Assembly: GCA_030407315.1 (NCBI GenBank)
Contig: JALQPE010001714.1
Location: forward strand, 16,591-80,590
Length of the DNA: 64,000 bases
DNA from: Asparagopsis taxiformis
Taxonomy: Eukaryota; Rhodophyta; Florideophyceae; Bonnemaisoniales; Bonnemaisoniaceae
Direction: 5' to 3'
The notes below the pieces were generated by a model. That model had not been told where the DNA came from, searched no databases, and saw nothing but the letters and a program-made list of their open reading frames with translations. Below are positions 1 to 64,000 of the stretch, in pieces. A program made the position numbers and the translations under genes. How positions within the stretch are numbered: the first letter of the stretch is position 1; the number at the start of each line of letters is the position of its first letter.

Positions 1-299
1 TTCCCCAGCCACTGTCCTGAATCCCTCTCGAATAATCCCTGCTAGGCAGTCATTTGGATTTTCCTCACGACGCTGAGATTCCATCTTCCGTCAAACTTCG
101 CCTTCACCTCTCGTTCCAATCGCAGAGTGTCACTCCAAACGCTTTTCCTGCAACGAGAATGCTAGCAATAGTAACAAATAATGCGAACTACTCTACTCAT
201 ATCCTCGGAAAACGACCGATTTTCTCCTACCTTTTTGTAACGGTCATTTCCATGTGACCAAGTATCCTCTACACTTCTCACTACTAGTAGCTTCAGAAT
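1..299. other. No recognisable feature
   Basis: AT-rich sequence with short chance reading frames only. It is probably interior of the CACTA-like element whose right end lies at 781, but nothing here proves that. Confidence 0.3.
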
Positions 300-781
300 A
301 GTTTCCTCTCTTCTCTACTTGAACTCACATGCGAACACATTGTACAACCCTATCCTGGACAACTATTGCAACATTGAATCTCAGAAAATACCAATCACCA
401 ATTACTAACAAGGCAGTACTTGCAGGCAGTACAATTCACTGCCGGAGCCAGTATATCTTACTGCCTGATTCTAATGCCAGGTCATTTGCCAGGGCAGTAC
501 TGTATGGCAGTACATTCCATTGCAGAAATCATCAAAAATCACTGCATTGCACTACTGCCCTGTGGTACCAGCAAAAATTACTAGAATTTGCTATCGTACA
601 GTACTGAATTCTGCTACATACCGTACTGCCAGGAAATTTTGTATTTTACTGCCTGCGGCACTAGAACTGAAAAAATTAAAATAGTAATTTTACTGCCTCA
701 GGCACTACATTGTTCAGGCAGTGATTTTTACTGCCTCAGGCAGTAAATTTACTACATTTTTTGATCTCAAACTCAGTAGTG
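300..781 (+). mobile_element. Right end of a CACTA-like element with GGCAGTA/TACTGCC subterminal repeats
   Basis: From about 405 to 750 the motif GGCAGTA and its complement TACTGCC recur many times in both orientations, as in CACTA subterminal regions. The block ends with CAGTAGTG at 774-781, whose complement reads CACTACTG, so the element end is a CACTA terminus. Immediately after it, at 782, the integrase reading frame of a Ty3/Gypsy element starts in mid-domain. The insertion is therefore into an integrase gene, and the rest of both elements lies outside the window. The motif differs from the ACTGTC motif of T3 (49376-63900), so this is a sister family. The target duplication cannot be checked because the other end is absent. 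Confidence 0.65.
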
Positions 782-2302
782 CTCATCCTAAGCCGACCTC
801 CACCGCCATATGCGACACACCATTCGGTGAAAAGGAGGGCAACGCCAGACGCGTTCACGAAGCAAGACTTCTTACGCCGTATTACGGATACCATTGATAT
901 GGCAGGTAAACGCCTTCACAGCGCGCAAGCACGCTACAAGCGTAACTTCGACCGGTCAATCCGGAAGTCTAAACGACTCATCACTGCCGATGATTACGTT
1001 TATCTGGATAATCCAGAAGTCCGTGAACGGAACAAGCTAACTCCAATAGCTCAAGGTCCCTATAGGGTTATCCGTGCCGGACGGCGAACGGTTTACATCG
1101 ACCGCGATGGTATCACCGAAAAGGTTAGTCTCGATAGAGTTGCACTCGCTCCGCGACCAACCGAGGAACCAACCTTGCCACCTAGGCAACATGCCGCTAA
1201 CGCACAAGCGTCACCATCAGGTACAGACGCCCTCGCGCCGAATACACAACCACGCCAGCCGCCGGGCGACGGCCAACAATACGCGCCAAACAAATCACCT
1301 TCACCAACGCCTAATCAGGAATACCCCTTCAGGGATCAACTATCGTCTCTACGACAACCTACAATTAGGATAACACCTGAAGGTAGTGGTTTGGGACAAA
1401 CCACCCTTCAGGAGGGGGCCCCCGACGCTGTGCGCGTAAGCAAAAATTTTGCAACTCCCTCTCGGGATCAACCTTGTAGTCTTCCACCTTTCGGTAACTC
1501 ACCCACAATTGGGAACGATGCACACGACCCAAGTCGTTCACCCACCCAGCAGGTAACTACCAACCGCAATCGCACACAATTGCGAAGAAGTCAACAAAGA
1601 CGCCATGACAACTCTGCCAATGCAGACCAAGACCAAGACGTCAACCCAGACCGGGCTCTTACATCGCACAAGCGAACGTTGCGACAAGACACGACAAATG
1701 TCGACGCTGCTGAAGCCGCCCGAAGACGTTCAAACCGTACAATTGCGACGAGAGGACAACCATCCAGGTCACGCGTACAGACGCCGAGTTCTCCACAACG
1801 AGATGTGAACCCTCCATCGGGAGCCGAACTTCGCATAGCGAACCAAGCAAGTCAAGCACCCGCCCATTTGGCAAAACCCAAACCGGGTCGATACACTCGC
1901 TCAAGTGCGAAGAAGAAGAAAGCCACGGCAAACCCCGTAAGGTCTTTGGAAGCCACCCCCAATGGGGAACAAGAGAAAGCGCCACAGGGCACGCAGCCGA
2001 ACTCGGAACGAGTAGCTCTCCCTGAAGGGACGAAGGAAACCCCAGAGGGAAGTAGCGACGGCGAACGCGCAACCTCAGAGGAGGAATATCCCATCGATGA
2101 TCTCCTAGATTACGTCACTGACGACGATGGGGAACAATGGTTCCTTGTGAAATGGTATGGCTACCGCAAGCCAACATGGACGCAACGTGCAAACGTTCCC
2201 CCCGAATGGGCATCACGGTATTTCCGTCGAACGCAACACCGCGAAGGTGACCGGCAACCACGCCGAGCGCGCACGCGCAAACCCAAGAGAGGGAAGAAGT
2301 AG
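782..2302 (+). pseudogene. pol (fragment): Ty3/Gypsy integrase C-terminus with chromodomain (5'-truncated)
   Basis: The reading frame starts at LSRPPPP, a motif that normally follows the DDE core of Ty3/Gypsy integrases. It continues through the typical QARYKRNFDR region and the DNA-binding module around YVYLDNP and YRVIRAGRRTVYID. A long, low-complexity, polar linker follows (about 1150-2070), then a C-terminal chromodomain (about 2080-2240) with the expected WFLVKWYGY core and a TWTQRANVP segment. Chromodomains of this class steer integration to marked chromatin. The catalytic D,D,E residues, zinc finger and upstream pol are missing because a CACTA end abuts at 781. The frame is open to its stop at 2302. 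The 21 bases before 782 that happen to be in frame belong to the CACTA end. Confidence 0.85.
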
Positions 2303-2609
2303 AATAACCCCACAGGGATAAGAACCTAACAAGGTACCCACTGGGTGGAGCTACCAAACCTCGGAGGGTCAAGCCAAAAAGGGCGCACTTTATCACCGCC
2401 AACCGGAGCCACTGTGGAAATTTAGATTTCAGGAAATGAAAAAATTGACCAAAAAAGGGTTTCAACAAACAAATCCGCACGTCAGCGTGATGATGCATCT
2501 TTAATGTACCTCAGAGGTGCCTCAGGACTACCTGATGAACAATGGCGCAACGCAAAAGCGTGTTCAAACTACCGCTAGAGGTTATTCTCCCAAAGGCAAT
2601 TGCCAGTCC

Positions 2610-4892
2610 TTAGCGACGATAATGGCTAGAAGGCCGAGGGCGATGAGAGGCAGACGGTGCCGTAGGGACAGGAGCGCGTACATTCGTCGAAGGACGAGGA
2701 TGGCGGGGTGCAACCCTTGCGAAGGTAGGATTACGACGCAAACCGCGTTGCGGAACTGCACTAGAACCCCGACGACGGGCAGGCACAGGGCCATGCGAAG
2801 ACGCAACCGCAGAAGCGGATAACCCAACTGCTGGGATGGACGCGGGAGGCGGAGAAACATCTGGCGACTCAGGCGACCCTAACCGGGCATCAAGACGCGC
2901 AAGTAAAGGATTACTAGCATCCGCAGCACCCACGGGGGAATGAAGACGAGTACGCACGTTGCGTTCGGGAAGACCCTCATCGGGAGACCTAGCGCGACGA
3001 CGCGAGTAACCAGGCTGAACTGCCTCCTCGCCACCCTCTTCGGGAATAACTGCTTGCTGCAGTAGACGCCTGGCGTCCTCCAACTCACCTTCTAATTCCC
3101 CAACCCGGGTTCGCAATTCTGCTGCCTCCAGGCGTGCGGCCTCAACCTCCCTATCCGCTGTGCGGCGACGCTCTCGGGCGATGTTACGCTGTTCGCGTCC
3201 TTGCTTATAGCGAGCAGCTAACGTGATGCACGACAATGCGAGTCCATCCAACGCGGATCTTACGATGTAACGCCCATTGGCAGAGGCAAAAATGGAAGCC
3301 ACCGTACCATCCCCGAGATCATCGGCCAACCGCCGCACATGCGGAATCGATAGCAACTCGCGACTCGACAATTCCCCACGTAGGATATCAACAGCAGGAG
3401 GCTGACGCGTGACTACATCATCACCGTTCACGGATGGCTCAGAGCCTTGGTCGGAGGTTAGAAGCGCCTCCATGGCGGGACCCACTTGGGATGAAGGGGC
3501 AGCTGTAGGCTGAGGGGTTGGCGCGGTAGGCGCGACGGTCATCGGGACCTGACTTTCGTACAAGTCATCAGCACCACTGGGTGGTAAGGAAGAAACAGGA
3601 GCGAAGCTCCGTCCTGCGTAAGGCGAACGCCCAGCTGGGCCTCCCGCCTCGGCGGCCGTCCACCACGGACGCGGCACAAATGCCTCGCCAACAGGCTGAT
3701 ATTTGTAAGAGTCGGGGTGACCGTCGGAATACCTGTCAGGCTCCACGCCGTAATACCCATCTTCGGTGAACTCACCATCTCTGCGATAAGGCGGCAGCTC
3801 TGCGACTGTACCATCTCGATGGTTTAACACGTTAATACGTAACGCCCTCACCGGCAAGTCAACAGTCCTGTAGATAACCACCTTCTCCGGTGCCACTCCC
3901 GTGATGTTGGTACTGACCAATTCCTGCGGATAATCATCACCCCCAAGGGCCACCTTCAGCAACCGACGCACTACCGAACCAGGTAACTCCCGACTATAGG
4001 GGACCACGTCCGACACCGGAACCTTCGGGATATCGTACCAAGTACTGCTCACCCTATTGAGGAGTTCCTCCGCCATCACCGGCACAAAGCCCCGCGTCTC
4101 GGCGGTACGAGTCAACTCGATCCCTATAAGGATATCCCTCTCCAACTCGAGGTACGATCGGAACCTGTCCATTCGCCATTCGGGCGCGTCGCGAAGAGCG
4201 GAATTGTGGAAATACACCAGCGACGGAGGGTCGGCAACGGGCAAACACATCGGTGGAGATGACTTGCCTTCCCAAGTGGGATCATCCCATAGCGGGTCCA
4301 AAGCTTCCCTAGCTACCTTCATGGGTCTAGTGGCCGGCTCAGCAGAGCTACCATGACGGTGCGCGAACACGCGATAATCATTCGCCGTCACCTGACGCCC
4401 CATCCTTCGGGAAGTAACCCTAGCGTGCAAACGCATATGATGCTCGTAGCTACCCGTATCGGGACGTGGAGGGTACGCAAACCAGCGTGACCGAACCATC
4501 GGTAGATCCGCTACGGAGCCTTGGAACGATCCCTCTTGGAACAAGCGACGATTCATACGTTCGACGTAAAGCGCATCTCCGGGATGGAGCAGGAAAGTCC
4601 TGTCGCTGCATAGCGTATGGGGGACACGGAAGTGACGCATAGGGCGACTCGAAGGGAGACGGGCGTAAGCCGACCAACATTCGTTTTGAACCTGATGGTT
4701 TTGACCCCGGAGGGAGCTCATGAGAAGCATATCGCGACGTAACTCGCTTCTCGGGCGATCCGTAAAGTCCCTACGAGGGAGTCGCGCAAACGGGTAGTGT
4801 TCCCAAGGAGCGGCGAGCTCACGCCTAAAAGGCAAGGCTTGCGAGTCGAATACCACCAGTTCATCAGCATTGGCTGGGTAGAATTCTCCCAT
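2610..4892 (-). CDS. Gypsy-A antisense ORF, C-terminal part
   Basis: A 760-residue open frame on the strand opposite to pol, between integrase and the 3' LTR. It contains a tryptophan- and proline-containing globular half (WRMDRFRSYLELERDI, ELLNRVSSTWYDIPKVP), a polar linker, and a coiled coil encoded near 3055-3225 (ARRLLQQ end, many E/R/A heptads). The tail is basic, proline-rich and ends in HYRR. There is no CCHC zinc knuckle, aspartic protease or RT motif, so I do not read it as gag. It is probably not an independent gene: the N-terminal part lies upstream in another frame (4718-5875), and the two overlap by about 175 bases, so one frameshift separates them. The ATG at 4892 is probably internal. 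Function unknown. Confidence 0.6.
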   Translation of the reverse strand: MGEFYPANADELVVFDSQALPFRRELAAPWEHYPFARLPRRDFTDRPRSELRRDMLLMSSLRGQNHQVQNECWSAYARLPSSRPMRHFRVPHTLCSDRTFLLHPGDALYVERMNRRLFQEGSFQGSVADLPMVRSRWFAYPPRPDTGSYEHHMRLHARVTSRRMGRQVTANDYRVFAHRHGSSAEPATRPMKVAREALDPLWDDPTWEGKSSPPMCLPVADPPSLVYFHNSALRDAPEWRMDRFRSYLELERDILIGIELTRTAETRGFVPVMAEELLNRVSSTWYDIPKVPVSDVVPYSRELPGSVVRRLLKVALGGDDYPQELVSTNITGVAPEKVVIYRTVDLPVRALRINVLNHRDGTVAELPPYRRDGEFTEDGYYGVEPDRYSDGHPDSYKYQPVGEAFVPRPWWTAAEAGGPAGRSPYAGRSFAPVSSLPPSGADDLYESQVPMTVAPTAPTPQPTAAPSSQVGPAMEALLTSDQGSEPSVNGDDVVTRQPPAVDILRGELSSRELLSIPHVRRLADDLGDGTVASIFASANGRYIVRSALDGLALSCITLAARYKQGREQRNIARERRRTADREVEAARLEAAELRTRVGELEGELEDARRLLQQAVIPEEGGEEAVQPGYSRRRARSPDEGLPERNVRTRLHSPVGAADASNPLLARLDARLGSPESPDVSPPPASIPAVGLSASAVASSHGPVPARRRGSSAVPQRGLRRNPTFARVAPRHPRPSTNVRAPVPTAPSASHRPRPSSHYRR

Positions 4893-5875
4893 GGAGCGCC
4901 AATTGGCAGTCGGCTTAGGTGCCCGAGGGGAGTGTCGTGTGACGGAACAGCTGGTGCTGGAGCAGACGCAACCGCGTAAGGGTCAACTAAGGCGGTGCCC
5001 GACGGTCTTACGCCTACAGAGGCATCGGCGGCAGCCGCACCCGACCCACTTCGGGTAACTCTGCCAGTAGAGGCATATGGGTCTATGACCTTCTCGACAG
5101 GTTGAGCATTAGCCTTTTCGGCTGCAGCCTTCTCGGCTTCTGCTCGAGCAGCCTCGCGGCGCAATTCTTCTTCCCTACGCTTTCGAGCGTCCGCCAGTAT
5201 CTGTTGGTTGCGGCGGCCATAGTCCTCATAGGGATTCGCTGAAGCGTCATGACCAGAAGAGGTACGAGCCGCCGGGGCGGAAGGACGAGAAGTAATCGGA
5301 CGCGAACTTGGCGAAGGCCTGACGTTCGGCTGCCTTGTTGGCCTGGGCGTAGCGCCTCCCTCGGCGACGACTTCTATCACCTCCTCGGTGTCGGCCGGCA
5401 TGGCTCCCCTTGGGGACGGGCCGGCGGCCTTCGATGACTCACCTTCGCGTGACGGCGGATTAACCGATGACGGTTTGACACTTGCCACTGGGGTGGAAGG
5501 CTTCGGGGAAGCAGGCGATTCAGCCGGAACAGAGTCGCGCTCTTGTGCGCTTGCCCTGGTAGGGGGGACCGTCTCTTCGGAACGTGCTTGCGCACTCACA
5601 ACCTTGCCAGCAGGCGACGCTGGATCAGCGGTGCCTTTGGCGGCAGTCGAACGCGTTCGCGTTTGCGATTGAGCCGCGGTGGCTGACGGCACGCGTGGCG
5701 CTGAAGTCGACGAAGACTTAGCCGGTGTAGGCGGAACCCCGGTGCGGGAGGAGGAAGCCTGGTGGCGAGTCGTGGGACGGCGAACGCTGGAGCGTGTGGT
5801 AGGACGGTTGGGCGAACCCATATTGTCTCCTTCCTCTTCAGAGGATTCGAATTGAATCGGAGCACGAGGGGTCAT
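4718..5875 (-). CDS. Gypsy-A antisense ORF, N-terminal part
   Basis: I choose the ATG at 5875 because the following MTPRAPIQFESSEEEG is shared with the second copy (start 20794). The upstream in-frame residues are less well conserved. The protein is rich in Ser, Pro, Thr and Ala with basic patches (TTRSSVRRPTTRHQ), then has the strongly conserved NPYEDYGRRNQQILADARK segment leading into an Ala/Glu/Arg coiled coil (about 5110-5230). Conservation is visible at protein level between the two diverged copies, which argues for coding selection. The frame runs past the conserved part to 4718, but the sense reading probably switches to the frame of 2610-4892 somewhere in 4890-4970. Antisense ORFs between pol and the 3' LTR are known in plant Tat-lineage Ty3/Gypsy elements; homology to those is not claimed. 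Confidence 0.6.
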   Translation of the reverse strand: MTPRAPIQFESSEEEGDNMGSPNRPTTRSSVRRPTTRHQASSSRTGVPPTPAKSSSTSAPRVPSATAAQSQTRTRSTAAKGTADPASPAGKVVSAQARSEETVPPTRASAQERDSVPAESPASPKPSTPVASVKPSSVNPPSREGESSKAAGPSPRGAMPADTEEVIEVVAEGGATPRPTRQPNVRPSPSSRPITSRPSAPAARTSSGHDASANPYEDYGRRNQQILADARKRREEELRREAARAEAEKAAAEKANAQPVEKVIDPYASTGRVTRSGSGAAAADASVGVRPSGTALVDPYAVASAPAPAVPSHDTPLGHLSRLPIGAPWENSTQPMLMNWWYSTRKPCLLGVSSPLLGNTTRLRDSLVGTLRIAREASYVAICFS

Positions 5876-6362
5876 CCTAAAAGCCAGTAGAGGCGATGAC
5901 GGACGTTGATAAAAACCCTGAAGCGGGACGAACAAGTGGCCTATTGGCTTAAGTCTCCGGGAGGGAGCTGCGCTATTCAACCCAGGAAGGGGATCGCGAG
6001 GCAATGGGCCGAAACGGCGAATGCAAGCCTCGAATTGGCACCGCTCGTGCGATCACGCGGCTAATTATTTAGCAGATGGACGCAAAAACCCTTTGAGGGA
6101 TTATGGAAAGGACGCGAATGCGTGGACGCAGTTGGACACCGAAGGGGTGAATACGCTGTGTTGCGTTAGGACGATGATGAACCTGAAACAGGTATTGATT
6201 CCAATAGGAAACGGTCGGGCGGAACTCGGGAAGAGTCGGATGGACAACACATTTAGTGTGCACGCGCCGCGCGCGGGAAAATTTTGAATTGCACAATGCA
6301 ACGGCCACAGCCAAAAATTGTAATTTTATTTGATCAAATTTTGTCGGGACGACAAATCTCTC

Positions 6363-6371
6363 AGGAGGGGG
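6363..6371 (+). promoter_or_regulatory. Polypurine tract of Gypsy-A1
   Basis: AGGAGGGGG directly precedes the inferred LTR start (CCG then TGTCGTACC). The same tract and spacing occur in copy 2 at 21275-21283. It would prime plus-strand DNA synthesis, and it fixes the element orientation as plus. Confidence 0.65.
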
Positions 6372-6374
6372 CCG

Positions 6375-7055
6375 TGTCGTACCGCCTGGCGGTCCTCGCT
6401 GATCGAGCCGTGTCGCTTCCCTATTGGGTACCCACTTACGGGATGTGCCAATCAGAAGGCACCAGCCAACTGGCGTGTTTCCTATACTTAGGACAAGCTA
6501 AGACTGACAAATAACCCCACCCGGGCCTATCGGCCCCGGCCAAGGCCCCACAAGGGGCAAATTTTAACTTAGGCTGATCAGCCATACATTACAATGTAAG
6601 CCTATTGGCAATGACCTCGCGGGTAGGCGAGCGCCAGTAATTGGGTTCTGATTGGTCACTAACTGGATATTTATTCCTAACCACTAACCCTAGCTTACAG
6701 TAGACTTAGTATAAAACGGCCACTGGAATAGCCAGTAGGCACGGTTTCGAGAGTAACGTAAACTCAAGTGGAATTACGACCCACAGGAACAGTGTTCGCA
6801 TACCTATTGTTCAACCCTCTCCGGGAAAACCTTAGGGTTAGCCAACAGCTCGACGGATTACGTCATCTTGCTCCATTAATACGCATCTCGCGTGAGCGCT
6901 ATAATCGCACAACCCCCTCCGGGTAGCGATCCCTTCTCTCTCACGAGACTACCCGCCGGGTACCTATAAGGTTCATCTGCTCTACCGCTTCCTCTACCGA
7001 GGCTCGGGCACCTGTCGGGTGGTTTGCCGCTCTAGCGGATTTTCTACCTGCTACA
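6375..7055 (+). repeat. 3' LTR of Gypsy-A1
   Basis: A 681-bp block that matches 21287-21969 over its whole length with scattered substitutions. It starts TGTCGTACC and ends CCTGCTACA, giving the TGT...ACA ends expected of LTRs. A TATA box lies inside at 6710-6716. The two copies diverge sharply beyond 7055/21969, which fixes the outer boundary. Confidence 0.75.
6710..6716 (+). promoter_or_regulatory. TATA box in Gypsy-A1 LTR
   Basis: TATAAAA on the plus strand, conserved in copy 2 at 21623-21629 within a well-preserved stretch. It is a plausible U3 promoter driving plus-strand transcription. Confidence 0.5.
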
Positions 7056-7315
7056 ATTGTGGACGCCTGGAATGATCTCGCCACCTGCTCGGTGTACAAG
7101 ACGCAGAGACCTTACTGCAGCCTTACATCCTGTTCGACGAACACGTCAACATGTATACCGTTATAACAGATGCCCGCCCCAGTCACCACCGGAAATATGC
7201 ACCGCTCCAGGAGCTCCTCACCATCCTCCACGGCAGAGGAGCCATTCGCGGTTCGCAGTATCCTGCTGCGATCAGCACCTGGGCGCTCCAGCGCAGCGAC
7301 CTACAAGACAAGCAA
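7056..7315 (+). other. Unidentified reading-frame fragment between Gypsy-A1 and T1
   Basis: This is the sequence flanking the LTR and the T1 left end. From about 7082 to 7315 one plus-strand frame stays open and reads as protein-like (QDAETLLQPYILFDEHVNMY, later LLTILHGRGAIRG, then STWALQRSDLQDKQR) before running into T1. It may be a remnant of a gene or another element hit by both insertions. I do not recognise it. Confidence 0.25.
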
Positions 7316-7443
7316 CGTCTGTGTTTTCGGAAGTGGACGCGGACGTCCAGTCTCTCTAGTACGGGTCCTAGTCGGCCCCGAGATTTACTAGAACAAATGA
7401 ACGTCCGCGTCCAAAAAAAATAAAAAATTTTGGATGCGGACGT

Positions 7444-7616
7444 CCACTTTCTCTAGTACGTTCGGCAGAATACTAGGGCCCGACATCCACTTTCTCTAGT
7501 ACATATGGCGGAATACTAGGGCCCGACATCCACTTTCTCTAGTACATATGGCGGAATACTAGGACCCGACATCCACTTTCTCTAGTACGTTTGGCGGAAT
7601 ACTAGGACCCGACATC
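7444..7616. repeat. 43-bp subterminal satellite, 4 units (T1 left)
   Basis: Units start CCACTTTCTCTAGTAC and contain GCGGAATACTAGG, repeated at 43-bp intervals. The right arm has 2 units and T2 has 7, so the array expands and contracts. Repeated CTAGTA/TACTAG motifs near transposon ends often bind the transposase; that role is inferred. Confidence 0.85.
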
Positions 7617-8159
7617 CAGTATACAATATATCAGCGAAAACCGGGAGGGAAGAAATTACAGCGGATGGTAAATTCAGGGCCCATATCGGACCGTATTTTA
7701 TTCTCTCATTTACGAAACTGCTCGTATACAATACGTCTCTCTAGAATAGGAAATAAATACCCGGTTAGAATAGGAAATACGTATCCAGCCAGGATACGGA
7801 ATATATATCCAGCCAGAATATGAAATACGTATCCAGCCAGAATACAAAATACCTGTCAGCATATCGTCGATCACCCATCTCCCTCACTATCCCGTTCTCC
7901 CTACCATCCGAACGCCATGCACCACCATCCACACATACTTCAAGAACCCTCACGACCTAGACTACAAAAATCCGCTCCTTCCCAATGCCATCCCCGCTTT
8001 CCTGGACACCACCCCAGCCCATTAAATCATCAAGACTTCAAACACGAACATGGTCAGCAAAATCTTACACCACTGAAACCCACTCTCACTTCTATCGTAT
8101 GCCCCAAAATATACACATACCAGAAACACCTCACAGCTTCATTCCCCATCTTCCTAGAT

Positions 8160-9420
8160 CCCTTCTTCACTCTCCTTTGAGTCCTGCCGTTCCTGCTTCA
8201 CCACTCCTGCATCACATACAAAACATCAACCCAACAGTCAGATTCAAAAGCGACGCTTACCACGACAGATATCCTAGAAACTCCCTTACTTACCTCTCAT
8301 CCATCCTACACACAATACAAACCATGATGCAAAAACCTTGGAATGAATAATCAAAGTCAGCAGTCCATATCTTCGCAAACACATCCTGGCGCTCAATGAA
8401 ACTTACCTTCCGTCATCACCATTCCTGCATCACCTACACAAAATCGAAATCAACAACAACAGTCGGACTCAAAACCCACATGTCCCTCTCAGCATACTCT
8501 CAAAACTTCCGCACTTTCCTTCGCTGGACACAATACACACCATGACTGGATAAGCTTCCAATGAATAAATATCGCATGAACTGCAATAGTCAGATTCGAA
8601 ACAAACACTTCCCTCGATGCATACCCTCAGAACTCACTTACCCTCGTTTCATTCTACACACAATACAGACCAAAAGTCGAAAATCTCACAACCAACAATG
8701 AAGTCAACATTCCACATCTTCGCGCAACTTAACTAGGTGCTCAATGTAACTTACCTTCCGTCATCACCATTCCAGAATCACCTACACAAAATCAACATCA
8801 ACCACAACAGTCAGACTCAAAACCCACATTCCACTCACTGCACCCCTTAAATGCTCGCCTACCTCCCCCTTCCACCTTCAGCAAATATGCACCATGACTC
8901 ACTAAGCTCCCAATAAATAAATATTGCATAAAAGACGACAGTCAAGTTCAAAACAAACACTTCCCTCGATTCATAACCTCAGAACGCACTTAACCTCTTC
9001 ATCTCGTTGCATTATGCACACAATACAACCAATAAGTCACAAATCGTGCAACGAACAAATGTAGTCAGTATTCCATTTCATCGCGAAACCCGTCTTTAAG
9101 CTCAATGAAACTTACCTTACTTCATCACTATTCCTGCACCACCTATACAACATCAAAATGAACCAGAACAGTCAGACTAAAAACCAATGCATCCCTTATT
9201 GCACACCCGCGAGCTCACTTACTTACCTGCCTCCCATCGTTCACAACATGCAAACCATGACTCACGAAGCTTCTAATGAATCAATATCGCATCAACGACA
9301 ACAGTACGACTCAAAACACACGCTTTCCTCGCTGCATACTCTCCAAACTGGCATACTCACCGTCGTTCTATCCTGTACACCAAACAAAGGAAACACGGCC
9401 AAAGAACCTCAGTCAGTGAC
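8160..9420 (-). repeat. Array of splice-site-like units in T1 left arm
   Basis: On the minus strand this region repeats two mini-units: a segment containing GCAGGAATGGTGATGACGG and a segment resembling GTAGGATGGATGAGAG. Each is normally followed by GTAAGT and preceded by a CTGAC plus pyrimidine-rich stretch ending in AG. It is the inverted copy of 17650-19060, where details are given. Confidence 0.7.
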
Positions 9421-10254
9421 GGTGGAGAAGTGTAACCTGCGGCCTCGACTGGCCAGCTTTCAACGTCAGCTTAAGTCCTGCTGTGCATACTCCATATCAT
9501 CGCCGGTATTGAGATTAATAATGGCCCAAGCCATGGTCTCTGAACTCCCGAATGATGAGATCCGGATCGAGAACATCGAAATGGTATAATCATATATATC
9601 ACAATCCATTTGCTTCCCTATAATATCCACTGTAAAGCACAAACTTATTCCATGAAGTTCGCAATTAATATAATTTTATTATTTTAAATGAATTAATTGA
9701 AAATTCATCTCCTACGGCGGTCATTCGTCCTTCCATGCACACGTTGCCAGAAAAATGTGTGACCTAGCAGTAGGTGATGACTGATCGCTCAGGTACATTC
9801 CACCATTGGGCTGCCAGAAGTGAGCACAAAACTGATACCCACAAAACACGAGAACATTACAAACGAGGTCTCGAACGCACATTTAGAATACAATATAAAT
9901 ACTATACAAAAAAAACTCTACTCACTATCTCAGACTATGCGGCTCACAAGTGCCGTAGTCCCAATTTTCGTAACGCCTTTCCTGATGCGTAAAAGTAAAA
10001 AACACGTCAAAACGTATATCAGAAATGAGTGCGAGAGTTTTCCTGCACGGGAGATGATGGGCCACCAAGTTGACTTTTTAGAAATTTTAGAATTTCTGGG
10101 CTGGCCAGCAATGCAATTGAGCCGGACATCCACCAGACGTCTATTTGGGTTGTTCGTGTGCTACTCACATCTACGCATTACAGCAACCACGCAGGCGGGT
10201 TGACTACTCATACAAGGTGCACGGAATATGAGTAACGTGATGGGTGAGTAGTGT

Positions 10255-10660
10255 TTGTCGTGAGAAAGTGGGGTGGGAGTATGCCGAAACAAGGACCAAA
10301 ACTTCGCCCTGGCGTATTGAGCCTGAGCCTGGAATTGACCCTTCGTGAGATGTGGCTTTGCTTACAGTTGGTGCTTACAGAAGCCAGCGATGGCCCCGCT
10401 CGGGGCGGCGGCCGGTTTTGGGACCGTTTGTGGCCAAATTATACCTTGATTTCAATTAGAATTTGGGCTATTCTCAAAAACATGCACATGTGAACATGTT
10501 TTTGAGATGGGTGTGTGCCGTATGGCACTTTCAACCGCCCAAATCGATATAATTTTGCAATTTTTTTTCTGACTGAAATTTTAGAATTTCTGGGCTGGCC
10601 AGCAATGCAATTGCGCAGGTCATTCACCGGACGTCCATTTCCATTTCAGATCTACTGGTT
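10255..10660 (+). repeat. Dispersed palindrome repeat (T1 left copy)
   Basis: This carries the palindrome CTCAAAAACATG...CATGTTTTTGAG at 10473-10506, and ends in the module with GGGCTGGCCAGCAATGCAAT and GGACGTCC. It matches the multi-copy repeats around the T2 cargo genes. Confidence 0.8.
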
Positions 10661-10772
10661 GCACTAGGCCTGAAAGTGTTTCTGGATAGGGCCGAATAAC
10701 GACCTGGGCATCACGCACTGCGTAAGATGATCTGTGTGATGCAGACTGCAAGGATTGCTATGGTGATTCTGT

Positions 10773-13700
10773 CACCAGAACTTACGGCTAGGAAGTGGAC
10801 CATGAAGGAGTTGATGTTTTTCTGGAGTGATTCCGTATGAATGGGAAGTGTGGAATGAATATCATTACTGTTTTCTATCGGCAGAAGCTAGATGAGTGCT
10901 GAGATACAAATCCGCGGTTTAGCATAGACAACGAAAATGGACATTGCCTGTTTATACGGAGGGTGCAGCGAATGGTGCAGGAAACCGAGTATCAAATAAG
11001 AGATGTATTCAAGGCGCTGCAGCTAATGAGAAGCCTGACTGGAATCGACAATAGTGAGGGAGTGACGAATTGGAAAAGTGTGAAGGACAAGGAGAAACAG
11101 AACGTGGTTTTGAAGATGGTAGCGAAGGCGATTGTAGAGGTTGTTTCCATACGACGGTACATATTTGAATGTAAACCGCAGTGCTGCTACAGGAATACTC
11201 GATAACCGATGCTAAGGAGTCTGTATGGATCATAGAGGCACCCGATCCACCTGGCCCCAACACTGCCAGCGGATCCTACTCGACCAAAGTCTTCTGACAG
11301 AACACCCAAGTTACAGATCTGAAGGTGTTCTACAAACCACTCAGATGGTCTGCGACAGTAGCCACTTCCATACCATCCAGATATCTGTCCGGAAGTACCC
11401 ACATTTCCTGATTCGTTTCTATCCATACGCTCGCGGTCATTTGTGCTCAAACTAGCATGAACAGAGATACCTGAACCTGTTCTAGCCGAATGTCACTCGG
11501 CCAGTGACCAGAACCTTGCTGGATAGTGAGGCCCGAACTTTGTCGAGCAGCACGACCGGAGATTTGCCGTACCGCAAGTCCAGAACCTCGCCTGAAAGCT
11601 TTCAACATTCGTTCCCAAGACACTAACATATTGCTGATGGGTTCTTCAGGCACTGGATGCGAGATTCTGAATAGCCATTTACGGCGGGACCCTGATCGTC
11701 TATAGAATCGTCTATATGTGCACTGTGCACAGGAGGCGTCACTTCTTCTGCCATCACTTCGCGGACGCGTTAAACTTACTCGTTGGCGGTCGGTGTTGGT
11801 GAGATCGAAAGCGCGTGCGCAGTCGATCGACCGCCATCGATTCCACGAAGCCATGTGCACAGACTTTAATGACGTGCCAGTCGCAAGTGTCTGCCCGATC
11901 ATGCCACAGAAAATGGAAAACTTGCCTCTGTCGCAGTGCATAGCGCGCACGGATTGACTACGTATGTAGAGCGTGAAAGCATAGATTGAATGAACTAGAC
12001 TAATTTAATTCAGTTTCAGGTTGTTTTCATTGATCGTAAACCTCGCAAAATGATGTATGCTTCCAATTCACTATTCGTTCGCTTGCTCACTCACTCACTA
12101 GTTCGCATCGATGTACCTAGGTTTTCACGCGAATGATACAGTCATGCTCGAACAAAGATATCTCTTTCATAGCCACAAATTATCAAAAATTAACCGCTAG
12201 ATATAGGCCCTTGCTCGTGTGCGTGTGGATATTGAACATATGAGATATCCCATTTCGACCTCAACCATGTTGGAAGAGGTGTAGCGTTGAGTGCAGCTTT
12301 CTTCCAGAACTTTGCGCAATGATCGCGCGTATAGATGGTGGAGGAGGGAGTCGTGATGCGTTTCCAGTGTCGAAAATCATTTCTGCCTTTCAAGGATCAA
12401 TCAACAGTACTAACAGGGCACTCTTTCTTCATTGCTAACACACACGAAAGTCTCACTCTCTTTTCACACAGTCTCTGTTGTACAAAAATCTGTGAACAAA
12501 TTGCGGAGCAGAGCAGAGCAGAGCGATGTCTCAAGAACAAATTTGTTCAGACAGCTGTCTTCAGTGAAGTAGAAACGCATATGCGCTCAAGCGATTGCTG
12601 TCTGCTTCAAATACCTGAGATATTATTGCCCCACACGACATAAAGTCCCCCAACATGCGACGCCCATCAAACATAAACATTTTCATCCTCTTACTACATT
12701 TTAGTCGAACACATACATCCATCTTCAAACAACAAATGTCATTTAAACACCACCAGTCCCGCTTCATCGTACGCCAATACCGCCCAGTCGCCCAGCAGAC
12801 AAGCTAGCCGTGCAGAAAATAAGCACCGCCATCTACGACGGAAAGGACTGGATCTCATCATCGCCCTCAGCATTTCCAACAAGCCCAACATGTTTCCCCT
12901 ACGTCACCCTGCAAAACGATACCATAGTATACTTCTGCATTCTCCGTCAATTGCATTCATTCAATCTGCGCAATGAATTCTTCAATCTCGAAGCCGGCTG
13001 GGTTTTCTGCCTATCCTGCAATAAGGGCATTGGAGAACGTTCTCTAGCAATGGCCACTAAAGCCTTGATGCAACTACACGGTGCAGATTGCTTCTATCGC
13101 TTCCTCAAATCTGTCGACGTTTGCAACATACCATCCATCCGACACATTTCCAAACTAAACTAGACTGTTCATTGACAAACTCGTGTGTAGCCCCATTTCG
13201 ACCACTCACCACTGGTATCTGCCGAGTCACCGCGCACTGCCCTGGTGCTCCCTCCTGAATTCGCTTGGGCTGTCTCAATACATTCCGTACTATGCCTATG
13301 AAGCAGTCCCGTTATGGATCAGAGTTCAGCGTGTTCAGCACATCATCCCACGTTACCAGAGCTGCAATTTCTCAGCAGTACGGGTCTCATCAATCCTTAG
13401 CACAGATGTGATACAGCAGCCGATGCAGGTCAATTTCTAGACTCTTAATTCTGCACTAAAGAAGGGAGATCGGTATGGAAATTGTCCAGGCATAACAAAC
13501 CGCCTGTCCTGCTCTCCTACAGAGCAAGCTCCAACAATCCAGTCGATCAGGAACCTGACCACATGTACTCAGCGTTCGTTCCGGACGCGGAAAGGGCAAA
13601 TTGTTGTGTGGCGTTTGCAGATTCAGTCGCAACGGGAAGTGATGAAACTTTCCGCATGGCGTTTGACGGCGGTTTATCTGAGACAGACATCGAGCGATCG

Positions 13701-15209
13701 GCGTTTCCGTCCAGATTGAAGCTGGAGATCAATGCCGTATTTGAGCTGATAATTGGAGCAAAGATTTGAAATAAATTTTCTGTGCAAATTTACGACGCGA
13801 CACGGCGGAGGGTGGATAACTCAACGTTCGATGTTATTGGTTGAGCCAACCTTACAAGACCGTACCGACGGCACGCGCAATCATTGATTAACCTATTCGC
13901 TTATTGCTTGGGAGCAAAACTGTCCAACGGTCGTACCAAGTTAGACCAACAGACTTTTCCGCAACATCTTGATGGAACGACGTCGGTGCTCACGAAAGCC
14001 TGAGAGCTGCCTTGAGTCGAGGCTTTTGTACGCCGCCTTATCTGTGGTAGTTTCATACTGCGTTGTTTCACCGTTGGACTTGTGCCACGCACACTTGGTT
14101 CTCTCTCCATACGTACGTGTAGATAAGCTGCGAATTGAGCTACAATAGCATACCAAACTGGAAACCAGTATCTACATGCTTTGTGAGAATATAATGCCTC
14201 TTCCTCTAGAAAAGGCTTCCTTCGGAATACAAGATTTCATTCAACCATATCCATCCATCTCCCATCGCTTCAGCATGAAATCATCACCTTCCATCCATCG
14301 CAACGTGCGTCTCTATCCAAACACCGCTCTCCACACATCTCCCCGATCTTTCAGTCCGACCGTACCCGGCGGCGGCCGAGAGTGACGTACTGGCCATTGT
14401 TAAAAGTATCTGCGACGGCAATGAGCGCATATATTAAATCCTTCTCTATGTGAACACAGACCCTGATTGCCTCTCGTTTGTGGCAGAAATCAAACAAACA
14501 CAAAGCGGTAGGATTTGTCTTGTTCCGACACCTGTCAAACCCCGATGCGCAGCACCAGGTAATCTGAATTGAAGGCGGTCGTATGCGGCCTGGAGCTCGG
14601 AGCCACGGTGCTAAATATGAAACAATACGTTTTGTAACCCCCCTACTGCAACTTGTCCATGCGAGAAGAAAAAGCTACAGATTTTTAGCAAGTATCGATA
14701 GCTACAACAAACCACTGCAACGTTTATTCCAGACTTGTATACATTTTCATTAGCACTTACATTACCAAACACGAATAGTATTGCATTAAAGATTTTTATG
14801 AGAATGACAGGGGGCAGCGGCCGGGTTCCCTCCAGCTCAGCTTAGCTCACCTCCGGATGCAGATGTGGTGAAGGGAAGAGAGAACAGTCAGATAGTCTAC
14901 CATGCTCTGATTTGATTTGCAATCCGAGAACTTCTTGACTCCCAAATGGTGTAAACAGTATCCCTGCATATTGGCATCGACCAAAAGAACTGCAGCACTA
15001 ACTCAATTTTCATTGCAGAGATCAGCACAACGTATTCGTCTTGAGTGTCACAAGTTGCAATTAGATGGCGCTGACTCGAAGCTAGGAGAGTTGGTAGTTG
15101 TGGCGAGTCGGCGTCTTCGGTTTGATCGCTCGTATAAATATCCAAGCAAAATGGCAGGCAAGGAGATACAAAGCCACGCAACAATCAAGCTTACCACATT
15201 CCCCAGCCA
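10773..15209. other. Central region of T1: no recognisable gene
   Basis: This is the unique 4.4 kb between the inverted arms. The longest plus-strand frames are 80 residues at 10963-11205 (helical, MVQETEYQIRDVFKALQLMR), 117 residues at 12810-13163 and 95 residues at 13482-13769. None shows a motif I know, and none resembles the T2 transposase or cargo proteins by eye. The region may be a decayed gene block or captured host DNA. A multi-exon gene cannot be excluded without transcripts. Confidence 0.4.
12810..13163 (+). CDS. Unidentified small ORF in T1 centre
   Basis: A 117-residue frame with mixed, protein-like composition, several aromatic residues and two CxxC-like cysteines (VFCLSCNKG). 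There is no recognised family, no neighbouring partner and no clear upstream signal. It could be an exon or remnant of a larger gene, or chance. The low score reflects the short length and lack of a second copy to compare. Confidence 0.2.
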   Translation: MQKISTAIYDGKDWISSSPSAFPTSPTCFPYVTLQNDTIVYFCILRQLHSFNLRNEFFNLEAGWVFCLSCNKGIGERSLAMATKALMQLHGADCFYRFLKSVDVCNIPSIRHISKLN

Positions 15210-15329
15210 GAATCACCATAGCAATCCTTGCAGTCTGCATCACACAGATCATCTTACGCAGTGCGTGCTGCCCAGGTCGTTATTCGGCCCTATCCAGAAA
15301 CACTTTCAGGCCTAGTGCAACCAGTAGAT

Positions 15330-16600
15330 CTGAAATGGAAATGGACGTCCGGTGAATGACCTGCGCAATTGCATTGCTGGCCAGCCCAGAAATTCTAAAA
15401 TTTCAGTCAGAAAAAAAATTGCAAAATTATATCGATTTGGGCGGTCGAAAGTGCCGTACGGCACACCCCCATCTCAAAAACATGTTCACATGTGCATGTT
15501 TTTGAGAATAGCCCAAAAAATAAAGCAATTCAGGACGTCCGCCGGACATAGGCTTGATTCTAATTTGGCCACAACGGCCCCAGAAGCTACCAAGCACCCC
15601 GAGCGGCCCCTCCCCGCTCACTTACCCACTCACGCCCATCTTGCAGAAACGTTCCTGCTGGCCTCATCCATGCCTTCACATCCACATCATAATCCTCTGC
15701 TGAGCTGTTCAGCTTGGACGCTCACTGGAAGTACTCGTCTTCGACGTCCGCCAATGCAGGACAACACCATGAATACTAAACCCACCGTGGATCTCAGTCA
15801 TCAACGGTGGGCGTCCTATAAATGACTGCTATAGAACCATTGCCCCAAGCCCTCCAATTTGGACGCTCAGCCAACAGCGATTGCTGCTGTACCTCCTTGG
15901 TCGTTCTCCGATGCATGTAAATGCGTCAAAGTACGACCGATGGGGCAGTCCAAACGTTTTGCACCAGTGCACGCCTAGGGATACCACAAGGTTCGTCGTA
16001 CACACACAAACACACAAACAACCACGCACTGCAGCACCCAACTTTCGCATGCGTCAGTGATGTGCTGCTGCAGTGTGTATGCGCCGTGCGGTAGCAAGAT
16101 TTCCATGCTTGCAGCGATTGACATCCAGACATCCAGCTGCCGACCAGGGAAGCCGTTTGCAGCCGATTCCCTCTTGTCTGCATGGCATCTCGGTGCTCTC
16201 AACACTTCCTTAGTTCCTGCGATGCGAGCAAATGTGCAGCAATCGCCTAACTTGAAATGGACGTCCACTGGAAGTCCGGCTCGCTTACATTGCTGGTCAG
16301 CCCTGAAATTCTAAAATGTTGGGCTGCGAAATAGCTGCAAAACTGTATCCATGTGCAATATTCGACCAACCTGAAATGGACGTCCGGTGAATGTCCAGCT
16401 CAATTGCATTGCTGGCCAGCCCAGAAATTCTAAAATTTCAGTCAGAAAAAAAATTGCAAAATTATATCGATTTGGGCGGTCGAAAGTGCCGTACGGCACA
16501 CCCCCATCTCAAAAACATGTTCACATGTGCATGTTTTTGAGAATGGCTCAAAATTCAATTCAAATCAGGGTGTCTAATCTGGCCACAAAGGCCCCAAAAG
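15330..16600. repeat. Two dispersed palindrome repeats in T1 right arm
   Basis: Copies at about 15330-15560 and 16370-16600 carry the palindrome at 15473-15506 and 16508-16541 and the 14-bp palindrome GTGCCGTACGGCAC. A decayed module sits at 16255-16325. The sequence between them (15560-16255) shows no gene I can support. Confidence 0.75.
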
Positions 16601-17649
16601 AAGCCAGCCGACGCCCCGAGTGGGGCCATCGCTGGCTTCTGTAAGCACCAACTGTAAGCAAAGCCACATCTCACGAAGGGTCAATTCCAGGCTCAGGCTC
16701 AATACGCCAGGGCGAAGTTTTGGTCCTTGTTTCGGCATACTCCCACCCCACTTTCTCACGACAAACACTACTCACCCATCATGCTGCACATACTACGTGC
16801 ACTTCGTATGAGCAGTGGGCCCGCCTGCGTGGTTGCTGTAATGCGTAGATGTGAGTAGCACACGAACAACCCAAAATAGACGTCTGGTGGATGTCCGGCT
16901 CTATTGCATTGCTGGTCAGCCCAGAAATTCTGAAATTTCTAAAAAGTCAACTTGGTGGCCCATCATCTCCCGTGCAGGAAACTCTCACACTCATTTCTGA
17001 TATACGTTTTGACGTGTTTTTTACTTTTACGCATCAGGAAAGGCGTTACGGAAAATTGGGACTACGGCACTTGTGAGCCGCAACGTCTGAGATAGTGAGT
17101 AGAGTTTTTTGTATAGTATTTATATTGTATTCTAAATGTGCGTTCGAGACCTCGTTTGTAATGTTCTCGTGGTTTTGTGGGTATCAGTTTTGTGCTCACT
17201 TCTGGCAGCCCAATGGTGGAATGTACCTGAGCGATCAGTCATCACCTACTGCTAGGTCACACATTTTTCTGGCAACGTGTGCATGGAAGGACGAATGACC
17301 GCCGTAGGAGATGGATTTTCAATTAATTCATTTAAAATAATAAAATTATATTAATTGCGAACTTCATGGAATAAGTTTGTGCTTTACAGTGGATATTACA
17401 GGGATCATTTAAGGGAAGCAAATGGATTGTGATATATATGATTATACCATTTCGATGTTCTCGATCCGGATCTCATCATTCGGGAGTTCAGAGACCATGG
17501 CTTGGGCCATTATTAATCTCAATACCGGCGATGATATGGAGTATGCACAGCAGGACTTAAGCTGACGTTGAAAGCTGTCCAGTCGAGGCCGCAGGTTACA
17601 CTTCTCCGCCGTCACTGACTGAGGTTCTTTGGCCGTGTTTCCTTTGTTT

Positions 17650-19060
17650 GGTGTAGAGGATAGAACGACGGTGAGTATGCCAGTTTGGAGAGTATGCAGC
17701 GAGGAAAGCGTGTGTTTTGAGTCGTACTGTTGTCGTTGATGCGATATTGATTCATTAGAAGCTTCGTGAGTCATGGTTTGCATGTTGTGAACGATGGGAG
17801 GCAGGTAAGTAAGTGAGTCTCGCGGGTGTGCAATAAGGGATGCATTGGTTTTTAGTCTGACTGTTCTGGTTCATTTTGATGTTGTATAGGTGGTGCAGGA
17901 ATAGTGATGAAGGTAAGTTTCATTGAGCTTAAAGACGGGTTTCGCGATGAAATGGAATGCTAACTACATTTGTTCGTTGCACGATTTGTGACTTATTGGT
18001 TGTATTGTGTGCATGATGCAACGAGATGAAGAGGTTAAGTGCGTTCTGAGGGTATGAATCGAGGGAGTGTTTTTGTTTTGAACTTGACTGTCGTCTTTTA
18101 TGCAATATTTATTTATTGGGAGCTTAGTGAGTCATGGTGCATATTTGCTGAAGGGTAGAAGGGAGGTAGGCGAGCATTTAAGGGGTGGAGTGAGTGGAAT
18201 GTGGGTTTTGAGTCTGACTGCTGTGGTTGATGTTGATTTTGTGTAGGTGATTCTGGAATGGTGATGACGGAAGGTAAGTTACATTGAGCACCTAGTTAAG
18301 TTGCGCGAAGATATGGAATGCTGACTACATTTTTTTGTACAATTTTTGACTTATGGTTTCTATTGTGTGCAGGATACAACGAGGGTAAGTGAGTTCTGAG
18401 GGTATGCAGCGAGGGAAGCATGGGTTTTCAGTCCGACTGTTGTTGTTGTTGATTTCGATTTTTTGTAGGTGATGCAGGAATGGTGATGACGGGAGGTAAG
18501 TTGTATTGAGCGCCCAGTCCGGTTGTGCGAAGATGTGGAATGTTGACTTCATTTGTTGGTTGTGAGATTTTCGACTTTTGGTCTGTATTGTGTGTAGAAT
18601 GAAACGAGGGTAAGTGAGTTCTGAGGGTATGCATCGAGGGAAGTGTTTGTTTCGAATCTGACTATTGCAGTTGATGCGATATTTATTCATTGGAAGCTTA
18701 TCCAGTCATGGTGTGTATTGTGCCCAGCGAAGGAAAGTGCGGAAGTTTTGAGAGTATGCTGAGAGGGACATGTGGGTTTTGAGTCCGACTGTTGTTGTTG
18801 ATTTCGATTTTGTGTAGGTGATGCAGGAATGGTGATGACGGAAGGTAAGTTTCATTGAGCGCCAAGACTTGTTTTGCGAAGATATGGACTGCTGACTTTG
18901 ATTATTCATTGCAAGGTTTTCGCATCATGGTTTGTATTGTGTGTAGGATGGATGAGAGGTAAGTAAGGGAGTTTCTAGGATATCTGTCGTGGTAAGCGTC
19001 GCTTTTGAATCTGACTGTTGGGGTTGATGTTTTGTATGTGATGCAGGAGCCTCCTGGTCC
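17650..19060 (+). repeat. Array of splice-site-like units in T1 right arm
   Basis: Two mini-units alternate. Unit A reads TAGGTGATGCAGGAATGG and then TGATGACGGAAG, and is followed by GTAAGT (for example near 17905, 18275, 18510, 18850). Unit B reads GTGTAG or GTGCAG, then GATNNAACGAG or GATGGATGAGAG, and then GTAAGT (near 18380, 18605, 18955). Between a GTAAGT and the next AG lie about 80-110 bases containing CTGAC and a T-rich stretch. This is exactly the layout of short spliceosomal introns separated by 12-27-base exons. Unit A has stop codons in one frame, so coding is not implied. Some units are decayed (GGTTAAGT near 18030). Confidence 0.7.
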
Positions 19061-19107
19061 TGCCGTTCCTGCTTCACCAATGAGTGGTGAAGCAGGAACG
19101 GCAGGAC
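19057..19107. repeat. Perfect 22-bp inverted repeat with short loop
   Basis: TCCTGCCGTTCCTGCTTCAC and its exact complement are separated by about 5 bases. The equivalent place in the left arm (near 8180-8215) and in T2 (near 26095) has only one half, so this is a local inverted duplication made after the arms formed. Confidence 0.8.
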
Positions 19108-19671
19108 TGAAGGAGAGTGAAGAAGGGATCTAGGAAGATGAGGAATGAAGCTGTGAGGTGTTTCTGGTATGTGTATCTTTTCGGGCATACGATAGAAGTG
19201 AGAGTGGGTTTCAAGTGGTGTAAGATTTTGCTGACCATGTTCGTGTTTGATGTCTTGATGATTTAATGGGCTGGGGTGGTTTCGAGGAAAGCGGGGATGG
19301 TATTGGGAAGAAGCGGATTTTTTGTAATCAAGGTCGTGAGGGTTCTTGAAGTATGTGCGAATGGTGGTGCATGGCGTTCGGATGGTAGGGAGAACGGGAT
19401 AGTGAGGGAGATGGGTGATCGACGATATGCTGACAGGTATTTTGTATTCTGGCTGGATACGTATTTCATATTCTGGCTGGATATATATTCCGTATCCTGG
19501 CTGGATACGTATTTCCTATTCTAACCGGGTATTTATTTCCTATTCTAGAGAGACGTATTGTATACGAGCAGTTTCGTAAATGAGAGAATAAAATACGGTC
19601 CGATATGGGCCCTGAATTTACCATCCGCTGTAATTTCTTCCCTCCCGGTTTTCGCTGATATATTGTATACT

Positions 19672-19760
19672 GGATGTCGGGTCCTAGTATTCCGCCATAT
19701 GTACTAGAGAAAGTGGATGTCGGGCCCTAGGATTCCGCCATATGTACTAGAGAAAGTGGA
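19672..19760. repeat. 43-bp subterminal satellite, 2 units (T1 right)
   Basis: Complement of the units at 7444-7616; only two units remain here. Confidence 0.8.
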
Positions 19761-19889
19761 CGTCCGCATCCAAAAAATTTTTATTTTTTTTTGGACGCGG
19801 ACGTTCATTTGTTCTAGTAAATCTCGGGGCCGACTAGGACCCGTACTAGAGAGACTGGACGTCCGCGTCCACTTCCGAAAACACAGACG

Positions 19890-20794
19890 TAAGGATCAAC
19901 TAGGGCGGTGCCCGACGGCTTCACGCCTGCAGATGCATTAACGGGAATAGAACCGGCCCCACTCCGGGTAACTCCGCCAGAAGCGGCGTACGGGTCTGCA
20001 GCCGACTCGGCAAGCTGAGCATTAGCTCTTTCGGCTTCTGCCTTTTCGGCTTCCGCACGAGCGGCTTCGCGACGCAACTCTTCTTCCCTTCGCTTACGAG
20101 CGTCCGCCAAAATCTGCTGATTACGGCGACCATAGTCCTCGTAAGGATTCGCAGAAGCGTCACGACCAGAAGACGTACGAGCCGCAGGAGCGGAAGGACG
20201 AGCCACAGATGGCCGGGAATCTGGCGAAGGCCTAACATCCGACTGCCTCGATGGCTTAGGCTTAGGCATAGCGCCCCCTTCAGCAAGGACTTCGACTACC
20301 TCTTCGGCGGCGGCCGACTCTGCTACTTTTGGAGACGGCCCGGTGGCCTTAACAGGTTCGCCTTCACGCGATGGCGGGTTGGCCGATGTCGGCTTGGCGG
20401 TAGCCACGGGTGTGGACGGCTGCGGGGGAGCAGGGGATTCGGCCGGACCGATGTTGCCACCTTGTGCACTTGCCCTAGCGGGAGGAACCGACTTCTCGGA
20501 GCGCGAAGGAGTCCCGACGACTTTGCCAGAAGGCGATGCTGCTTCAGCTGAAGCCTTGGCGGCAGTCGAACGAGTTCGCGTCTGCGGTGGATCCGCGGAG
20601 GCGATCGGCGCACTAGTCGCAGGAGTCGAAGAGTACTTAGCCGGCGTTGGCGTGACCCCAGTGCGGGAAGATGATGCCTGGTGGCGAGTGGTCGGGCGGC
20701 GAACGCTTGAACGCGTGGTTGGACGGTTGGGCGAGCCCATGTCTTCCCCTTCCTCCTCTGAGGACTCGAATTGAATCGGAGCACGAGGGGTCAT
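19890..20794 (-). pseudogene. Gypsy-A antisense ORF, second copy, truncated by T1
   Basis: The frame starts at the conserved ATG (MTPRAPIQFESSEEEG), has the same Ser/Pro/Thr-rich N-terminus and the same NPYEDYGRRNQQILADARK segment with coiled coil, and ends in the shared GTALVDPY. There the T1 terminus breaks it; the frame runs about 75 further bases into T1 before a stop. Differences from copy 1 are mostly conservative in the coiled coil and looser in the linker, as expected for a translated protein. Confidence 0.6.
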
Positions 20795-21286
20795 CTTAAA
20801 GCCAGTAAAGGCGACAGAGGATGCTGCGGAAACCCTTAGCGGGATGAGTGAACAGCTTATTGGCTTAAATCTCCAACGGGAGCTGGGGTACACGACCCTG
20901 GATGGGATTCGCAAGGCGATTGGCCGGGATGACGAATTCAAAGCCTCGAGTAGGCACCGCTCACGCGATCGCGCGGTAAATTATCGTGCAGATGGATGCA
21001 AAAACCCTTTGAGGGATGACGGAAGGGACACGAATTTTCGTACACGGTGGACCCCGGGGGGGTGAGTACGCTCTTTCGCGTGGGATCGACAAGAAACCTA
21101 CAACAGGTGTTGATTCCGATGGGAAACGGTCGGTGGAATTCTGGAAGAGTCGAATGGACTAAACGAAATTATCGAATACGCGCCGGGCGCGGGAAAATCT
21201 GAAGGCAGAAAATGCAAACGGCCATAGCCCAAAAATTGTAATTTTTCTAATTTTGTCGGGACGACAAACCTCTCAGGAGGGGGCCA

Positions 21287-21969
21287 TGTCATACCGCCTG
21301 GCGGTCCTCTCAACCAGAGTCGTGTCGCTTCCCTATTGGGTGCCCACTTAAGGGATGTGCCAATCACAAGGCACCAGCCAACTGGGCGTGTTTCCTGTAA
21401 TTAGGACAAGCGCAAGGCTGTAGACACCCTATTCGGGCCTATCGGCCCCGGCCAAGACCCCACAAGGGACAAATTTCTAACTTAAGCTAACCAGCTGTAC
21501 ATTATAATGTAAGCCTAACTGGCAATAACCTCGCGGGTAGGCGAGTGCCGTAACTGGGCTCTGGTTGGTCAATAACTGGATATTTATTCCTAACCACTAA
21601 CCCTAGCTTACAGTAGACTTAGTATAAAACTGCCACTGGAATAGCCAGTAGGCACGGTTTCTAGAGTAACGTAAACTCAAGTGGAATTACGACCCACTGG
21701 AACAGTGTTCGCATACCTATTGTTCAACCCCTCTCCGGGAAAACCTTAGGGTTAGCCAACAGCTCGACGGATTACGTCATTTTGCTCCATTAATACGCAT
21801 CTCGCGTGAGCGCTATAATCGCACAACCCCCTCCGGGTAGCGATCCCTTCTCTTTCACGAGACTACCCGTCGGGTACCTATAAGGTTCATCTGCTCTACC
21901 ACTTCCTCTACCGAGGCTCGGGACACCTGTCGGGTGGTTTGCCGCTCCAGCGGATTTCTACCTGCTACA
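21287..21969 (+). repeat. 3' LTR of Gypsy-A2
   Basis: Starts TGTCATACC and ends CTGCTACA, with a TATA box at 21623-21629. It matches 6375-7055 end to end. Confidence 0.75.
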
Positions 21970-22447
21970 TCATCCACCACTCCCAGACACCGAATTTTAC
22001 TATATCAGGACACTACTTTTACTGTCTCCAGGTGCTGCCCAGGGCAGCACAAAGTACTGTCTACAGATGCTGCCCAGGGCAGCACAAAGTACTGTCTACA
22101 GGTACTGCCCAGGACAGTGCAAATCACTGTCTCCAGGTACTGCCCAGGACAATGCACCGTGTTGGTTCCATCTATTGTCCCAGGCAGCGTATTTCACTAT
22201 CAGGCCATGTTGCCTTGGCCAATACAAAACACTATCCGCCAACACTGCCCAGTACAGTAAATTACATCATATCCAACTATTGAATAAATCATTAATTTTT
22301 ACTGTCTCCATTCACTGCCTCAGACAGTACGGTGAGACAGTGTTTTTACTGTCTGCAGACAGTGTTCCGTACTGTCTGCCAGACAGTGCAAATCACTGTC
22401 TTCAAGTGTGGCATTAATTTTCATTTGCCGCATAGTGATTTTTACTT
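21970..22447 (+). mobile_element. CACTA-family subterminal fragment (T3-like)
   Basis: Matches 63140-63835 of T3 with fewer repeat units: ACTGTCTCCAGGTGCTGCCC-type units, then the GCCTTGGCCAATAC block and the CATTTGCCGCATAGTGATTT block. It is broken near 22447, just short of the terminal ~60 bases found in T3, and continues as Gypsy-B. The frames of 108-116 residues here are translations of the repeat and not genes. Confidence 0.75.
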
Positions 22448-22451
22448 TACT

Positions 22452-24275
22452 TTGAACATCGTCGAACCGCACGCGAACGCATGCGACCGAACCGACGCTG
22501 CGCTACTATGCGACTACGCAGAATACTACCCGAGCTTGGCCTGCGTACTGGCAACTCGGTCGTGTATCGAGCCGCCCGTATCCACTGAGGAGTGGATTCG
22601 CGAACAGGCGACGGACGAATTCTGCCAGAACGCGAAATGCGACGTCGAAACCGCGCCGCGATCGCGCTTCCATCTGTCCCCCGAGGGGATACTCATGAGG
22701 ACCGCTCCGCTCGACGACGCGACGCAGATAGTTGTGCCCGAAGCGATAAAAGGACGTATTCTGCGAGCGAACCATTACGCGGTAACTGCAGGGCACCCGG
22801 GCGCGCGACGCATGTACGACGCAATTCGACGCGCGTATTACTGGCCGATGATGAGCGTAGACGTCTACACCACGGTGAGACAATGCGATGCGTGCGCGCG
22901 CAACCGCGTTACGCAATATCGCCATACGAACGCCCTGAAGCTATTCCCCGCTACGCGCCCGCTCGAAGACGTCTCTATCGATATTCTGGGACCGCTGCCC
23001 GAGACCCCGCGCCAACGCCGCTTCGTACTCGTAATCGCCGATCGCTACAGCAAGCTCTGTCGACTCATCGCGCTCGGACGCGTATCCGCGCTCGCCGTCG
23101 CAAAAGCGTTTTGCCGAGATTGGGTCTTCGTTTACGGGCCGCCGCGCACGCTACTTTCAGATAACGGACCGCAGTTCCGCTCGAAGCTGTTTCAGGAAAC
23201 GTGCGCGCTAATGGGAACGCGTAACAGCTTCACGACTACCTATCACCCGCAATCGAACGGGCAGGTCGAGCGCATGAACCGCACCATCGTCGCGACGCTG
23301 CGCCACTACGTCGACGAAGAGCGAAAGAATTGGGACGAGCACCTAGACGCGCTGGCGTACGCATACAATCGCGCGATATACCGCTCGACGAATACGTCGC
23401 CGTTCGAACTTACGCTCACGCACTACCCCGTATCGCTGGGGACGGAGCAAGTCGACACGATTCGCAGCACGCCGTTCCTCCGCATGGAGTTTCTCGCGAA
23501 GCTATCCGACGCGTACGCGCGCGCCGCGAACGCGCTGAAGAAAGCGCAGGCGAGATACAAACGCGACTTCGACCGCGGCGCACGCACGGTGAACAAGAGC
23601 ATCAAGGTTGGCGACCAAGTATATCTGGACACTCGCGCGGGAGCGACGACACGAACGCAGCGCGACGACGGAACGCGCCCTTCGAAGTTGGACTATCCCG
23701 TGTCGGGACCCTTCCCGGTCACAAGCTGCCGCGGGCACACTTACGAAATCATAATCGACGGCGTGCCCGAACTCGTCAGCTCCGACCGTATTCGCCTAGC
23801 ACCGCGCAACGCGACGCGCGCGCCGGTTACGCCAAGCGGCGAAGAAGGGGCGACTGACGCGGAGGACACAAACGACGCAGCGCGACGTGACGAACGCGTA
23901 CTCGATGACGCACGCAAGGTCAATCCTGAAGCAGGATATGGGACGCGGGAGTTCATGATTGACAGATTGACGGCTGAAGGTGTCGACGACACCGGTGCGC
24001 CCGTATTCCGTGTACGCTGGAAGGGCTTCTCTCCGCGCGACGACACTTGGGAGCCCGAAAGCTCGTTACCCGCGCCCATCGTTGCCCGTTTCCGCCGCGA
24101 CCGCGGACGCTCCGCCTCTGAAAACACTGCGCGCAACACCGAGGTTGACGCCACGTCACCGCGCAATCGTAGAAAGCGACCGGCACGCGGCGACGCCCCA
24201 CGTATAACGCCGCCTAGCCGCGCGAGCGCACGCATCGCGAGTCGACGAACGCCTTCGCATGCACCGCGCAACTGA
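22452..24275 (+). pseudogene. pol (fragment): Gypsy-B pol: RNase H end, integrase and chromodomain (5'-truncated)
   Basis: Integrase layout is complete. There is an H2C2 zinc-binding region (HYAVTAGHPGARR to QCDACARN). The DDE core has Asp at 22980 (SIDILGP), Asp at 23160 (SDNGPQF) and Glu at 23268 (QVERMNR), giving D-x35-E. The C-terminal ARYKRDFDR region follows, then a chromodomain (about 23935-24075) with FRVRWKGF and TWEPESSL. The frame also stays open upstream to 22332, but the first ~40 residues come from the CACTA fragment. GC content and CG-rich codons are much higher than in Gypsy-A, so this is a separate lineage. RT, protease and gag are missing from the window. Confidence 0.85.
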
Positions 24276-25096
24276 CGCGCGGAACGGGGCTGAACGCGCC
24301 AGTTACGCCCAGCGGAACCGACGCGTAGATAAACACGCGGGCCAAGCCTCCCATCGCCGCTTGTCGTTTTCGCCGCGCGACTGCGCCACCGTTTACCACG
24401 CAATCGTTTTCACCGCGCAACCGTCGCCTGTCGTTGCACGCCGCGCAACTGCGCCATCGCTACTACGCAGCCGTTGTTGCTACGCCCTAGCCGCATGTCG
24501 CTCTCGCTACGCAATCGTTTCCGTCGTATGCCGCGCAACCGTTCGACGCAACGCGACCGCGCTTGACCGACGCCACGCAATCGCGTTCACCCTTCGCCGC
24601 GCAGCCGCATCGCCGCTTGTCGCGTAGCCGTTCTCACCGCGCAACCGTCGCATTCCACCGTCCGCCTTCCGCTCCCGCACGAACCTAAACGGCAATCGTA
24701 GCCGGGAGTCCAGGTGCCGTTCGCCTCCCATGCACCATGCTGACAACGCCAGAATCCCCAGGAGTGGGCACGCCCGACAGCGCAATTTCGCGCGAAAAAA
24801 GGGAAGCGCGCACACCGGATTGGTCGTTGCGGAGGAGGGATTGGCCCATACAGCATGGCCATTTACTGTGCTGGAAGATTATAGGCCGAAAAACGAGCCG
24901 GGGCCGGGGCAGGCCAAAAATGGACGGCGCCGATCTGCCCCGACGCCGTGGCGAGATGCTTCCTGATGGCACCCCTGGATTGGCTGTTCACATACGCGCG
25001 TACGCGACGAACCACACGGGTGGCTGGGAACGACGCAGAATACCAGCAAACGAAAGCCTCCGCTGGAAAGGGGGATGCCACCCACACGCCCGTCCT
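24276..25096 (+). other. GC-rich 3' region downstream of Gypsy-B integrase
   Basis: It begins with degenerate repeats of CCGCGCAAC-like motifs (about 24280-24660) and then mixed sequence up to the T2 end. The long open frames on both strands reflect the high GC content. No LTR boundary could be placed. Together with 48234-49375 it is probably the interrupted 3' part of Gypsy-B. Confidence 0.4.
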
Positions 25097-25225
25097 CGTC
25101 TGTGTTTTCGGAAGTGGACGCGGACGTCCAGTCTCTCTAGTACGGGTCCTAGTCGGCCCCGAGATTTACTAGAACAAATGAACGTCCGCGTCCGAAAAAA
25201 AATAAAATTTTTTGGATGCGGACGT

Positions 25226-25526
25226 CCACTTTCTCTAGTACATATGGCGGAATACTAGGGCCCGACATCCACTTTCTCTAGTACATATGGCGGAATACTA
25301 GGACCCGACATCCACTTTCTCTAGTACATATGGCGGAATACTAGGACCCGACATCCACTTTCTCTAGTACATATGGCGGAATACTAGGACCCGACATCCA
25401 CTTTCTCTAGTACATATGGCGGAATACTAGGACCCGACATCCACTTTCTCTAGTACATATGGCGGAATACTAGGACCCGACATCCACTTTCTCTAGTACA
25501 TATGGCGGAATACTAGGACCCGACAT
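25226..25526. repeat. 43-bp subterminal satellite, 7 units (T2 left)
   Basis: Seven near-identical units beginning CCACTTTCTCTAGTACATA. This is the largest of the three arrays in the window. Confidence 0.9.
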
Positions 25527-26089
25527 CCAGTATACAATATATCAGCGAAAACCGGGAGGGAAGAAATTACAGCGGATGGTAAATTCAGGGCCCATATCGG
25601 ACCGTATTTTATTCTCTCATTTAGGAAACTGCTCGTATACAATACGTCTCTCTAGAATAGGGAATACATATCTGGTCAGAATAGGAAATAAATACCCGGT
25701 TAGAATAGGAAATAAATACCCGGTTAGAATAGGAAATACGTATCCAGCCAGAATACAAAATACCTGTCAGCATATCGTCGATCACCCATCTCCCTCACTA
25801 TCGCGTTCTCCCTACCATCCGAACGCCATGCACCACCATCCGCACATACTGCAAGAACCCTCACGACCTAGATTACAAAAAATACGCTCCTTCCCAATAC
25901 CATCCCCGCTTTCCTCGACACCACCCCAGCCCATTAAATCATCAAGACATCAAACACGAACATGGTCAGCAAAATCTTACACCACTTGAAACGCACTCTC
26001 ACTTCTATCGTATGCCCCAAAATATACACATACCAGAAACACCTCACAGCTTCATTCCCCATCTTCCTACATCCCTTCTTCACTCTCCT

Positions 26090-27180
26090 TCAGTCCTGCC
26101 GTTCCTGCTTCACCACTCCTGCATCACATACACAACATCAGAATCAACCACAACAGTCAGACTCAAAAGCAACGCTTACCACGACAGATATCCTAGAAAC
26201 TCCCTTACTTACCTCTCCGAGAGGATGACTGAATCATCCATCCTACACAAAATACAAACCATGATCCAAAAACCTTGCAATGAATAATCAAAGTCAGCAG
26301 TCCATATCTTCGCAAAACAAGTCTTGGTGCTCAGTAAAACTTACCTTCTGTCATCAACATTCCTGCATCATCTACACAACATCGGAATCAACCACAACAG
26401 TCAGACTCAAAACCAACCTTCCATCACAGCATACTTTCAAAACTCGCACACTTACCTTCGCTCCACACAATACACACCATGACTCAATAGGCTTCCAATG
26501 AAAAATATCGCATCAACGGAAATAGTCAGACTCAAAACCAACCTTCCCTCGCTGCTTACTTTCAAAACTCGCACACTTACTTTACCTGTTCCATCCTGCA
26601 CACAATAAAAACCATAAATCACGTAATCGTGTAGCCAAGAAAAGTAGTCAGCATTCCGCATCTTCGCACAACCGGTCTGGGCGCCCAATGTGACTTACCT
26701 TCCGTCATCACTATTCCTCCATCACCTACGCAACATCGGATTCAATCGCAACAGTCAGATTGAAAACCAACGTTTCCCTCGCTACATACCCTGAGAACTC
26801 GCAAATGTACCTCTCATCCATCCTACACACAATACAAACCATGATCCAAAAACCTTGCAATTAACAATAATCATAGTCAGCAGTCCATATCTTCGCAAAG
26901 CACATCTTGGCACTCAATGAAACTTACCTTCCGTCATCAACATTCCTGCATCATCTACACAACATCGGAATCAACCACAACAGTCAGACTCAAAATCAAC
27001 CTTCCCTCACAGCATACTTTCAAAACTTCACGTACCTCTCTTCCATCCTCCGCTCAATACACACCATCAGTCAACAGGCTTCCCATGAAAAATATCGCAT
27101 CAACGGAAATAGTCAGACTCAAAACCCACGCTTCCCTCAACGCATACCCTCGAGGGTAGAGGATGGAACGAAGGTACGTG
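26090..27180 (-). repeat. Array of splice-site-like units in T2 left arm
   Basis: On the minus strand the A units (GGAATRGTGATGACGGAAG then GTAAGT; for example near 26340, 26695, 26930) alternate with B units (GTGTAGGATGGATGAGAG, GTGCAGGATGGAACAG). The motifs are kept although the intervening sequence has diverged from T1, which suggests the splice-like signals themselves are under selection. Confidence 0.65.
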
Positions 27181-27211
27181 CGCGAATCTTGATCAAGATT
27201 CGCGCACGTAC
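27174..27211. repeat. Perfect 38-bp palindrome
   Basis: GTACGTGCGCGAATCTTGA followed directly by its exact complement, with no loop. A 14-bp palindrome TACCCTCGAGGGTA lies just upstream (about 27145-27158). T1 lacks this palindrome at the equivalent place. Confidence 0.9.
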
Positions 27212-27808
27212 AAAGCAAAGTCGGTCAAAGAAGATCAGTCGGTGATGAGGGCGGAGTGGAGCCTGCGGCGTCGACCGGACAGCTTTCTGCGTCCGCTTAA
27301 GTCTTGCTGTGCATACTCGAAATCATCGCCGGCAGTGAGATTGAGTATGGCCCAAGCCATGGTCTCTGATTCCCCGAACAAAGAGATCCGGATCGAGAAC
27401 AACGAATATAAACATATAATCATATATATGAGAATCCATTTGCTTTCCTTACATGATCTGTGGCATATCCGCTGTAAAGCACATTCAGATTCCACGAAGT
27501 TTGGAAATAAAAAAGTTTATTATTACAAATGAATTAATTGAAAATTCATCTCCCAGGGCAGTCGTTCGTCCTTCCATGCACACGTTGCCAGCACGCAATG
27601 TGATGTAACAGTTGGAAATGATTGAACTCTCGGTTAAATTCCACCGTTGGGATGTCAGCTGGAGTGAGCACAAAACTACTACCCAAAAAACTACGAACAC
27701 GTTACATTCCAAGTCTCGAAAGCACCACAAAAATAAAATTGGTCGCATCTGGACGGCACAGTCTCCCCTGTTCAGCTCGCAATCCTCCCTTTTGCGTCAA
27801 AACTCGAC

Positions 27809-30800
27809 ATGGAATGCAAGTATGAAGGGTGCTTCTACTACTGCGTAGATGCTTATGCGCTCGCGCTGCATGAGCGAACGTGTCGCTACCGTTTCAACCC
27901 CTCTCCCCAACATTTCAACAACGCTCGTGTCCCTGCCGTCACCCATGAGCCTGCTCGAAACGGCGACCATGATTCCCCGCAACCCAGCTCCCCAGACCCA
28001 GAATCTGGTCGTGCTTCCTCCAGCGACTCACCCTGTGACGCTTCACTGCCACCAACCTCAACCCCCTCCCGCGCAGACCTCCTCGTGCAATCCCTCGCCG
28101 CCAGTCTCACAACCCTCGAGTACAAGGCCGGCGCTGGCCGCGTGAGCGAAGTCATCACCATCCTACAAGACCCCGCATTCTCCCTAGAAAAGTTCAACAG
28201 CGCCGTTCGCACCGTAGAAGAATGTCGCCACGTTACCGCTTCCATGGTCGAAACACATTTCCGCACCGAAGGTTACAAGAGCCACATCATTCCAGACAAA
28301 ACTGGTAAGTACTCGGCACAGCTGTACCTCCGCGACCCAGTCGACATGCTCCGCAGGCAGTTAGCACTGGCTAACGACCAAAATACTCTCTTCCACCCCT
28401 CCCCACAGACCGCCCCAGACGGCACCGCAATATTTTCTCATCCCCTACACACAGAATTCGCGAAAACGCTGCACCAGGTTACTAGACAGCGCGTGCAGCT
28501 CTCGGAAGATCCACAGGTCGTATGGGCAGAGGAAAATGATCCCACCGCTTCCTCCTTTGCCGGCCTCCTCCAAGTGTACTCCGACAAGAGCAGCACAAGC
28601 CTCAAGAGCTCCGCAATCGTCGCATACCCCATACACGTCACACTGCTCAACTTCTCCGCCCCCCTCCGTCGCCACTGCATCCGTACCGGCCTCACCATCG
28701 TCGGGTATCTTCCGTACATTGTTAACCCTTCGTCCAACGCCTTGTTCGGTGATGAAATGCCGACAACCTCTAGTTCTGCTAGTCGCGCTCGCAAAATTGA
28801 TATTCTTCATAAAGCACTCGAAAAAGTGTTTTCGTCCCTATCCACCGCGTTCTCTTCCGGGTTCCCCTGCACAGACTCCACTGCAACTGCCCGCCAATGC
28901 TTTCCCATCCTAGCCAATTATTGCTGCGACTTTCCAGAGGCCAAAGAGCTCTCATGCACTCGCAACAGCACTACCACCACACATCCCTGCCACCGCTGCT
29001 ACATCCCCGCCACTCAACTTGAATCCAGCGCGCCACACCAGCCCCGCTCCCTCGATGATACACGCTCTGCACGCCAAGAGAGCGCTCAGGAGCATACAAC
29101 TGCTCCGCTCGAAGCTCTCTCCCTCCTCGAACAACACTCTGTCCTCGAATCGACCGCTCTTTTACCCACCAACAGTCCCCTAGACCCCTACAACATTTTC
29201 TCCTTCGAGCCTCTGCACAATCTCCACCTCGGCATCTCAAAGCTCATCAAACAGTGCATTGTCCACCGCCTCAGCTCCCCAGACCTCACCACCACTGCCT
29301 CCCATTCCGGGACACCTCGCACCTTCAAGAAGGTGAAAAAATCCATCCTCGCCGGCTCAAACAGCATTCTGTCCGCTATCGAACGCGACTACTACATCAC
29401 CGGTCTTCATGTCGACTTCTCCAAGGGTGAGAAGGGCACCAATTTGAACGGCCTCTTCACGGAGGACGGCATACGCGGCATGCTCGCAGCCAAAGACTAT
29501 CACCATGTCGACATGGTGTTCCCTTTCATCGCAGCATTCATTGACACATGCTGTGACGAAGTAGATACAGCCCCCCTCACTTCCATCTGCACGCAATACT
29601 CTGACCTCGTCGCATGGGTCATGAAACGCGGTCGCATCAAGCACTGGACTGCCGCCGAACTAGAAAGCCTCCAGAACTCCATTTCCTATTTCAAACAATC
29701 AATGCTCTCCACCCTCGGCCCATTCCACACCACAGGTCTCAAAACTTTCAAGTTCCATCTTCTAGACCATCTTCCCGGTGACTTGCAGAGATATGGCGCC
29801 CTGGAACACATTGATGCAGGCCCCTACGAACACTCGCATCTTCTGTTCAAACAGAGTTATAGGAAAACCTCTCGAAGGCGCTCCACAGCCATGGAAGAGA
29901 CTATTCGCCACATGGAATTCTCCTTGGCCACTCCAACTGGTCATACCCCATCGAACACATTGGGAAACGCACGCATGATATCGCCCACAGACGGTGCAGT
30001 ACTCGTTCGCGACGGATTCACCGTTGCACTGCACGACTTTGCCTCCCTGCTGCCCGATGCAACCCTCCTCGTTGCAGATATCGACGGACAGCCCGATCCT
30101 GCCACTCTTTTGCCGCTGCACAACTCCTCGTTCCCGTCTGGCACCATAACGCTATTCCAGCAACTCGGTGACACAGCTGCACAAGCGTTCCTCACCCTCG
30201 CTAGACTGCGCGCCACGGCAGAAGGCCCTCCAATACATGACATGGACATTTCCGTCACCGTGGTAAAGTCCGCCTACGTCATGGGAGGGTACGTCCCAGA
30301 TGCCGACGACTTTGACCCGCACAGTGGCATGCTTCGCCCCACAAACGTGTCGAGGCACAAGCAGCAGCGCGTCTTTGCAACTTCATCGTTCGGCCCCGCA
30401 AAGAGATCGCAGTACTCCTTTGTCGTCATCTCCGGAACTGCCGATGACTACAGAACCATATGGGTAGGGCGCGTCCTGGCACTGGTACGCCTGCAGTCTC
30501 CAAACCTGTTTCAACCTGTAGAACTCGCTTTCGTTCAGTATATGACCTGCTTTGCCCCAAAAACCGCTGTGGAAAAATCACTTGGGTGCATTTGTTTAAA
30601 GTGGTCCACATGGGACCCGGACAACGGATCCGTTGACAGCAATGACACTGCATCCCACAGTGCAGGTGGTCCTTGGTTTGACCTCATTCCTGCATCTACT
30701 ATATCTGGCACCGTGCACATCGTACGAAGTAACTTTCCAGTCAAGCCATTTACGAAACAAATGCACTGGTCGGACCACCGTTTCTATCTCAACCGCTTCT

Positions 30801-30847
30801 ACACCAACACTGATTACCAATTCACAGATGATAATGAAGAAGAATAA
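27809..30847 (+). CDS. Plavaka/CACTA-like transposase of T2
   Basis: A 1012-residue intron-free protein. The N-terminus has a zinc-finger-like cluster (C3, C8, C12, then LHERTC). A mid region has SDKSS near residue 257 followed by an AYPIHVTLLNF...LRRH...VGYLP pattern, which matches the SDKT...WPVYLTIGNI...GYLPV segment I know from fungal Plavaka transposases. Next come CCDFPEAKELSC (about 372-383) with a CxxC (HPCHRC), and FEPLHNLHLGISK (about 467-478), equivalent to the D-x-LH-x2-x-G motif. Then comes GPYEHSHLLFKQSYRKTSRR (about 669-688), equivalent to the conserved E-x-LH-x6-YR motif. No frameshift is seen, so it may be active. It lies next to the left arm, and its stop is 77 bases from the convergent ORF. 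KDZ-type relatives are the main alternative. Confidence 0.75.
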   Translation: MECKYEGCFYYCVDAYALALHERTCRYRFNPSPQHFNNARVPAVTHEPARNGDHDSPQPSSPDPESGRASSSDSPCDASLPPTSTPSRADLLVQSLAASLTTLEYKAGAGRVSEVITILQDPAFSLEKFNSAVRTVEECRHVTASMVETHFRTEGYKSHIIPDKTGKYSAQLYLRDPVDMLRRQLALANDQNTLFHPSPQTAPDGTAIFSHPLHTEFAKTLHQVTRQRVQLSEDPQVVWAEENDPTASSFAGLLQVYSDKSSTSLKSSAIVAYPIHVTLLNFSAPLRRHCIRTGLTIVGYLPYIVNPSSNALFGDEMPTTSSSASRARKIDILHKALEKVFSSLSTAFSSGFPCTDSTATARQCFPILANYCCDFPEAKELSCTRNSTTTTHPCHRCYIPATQLESSAPHQPRSLDDTRSARQESAQEHTTAPLEALSLLEQHSVLESTALLPTNSPLDPYNIFSFEPLHNLHLGISKLIKQCIVHRLSSPDLTTTASHSGTPRTFKKVKKSILAGSNSILSAIERDYYITGLHVDFSKGEKGTNLNGLFTEDGIRGMLAAKDYHHVDMVFPFIAAFIDTCCDEVDTAPLTSICTQYSDLVAWVMKRGRIKHWTAAELESLQNSISYFKQSMLSTLGPFHTTGLKTFKFHLLDHLPGDLQRYGALEHIDAGPYEHSHLLFKQSYRKTSRRRSTAMEETIRHMEFSLATPTGHTPSNTLGNARMISPTDGAVLVRDGFTVALHDFASLLPDATLLVADIDGQPDPATLLPLHNSSFPSGTITLFQQLGDTAAQAFLTLARLRATAEGPPIHDMDISVTVVKSAYVMGGYVPDADDFDPHSGMLRPTNVSRHKQQRVFATSSFGPAKRSQYSFVVISGTADDYRTIWVGRVLALVRLQSPNLFQPVELAFVQYMTCFAPKTAVEKSLGCICLKWSTWDPDNGSVDSNDTASHSAGGPWFDLIPASTISGTVHIVRSNFPVKPFTKQMHWSDHRFYLNRFYTNTDYQFTDDNEEE

Positions 30848-30924
30848 ATCTAAATCGCAGCACTCTATTGATAATGTACTACATGATAAACCTTCTAGTC
30901 AACGTCACATTTACTGCACTAATT

Positions 30925-32808
30925 TCAACCATCCTCCATTACGCCAAAACCGTTATCAGCAGTGGCTGCATGGCGCCGCTCCATGCCCCCATACTGTGGG
31001 GCATTGATTTCGACATTCAGGTTTGCAGTCAGGTGTCCAGCATATGGGTCAACGACGAAAAGTTCTGCGCCAATTAGTCCTTGCGCAATCACACAATCCA
31101 TTACAGCACCGAGGTTTGACGTAATATGCGATTGAATCCAATCCTCGGACACTAGAACAAGTGATGAGCAGCGGTTTACATCATCAACGACATGAACAAT
31201 TCCAGACCCCTCTCCGCTTTGCCACACTTCAACAGCCTCTCTCGTCACAGTACGGCTTGCAAACACATGCCGTGACTGTGCACTAGTCCGCTGTTCGCTC
31301 TCGACAACGTCCGTTTCTTCCCTTGCTTGCGAGCCTTGGAGACAAGACATGCAGTACACCACCATACCAACTAATTGCTGAAAAGCTACCCCCACATATT
31401 GACTGTACCGCCTTGTAAACTCCTTCTGCCGTGCACCTCCTTTCCCCTTCGGTTCATCCAAACACTCCACAGTAGTCACTAGCCAAGCATCCAGGCGCGC
31501 CAGCGTTAGTATGCTCGTCTCTATGTCCATTACTTGTTCTGGTCGTATCGAATAACCCCTGAAGATGTCCAGCACATTCACAGCTACTCGGTTGTTAAAC
31601 CATGCATCACCATTCACTTCCATTTCGAAGCTGTCAGGAACCAAGCCTTTGCTGTATCGCAGCTCTGAGAACGGTGCCGTTCGCCACCTCCCCATATCCA
31701 AATCACCGTTACTTTCCCGTTTCAAAAGCTTCTCAGACGCTTCGCGCTTTTGTTCCTCTCGCTCGTCCATCTCAGCTCGCGTCGTCAGCATCGTGCATCT
31801 AGACATTAATTTCGTGTACCCCAGCGAACCGAACAATCTGTCCCTCGCATTACGCTTCCGTGCACTCATCACGTCGGACAGTTTCTGCGTCACCTTCACT
31901 TTCAATTCCTTGCTCCCCGCCACAGCCTCTTGACAGCACACACGCTGCTCCTCATCGGAAAACACATCACACCACGGACTTTGACGCAGTACGTGTCGCA
32001 CCAAGTCATTCAGCAGATCACTCTCGTCCCTGTACGAAGGTGTATACCACTGCAGATTCTTGATGATATAGCCCGGAGGGGTAGCAATATATCCTACACC
32101 GTTTTCGCTCCAAAGTGCCCCTTCTACCGGCTCTACCTCGATGGTACGTCCAGTCCAACGTCTCTGCGTTTGTTCCGCTATAGGGTCCAGCTCCATAGTC
32201 TCGTTCTTGCACCACTTTGTCAGGTTTTCCTCAACCGCCCTAAGAACTCCAAGGTATTTCACAGGAATGGCTTTCTGTATTTTCGACTTACCGCCACCGT
32301 GATCACTGATTCTACCTGTTCTCGCAATTGCAGTAAGGCTGGCATTTTCCGCCTGCAGAGTCTTCACCTTAGCCTCCAACGCAACAATCTCCGTGGTGAG
32401 CGCCTTGTTTGCTATGTCCTGGCTAAACACTTTTTTTTCCAGCTCCGCGATCTTCTTCTTCTGCGCATTGATGCGACTCGCCATTAAATCGATGGATTCC
32501 GGCGGATGCAACCTCTCTGCCCTCACCGTCCCCCCATCTCCCACGCTATCGGGAATATGATGTCCTCCATCGCCAATAGCCTGACGTCGCGGGGGCGTTA
32601 CGCGCATATTTGGCACCAATGACACTCTGTTGTGACGAGGCCCGCACTCCGGCTGCTCTCTCCCCTCAGTACCACCTGACCGCCGATGATAGTTGGCATC
32701 CTGTGAACGTTGCTCAGAAACAACATCCCTTGCCGCTATCCTCGGGTCCCTGACTGCATTACCTGCTGGGGCTGATGTACTCGGCATAGTTGGCGCAGTG
32801 GGGGTCAC
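30925..32808 (-). CDS. Coiled-coil protein of T2, main part, function unknown
   Basis: An open frame of 627 residues if counted from GTG at 32808; the first ATG in this frame is at about 32787 (MPSTSAPAG). The N-terminal third is polar and arginine-rich, followed by a strong heptad coiled coil (INAQKKKIAELEKK to LQAENASL). A globular region rich in charged helices comes next, and the protein ends with a conserved-looking domain (QYVGVAFQQLVGMVVYCMSC, later HVVDDVNRCSSLVLVSEDW). I recognise no catalytic motif. It is convergent with the transposase, as second ORFs of DNA transposons often are; it may be a DNA-binding or accessory protein. It probably continues upstream as 32805-33209 after a frame change. 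Confidence 0.65.
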   Translation of the reverse strand: MTPTAPTMPSTSAPAGNAVRDPRIAARDVVSEQRSQDANYHRRSGGTEGREQPECGPRHNRVSLVPNMRVTPPRRQAIGDGGHHIPDSVGDGGTVRAERLHPPESIDLMASRINAQKKKIAELEKKVFSQDIANKALTTEIVALEAKVKTLQAENASLTAIARTGRISDHGGGKSKIQKAIPVKYLGVLRAVEENLTKWCKNETMELDPIAEQTQRRWTGRTIEVEPVEGALWSENGVGYIATPPGYIIKNLQWYTPSYRDESDLLNDLVRHVLRQSPWCDVFSDEEQRVCCQEAVAGSKELKVKVTQKLSDVMSARKRNARDRLFGSLGYTKLMSRCTMLTTRAEMDEREEQKREASEKLLKRESNGDLDMGRWRTAPFSELRYSKGLVPDSFEMEVNGDAWFNNRVAVNVLDIFRGYSIRPEQVMDIETSILTLARLDAWLVTTVECLDEPKGKGGARQKEFTRRYSQYVGVAFQQLVGMVVYCMSCLQGSQAREETDVVESEQRTSAQSRHVFASRTVTREAVEVWQSGEGSGIVHVVDDVNRCSSLVLVSEDWIQSHITSNLGAVMDCVIAQGLIGAELFVVDPYAGHLTANLNVEINAPQYGGMERRHAATADNGFGVMEDG

Positions 32809-33209
32809 AGCCTCCAGTGTCTCGGAACCCCCGGCTGGGACTCCGTCTGCAGCACCTCCGCATCTGCCAACCCGGGAGGAACTACCTTTGCCATAGCACT
32901 CTGCCGCAATTCCAACATGTTTTGAGCCACTATCATGTCATCATCATGATGTTCACTGTCCCTGCGAGCACGCTTGCCTCGGTCAAGCCCCATCTCTCTC
33001 CGCGCCGTTCCTCCTTCCTCACTTTCTCGCTGCGGATCCCCAGTTCTGCGCCGGTCCGTCTTGCGACTACCGGACCGCGGTTCAATGCTGCCGGTAGGCC
33101 CAGACCGCTTCTTCGCACGGGATTGTCGGGCACTCGATACAGCAGCTGCTGACCGGGTTTTCTGGAGGCCCGGAGGCTTTGGAGCTTTCTTCGCAATACG
33201 CGGCGGCAT
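32805..33209 (-). CDS. N-terminal part of the T2 coiled-coil protein, in another frame
   Basis: 134 residues starting MPPRIAKKAPKPPG, very basic (nuclear-localisation-like KKR and RRR clusters), ending in TGA at 32805-32807. The downstream frame overlaps it and is open upstream through about 32880. The two therefore most likely form one protein of about 760 residues, split by a single frameshift, an assembly error or a missed small intron. Confidence 0.5.
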   Translation of the reverse strand: MPPRIAKKAPKPPGLQKTRSAAAVSSARQSRAKKRSGPTGSIEPRSGSRKTDRRRTGDPQRESEEGGTARREMGLDRGKRARRDSEHHDDDMIVAQNMLELRQSAMAKVVPPGLADAEVLQTESQPGVPRHWRL

Positions 33210-33443
33210 AATGAAGCTTTCCCGGAAGCGATGGAACGATTGAGTTGCACGAGATACAAAAAAGATTGCTGTATAGTGTCGGTAACCACAACGGTCTGCG
33301 ATGAACGTTCAGGTCAGGTCAAGTACCGGATAATACGCCAACAGCCCAGATTGTATACGGTAGGCAGTCATCAACAGTATTTAATGAGGTACAATTACAG
33401 CTGTCGAGCTAGGCCGCGAGCACCCCTATGTCCGGAAGACGTC

Positions 33444-34000
33444 CTGATTTGAATTAAAATTTGGGCTATTCTCAAAAACATGCACATGTGAACATGTTTT
33501 TGAGATGGGGGTGTGCCGTACGGCACAATCGACCGCCCAAATCGATGTTTTTTGCAATATTTTTTTGTGCCCGAAATTTTAGAATTTCTGGGCTGGCCAG
33601 CAATGCAATCGAGCTGGACATCCACCGGACGTCCATTTCAGGTTGGTCGTGAGAGAGCGGGGCGGGACCATGATGGAACAAGGACCAAGACCTGTCCCTG
33701 GCGTATTGAGCCTGAAATTGACCCTTCGTCAGACGCCATTTAGCCTTACAGTTGGTGCTTACAGAAGCCAGTGATGACCCCGCTCGGGGCGGCGGTCGGT
33801 TCCTGGGGCCGTTGTGGCCAAATTAGACACCCTGATTTGAATTAAAATTTGGGCTATTCTCAAAAACATGCACATGTGAACATGTTTTTGAAATGGGGGT
33901 GTGCCGTACGGCACAATCGGCCGCCCAAATCAAGGTTTTTTACAATATTTTTGCTGCCCGAAATTCTACAATTTCTGGGCTGGCCAGTAATGCATTAGCT
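33444..34000. repeat. Two dispersed palindrome repeats of T2
   Basis: Units at about 33444-33650 and 33835-33995, joined by the linker with CCCCGCTCGGGGCGGC. Palindromes lie at 33471-33504 and 33859-33892 (the latter with one end base changed). The short frames in this area are translations of the repeat. Confidence 0.85.
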
Positions 34001-34440
34001 ATGTGCTCTAAACCGATTCTAACAAGCAGAAAGAATCCTCTCCTTCATGACGATGCTCTCGAATTGAGTGCAATGCAACGGACTCCCTCCAGGAGAACGA
34101 CAAAGCATCGTCTTTTGCAAGACATTTTCGTACGAAAAATAATCGAAACACATATTTGACTTTAACCTAACAGCTATCGCGAGCACCGTACTCAGCTAAA
34201 TTTCCTCTGTAATTTCCTTCCTCCAACCAATCAATAGCCGCTTGGTCACAGGCTTAAAAGCCTTCCACTATTTGTCCTATCCATCGAAGAGGGTTCGATC
34301 CAGGCCTTGATGGGTGTGGAACCCGAGAACTTGAAAATGGAACATATTGCGACAGAGATGAGATGTCATTCTCTTTCGTTTACTTTTTTCTAACAAGATT
34401 CTAAACGTCTACGCAGCGGAACGAACCCAATGTCGTCCGT
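34001..34440. other. No recognisable feature
   Basis: Unique sequence between the repeat pair and the glycine-codon minisatellite; no supported gene. Confidence 0.3.
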
Positions 34441-34449
34441 CCGTTTTCA

Positions 34450-34800
34450 GCCCGGTGAGATGTTTTTGCCATTAACGGAGGTGGAGGCGGCTATGGAGGA
34501 AGCCTGCGGTTCGGGTATTCTTTCCATTAACGGAGGTGGAGGTGGCGGCTTTGGAGGAAGCCTGGAGAACATGTGAGATGTCAGTACCCATGGATCACAA
34601 GAAAAACATGTAGAGGTCCAGTTTGGATATTGTTGCCATTAACGGAGGCGGAGGAGGCGGCTACGGTGGAAGCCTGGAGAGCATGTGAGATGTCAGTACC
34701 CATGGATCACATGAAGAACATGTTGAGGTGCGGTTCGGATATTCTTTCCATTAACGGAGGCGGAGGAGGCGGCTACGGTGGAAGCCTGGAGAAGAATAGA
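34450..34800 (+). repeat. Minisatellite with glycine-rich coding potential
   Basis: Four units of about 60-110 bases share CCATTAACGGAGG, then GGCGGCTAYGG and GGAAGCCTG. One frame through the shared core reads INGGGGGGYGGSLE. The copies are not all in one frame and stops separate them, so this is a decayed or non-coding minisatellite. It possibly derives from a glycine-rich protein gene. Confidence 0.7.
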
Positions 34801-35087
34801 ATAGTCCTATACCCATGGATCACAAGTAGACGTAGTTGGGCTCCTTTTCGAAGCCCATTCGTCTCTTGAATAAATTTAGCACCCAAATCATATACGATTG
34901 CCGAGTTGACACCCCGTATGTCTCGTTGGTAGAAATAGCAGGGGTTCCACCACTCAGCTGGCGGGAAGTAGTTACTGATTATATGAGATATGGCTTAGCT
35001 CCCGCCAAAACCGATAGCTCTGGGCTCAGGTTCTCCAAATGTGGTTATACGAATGTGTTCTGACAATGGTAGAAGACGAATATCTGC

Positions 35088-35285
35088 ATCCTGCTTTGAA
35101 TTAAAATTTGGGCTATTCTCAAAAACATGCACATGTGAACATGTTTTTGAGATGGGGGTGTGCCGTACGGCACAATCGACCGCCGAAATCGATGTTTTTT
35201 GCAATATTTTTTCTGCCCGAAATTGTAGAATTTCTGGGCTGGCCAGCAATGCATCTGAGTCGGACATCCCCACGTCCAGTGGCCG
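35088..35285. repeat. Dispersed palindrome repeat upstream of the methyltransferase gene
   Basis: Single unit, palindrome at 35118-35151, about 320 bases before the ATG of the DNA-methyltransferase/SET gene. It may belong to its promoter region. Confidence 0.85.
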
Positions 35286-35604
35286 TCCGGATGTCGCTCA
35301 CCTGGTAAGCGTGAGGCACCTGTGTCAACCTATGTGACTGGCGGCCTTGCAGTACAACACTCAAAGGCAGGGAATCACAATCTTTTTAAAATTTTTTCTC
35401 TACCACGTATCCGTCACAACTTATTACCTACACCGGTTACGGGTTTCAAGACCTTTCCAGTGCTGTGTACCCGTATACTCTGTTCCGTTCGATATCAACC
35501 AGTGTTCCTCACGAAAGAGTGCAAACGTCACGAGATACGTCGTCAAATTTGACTGTCTCGCCGAGCGGTCGCCATCCTGTACCGAATTTTCCACTCATTC
35601 CATT

Positions 35605-38600
35605 ATGACGAATAAGCGCAGGCGCAACAGCAATCCGATCGTTGACGACGCAACCGTGCCAATTCTGCGCGAACCCGCTAGCCCTTGGGAGGATTCTAGT
35701 GACATGGGTACACGTCGAAACGTAGGTCGCGCCGCCCGCGAAACTACTCTCGCTGGCAAAGACTTCCTCCGCCTCTTGCTGGATTTATTCGCCCACTCAA
35801 GTTTCGCAGACTTGACGGACAAGCCGGGAGGTTTCACATACGCGGACCTTGGCGCTTGGGTTGCGCAGGGCACGGAAGAACAATTTGTGGCGCTGCAAGG
35901 TCGACTCAGCATGTCCTTCAGCGGTCGTTCGAAGAATGCTGGAGTCGAGGCGGATGTTGCCGAAATCGTCATGGCAGAGATGAACGTTGAGCGAGCCAAG
36001 CAGATTGTTCGTCTGGCATTACCCATTGCCGAGTTTTCAAGACAGGATGAGCGTATCGGGCAATGGGTTGAGCACTGCATCCTTTCTGGGATCGTGCCGC
36101 AGACCTTCCTTATTGGATGTAACATGCTTCCTTCGCCACTACAGGCGCCGCAGCGCGGGGAACCAAGCGCCTTCGTTCTTGCTCCACCGGAAACGTTCGA
36201 GGTATTGATGTATTTCCAAGCGTTGTCTATCATCCGAAATCACAACAAGAACCTGCCGCGTCGCCGAATAGGAGATGCGGCCGAAGAGGGGAACGAAGCC
36301 GCACGCGTCCCAGCCCATCGGAAAAGCACTAATCGAGCTTGTTACGTGGTTCAAGTTTTATACCATGCTTGGACCGATGTGGCCTACGCCGCAAAGTTTT
36401 CCAGCTTCGAAGAGTTGATGGCGCCGTACATCATTTTCGACAGCAGTGAGCATTGGTTTGACGTGCTCGATGAAGGTCTATTCGCACCGATGGAGCAGAA
36501 GCTAGATCTCTACCACAACAAAGCTCCCCTATCTCATCCTGATGGATATGGTGGAAAAGTAGAGACAAGAACCAGTGCGCAGCACAGTGCATTTAGGGAC
36601 CTTGTGAGGAAGTTCTTCGACCGGTTGCAGTTTCTTATCGTCAACCCGGACCTGTACACCTGGCCGGAGTCCGACCGCTGGGGGGCACTGGAAATATACT
36701 TCTCAAGCGGAAATCCGGACAAGCTGCCAGCGTATTTTGACACCCTCGACGAAGACGTTATGGCTGTCCTCCGCCCGGCACCACAAGCCGCGGACGCAGA
36801 AAAGGTCCCCAAGCCGGTTGATGACACTCCCACTCGTCGCAACACAGGAGGGAGAGGTTTGGTTCCGTCGACAAGACACACAACCAGGCTTCAACTTGGA
36901 CCTGGGAGGACCAGTCTTACTGCCCAAGGGCCGTCTCCCCCGTCACCGTCACCCCATGCGACAGAAGAGCAGGAAAGTGAAGGGCAGGCTCTCGCAAAGG
37001 ACTTTCTTTCGAAAATGAGTCAGTATTGCCGGGTGTACGACGTCCCTTTCGAAGATTTGGTCAGTGCCGACGAGAGCCGAGAACACGTGCCCATCACGGG
37101 CAACGTTCAGCTCATTCTGACTGATCCGCCCTACAATGTTCGTCGTAAGAGGAACGATTCCAACTCTTCGTACGACAGGCTAACTGCAGAAGATATGCAG
37201 GCTAGCATCGAAGTGTTTGACGAGCTGTTGCGCCCCGGTGGCCACGGCATCGTGTTCTGCTCGGTTTTGCAGTTCTACGAATGGTTCCATTACTTGGAAA
37301 CGTACAAAGGACCGCAGTCAGAAGGCCCAACCGATACTGCTGCCAGTGATGACGGGTCGGATGAAGAAGAGGTTACGTCCATGAATTCGGACTCCGAAGC
37401 ATCGCAGCACAGTGGCGAAGAAAGTGCGGATGAGGAGGAGGACGAGGAGGAGGAGGACGTCGTTCGGAATTCAGTTTTCTTCGTTGACGAGGTACCTCTG
37501 TTGTTTGTCCGACTACCTGGGCACCTCTATCAAATGCCGGGGCGGAAGAGGTACCAACGCATGAACATGGCAGAGGTCGCTATCCACTTCTGGAAGCGAG
37601 GTGTTCCGTTCAAGACCGGAAGCGAGATGGTGGCCTATAGGAACCACGGATACATGGACGGCACGTACCCGGCGTGGTGCAACGTCACCATCAATATGCC
37701 CGCCATCGATTCGAATGAGATGGTGTGGCGAACAAGGAGCACAACCGGTGCTACGGTCAGAGTTCGTGCAGAGCAGAAGAGCGTCGCTCTCATGATGGAG
37801 TTGATCAGCCAGCATTCACAGCCTGGTGATATTGTTGTCGATCCATTCTCTGGCACTTTCGCAACGGGAAAAGCAGCTATGAGCTTGCCTGAGCACCGTG
37901 TTTTCGTCGGCAGTGACATGGACAAATTGTGTGTGGTACGATCGCTTCCAAAGCTGTGTGCAGTCATGTCACGTGTAATTCTTTCAAACAACACTGACAT
38001 GAGGGTCACGACAGAAGCGAAACAGAGTGCTGAGAAGTTCTTGGCGTCCCCCTCTGTCACGATGCGTACGCAGAGGGAACGCAGGATCATCGAACCCCCA
38101 CCTGGCCTTCCCCTGTACCAGAGGTTCCCGAAATATATTCGGCAGTACCTCTGGCAGCTGTGCCCAGAGTCGATTGCGTCGCGCGAGCACATGGAGAAAC
38201 CGGTACATTATTGGCCACCTTCCCTGCGCCGCTGGTTGCAAACTGAAAACCCTCGCGTGATGCGGGCACACGATTGTGTTGCGAAAAAATTGAGCGTTCG
38301 ACCATCGCTGATTAAGCATCCAAATGCAGGAAGAGGGCTCTTCGCTGAACAGACATTTAATGTTGGTGACGAAGTATGTGCATACTACGGAACTGTTGTG
38401 TACTCTGATATGAGCAAGGAGTCGATGAGGTTCGCGTACGGAGAGGGTCACATGGCGATAACGAAGGAAACATTCTTGATGTATGCTATCAAGCTGTATG
38501 CAACAGCGGAGGACGACGAAAACATCGAGCATCCAATTTGGATTGTTCCGGCTCCGTTCTGTTCGGCGCAGTTCATCAACGACCCGCGGTATTTGCGAGG

Positions 38601-38802
38601 TGAGGACACTCCGGCGGAAGACACCAGGCGGATGGCCAACGTCGAGTTTGTCGAGAACTACAGCAGCGGTTCGACGGGGAAGAAGCTCAAGGCGAAGGAC
38701 CTAGAAAATCCGAAGATCATTGTAGTACGTGCAATCCGCGATATCCGTCCGGGGCAGGAGCTCTACGTTCATTATGGGACAGCGTTTAGAGCATGGAATT
38801 AG
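35605..38802 (+). CDS. DNA amino-methyltransferase / SET-domain fusion protein (T2 cargo)
   Basis: 1065 residues from the ATG at 35605 (MTNKRRRNSN); the frame is open upstream to 35347 but lacks a better start. Residues 1-430 are helical with no known domain. A class-I amino-methyltransferase follows: catalytic DPPYNV at 507-512, then an acidic insert (about 590-628), then the SAM-binding DPFSGTFATGKAA at 746-758. Catalytic motif before FxGxG is the beta-class order, and DPPY favours adenine N6 over cytosine N4. The C-terminal third is a SET domain: GRGLFAEQ near 908, FIND at 990-993, NVEF at 1012-1015 and the ELYVHYG catalytic end at 1052-1058, all expected for an active lysine methyltransferase. 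Predicted role: bifunctional DNA and histone (or protein) methylation in the nucleus. No frameshift is seen. Confidence 0.8.
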   Translation: MTNKRRRNSNPIVDDATVPILREPASPWEDSSDMGTRRNVGRAARETTLAGKDFLRLLLDLFAHSSFADLTDKPGGFTYADLGAWVAQGTEEQFVALQGRLSMSFSGRSKNAGVEADVAEIVMAEMNVERAKQIVRLALPIAEFSRQDERIGQWVEHCILSGIVPQTFLIGCNMLPSPLQAPQRGEPSAFVLAPPETFEVLMYFQALSIIRNHNKNLPRRRIGDAAEEGNEAARVPAHRKSTNRACYVVQVLYHAWTDVAYAAKFSSFEELMAPYIIFDSSEHWFDVLDEGLFAPMEQKLDLYHNKAPLSHPDGYGGKVETRTSAQHSAFRDLVRKFFDRLQFLIVNPDLYTWPESDRWGALEIYFSSGNPDKLPAYFDTLDEDVMAVLRPAPQAADAEKVPKPVDDTPTRRNTGGRGLVPSTRHTTRLQLGPGRTSLTAQGPSPPSPSPHATEEQESEGQALAKDFLSKMSQYCRVYDVPFEDLVSADESREHVPITGNVQLILTDPPYNVRRKRNDSNSSYDRLTAEDMQASIEVFDELLRPGGHGIVFCSVLQFYEWFHYLETYKGPQSEGPTDTAASDDGSDEEEVTSMNSDSEASQHSGEESADEEEDEEEEDVVRNSVFFVDEVPLLFVRLPGHLYQMPGRKRYQRMNMAEVAIHFWKRGVPFKTGSEMVAYRNHGYMDGTYPAWCNVTINMPAIDSNEMVWRTRSTTGATVRVRAEQKSVALMMELISQHSQPGDIVVDPFSGTFATGKAAMSLPEHRVFVGSDMDKLCVVRSLPKLCAVMSRVILSNNTDMRVTTEAKQSAEKFLASPSVTMRTQRERRIIEPPPGLPLYQRFPKYIRQYLWQLCPESIASREHMEKPVHYWPPSLRRWLQTENPRVMRAHDCVAKKLSVRPSLIKHPNAGRGLFAEQTFNVGDEVCAYYGTVVYSDMSKESMRFAYGEGHMAITKETFLMYAIKLYATAEDDENIEHPIWIVPAPFCSAQFINDPRYLRGEDTPAEDTRRMANVEFVENYSSGSTGKKLKAKDLENPKIIVVRAIRDIRPGQELYVHYGTAFRAWN

Positions 38803-39029
38803 GGTCACGAAAGATGTTTTCATTTCGACTACAAATAAAGCTACGTTCCAGAGTTGAAGTATATCATATAATGCAGAATGTCCAGCCACCATTAGTCCAG
38901 GGTGAAACCTATTCGGCAGTACTCGCCTGTCAAAAACCAATCGTTCACACTCTAGGTGCACTTCGTCCGAGCAGTGAACCTGACTGCTTGGTTGCTGTTA
39001 TGCGTGCAGATGCAAAATACAAGACCAAG

Positions 39030-40125
39030 TTGAAATGGACGCCCGGTGGATGTCCAGCTCAGTTGCATTGCTGTCCAGCCCAGAAATTCTACAATTCAGG
39101 GCAGAAAAAATATTGCAAAAAACATCGATTTCAGCGGGTCGATTGTGCCGTACGGCACACCCCCATCTCAAAAACATGTTCACATGTGCATGTTTTTGAG
39201 AATAGCCCAAATTTTAATTCAAATCAGGGTGTCTAATTTGGCCACAACGGCCCCAGGAACCGACCGCCGCCCCGAGTGGGGTTGTCACTGGCTTCTGTAA
39301 GCACTAACTGTAAGGCTAAATGGCGTCTGACAAAGGGTCAATTTCAGGCTCAATACGCCAGGGACAGGTCTTGGTCCTTGTTCCATCATGGTCCCACCCC
39401 ACTCTCTCACGACCAACCTGAAATGCACGTCCGGTGGATGTCCAGCTCGATTGCACTGCTGGCCAGCCCGGAAATTCTAAAATTTCGGGCACAAAAAAAT
39501 TGTAAAAAATCAACGATTTCAGCGGGTCGTTTGTGCCGTACGGCACACCCCCATTTCAAAAACATGTTCACATGTGCATGTTTTTGAGAATAGCCCAAAT
39601 TTTAATTCAAATCAGGGTGTCTAATTTGGCCACAACGGCCCCAGGAACCGGCCGCCGCCCCGAGCGGGGTCATCACTGGCTTCTGTAAGCACTAACTGTG
39701 AGGCTAAATGGCGCCGGAAGATGGGCCGATTGCAGGCTTCAAGCCTAAGTTATGCTAGGGAGAAATCTTCTTCCGTGTTTCATCATGGTCCCGCCTTACT
39801 CCCTCAACAGAAACACTACTCACCCATCACGTTACTCATATTCCGTGCACTTTATATTAGTAGTGAACCCGCCTGCTTAGTTGCTGCAATGCGTGGATGT
39901 AGGCAGCACACGACCAACCTGAAATGGACGTCCGGTGGATGTCCATCTCAGATGCACTGCTGGCCAGCCCAGAAATTCTAAAATTTCGGGCACAAAAAAT
40001 CTTGCAAAAATCAACGATTTGGGCGGGTCGATTGTGCCGTACGGCACACCCCCATCTCAAAAACATGTTCACATGTGCATGTTTTTGAGAATAGCCCAAA
40101 TTTTAACTCAAATCAGGGTGTTCCC
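39030..40125. repeat. Three tandem palindrome repeats between the cargo genes
   Basis: Units at about 39033-39230, 39416-39618 and 39918-40122, with palindromes at 39167-39200, 39555-39588 and 40056-40089. Each also has GTGCCGTACGGCAC. Linkers contain GAAATGGACGTCCGG and CCCCGAGYGGGG. They separate the methyltransferase gene from the dioxygenase gene. Confidence 0.85.
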
Positions 40126-40465
40126 CGGATAAAGGGGTGCTCGCAGCCGCCCCAAAAGCCGCCTAGCTTGACAGCTGTAATTTTAACACATTACACATCA
40201 AGGACACTGCCTGCTTCACGCCACCTCGTCAGGTTTCGAGAGCCCGACTCGGGCCCGTTCTGAACGGACACTCACATCTCGATTGCCTGTCTTGCATTCC
40301 AGCGGTCACGATAGGTGTGTACCTAACAAAATTTCGGTTGTATTGTGTTATTATTTCCAGCGATTGGCGTTCACGACCATTCTTCAACTTAACGTGAAAC
40401 ATACCATCCACATCACTCGAATACGTCAACGTCAACCATCTCTTTTCCTTTCCAACTCAACAACC

Positions 40466-43400
40466 ATGGCGGATACGCATTTCAGCAGTTTGTTTTCAAC
40501 GGTTTGCGGCGATCAAGTGAGCGCGTCAGCGGAGTCGCGCGGACTCAAGCGCGGCGTCGATGTCGACTTGTTTGCGGACGTGGACGGTGCGGCTGTGCAT
40601 ATTGGGACGGCTTCGGTGAGCACTGCTGGTGGCGATGTTGGCCTTCCGCGCACGCTGCACAACCACAAGCTGCCGGAAACCGACGAGGCCGACTATATCG
40701 TCGTGCGCAACATTGCGACTAAGGACAAGTTCAAGGACCTCCCGTTCCCGTACATGTTTGATGGCGCCGAGGGACCGCCGGAGACGATGGGTGGAGCATA
40801 CGCCGCGGCGTTTTACCCTTGGGATACTCGGATGATGCGCCCCGCTGCGGAGGATGGCTCTAGCGACATTCGTACCCCTGCTGCAGCGTCAAACTTCAAC
40901 GCAGCGACGAACCAGGCCAGCTCGGGACGGATGCCCAGTACCGGTCCAGCAGGCGAAATCACTGGTTCGGGGGGTACGAAGCATCCAGCACGCTCCGTCC
41001 CGGTTTCGGGAGGCACGAAGCGCCCTGCTCGCTCTGCCAGAGCCTCCAGTGGAGGCACGAAGCACCCTGCTCGCTCCAACGTCACCGAAGCTACTACGCA
41101 GGACGTAACCGAGGTGGACGACGAACCGGAGGTGGCGGAAAGCATTCGTGAGCAGCAGGGGACGCAAATTATGGTGCCCAAGTTTGTGACGTCGGATTAC
41201 GTCGGAGAAGGAGCGACTGTGTTGGTGAGGCAGCTAGTGGAACCGGCCGTGACCCTTCGCGATGTCAAAGAAGACCACGTGGAGGACCTGCGCAACAATA
41301 TGTTGGCGGTGGGGTATGTGAGCTCTTCGCGTATCACTGTGACGGTGCTGAGGTCGCAGAACACGCATTTGTCCGCCGACACGCGTCTGTTCCAGAATGG
41401 CAAATTCCATGCCAATGCGAACGTGACCGTGATCGACGGACTGCATCGTCTCAATGCTATGCATAGCATTGCGGATGACTTCACGCGCCTCACCCGTATG
41501 CACAGAACCAAGCTGCCACAGGAGGCAAACCGCTTGCGCTGGGTTACTCAGCCTCTGGATGTGTACTACCTTCGCCGCAAGGACGACAGTGATCTCCAGC
41601 CTCATGAGATCATCCACAAGAGTGCAGAGTCGAACCATACGACTGGGACGCAACTGACGGAGCGCTCCCTGGTTCGAATCTTGTCGTCCATCCAGCAGTT
41701 CATCCGTACGATTGCTGTTGCAAACAACGTGGAAAACGCTGGCGACTTGCGTGAGTCTGATGTCATCCGAACATTGTTCGAGGCGCAGTTCATGGGGATG
41801 ATGAATTCGACGAACACGGCTCGGCGGTGGACGCGTTTGGCTATAGCAACGCTGAAGCATCCTGTTCTCGACGACGTGTTGCGTGAGCTGAACAATTCCG
41901 AGCGCCGCAACGAGATTGGGATAACGCACCTGGACCACAAGATAGTGCGCGAGTTGCTGGAAGAAAACTTTGTCTTCGTCTTGCGTGGTCTTTCGGAGTA
42001 CTTGAACCCTGCTCATGGCGGACGTCCGGATGGACGCTTTGACGTGAACGACTTTTATACATACGTCCGTCGCGTGACTGCAATAGCAAATTCTCTGTAC
42101 GCTGCGTTTGGGCGCCCAAAGAGTATTATGCGCAAGTCATTTCTGAGCACAGAGATGGCAATTGGGTCGGTTAAGCAGCCGAAGGAGTTGCAATGGCATC
42201 TCACCAATGCCATTGCAATGTATAGAGGGGACGACCGGAGCAGTGAGGTTCGAATGCGACGGAGAACCACGCGTTTACAGGATTTGGAAACGAACTTGAA
42301 AGAGTTTTTCAATCCGACATTGAAGAAGAAGACTAAGGCTCGACGCAAACGCCGCCCTTCTGCTGCCAATGTGAGACTCACTCACAAGAAGCAGCGGAAT
42401 GTCGAACATGAGCCTGCTTCGCATGGCATCCGCCGCCGTTCACAGCGACTTCGCTCGACGGGGAGCACACGCCTCGAGGAAGAAGAGCCGGTTGTGGTAC
42501 AACAATCCGCCGGGGAAGAAGAGCAGGCCGTTGTTGATAAACCCACCGATCAACAACAAGCCACTGCTTCCGGTGATGAGGTTGACGAAGACTCCGCCCG
42601 TTCCCCCGATTCTGCCGTTGAGATTGTCCCCCAAGATAACCAACGTGCTGGTGCGACTCCCTCCAACCAAGAATCTGTCCATACCGCTTCGGACGAGGAA
42701 GACAAACAGGGTGCAGACGAGGGCCAAGTCGAAAGCAAGGGGGTCCGCGAAGTGACAATTACATTCACTGTTCCGGAAGGAGTGGAAGTCGATGAAGACG
42801 GTTACATCGTTCGTGACTCTCCTTCTGAAGACGACCTCCTCTTCGACGACCGTATGCCGTCTCTTCCTGACGATTTCGAAGACCGAGCCGAAGGGCATCA
42901 TCTGGCGCAGCGTCCCGCGGATGTCATCGCATCGGTGAGGGTTGGCTGTCTGCCCCCGATTGAGCTCAGGTTGTTATTGGAGAGTGTGGAAATCGATGAG
43001 GAGGGCAGAGAGGTGAGGTATTTGAAGCAAGTGGCGATGGACCCTGTGTTTGAGGGGCTGCATATTCCGGAAGAACATCGGGCTCGTGTGCTATTCGAAA
43101 TCGATCACGTCTATCCGATGTTCTTCGCAGCGTGGAAGATGGCTGCCAAGGCGATGTGTGAGCCTACATCGACGTTTCTACCCTCGAGGCTGGACTTCGC
43201 TCAGGTTGCGCGAATGTCTACAAGCTGGAAGGATTCGTATGAGGCCGGCACTGGTATGGCGTACTTCCACAATTGCCGAACGGAAATCAACGAGCGAGGG
43301 TATACGGTGATGCACAATTTCGCGGATGTAAGCTACCTAGATGCGTCGGACAAGTTCCCATTTGACTTGGGTCTCATGGAAGAAATTCCTAACCAGGAAT

Positions 43401-44398
43401 TGTTTCGGTACTTTTTGGGAACGTGGGAGGGGGAGCAGGTGCACAAGGACCCTGGGAACCGGCAGCTGTGGAGTCCCATTGTCAATACGGGGGACGATGA
43501 AACAGACGAGAAGAACCGGAATGAGGGGAGGGCTCGCTTCACGTCTACGCGCCACTGCCTGGTTGACTATGCCGAGAACGATGAGACGCATATCGACCGG
43601 TTCAAGTTTGTGACGCGGCGAGCCCTGCTGGATGTGTGGTTGGGAATCCTTGTCCGGCTGACAGGGCTGGAGGAGTGCGGTTTACCGGGAGAAAAACTTG
43701 TCATGCCGGCATCTGGGGGACGGTTTTTGATAACGGGAAAGGGGTGTCCTCGGCAGGTCCCACACAATGATTTCCCTGTTCCTCCTCGCGACCGCAAAGA
43801 TCAACTTCCGGGTTACTTTGTTATTGCCAACGGAGATGACCCATTCCCTATCTGGGTGTGTCCAGGGTCCCACAAGTACGTCTTTTCCAAAGCGCTGGAA
43901 TTAGATATGTACGCCAAGACGATGAAGCTGAAGAAGGTAATCGTTCCGCCACGTTCAGTCTTCATCGGTCACGGCCATGTACAACATGCCGGGGCAGGGC
44001 ATGTCGACAGAGTTGTGTCACACACGACAACGAGGTATCACACGTATTTCAGGAATGCGTCGTATCCGATTCCCGACAATGTTTCGTTTGGTTTCATCAG
44101 GCGGTTGGGATTCGAAGAAGAAGTCATCGCCAATGCTCCGCGCCGGTCTGCAAGGCAAAGTCAACCGGCACCTGTCAATGTTCGCCACAAGACAGTTGTT
44201 CCCATCCCGGTCAAGAAAGATGGTAGGCCGAAGACAGGGCAGCTCCGAATGATGCGGATGAAGACGACAGAACCTCGCAAGGATGTAATGCACACACCGA
44301 GTGTGGCCCCGGTAGTGCCTCTTCTGCCGGGACAACCTGGATATCTAGTTCACTATCATAGTGAGGACGAAGAGGAAGAACAGTTTTCCGACGGCTAG
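40466..44398 (+). CDS. ParB-like / PhyH-like 2OG-Fe(II) dioxygenase fusion protein (T2 cargo)
   Basis: 1310 residues from the ATG at 40466, which sits in a good context (ACCATGG). The N-terminus (about 1-240) is polar with three KHPARS-type repeats. A ParB/Srx-like domain spans about 255-345, with LRDVKEDHVEDLRNNM and the hallmark VIDGLHRLNAM at 322-332. A helical region, a basic stretch (KKKTKARRKRRP) and an acidic linker follow. The C-terminal part is a double-stranded beta-helix oxygenase: HND iron ligands at 1100-1102, GYFVIANGD and WVCPGSHKY as in phytanoyl-CoA-hydroxylase relatives, VPPRSVFIGHG, the distal iron His in VQHAGAG at about 1174, and an Arg in RYHTYF for 2-oxoglutarate. Substrate unknown. 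Next to a DNA methyltransferase, a modified base in DNA or a histone methyl group is my inference. Confidence 0.78.
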   Translation: MADTHFSSLFSTVCGDQVSASAESRGLKRGVDVDLFADVDGAAVHIGTASVSTAGGDVGLPRTLHNHKLPETDEADYIVVRNIATKDKFKDLPFPYMFDGAEGPPETMGGAYAAAFYPWDTRMMRPAAEDGSSDIRTPAAASNFNAATNQASSGRMPSTGPAGEITGSGGTKHPARSVPVSGGTKRPARSARASSGGTKHPARSNVTEATTQDVTEVDDEPEVAESIREQQGTQIMVPKFVTSDYVGEGATVLVRQLVEPAVTLRDVKEDHVEDLRNNMLAVGYVSSSRITVTVLRSQNTHLSADTRLFQNGKFHANANVTVIDGLHRLNAMHSIADDFTRLTRMHRTKLPQEANRLRWVTQPLDVYYLRRKDDSDLQPHEIIHKSAESNHTTGTQLTERSLVRILSSIQQFIRTIAVANNVENAGDLRESDVIRTLFEAQFMGMMNSTNTARRWTRLAIATLKHPVLDDVLRELNNSERRNEIGITHLDHKIVRELLEENFVFVLRGLSEYLNPAHGGRPDGRFDVNDFYTYVRRVTAIANSLYAAFGRPKSIMRKSFLSTEMAIGSVKQPKELQWHLTNAIAMYRGDDRSSEVRMRRRTTRLQDLETNLKEFFNPTLKKKTKARRKRRPSAANVRLTHKKQRNVEHEPASHGIRRRSQRLRSTGSTRLEEEEPVVVQQSAGEEEQAVVDKPTDQQQATASGDEVDEDSARSPDSAVEIVPQDNQRAGATPSNQESVHTASDEEDKQGADEGQVESKGVREVTITFTVPEGVEVDEDGYIVRDSPSEDDLLFDDRMPSLPDDFEDRAEGHHLAQRPADVIASVRVGCLPPIELRLLLESVEIDEEGREVRYLKQVAMDPVFEGLHIPEEHRARVLFEIDHVYPMFFAAWKMAAKAMCEPTSTFLPSRLDFAQVARMSTSWKDSYEAGTGMAYFHNCRTEINERGYTVMHNFADVSYLDASDKFPFDLGLMEEIPNQELFRYFLGTWEGEQVHKDPGNRQLWSPIVNTGDDETDEKNRNEGRARFTSTRHCLVDYAENDETHIDRFKFVTRRALLDVWLGILVRLTGLEECGLPGEKLVMPASGGRFLITGKGCPRQVPHNDFPVPPRDRKDQLPGYFVIANGDDPFPIWVCPGSHKYVFSKALELDMYAKTMKLKKVIVPPRSVFIGHGHVQHAGAGHVDRVVSHTTTRYHTYFRNASYPIPDNVSFGFIRRLGFEEEVIANAPRRSARQSQPAPVNVRHKTVVPIPVKKDGRPKTGQLRMMRMKTTEPRKDVMHTPSVAPVVPLLPGQPGYLVHYHSEDEEEEQFSDG

Positions 44399-44675
44399 AT
44401 ATCTTAACAACAACTACTTTAGCAAACAATTATCGAGAATATAATCATCTCCTTTATCACTTTCAATCTATGAACCTACTATAATGCACTTCCGTTCCAT
44501 GCTTTCAAACTAGATTGTCCATTCCCTAGTGGGTTGGAGCATGATTCCAGGACGATTCCCTCACATCTCTAGACTCGATGGTCTATGCTAGAAATAGCAG
44601 AACAATTGGGTTTATACGTGCTTCATCGCCAACTTGCTTCTGGTAATGGCTGGACGTGCACGATACACGATCACC

Positions 44676-46600
44676 TGAAATGGACGTCCGGTGGATGTCC
44701 AACTCAGATGCATTCCTGGCCGGCCCAGAAATTCTACAATTTCGGGCACAAAAAAATATTGCAAAAAACATCGATTTGGGCGGTCGATTGTGCCGTACGG
44801 CACACCCCCATCTCAAAAACATGTTCACATGTGCATGTTTTTGAGAATAGCCCAAATTTTAATTCAAATCAGGGTGTCTAATTTGGCCACAACGGCCCCA
44901 GGCACCGGAACCGCCGCCCCGAGCGGGGTCATCACTGGCTTCTGTAAGCACTAACTGTAAGGCTAAATGGCGCCTAACGATGGGTCGATTCCAGGCTTCA
45001 AGCCTAAGTTATGCTAGGGTGACATCGTTTCCCCTGTTCCATCATGGTCCTGCCTTACTCCTCCACGACAAACACTACTCACCCATCACGTTACTCGTAT
45101 TCCGTGCACTTTGTATGAGTAGTGAACTCGCCTGCTTAGTTGCTGCAATGCGTGGATGTAGGCAGCACACGACCAACCTGAAATGGACGTCCGGTGGATG
45201 TCCATCTCAGATGCACTGCTGGCCAGCCCAGAAATTCTACAATTTCGGGCACAAAAAATCTTGCAAAAATCAACGATTTGGGCGGGTCGATTGTGCCGTA
45301 CGGCACACCCCCATCTCAAAAACATGTTCACATGTGCATGTTTTTGAGAATAGCCCAAATTTTAATTCAAATCAGGGTGTCTAATTTGGCCACAACGGCC
45401 CCAGGCACCGGCCACCGGCCCCGATCGGGGCTATCACTGGCTTCTGTAAGCACCAACTGTAAGGCTAAATGGCGTCTGACGAAGGGTCAATTTCAGGCTC
45501 AATACGCCAGGGACAGGTCTTGGTCCTTGTTCCATCATGGTCCCGCCCCGCTCTCTCACGACCAACCTGAAATGGACGTCCGGTGGATGTCCAGCTCGAT
45601 TGCATTGCTGGCCAGCCCAGAAATTCTAAAATTTCGGGCACAGAAAAATATTGCAAAAAACATCGATTTGGGCGGTCGATTGTGCCGTACGGCACACCCC
45701 CATCTCAAAAACATGTTCACATGTGCATGTTTTTGAGAATAGCCCAAATTTTAATTCAAATCAGGGTGTCTAATTTGGCCACAACGGCCCCAGGAACCGA
45801 CCGCCGCCCCGAGCGGGGTCATCACTGGCTTCTGTAAGCACTAACTGTGAGGCTAAATGGCGCCGAAAGATGGGTCGATTCCAGGCTTCAAGCCTAAGTT
45901 ATGCTAGGTACGCATCTTCTTCCGTGTTTCATAATGGTCCCGCCTTACTCCCTCAACACAAACACTACTCACCTATCACGTTACTCATATTCCGTGTACT
46001 TTGTATTAGTAGTGAACCCGCTGGCTTAGTTTCTGCAATGCGTGGATGTAGGCAGCACACGACCAACCTGAAATGGACGTCCGGTGGATGTCCAGCTCAG
46101 ATGCACTGCTGGCCAGCCCAGAAATTCTAAAATTTCGGGCACAAAAAATCTTGCAAAAATCAACGATTTGGGCGGTCGATTGTGCCGTACGGCACACCCC
46201 CATCTCAAAAACATGTTCACATGTGCATGTTTTTGAGAATAGCCCAAATTTTAATTCAAATCAGGGTGTCTAATTTGGCCACAACGGCCCCAGGAACCGA
46301 CCGCCGGCCCCGATCGGGGGCTATCACTGGCGTCTGTAAGCACCAACTGTAAGCCGGAGCCGGCTGCCGCCCCGATCGGGGCTATCACTGGCTTCTATTA
46401 GCACCAACTGTAAGCCAAAATCGCGTCTCACGAAGGGTCGATTTCAGGCTCAACACGTCAGGGAAAGGTCTTGGTCCTTGTTTCATCATGGTCCCGCCCC
46501 ACCCTCTCGCGACCAACCTGAAATGGACGTCCGGTGGATGTCCAGCTCGATTGCATTGCTGGCCAGCCCAGAAATTCTAAAATTTCCGAAAAATCAATTT
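44676..46600. repeat. Four tandem palindrome repeats plus a partial unit after the dioxygenase gene
   Basis: Units at about 44676-44880, 45177-45380, 45568-45774 and 46071-46276, with palindromes at 44812-44845, 45315-45348, 45704-45737 and 46204-46237. A fifth unit at 46518-46600 lacks the palindrome. Repeat periods are about 390 and 505 bases depending on which of two linkers is used. Confidence 0.88.
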
Positions 46601-48233
46601 GGTGGCCCAGCATCTCCTGTGCCGAAAATTCCCGCACTCAGTTCTGATATACGTCTAGACGTGTTTCCCACTTGTACGCATCAGGGAAGGCGTCACGGAA
46701 GGTTGACACTACGCTACTTGTGTACCGCGTCGTCTGAAATAGCGAGTAGTGTTTGTTGTATAGTTGTGGAGTATGCGTCTAGTGGTTTGTAAAGCTTGCA
46801 GAACGGGATAGGGATGTGGGTGGCCCTATTTTATGAATACATGAGTACCAATATTCAGGGTTGACAAAGCGGAAAGGCATAGGCTCATACATGTTTGAGA
46901 TTGCATAGTAGAGAAAATATTTTCATCGAAATTTACATGGAGCTGATGGAGGTTTTAAGGATGAGGTATGAGAGGAAGAAAATTCTTCTGTGGTATGAGG
47001 ATGTGTTCTGTGGGGGGATGGAATCTTGGGATGGTACAGGGGGAGGTGGAAATGTACGGAGTGCGGGTTTAGAATGGATTGTGATTCGGAGAGGAGTGCC
47101 GACAAGCATATTATGGGGATTGGGGAGACGCTGCGGGGTGTTGGGGTAGTGAGGGCGGAGGAGGTGTTTAGGTGGGACCGTAGGAGGGTGCGGTTGAAGG
47201 CGCCGAGAGGAGGGGTTTTTAGGAAAGTGAGGAGAAAGAAGGGGAGGGGGTGGCGTCTGTTCTGGCTGTGGTGAGTGGGGATGTGATGGAGAAGAAGGGG
47301 GTTATTGTATTTGGGGAGGGAGGGGAGTGGGAGGAAGGGTGCGAAGTGGGGGGTTGATATGTGTTTCAGAGCGGGGAGGTTTCTGGGGATACGGCGGGGG
47401 AGCCACCCCGCAGTGCGGGAGCGTGGGCCGGTGGTGGTGGTGTATACGGTATCGAAGATGCGGATGGCGTGGGGGCATGGAGCAGCTGAGGGAGGGAGGG
47501 GTGGAGCAGGTCGGGTACGGGATGGGGAGTGAGAGGTTTTGGAAGAGTAAGCTGCAGGGGAAGTTTGTGTAGAGGGCGAAGGAGAGGGGTTGAGGGTAGA
47601 GGAGAGAGGGTACTGAAGAACAATACGTTTCAAAGGTGATGGGGGAGAGCATGGTCGAGGAGATAGGGGGTGTTTTGCCCTATTCTGAGGTAGTATGAGG
47701 ACTGGTTATACGAAATCTGTACGGTAGAGCAGAAAAGTAGGTATGGAATGGAGGTGTGCACCGTGGAAGCGGGGATAGGTATCTGAAAATGCGTGCTAGA
47801 GTGGTATTGGGGGTGTTTGAGGTACAGTACGGGGGAGGTGAGCACCAACAGGAAGGGGGTGTGAGCGAGAGGATGAAAAAATTAAAGACGAAATTGGAGT
47901 CGACCGACAAGGAAAAATAGAGTGGTCGCCGTGATGGATGCGGACATCCATGTCGAGCACGGCGGCAGAAATTTCTGGGGTCGAAATTTTTGAATTTCTG
48001 AACCGGCGCCCGTCCTAGGTGGACATAGACATGGCGGAAGTCCATCCCGAGGGGGACATCCGTGGTACTAGAAACAATGAATGTCGCCCTAGTAATACTA
48101 GACGTACTAGACCGCATGGACGTCCGGTTCTAGGCGGACATCCAAAAATACTGGAGAACATGGACGTCCGCCTAGTAATACTAGGTGTACTAGAGGTTGT
48201 GGACGTCCGCGTCCATTTCCGAGAACACAGACG
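46601..48233 (-). repeat. T2 right arm, outer part
   Basis: 46601-46745 matches T1 16940-17110, and the terminus matches at 48140-48233. The middle (46800-47900) is a G-rich strand-biased stretch with no counterpart in T1. The reading frames there, on both strands, follow the composition bias. The outer 300 bases contain GGACGTCCG and CTAGTAATACTAG motifs that echo the left subterminal satellite, but without a regular array. So the T2 arms are no longer matching inverted repeats. Confidence 0.6.
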
Positions 48234-49375
48234 ACGCTCCGCGCGAACGGAATTCTCGACTCCGACCCATGCGAGTCCGACCCTCGCTTGGCACTCTTCT
48301 CGAATTACCGCACGCCACGCTCGAAACGCGAACGCCATTCGCCCGACCAACGCTCGCGACGCTTTGCGCATAACGACGACCGAGAACGCGAACGCGCGGG
48401 ACCGTACACTGCGCACATCCACCCGCGACTTCACACCGCCTATCGTGAGGCAGACGGCCCACGGCCGACACGTCTCGCACCGCCAGCGTTCCGATGCTGT
48501 TTTGACAGAAATTCGGGCCACCCGATGGTGAATTGGCCCACTGCTCTCGTCCCGAGCAGCAGGCCGCGATTCCGAAATGCATAGCCACGCGCGCCTAACG
48601 CCCGAAGAACTGAACCTGCACGCAACGTTCGGTCTTCGAAGTCTCTGCGCACTGGTAACGACGCGAACGAGGCGAGCGACAGCGCGTCGACGGCAACGAG
48701 CGACGCGGCGAAACGAGGGCGCACGGCGTCGCGAGCGGGCGAAAGCGAACGCACGCGCGAATACGACGCGCCTGACGGCCGAGCAGTCACTGCCCCTAGT
48801 TCGTTTTGGCAGAAGACCCGGGAAACGCTACGAGGAGCCGGAGCGGGTGGGGGCCGGCTCCGCCTCTACTCAACGATAACATACGCGACGCGCGATGAAC
48901 AAACCCCGCGTGAAAAGCCTCCGTTACGACCCGAAACAGTGTTCCTGCAGAAGACCCCGCCGCGAACTATAAACTCGAGAACCCGCGTTTTTCGAGGATA
49001 ATGCACGGCCACCCGGTGACCGCCGTGCTTATACTGGCGCAGGCCCGAGTCATTCGCGAAAACGTACTAGGCGCCGACTGGAAGCGCCACGCTACGGCCA
49101 CCGACGCTGCGCTGAAAGGCGATTATCGACGCGAAACGAACGACGCCTCGCGGCCAACGCGTCGCTGGATTAGCCGTTTTTCTAGTGCCCGAGAACGCAT
49201 CTCCAATCTTGGTGATGGCCAACGCTTATCAGTCCCATGTATCGGAGCAGACTTTATCGACCGCGTAGTCGAGATTATCTCACTGACCGCAGCGCGCGTT
49301 GCGAACCGGTATGGCGACCACGCCCCGATGCTTGGTAACAGGACGAAACCGCCCGGCGTGGGGACGACCCGACAA
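48234..49375. other. GC-rich block between T2 and T3, probable Gypsy-B remainder
   Basis: Composition matches 22452-25096. Open frames occur on both strands (for example 48019-48531 plus, 48190-48588 minus), but none shows a motif or a codon pattern that singles it out. No LTR ends were identified. Confidence 0.35.
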
Positions 49376-49393
49376 CACTACGGTGTTGGGAAT

Positions 49394-49745
49394 GAAAAAA
49401 GACAGTAAATTTACTGTCTGAGACAGTAAAAATTACTGTCTGGCCAAGACAGTGCGCGGAGACAGTAAAATTTACTGTCTGGAAATTTCAGAATACTGCT
49501 GCAGCAATAAACTGGCACGAAATCTGGGCAGTACCAAAAACAGTAAAATTTACTGTCCAGAACAGTAAATTTTACTGTCCGGAAGTGTTGCCGCCAGACA
49601 GTATGTGCAGACAGTACATTTTACTGTCTGAGGCAGTGCATTGTATTGTATTACTGCACTGTCTGGGTAAATCTGTAGACAGTAGTGTAGATAGCAAATT
49701 GTATTGTCTGCGGGTAGTACCGTGTATTGGTTCACAACACTGTCT
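49394..49745. repeat. T3 left subterminal repeats
   Basis: More than a dozen copies of GACAGTAAA and its complement TTTACTGTC within 350 bases, as in CACTA transposase-binding regions. Confidence 0.85.
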
Positions 49746-50560
49746 CGTGGAGTGGACTTGAGAGGAAATATGGAGCATAGTGTTGGTGTGAAGGTAAATA
49801 TTGGAATGGTGTAATGGTGTGTGGTATACGAAGATAGTAATTGTGGTCGAGCTTTACAGATATTTGTAGGTAGCGAAGTTAGTACGAGGGAGGATAAATG
49901 AAAGAGGATAGCAGATCGACCGACCTAGAATGGGATTGAGGTTTCTAGTCTCAGTGAAGCCTATTCTGCCAATAGAGAATAGAATCATGTTTATGTCAGT
50001 TGGGATAGGAGATGACACTATCGATTTTAGTGCGATGACAATTAGAATCGTGCTGAAGGGCCTGCAATCGCTGAGGAATGTGACGTCATATTCCTCAATT
50101 TCCGAACGGAAGTTGGGAATAAATAGGAGTTCACGAATGGGAGCAGCGATGCACAAAATTGGTGCAGAAAGAGCTTTTCGAGCTAATCACTGAGGCTTCC
50201 GTGAAGGAACTGAAACAGATACGGAAGAGTGTTCCATAGTTGATTACTTTCTCAATTCGAGAGCTATTTGCGATCATAGTCGCGATGCGCCGAGTGAACC
50301 AAAGCGTAAACAGCTGTTATCTCCTCTGGTGCCGTCTCCATGTTGAATCCTGCGACTTGTACATGTGTGAGAGATGCTGACAATGTGAACATCGCCAGTA
50401 TGCGAAACAGCCAATTGTCGAGCAGAACGTGTGTTGAGACAGCTGTTCGGAAATGGGTTTTTCTGGCGCACAGAAAGGCTGATTGCAAGATTTTCCAAAC
50501 GCCTCACGCCACAAAACACACGCTTTCAACAATATATCCAACAAAAAATTTCATGGATCA
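49746..50560. other. No recognisable feature
   Basis: AT-rich sequence with short frames only. A small plus-strand frame near 50340-50580 cannot be assigned. Confidence 0.3.
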
Positions 50561-50589
50561 AGCCGCCAACCACAATTCATGACAACCAA

Positions 50590-52490
50590 TCATCAGTTCA
50601 CTCTCGCCAATGTGCAAGTAGCATTAATGCTAGTGTGGTCAATTGACCACACTCGACCGTGGCAAACAAGTATCGCAAGCGGATCGTTATCTCATCGCCT
50701 TGCGTAGTTGGCAATCCGCACAGTCCATACGCACGCAATTGATTGACACCAATGCGACGCCACACGCGCTTCTGTTCGTCGCTACCACGCTGCATCGTCG
50801 CTTCCAAACCGATTGGTTGATGTTCACCGATGACGCACAGCGCATTGACGCCTTTTGAATCCCGCTTCTCGCGCTCGCGCTCCCCCTTCACCACCTCCGG
50901 GCTCTTTTTCTTCGCGCACGCGTGCCACTTTGCGATGGCAAATGTGTGATCGTCACTGCGCGACTCTAGGTGGCTCGACCTCCGTCGCGTCTTCTCTGAG
51001 GAACACGTGCACATTTTTCACGTCATGTCGGCGGTCGTGCTCGAGTTTCGACACGCCGAGACACAGCTTTTGCACCGCTTTTGTGCACAAAATGTCCACG
51101 TTGTTCTGCAGACCTCCCTGTTTATGCTGGCCATTTTGCATGTCAATCTTCCCGCCTGTCTCAACCGTGCGGCGTTGCGTAATGCGCGTGCCGTTCTCAC
51201 TTTTTTGCAAGCCTGGAAGGCCTATTCGAGCGACCCGGCAGTTCTTCCAACTGTCATTGCAATCCGTTTGTACATGCATCTTTACTGGTCACACCATTAA
51301 TCTCACACGTGTTATTTCAACGATATGATTACGATGTCACTAGTTACGGAAAGATTGATACGTCTGCTCGCTTTCTCACGAGTCAATTCACCCATTTCGG
51401 TCTCGTGCCTACTGCCGAAGAGGAGCCTAGCTTTATGGACAAACATTAGGACTGAAAAATGTATCTAATTCAAGTAAGCTTCCTAGAATTTCACAAGCTA
51501 TGCTCGATACTAAGCGAGGGGATGGCGATGAGCTCTACACAGTCAACTACGATGACCCCCGATGTGGTTCACATTCGTCACAGTACCAGTCGGGGAGACT
51601 CCTACCTCTCAGATGGTGTCCCGGTGACTCCAAGACGCCACTGCTTTGTCCAATCCTGGTCCTAAGAAGATGACGGGTTACGCTATGTGTGACGTACATG
51701 AGTACCATGGAAACGTGAGTGGGAATGGTGATAGTGGGATTACTGGAGTGATGGGAGATGAGTCTGGGGAGAAATCATACAGTTTCTATACACCTGACGG
51801 GTATTGGTGGAATATAATTGAATGGAATGATGTGTGATGTCTGCACCACGTCGACCTCCTCTCTCGCCCCAACATCGCGCAGCACTCTCAATGCAACACA
51901 GTGTGCATCTTTGTTGGCGTTACATGTGCGCCTAGTTCTTGCATCGCTGCTTCCCTCACATCATCATCTAACCGTCTGTAACGCAACAACATGCCACCGC
52001 ATGTCGCTCACAGTCACATATGTATTTCTTAATACGCTTGTTGAAACACGGAACGCTCTTATTCACCACAGCGGCAGCTCTACACAAACTAACACTGAAA
52101 CCAAGATGGAGGCAATATATCGGTGGCATTTCATTACAAATGTACTTTTTCTTTCTGCTGCTGGTGTGGCCTTGTGTTTGAAACTTGCTTGCAGGTCCTT
52201 TCCAACAGCTTAGTGTCGTAACCATTGCAGATGCGTTGCTGCTAGAATCACCCGGAGAGCTTCAATCAAATGGTTGTTGTGGACTAGTTGCGCTCGTTGT
52301 GAATCAATCGCCAGTGCGTGCATCTGTATTTGTGCGTTCGTGTGCGCGCTTACTAGATGCGATGCAATGCAATGCTCACGTACACTGTATACTACTGACT
52401 TTTACAAATATAGCTTTGTATGAGAAGCGTCGGTATGTATCCGACACCTTACCATTGCCTCACTCTGTAAAGCTTCTTTCCCAGTAGCAA
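50590..52490 (+). pseudogene. Decayed gene, possibly transportin/importin-beta-like
   Basis: Consecutive frames on the plus strand look like one broken protein. FTLANVQVALMLVWS (about 50600) is followed in another frame by QADRYLIALRSWQSAQSI and FVATTLHRRFQTDW (about 50660-50820). This resembles the first HEAT repeats of transportin-3/importin-13 proteins (variable helix, QA...WL, A..I..QLL, FAAQTLR.K). VVLQTSLFMLAILHVNLPACL (about 51100) and YVSDTLPLPHSVKLL (about 52440) fit later repeats. Multiple frame changes and stops are present, though introns could account for some. It may be a host gene fragment captured by T3. The match is by eye and weak. Confidence 0.35.
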
Positions 52491-53944
52491 TTTGTATCGC
52501 ATTGCACCATGACGCAGGGCAGACTGCGAGTGAAAGCAACGAGTAAACAAACTTTTCGCTCATCATTCACCACACGCTGTTGTCGTTGAAGTCATAACCA
52601 TATCCACATCCCATTCTGGAAACTCTTGGAAGACAGACGAGCCCAGTCCACCACTGGTGCTTGTAGATGTAGCATTTTTAAGCTGTTCGTTTAGATAGTA
52701 AGGGATAGATGGTGTAGTGCGCAACACTAGAGAACAACGCTGTGCAGGACAACATGTTTGTTCGGCGTAAATCGTCATATGTTCCATTTGGACTATTTTG
52801 GCAGCTCACATGCATCAACCTGAATATTAAGACTCTGGACTGGCACACTCAAGTATCTGGATACGCTTGAGCAGTGGCAGGGGCGCAAGAGCCGGTCCAA
52901 GTTTTTGTACAAGGCACGTTGACACACTGCATTCACTTGATTGACACCCGAGTGCAACGACTGGCTCGCTGTCCAGGGATGGGGGACTGCTGCGCAAGTG
53001 TTCAATACATCTCAAGATGCAGTTCAAGAATAAACATTTCAACGTTATCCGGCTCACGGTCTCAGTTGGTCAAGTCATGGATCACAGGGTGTGGTGAAAA
53101 ACCTCTTTGTTTACATTGTCTCAATAGCGAGGTCGACGATATTGCGACCTCGTTACTGGGACGGATTGGCATCACCGAGTGTGACAGACTGGAAGATGTG
53201 ATTGGGCAGGAGCGAGGTGTGTGTGAAGGATAGTAAGAAACAGCGAGGTGGGTGTGTGGAAGGTGCGAATGGCGTCAAGTGATTGGCACAAGGGAGTTGA
53301 GCTCATCTGCGGACAGAGTATGGATGGCATCGTATGCCCGTTGGGACAGCCCGGGCGGAAGTGATCATGGGAAGCTCGTTTATGTATGTGTGCGGCAGTT
53401 GGGATTGGGCGCGACTGGACGGCGAATGTGGTCGAAGAATGGGCGCGGCGACTATGGTCATGCTAAGTGGACCAACGCGGTGCGAGTCGAACCAGTTGAT
53501 ATATGAGGGATGTCAAGGCAAGGGGGCATTTAGACGGGCGAAAGGGTGCGTGTGACGCGAGTGGAAGGCGGTGAGGGAATGCATGCATGAATTGAGCGTG
53601 TGGGCGGACGAGGATTTGAGAAAACCTAATATGACAGTACATTGCGTGTGTGGTAGGCGCGTTGAAGTGTTACGGCGCATAAATCATCGGCGCCGATGGC
53701 TACGTCACAAACGGTGTAATCACCGCTGTAATCGGCGCCAACAGCATGTTATGGCTGCAGACGCGACAGAATGTCGACTTCATCCTTAGAATGAAGTACG
53801 CTAATTAGCCATTCTGCCCAGCACCAGGTACGAAACTTGGGACTGGGCACGTCATTAGAGCTCTAGGGTAGGTAACAGAATATAAACTTATGTGGGAGGA
53901 CGGGTTTTCAGGACAAGCTGTCGGAACTGTAATTACTGTGTTTT
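52491..53944. other. No recognisable gene
   Basis: Several small frames on both strands (up to 119 residues at 52874-53233) without motifs. It could hold more of the decayed gene upstream. Confidence 0.3.
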
Positions 53945-54306
53945 CTTACAGCAAAGTCATCGTTAAGGCGGATTTGCTTTCTCAGGACAAGCTGTCGGAA
54001 CTGCTATTCAGTTTTCTTACAGCAAAGGCAGTTTACCCCGGTTGCTTACAGCAAAGTCATCGTAACGATGACTTTGCTTAAGAAAACAAAACATTACAGC
54101 AAAGTCATCGTAACGATGACTTTGCTGTAAGAAAACAAAACATTACAGCAAAGTCATCGTAACGATGACTTTGCTGTAAGAAAACAAAACATTACAGCAA
54201 AGTCATCGTAACGATGACTTTGCTGTAAGAAAACAAAACATTACAGCAAAGTCATCGTTACGATGACTTTGCTGTAAGAAACCATGGTAAACCAACTTCT
54301 CTGTAA
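53945..54306. repeat. Cluster of 37-bp palindromes at 48-bp period
   Basis: Five successive copies (about 54048-54280) of TTACAGCAAAGTCATCGT plus a central base plus the exact complement, spaced by GAAAACAAAACA. A half copy lies at 53945. Each can fold into an 18-bp hairpin. The spacers are identical, unlike a CRISPR array. Confidence 0.9.
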
Positions 54307-54399
54307 GCATATGAGAGGGACTGATGTTTCTCACTCGGGAAGAAGAAGGAGACGATTTCGGACCTCGCGAAAAAGGCTGCAAAGTGGTCTGAAACGGTT

Positions 54400-55110
54400 G
54401 GGGTGGTTCTAGGGAGTACTAAAACTTGTTTTAATTGCACTCAAGCTTTCTCGCTTGCGTGGAAGGGTTGGTATAATTCATCGATTTTTGGTCATCAGAT
54501 TCTCACAACTGGAGATGTGATGGTCAAAATGGAACTTTGTCCGAATGATGTGCAAGTGGTCTGTAAGGGTTGGAGTGGGTCTAGGGAGTACGGAAAAGTG
54601 TTCTATGAGTTCGTAAAGCTGCTGGCTTGCGCATTAGGGCTGACAGAATGCATCGAGTTTTGGTCACCAGATTCCCACAACTGAAGATGTGATGGCCAAA
54701 AACTTTGTCGGAACGAAGTGTACCGTATTCAGTGGAAGATGTGTGATGGCCAAAATTGAACTTTGTCGGAACGAAGTGTAAGTGATCCGTAAGGGCTGGA
54801 GTGGCTCTAGGGAGTACGGAAAAGTGTTTTATGTGTCCGTAAAGCTGTTGAATTGCGTGGTAGGGATTCCAGAATGCATCGACTTTTGGTCACCAGACTC
54901 CCACAACTGGAGATGTGATAGCCAAAATTGAACTTTGCAAGAACGAAGTGCAAGTGTTCTGGATGCCTTCAAGTGGCCTGGAAGCGTACTCTGGACAAGT
55001 TTTCGGACCTTGAAGAGGCTCAACTGCACAATGCTGATATTGAAATGAAACATTCATATAGTCCATTTTTAACTAGAACTGCTGGAATGGATTGCGTAGC
55101 CTATAGAGGA
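54400..55110. repeat. Tandemly duplicated segments, unit related to 57417-57780
   Basis: Three degenerate copies of a ~200-300-base unit carry GGGCTGGAGTGGCTCTAGGG, TCCGTAAAGCTG and TTTTGGTCACCAGA. The last runs into TTGCACAATGCT...GAAATGAAACA, which recurs at 57720. No gene is supported. Confidence 0.65.
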
Positions 55111-55835
55111 GCAATGTAGTTATATAATAGAGCTAGAAGCATGCCTCAACAACCTATCTCTCATGCCTCTAGTTCTCCTTCATCATTCCAGTCTTCCTTC
55201 CTGTGACGCACCGCGCCTCTGGTGTCACTTCACACGCCCCTCCTGTGCATTAAATACCTGTCTACCACTTCCGTATTCTACTCATACCACCACCTTCATT
55301 TTACCCCATGCCTACCATCCTATCCTTTACCTTCTGTCCTTCAGTCCTAGGCTAACCTACTTCATAACCATCGATGTAAGGTGAATATCTAGATTCCTAC
55401 CTACTTGAGAGTATAGTTTATTATAACGGAAAACGGACGGTTTTGTATAGTCAATGTGCTACACAGCACCAGGAGTAGATTTTGCGCACCGATAATCTAT
55501 GCTTGATATTGGAGAGACCGGCTTCTTGTAGCCTCGGAAAATGTGCAGGTAGTACCTTTCCAGAGGTCCTGGAGGTGTTCACACCAACTCTAGTCCATTT
55601 TAACGAGTTTGAATTTCGACCGCCAGAATCTCTGTCGTGAGAAAATGGTGGTCGAAATTTACCGTGCTGCTCTCCCAATACTGAACTTTTTAGGTAGTTC
55701 AGCCCGGGTGAACAAGACACAGATTGCTCTTCAAAGCCGCCCGAAGCCGTCGAAACCATCCTTCCACAATGTTCCCGACTTCAAAATTCCTATCTCACCC
55801 TTCCCAAAGTGAGAGAGGGACCAAGCTCCCAGCCG
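55111..55835. repeat. Segment repeated at 56214-56902 and 57781-58247
   Basis: Each segment contains a C/T-rich stretch, then a block with CACCAGGAGTAGATTTTG or a close relative, CTTTCCAGARGTCCTGGAGG, and TTCCCAA just before the fold-back unit. The fold-back units therefore sit at the same place in each segment, which points to segmental duplication and not to independent insertions. Confidence 0.6.
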
Positions 55836-56213
55836 CTTACAGCTGAGGCAGTTTACCAGGGATGCTTACAGCAAAGTCATCGTTACGATGACTTTGCTGT
55901 AAGAAAAGAAAACATTACAGTGGGCGAAGGATTTTACCGGGTGAAAAAATCACCAAGAATTTTTTTACCGGGTAAAAAATCGTGGCTACTGTAATGAAAC
56001 GTTTTCTTACAGCAAAGTCATCGTAACGATGACTTTGCTGTAAGAAAAGGAAACATTACAGTAGGCGAAGAATTTTTACCGGGTAAAAAATCACCAAGAA
56101 TTTTTTTACCGGGTAAAAAACGTGCCTGCTGTAATGTTTTCTTTTCTTACAGCAAAGTCATCGTAACGATGACTTTGCTGTCAGCACCCGCGGTAAACTG
56201 CCTCAGCTGTAAG
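55836..56213. repeat. Fold-back unit 1 (MITE-like)
   Basis: The ends CTTACAGCTGAGGCAGTTTA and complement enclose three 37-bp palindromes. The inner hairpins TTTTTTACCCGGTAAAAA-like are flanked by ATTACAGT/ACTGTAAT. Confidence 0.8.
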
Positions 56214-56902
56214 CGGTCTGGCTTCACCCTCTCTCTCATGTCTCTTGTCTTCCTTCATCCCAGCCTATCCCAACCTCCCTTCTATGTCGACTCCGGTGTC
56301 ACTCCAGCCGACCCTTCAGTGAGTGCAATCCTTCTCTACCACCGCCATAATCTACTCATACTATCCCCTTCATGTTGCTGCATACCTACCCTCCCATCCT
56401 TCCTGATTTTCCTACAATCCTAGGCTAGCCTACTTACCAACTATGTTCGTATTGAAGGCAGCTAGATTCCTAGTAACTCAAATCTACAGTCTGCTAAAAA
56501 GGGCGATTTGGTGTGGTCACTGTGCCACACGGCACCAGGAATAGAATCTGGCCACGGATACTCTATGCTTGATCTCAGAGAGAACAGCTGCGCCAATGCT
56601 CCGAAAATGTGCTGTCAGTACCTTTCCAGACGTCCTGGAGGTGCTCATGCCAGCTCTAGTTCATTTTAGGGAGGTTGAGTTTCGACAATCAGAATTTCAC
56701 TCTTGAGGAAATTGTGTTTGAAATTTTGTGCACTCCTCCCGCCGTACCAGGCAGGGCACCCAGCCCAGACTGGGTTAGCACGACGCAGAGTGCTCCCCAA
56801 CACCGCTAACAGCCGTCCAAACCATCCCTCTGCCATGTTTTACGGCTTCACAATTCCTTGCTCACCCTTCCCAAGGTGAGGGAGGGACCAAGCTCCCAGC
56901 CG

Positions 56903-57112
56903 CTTACAGCTGAGGCAGTTTACCAGGGATGCTTACAGCAAAGTCATCGTTACGATGACTTTGCTGTAAGAAAACGTTTTCATTACAGTGGCCAGGAATT
57001 TTTTACCCGGTAAAAAAATCATGGCTACTGTAATGAATTGTTTTCTTACAGCAAAGTCATCGTAACGATGACTTTGCTGTAAACATCCCTGGTAAACTGC
57101 TCCGTCTGTAAG
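56903..57112. repeat. Fold-back unit 2 (MITE-like)
   Basis: Same ends as unit 1 with substitutions at the right; two 37-bp palindromes and one ACCCGGTAAAAA hairpin. Confidence 0.8.
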
Positions 57113-57345
57113 CCGTTGGTCTCAACCCTCGATCTCATGTCTGTTGTCCTCCTTCATCATCTCCACATCCCTTCCTGCTAAGCATCACTTCTCTAGTGTC
57201 CACTCTACCAGTCCTTTTCGTGCATGAAATACTTTTCTACCACTGCCATAGTCTACACATACTATTGCCTCTATACTTCTGCATGCCTACGCTTCAATCT
57301 TTCTCTCCCGTGCTAGGCTTAGAGAATATCCTACTTCCTGGAGAT

Positions 57346-57416
57346 CATTGTACAGTGAGGCAGTAAAAAGCACTGTCTCACCGTACTGTCTGAGGCCCCT
57401 TTTCAACACCGTAGTG
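57346..57416 (+). repeat. Isolated right-terminus fragment of the T3 family
   Basis: About 70 bases with CAGTGAGGCAGTAAAAAGCA, then ACTGTCTGAGGCCC and CAACACCGTAGTG. It matches the last bases of T3, but with no matching left part nearby. Confidence 0.7.
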
Positions 57417-57780
57417 TATAAGGGCTGGAGTGGCTCTGGGGATTACAGAAAGGTGTTTTATCTGTCCGTAAAGCTTCTGGCTTGCGCATTAGGGCTGGCA
57501 GAATGCATCGATTTTTGGTCATCAGATTCTCACAACTGCAGATATGATGAATTTCGGCCATGGCCAAAATTCAACTTTGTCGGAACGACGTAGATTTGGA
57601 CTGGATGCCTCCAAGTGCATGCACTTGAAAGTGCACTTAGTCCAAAAAATTGTCCAGAGTACGCTCCCAGGCGATGGCCTGGAAGTGTACTCTGGACAAG
57701 TTTTTGGACCTGGAAGAGGTTGAATTGCACAATGCTTGTGTTGAAATGAAACATTTATATGGCCCATTCTTTACTTGGAC
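57417..57780. repeat. Copy of the 54400-55110 segment
   Basis: Begins AAGGGCTGGAGTGGCTCT and ends with GAAATGAAACATTTATATGG. It contains a local inverted repeat around TGCATGCACTTG... and GTACGCTCCCAGGC/GCCTGGAAGTGTAC near 57610-57690. Confidence 0.6.
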
Positions 57781-58247
57781 AGCTGAAATCCTATCTACTC
57801 GAGAGTAAAGTATATAAAAACTGGAAACAGACGGTTTTGTATTGTCAATGTGCCACAAGGCACCAAGAGTAGATTTTGCCCTCCGATAATCTATGGTTGA
57901 TTTCAGAGAGGATAACCGCGTGCAGTCACAGGACATGTGTTACCAGATCCTTCCCAGAGGTCCTGGAGGTGTTCACACCAACTCCAGCCCACTTTAACGA
58001 GTTTGAATTTCGAAAGTCAGAATCTCTGTCGTGAGAAAATTGAACCATTTCCGACCACGTGGTAGAAATTTCGTACACTCCTCCAACCATACTAGACACA
58101 ACACCCAGCTCAAACCGGGTGTAAACAACACAATGTGTTACCTAATGCCGCCTACAGCCGTCCATACCATTCCTATACCCTGTTTCCTGACTTCATAATT
58201 CCTTCCTCACCCTTCCCTAGGTCGGAAAAGGACGGAAGTCCCTGCCG

Positions 58248-58711
58248 CTTACAGCGGAAGCAATTTACCAGGGATGCTTACAGCAAAGTCATCGTTACGA
58301 TGACTTTGCTGTAAGAAAATAAATCATTACAGCAGCCATGATTTTTTACCCGGTAAAAAAATTCTTGGCCACTGTAATTGAAACGCTTTCTTACAGCAAA
58401 GTCATCGTAACGATGACTTTGCTGTAAGAAAATAAATCATTACAGCAGCCACGATTTTTCACCCGGTAAAAATTCTTGCTGATTTTTTACCCGGTAAAAT
58501 TTCTTTGGCCACTGCAATGGAAACGTTTCCTTACAGCAAAGTCATCGTTACGATGACTTTGCTGTAAGAAAATAAATCATTACAGCTGCCATGATTTTTT
58601 TACCCGGTGAAAAAATTCTTGGCCACTGTAATGGAAACGCTTTCTTACAGCAAAGTCATCGTAACGATGACTTTGCTGTAAGAATCCCCGGTAAACGGCT
58701 TCCGCTGTAAG
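58248..58711. repeat. Fold-back unit 3 (MITE-like)
   Basis: Ends CTTACAGCGGAAGC and complement; four 37-bp palindromes separated by hairpins with TTTTTTACCCGGT. It is the longest of the three units. Confidence 0.8.
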
Positions 58712-59150
58712 GGGCTGAGAGTTCCGTCCCCCTCCCACCTAGGGAAGGGTGAGCAAGGAATTGGGAAGTCAGGAACATGGCTCAGCAGAACGTTTGTACG
58801 GCTGTGAGTGGCTTCCAGGAGCATTCTGTGTCATGTGTTATCTCAGCAACGTCTCTTATAGTCGAACCTCACGGGTTGTCAAGGTCTAAAACTAGTCCCC
58901 CCTACGGTCTAGCTAGTGAAATCATGTAAAGTTGTAGACTAATACAAAAATGTAGCAATCAATAGGCTTAGTAGCACTAAACTATGACATGAAGGTCAGA
59001 TGTATAGATGAAAATAGAAAGGTGGGCTAAGCGAATAATGTTGAGATGAGAAAGACAGAACTTCATAGCAGGGAACAATAGCATAGGTTTTAATACTTCT
59101 CGTATGCTATCTATTGCTCCTGTCATACTTTTAATATTCGACGGTGTGGA
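58712..59150. other. No recognisable feature
   Basis: The first 70 bases are the inverted counterpart of the sequence preceding fold-back unit 3 (CTAGGGAAGGGTGAGCAAGG). The rest is unique and without genes. Confidence 0.35.
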
Positions 59151-59189
59151 TGTGGTCCGTGAGGACGTCCTTCTCAGTCTTCAAGTAGA

Positions 59190-61250
59190 TGTGGCCGCGC
59201 GTGGGCAGACCATAGACTAAATTCTGCTCCCACAGGAAGATCTCCTCACCTGAAGCCGACCCCGTAATGGTAAAGGTCACCGCGATCAACTAAGACGGAA
59301 TAGGGTGGCACATAAAAGTGGTTAACGGGAACCTTCCACATGTCGGCGTCCGTATGGACCAGGCATACATGACTATAAGGTGCAGCTACTATAAAGAACC
59401 CATCGGATCCGCTCGACATCATGAAATAGGATGGGGATTGGGTAGGTCCGACTCCTCAAAATTGGGATACTCAGAAGTCCGTGTGCCCATCCTGGTCCGC
59501 AGCCCCATCTGTTTTAAGAAGCAGCCGTAATCCTGTCTTCGGGAAAAAGACAGGATCCTCACCCTCCATTCCCAACTTCAAGAAATCCGCACAAACACCA
59601 AGAGCAAGCTCTGCCACCAACTTGTTCCTGTACATATCCAAATTCCCCTCCTCCAGCTTGTCGCACAATTCACACCGCGGCAGGGGGAGTCGCCCACGAC
59701 CACCATCTATGCGGTCCTTCGCAGCACCCACGTTGTGGATGAAATGCCACGGCGAAGGATCAAAACCGGGCTTGGCGAAATCTGGGGGCTCGTCCTGTGG
59801 TTTCCTGTCTTCATAATCAGAATCAGACTGCTGGGAGGGTTTCTGTGGCTTTTCAACCTCCTCAACCAGCTGGAACTGTCGAGAAAAGTGACTGAAGAGG
59901 TCATGCGTCGCGCTACCAGCCGTGGACGACTGCAAGAGGCCTTCCACAACAACCACCCCCATGTTGTCCAGCAACGCCGCTTCACCGCAAAGTACTATTC
60001 CACCACCGAGTCCTCAGCACCTGGCGATGCAGCTGCCAGGAATGCTGCCGCCTTTATTTCCGCCCGCACCGTCTCTACCGTCGTAATTTCCATGTAGTAC
60101 TTCATCGGGCTACCAGACGCAATTGCGCTGGGGAGAACGGCGGCCACATTCTCATCGACGATACTGTCGGGAATAGGATTTTCATGGGCGTCGTCGAACT
60201 GGAGAATCGGCTCCCGAGAACGTCCTCTGGAAGCCGACTTGGATTTCTTTGACGACGACTTTGATGAAGTCTCACTGAGCTTCCTCTTTTAAAAGTACCA
60301 AATTTGGTAGAGGGCTCGGGCGTCGCAGAAGCGGTTTCCCAGTTGCGCTTCCCAAGGATGGAGCTTTTACCCGCATCCTTGGGTGCGCTCTCCAGCTCGA
60401 CGACCTGAACAGGGCTCGCACCACCCGCCGTCGCTGTTCCACCACGACCGGAACGACTCTCTTTCAGGCAGGTACTCCTTTTGGGCATCACTTTCCCAGA
60501 AGTTTCCACTCCGGACGATGCAGACACGACAGGGGTAGTGGCAGAAACAGAGGCAGCCTCGGAATAGCTGGAAGAATCTAATTGAGGTGGTACTACCTAA
60601 ATTGGATTCTTCAAAGGCAAAGGAATGGAGGATGAAGGGATGGTCAGGGAAATGGAAGGGGAAGGGGAAGGGATGGCGGAATCATGACCACATGTGACTG
60701 GGAGCGCAGCATGTGGGATGTGTGGGTCCACCACGTAAAATTGTTTCCGCATTTACATGTCGCGGTAGCCAGTTACGCGCAGGAGCATTTTCCTGGCGTC
60801 CTTTCAAAACATAGACTTCCGATTGGGAAAGATGTTCTCAAACTTGGAGCCATTGGGAGGGCCTTCCTTGGGATGTAAGTCCGCTCAGAACCCCTTCTTG
60901 GGCACCATCAGCGCAAAAACTTCGACAACGCGTGAGTGAATGTCGAAGCTCTTGCTCGGGTCACCCACGCTGGGAATGGAGCCATCCAGCATCCTCAACA
61001 CATCCGAAACGTTCCAATACTCGGCCACCTCCTTCACGTACCCGAAGATTTCCAACAAACCAGCAATCCATTCCTGCCCAATGGTACCAACCGAGTTCGG
61101 TTTCAGCCCGGCCCACCAACGGCTACAAGTGTAGTACGCCGTCATCTCGAGGTTGACACAATTTTGGACGTCCGGAGCACCCCTAAACGATCCGTTGAAC
61201 AAAAATTTCACCGTACACCCAGCCAGATTCTCCGTCGAAGAGAACTGCAC
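59190..61250 (-). pseudogene. Decayed 2OG-Fe(II) dioxygenase gene of T3
   Basis: Minus-strand pieces in order: 61250-60885 (no known domain, WWAGLKPNSVGTIGQEW), 60527-60102 (polar linker, KRSTCLKES), then 60097-59471. The last contains LLDNMGVVVVEGL, PWHFIHNVGAAKDR, LKLGMEG and LLLKTDGAADQDGHTDF, and continues after a frame change with GFFIVAAPYSH and YVPPYSVLVDRGDLYHYG (about 59410-59250). The segments line up with the T2 protein at INERGYTVMHNF, LWSPIVNTGDD, VRLTGLEEC, FLITGKGCPRQVPHNDF, GYFVIANGD and VPPRSVFIGHGHVQHAG. The HxD iron ligands (HTD) and a distal His are still visible. Stops and at least two frame changes suggest decay, though introns are possible. No ParB-like part was found. 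Confidence 0.6.
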
Positions 61251-62350
61251 GAACTCTGGCCTGTTCGGAATAGTTTTCTGCAGCCAAATCCGTTTTCAAG
61301 AATTGCTCCATCGTTGCAGACTTCTTCAACCACTAGCCAACGACCTCTGATATTCACTTTGCGAGGTTCAACTTGCACTTCAGACGAACTATACTGGGCA
61401 ATATTGATGCATGTCTCGCTTGCTGAAGGAGATTTACTCTTTTCCGCTACTTCTCCGCTATAGTGCAGAATTATATTTCTCCGCCACTAAATTCAACCAT
61501 TAAGAAACCTTTCCTGGCTTTCATTCGATCCAATGAACTGTTTCACCACAATGATTTGTCCTATGCTCATTACTTTATGCACAATGATTGCTATTTCATC
61601 CGGGCTCGACCTACTCAATATCGTTTTGCTATCTTGTATCGCATTCCCTAAACACCATCCTGGCCAAGACGTATCCACTTCCGTTTGTTACGCAGTGATG
61701 CTCTAAGCACTAATACTGAATCTGATTTTCTCATGCACGTAGTTCCTACTCGTATACTCTACCATATTCTCGGCCCTATTCACAAGGTGAAAACACGATG
61801 TCTCGTTGAATCGTACTCGGTGTGATATCTTAAATTAGGATACATTTTTATATTGCAATGCAGACTCACTGCTCGCTTGAAACATGAAAATTATAAAAAT
61901 CTTCGACACTGCTGTTTCCTAACCGCCACCATCCACGTGGCCCGCTTTGACTGCCTGCCAAGTGTACTCGGAGCATACAATGACGTTATCGATATATACC
62001 ATCCACATCATCACTGGAAGCGCGGACTCCTCGTCCAGGAAAGTGCGCCATTTTTCTTACTCTTCACCTCCGCCTGTCCTGTAGGCCCCATATGCTAGTG
62101 TTTTTCCTATATTTCTGTAGTGATGACGTCATTCTAGACAATAAAAGGCGGTAGAAGATACGATAATGTGCGCCTCCTCTGCCAGATCATGTGCTTCCAA
62201 GCGTAATTCGCAGCCTAGGTATCGTTTTTCTGGGCCTCCCATCGCACCGCTCCGTTTCAAACTCATCCCTCTATTGTTCTCCTACACGTCATTTCCGCCC
62301 GTAGAGTACTACTTAAACGAAAGATTCTGGAAATCCCTGTTTCCATCTTC
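61251..62350. other. No recognisable gene
   Basis: AT-rich with short frames on both strands; nothing supported. Confidence 0.3.
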
Positions 62351-62485
62351 ATATCCGTCGGAAACAAAGCAACAACCCTGGCCGTGGAAGCCGTATAGAT
62401 CATCTAAACTGCTTCCAAAGCGTAAGTTTTAGATCATCAATACGGCTTCCAAGGCCAAAGTTGTTGCTTTGTCTCCGACGGATAT
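62351..62485. ncRNA. Long imperfect hairpin, pri-miRNA-like
   Basis: The left arm (62351-62410) and right arm (about 62424-62485) are complementary over about 60 bases with a handful of mismatches and a ~14-base loop. Paired blocks include ATATCCGTCGG, ACAAAGCAACAA, TGGAAGCCGTAT and GATCATCTAAA. Length, loop and scattered mismatches suit a small-RNA precursor or an inverted duplication; transcription is unknown. Confidence 0.45.
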
Positions 62486-63130
62486 GAACCATGATGGTAC
62501 GTTTCCACAACTCACGCCACTAACCCAGTTTTCTATTCGTTTTCTCTTTCTCAGGTTTCCAGTCGGTGAGTGTTCCACTTCTACTTTCATTTATCTTTCT
62601 CTCTTACCACTTCTCCACTAATTTTCTTTTCTGCCTGTGAGTACATATCTCAATTTGGGATGCAATGGTATTTGTTAAGGTACGTTAGTCTCCTAATCAC
62701 CATCAATTTCCCTCTCCAATTCAACGTCACTAACTTGTTTCCTTTCTATACATCATTTTTTCTTCTTCTCTTCATTTCCTAGCTTATTCATGCAGCTCAA
62801 TCAGTTGATAGATTTCTAGACTTTTCTAGTAGTTTTAGTTTTACTCGTCGGAATAGTGTTAGTTGTAGTAGCATTTTTAACATAGGGATTGTTTATTCTC
62901 AATGTAGCCTGCGCAAATAAACAAATCCAGAGTGAAGCTTCCCATATCGCACCCTCTTAGATTGCTACCTATCCTACCGCGTATACCTCTCGCTAGCTCA
63001 TAGTCACTACGAAATAAAAATTCCTAGCCGTACTATTCTGTCCATTCCCATATGAATACCGTCCATGCCCCATCCTCATAGCGCTAGAACTGCCTTCCTC
63101 TACCCCAGAAAGATGCCCACGACAGCGTGA
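62486..63130. other. No recognisable feature
   Basis: T-rich sequence with no supported gene or repeat, leading into the right subterminal array. Confidence 0.3.
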
Positions 63131-63900
63131 CGCTCCATCTCATCCACCACTCCCAGACACCGAATTTTACTATATCAGGACACTACTTTTACTGTCTCCA
63201 GGTGCTGCCCAGGGCAGCACGAAATACTGTCTCCAGGTGCTGCCCAGGACAGCACAAAGTACTATCTCCAGGTGCTGCCCAGGGCAGCACAAAGTACTGT
63301 CTACAGGTGCTGCCCAGGGCAGCACAAAGTACTGTCTACAGGTGCTGCCCAGGGCAGCACGAAATACTGTCTACAGGTACTGCCCAGGGCAGCACAAAGT
63401 ACTGTCTACAGGTACTGCCCAGGACAGTGAAAATCACTGTCTCCAGGTACTGCCCAGGACAGTGAAAATCTCCAGTACTCCAGGTACACTGTCTGCCCAG
63501 GACAGTGAAAATCACTGTCTCCAGGTACTGCCCAGGACAGTGCACCGTGTTGGTTCCATCTATTGTCCCAGGCAGCGTATTTCACTATCCGGCCATGTTG
63601 CCTTGGCCAATACAAAACACTATCCGCCAACACTGCCCAGTACAGTAAATTACATCATATCCAACTATTGAATAAATCATTAATTTTTACTGTCTCCATT
63701 CACTGCCTCAGACAGTACTGTGAGACAGTGTTTTTTACTGTCTGCAGACAGTGTTCCGTACTGTCTGCCAGACAGTGCAAATCACTGTCTCCAAGTGTGG
63801 CATTAATTTTCATTTGCCGCATAGTGATTTTTACTGTCTCAGACAGTAAAAATCACTGTCTCGCAGTACTGTCTGAGGCCCCCTTTTCAACACCGTAGTG
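63131..63900. repeat. T3 right subterminal repeats
   Basis: About ten units of TACTGTCTACAGGTGCTGCC with CAGGGCAGCACAAAG, then GACAGT pairs, ending CAACACCGTAGTG. The open frames of 111-144 residues across it are repeat translations. A shorter homologous block is at 21970-22447. Confidence 0.88.
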
Positions 63901-64000
63901 AAGCTTCGCGCCTATTCGTCGCTGCGCGCCGCACATCGTTTCCGCGCCTGAACGCGATCAAGCCGGGGCGACGTACCACGAGCGCTGAAGGGCGCTGCAT
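63901..64000. other. GC-rich flank of T3
   Basis: Composition as in 48234-49375; probably the continuation of the interrupted Gypsy-B. Too short to assign. Confidence 0.3.

Follow-up and report, generated by a model that had tools for sequence, protein, structure and literature searches.

A Plavaka-type DNA transposon with an amino-methyltransferase/SET fusion and a putative oxygenase among its genes

Does a stretch of DNA bearing a transposase, a DNA amino-methyltransferase/SET fusion and a large putative oxygenase constitute a single mobile element and, if so, what would such genes do for a transposon? The question is raised by positions 25097-48233 (+) of the window, by which we mean the whole 64,000-nucleotide stretch analysed. 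Our analysis confirms that this 23.1 kb interval is occupied by a DNA transposon whose ends are exact, which recurs at different sites and whose genes are intact and linked. As to what the genes are for, we tentatively favor, at a little short of an even chance, an autonomous, recently amplified Plavaka/CACTA-type transposon whose two-gene chromatin-modifying cassette would keep it expressible in a repeat-silencing host.

Ends and insertion sites

The element is bounded by terminal inverted repeats at 25097-25130 (+), opening CGTCTGTGTTTTCGG, and at 48200-48233 (-), opening CGTCTGTGTTCTCGG. Its ends, CGTCTGTG...CACAGACG, are exact, and the inverted-terminus sequence is CGTCTGTGTT(T/C)TCGGAA(G/A)TGGACGCGGACGTCCA; the two termini differ at 2 of 34 positions, where the original prediction had counted a single mismatch. 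That prediction also held that the element shares its arms with a second one, T1. When up to 3 mismatches are allowed, the terminal pattern of 20 bases occurs four times in the window against 0.04 expected, namely at both ends of the 25097-48233 element and at both ends of T1. The latter is a related element of 12.6 kb (7316-19889), both of whose ends are of the left type, and a search of its interior with the four element proteins gave no match at E 1e-3. In the assembly searched (141.5 Mb, 3156 contigs), the 41-mer starting at CTGTG has 1208 exact copies for the left end and 1187 for the right end, against 0 for the reversed controls.

The right border was tested by taking the right-hand 10 kb from 20 further copies and aligning it to the window. 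All 20 alignments begin at 43230-43231 and are at 98-100% over their main stretches; 19 of the copies run to the terminus CACAGACG at 48233 before diverging, and eight of the 19 match for 1-17 bases beyond it, the furthest to 48250 (L033). In the remaining copy (L030) the alignment ends at 48175. The limits of the whole element are drawn from this common right border and from the inverted termini, and the left border specifically from the matching terminus, the two ends of T1 and the left-end 41-mers upstream of transposases. On contigs up to C218, such a 41-mer lies upstream of 10 of 11 transposases, in the right orientation and at a distance of 2426-3031 bases; the distance in the window is 2640, and the deviations in other copies correspond approximately to whole 43-bp repeats. 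This is the period of the left subterminal tandem repeats (family D2, 25221-25649, +), whose copy number differs among elements. The right subterminal repeat block (44601-46586, +) is made up of the families found at 38956-40144 and, inverted, at 33437-33995.

Comparison of the right flanks of the fetched copies gave seven flank-to-flank matches through common repeats, the remaining flanks having no match there. Two presumed empty sites were recovered, one where the L019 flank aligns to the window at 49827 (99.5% over 1406 bp) and one where the L022 flank aligns to L034 (87.6% over 807 bp), the insertion being absent from both. At neither site do the three bases ahead of the insertion point read ACG, and the terminal ACG therefore seems, from these sequences, to belong to the element. 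Plavaka transposons make target-site duplications of 2-3 bp; with ACG counted in this way, no direct repeat was found at the borders of the two window elements. If the terminal CG were target, a CG target-site duplication would be possible; both presumed empty sites lack CG. A search for the empty site of T1 gave no exact match. The CpG observed/expected ratios, 0.96 for the element and 0.92-1.35 for three neighbouring non-element stretches, give no sign of RIP-type decay. The motif CTGTAAG, shared with the repeats at 54-58 kb, was counted as well and had no clear link.

Genes between the ends

The transposase ORF (27737-30847, +; 1036 codons, first Met at 25) is intact and matches the Pfam family Plavaka (PF18759) with E 1.7e-24 and 87.1 bits (cut-off 26.3), in agreement with the full-length transposase that had been predicted. 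Plavaka families were reconstructed from Agaricomycotina by Kojima, and the parts of that paper that describe them give TGT..ACA (PlavakaA) and CATCA..TGATG (PlavakaB) as terminal criteria (PMC12730594). Unlike these, the termini here (CGTCTGTG..CACAGACG) have TGT four bases in and fit neither pattern, and we therefore do not class the element as PlavakaA or PlavakaB. An ORF of 670 codons (30925-32937, -), for which only coiled-coil families gave matches, all of them weak, may encode a second protein of the element. The hallmark of the Starship giant fungal elements is a tyrosine-recombinase captain gene; Pfam scans of the element's four large ORFs gave no match to such a family, and we do not class the element with them.

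The methyltransferase/SET fusion (35338-38802, +; Met at 35605, 1065 aa) contains DPPY and DPFSG motifs and a SET domain at approximately 38331-38780. It matches PF01555 (E 4e-15) and PF00856 (E 1e-6), both above the gathering cut-off (29.5 bits against 22.4 for the SET profile). In beta-class amino-methyltransferases (N6_N4_Mtase), motif I (DPxxG) follows motif IV (DPPY), which is the order found here. Motif IV deviates from DPPY in four of seven aligned proteins (TDPPQ, TYPPY, TAPPQ and TDPPL) and is kept in the window protein; the canonical NH pair of SET is ND in all seven, and the C-terminal catalytic Tyr is present in 6 of 6. The predicted structure of the fusion had a mean pLDDT of 45.7 (7 sequences), too low for use.

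The second cassette gene, ORF4 (40187-44398, +; Met at 40466, 1310 aa), combines a ParB-like DGxHR region with a PhyH-like Fe(II)/2-oxoglutarate oxygenase; a Pfam search that allowed E values up to 10 found no family for it. The oxygenase is assigned by its predicted fold, a double-stranded beta-helix with HxD..H..R as in PhyH-like proteins; the four other oxygenase models have lower confidence, with means falling from 74.4 to 43.4, and the Foldseek TM-scores are low, the solved matches being small-molecule enzymes. TET/JBP had no Pfam match for ORF4 and is absent among the 50 PDB entries listed for the oxygenase. In the ParB-like half (approximately residues 325-730) an [IV]DGxHR box is conserved in 5 of 5 proteins, searches of Pfam, NCBIfam, PADLOC and PHROGs gave no match to a ParB model, and the label ParB, putative as it is, rests on one motif. 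The altered motif IV, the ND pair, the weaker oxygenase models, the low TM-scores and the small-molecule nature of the solved matches all weigh against the reading that we favor.

What had been predicted was a Plavaka-type transposase travelling with a set of four domains, encoded by two long intact modifier genes. The amino-methyltransferase and SET parts hold up through their Pfam matches within one intact gene, and the PhyH-like oxygenase through its predicted fold, though without a Pfam match; the frames of both modifier genes are intact and both fusions accompany the transposase in many copies, so that it is the ParB part, a motif only, that falls short.

Six homologues of the methyltransferase/SET protein were found: one, 98% identical, is probably from the same species or a close one, and the other five have 27-33% identity. 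Both Pfam labels occur in three of these five; P0014 aligns through SET without the label and P0012 ends short inside SET. ORF4 has four homologues at 20-32% identity, and its oxygenase half retrieves six more proteins, one 99% identical. Because distant homologues (20-33% identity) retain both fusions, the cassette is old. In these homologues the catalytic residues of the oxygenase are invariant, and this retention, together with diverged relatives of the cassette genes elsewhere in the genome, makes it rather improbable that the genes are captured passengers of no use to the element, or have lost their catalytic activity, a scenario that the altered motif IV of some methyltransferase homologues would fit. 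The relatives comprise a decayed oxygenase gene with stops in the window (59243-59983, -) and, among 20 flanks searched, an ORF4 relative in L020 (~27%), a methyltransferase relative in L036 (~25%) and a fragment of a closer copy in L038 (68% over 41 residues); on this basis several diverged families of such genes are present in this genome. A viral origin was rejected, as neither fusion has a relative in IMG/VR and ORF4 has none in phages or GTDB genomes.

Copies and possible roles of the cassette

Protein identity was 100% for 44/44 transposase copies (best 44 of 2550 candidates), 40/40 methyltransferase/SET copies (best 40 of 4733) and 33/33 ORF4 copies (best 33 of 4630), a sample biased toward identical copies since only the best candidates were scored. 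The ten ORF4 copies that were fetched have no nucleotide difference across 4209 bp. At least 139 SET matches have near-equal scores (33.4-35.5 bits; 150 scored of 1661 candidates), the other 11, which were left out of the linkage count, being one with stops and ten that score higher and were regarded as host genes. The four commonest long frames (1154, 1084, 1082 and 1081 codons) account for 54 of the 139, and many of the 139 are shorter (nine at 255 codons), cut or decayed; copy numbers for the cassette genes are lower bounds.

Linkage was counted on contigs where both genes of a pair were listed. Transposase and methyltransferase/SET have window-like spacing on 12 of 13 contigs (10 within 1 bp, the others at -112 and -365) and lie more than 30 kb apart on the thirteenth; methyltransferase/SET and ORF4 have approximately the window spacing on 15/15 (11 within 1 bp, the others at -10, -16, -388 and -388), and transposase and ORF4 on 5/5 (0, 0, -9, -15 and -112). 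SET matches and ORF4 occur together on seven contigs, six at window spacing (one at -386) and one 7 kb further, and on four contigs methyltransferase/SET and the right end lie within 502 bp of window spacing.

Methylation is known to govern transposition in other systems, as with Dam and Tn10 or En/Spm TnpA. By analogy, methylation of the subterminal repeats could govern transposase binding or timing after replication, the cassette then being part of the transposition machinery rather than an anti-silencing device. The linkage of the cassette with the transposase speaks for this, as do the repeat arrays that surround the cassette genes and occupy the two subterminal regions; it explains the SET domain poorly, and elements of 10-12 kb with no listed SET must move too, if perhaps with help in trans, and we regard it as unlikely.

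These shorter elements emerged when consecutive ends were paired among the first 100 listed places per end (200 of 2395; contigs up to C218), which gave 27 spans. Fifteen measure 10.0-12.0 kb and have no SET match listed, eight measure 20.0-23.3 kb and all have one, and single spans of 14.2 and 15.6 kb are with and without a listed SET, respectively; two longer spans (29 and 40 kb, perhaps nested) are without. SET absences in these spans are soft, the listing of SET matches being partial. One span has two left-type ends and another two right-type ends. Copies of the ends thus do not consistently lack the cargo, the observation named beforehand as one that would speak against the original prediction, yet 15 of 27 have no SET match listed. 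With SET in 8/8 of the 20.0-23.3 kb spans and none listed in the 15 short ones, the SET gene is typical of the long size class; the shorter and more numerous spans are probably non-autonomous relatives, and since 15 of 27 end pairs are short and have no listed SET, the cassette is not needed in cis for transposition, a further point against the reading that we favor.

There is precedent for epigenetic enzymes in transposons. In the parts of PMC12730594 that deal with them, fungal DNA transposons including PlavakaB are described as carrying TET/JBP oxygenases, and escape from methylation-based silencing was proposed (Kojima 2025). The present element resembles these PlavakaB transposons in that its Plavaka-type transposase is accompanied by a second gene for an Fe(II)/2-oxoglutarate oxygenase. 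It differs in that the Plavaka TET/JBP oxygenases described there are of PE type (HxE), whereas ours has HxD and TET is not among its best listed folds; that paper nowhere uses the words ParB or PhyH, and its passages on these transposons do not describe a methyltransferase/SET fusion. They also cite HarbingerS and MuDR elements of Phytophthora, which, like the element here, have a SET histone methyltransferase gene within a DNA transposon, but belong to other transposase superfamilies and come with no mention there of an amino-methyltransferase-SET fusion. As had been predicted, no transposon with the present set was found among open-licence PMC papers.

Our preferred reading, then, is that the element would mark itself or counter its silencing. 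The methyltransferase/SET protein would place an amino-methyl mark (6mA or 4mC) on element DNA and would methylate lysine in the nucleosomes of the element; the ParB-like/oxygenase protein would bind element repeats, the subterminal repeats being the candidate target, and its oxygenase would remove a mark by oxidation or convert it, the simplest candidate being a methylated base. The net outcome would be an element expressed despite silencing.

An opposite use of the same enzymes is that the cassette silences or compacts the element's own copies and so limits harm to the host, with DNA amino-methylation reinforcing repressive histone methylation and the oxygenase resetting marks when transposition is allowed. 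A protein with methyltransferase and SET parts would couple just these two kinds of mark, and in bdelloid rotifers, according to the relevant parts of PMC8885841, the amino-methyltransferase N4CMT, fused to a chromodomain and apparently coupled to SETDB1, silences transposons. The rotifer enzyme is like ours a permuted eukaryotic N6_N4_Mtase coupled to histone methylation; unlike ours it is a host gene, which acts on transposons rather than travelling in one. The approximately 1200 exact copies per end point moreover to a very successful recent spread, and we doubt that self-restraint is what the cassette serves.

Far less probable in our estimation is a phage-like hypermodification, in which the amino-methyltransferase would methylate a base, the oxygenase would hydroxylate the methyl group, the ParB-like domain would decorate it and SET would copy the state to histones. 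The ParB-like domain has a kinase fold in some relatives. If this were true, element DNA would be chemically distinct from that of the host and would bear its own self/non-self mark.

Transposons with a single epigenetic enzyme are known; here a single transposon protein brings DNA methylation and histone methylation domains together and is paired with an oxygenase. The methyltransferase/SET protein may, to judge from its domains, be a natural single-protein coupler of the two. A family with about 1200 exact copies per end would allow a clean test of whether eukaryotic parasites write marks and do not only erase them, and the disputed 6mA and 4mC of eukaryotic DNA become testable on a known target.

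An inverted form of the methyltransferase/SET gene

The element also exists in a second form, in which the methyltransferase/SET gene is inverted. Transposase and SET matches occur together on 17 contigs, with window-like spacing on eight, an opposite-strand SET at 6600-6606 bases on seven and neither arrangement on two. The gene in the window lies between inverted repeats at 33437-33651 (-) and 39020-39234 (+), which pair at 92% over 216 columns. Recombination between them predicts an opposite-strand SET approximately 6603 bases from the transposase start, and the seven observed distances are 6600, 6604, 6604, 6605, 6606, 6606 and 6606, a fit for which this pair was picked, other nearby pairs predicting other distances. 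Among the nine end pairs with a SET match, six are inverted, two have the window form and one is ambiguous.

The SET frames of the seven inverted contigs are 1081-1084 codons in five, 686 in one and 176 in one at a contig start; of the eight window-type contigs, seven have 1154 codons and one has 1137. This difference in frame length (1081-1084 against 1154) hints that the inverted form is a separate lineage. An inverted copy on contig C192 has the 1154-codon frame, and flipping of the segment may therefore recur.

Inversion of the methyltransferase/SET gene

An inverted form of the DNA amino-methyltransferase/SET fusion gene (35338-38802, plus strand) was found in 7 contigs, and recombination between the inverted repeats at 33437-33651 and 39020-39234 predicts this form to within 3 bases.

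T1 and neighboring reading frames

Convergent with the transposase is a 670-codon ORF (30925-32937, minus strand) with weak coiled-coil matches, which is possibly a second transposition protein. The related element T1 (7316-19889; 12.6 kb) consists of a unique center between long inverted arms; it has ends like the element's left terminus on both sides and, counting from CTGTG, is flanked on both sides by ACGT. Between T1 and the element lies a 659-codon frame (22296-24272, plus strand) with integrase and chromodomain matches, which is the remains of a retrotransposon.

Repeats and diverged relatives outside the element

Approximately 12 copies of the near-palindrome CTTACAGCAAAGTCATCGT(T/A)ACGATGACTTTGCTGTAAG, some of them in a 49-bp tandem array, are spread across 53926-58711, and this region is probably another non-autonomous element. 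Also beyond the element borders, at 59243-59983 (minus strand), is a decayed relative of the oxygenase of ORF4 (40187-44398, plus strand; ParB-like region plus PhyH-like oxygenase), with approximately 30% identity and internal stops. This relative represents a second, diverged family within the same genome. Among other copies of the element, the flank of L036 contains a diverged methyltransferase relative and that of L020 a diverged ORF4 relative.
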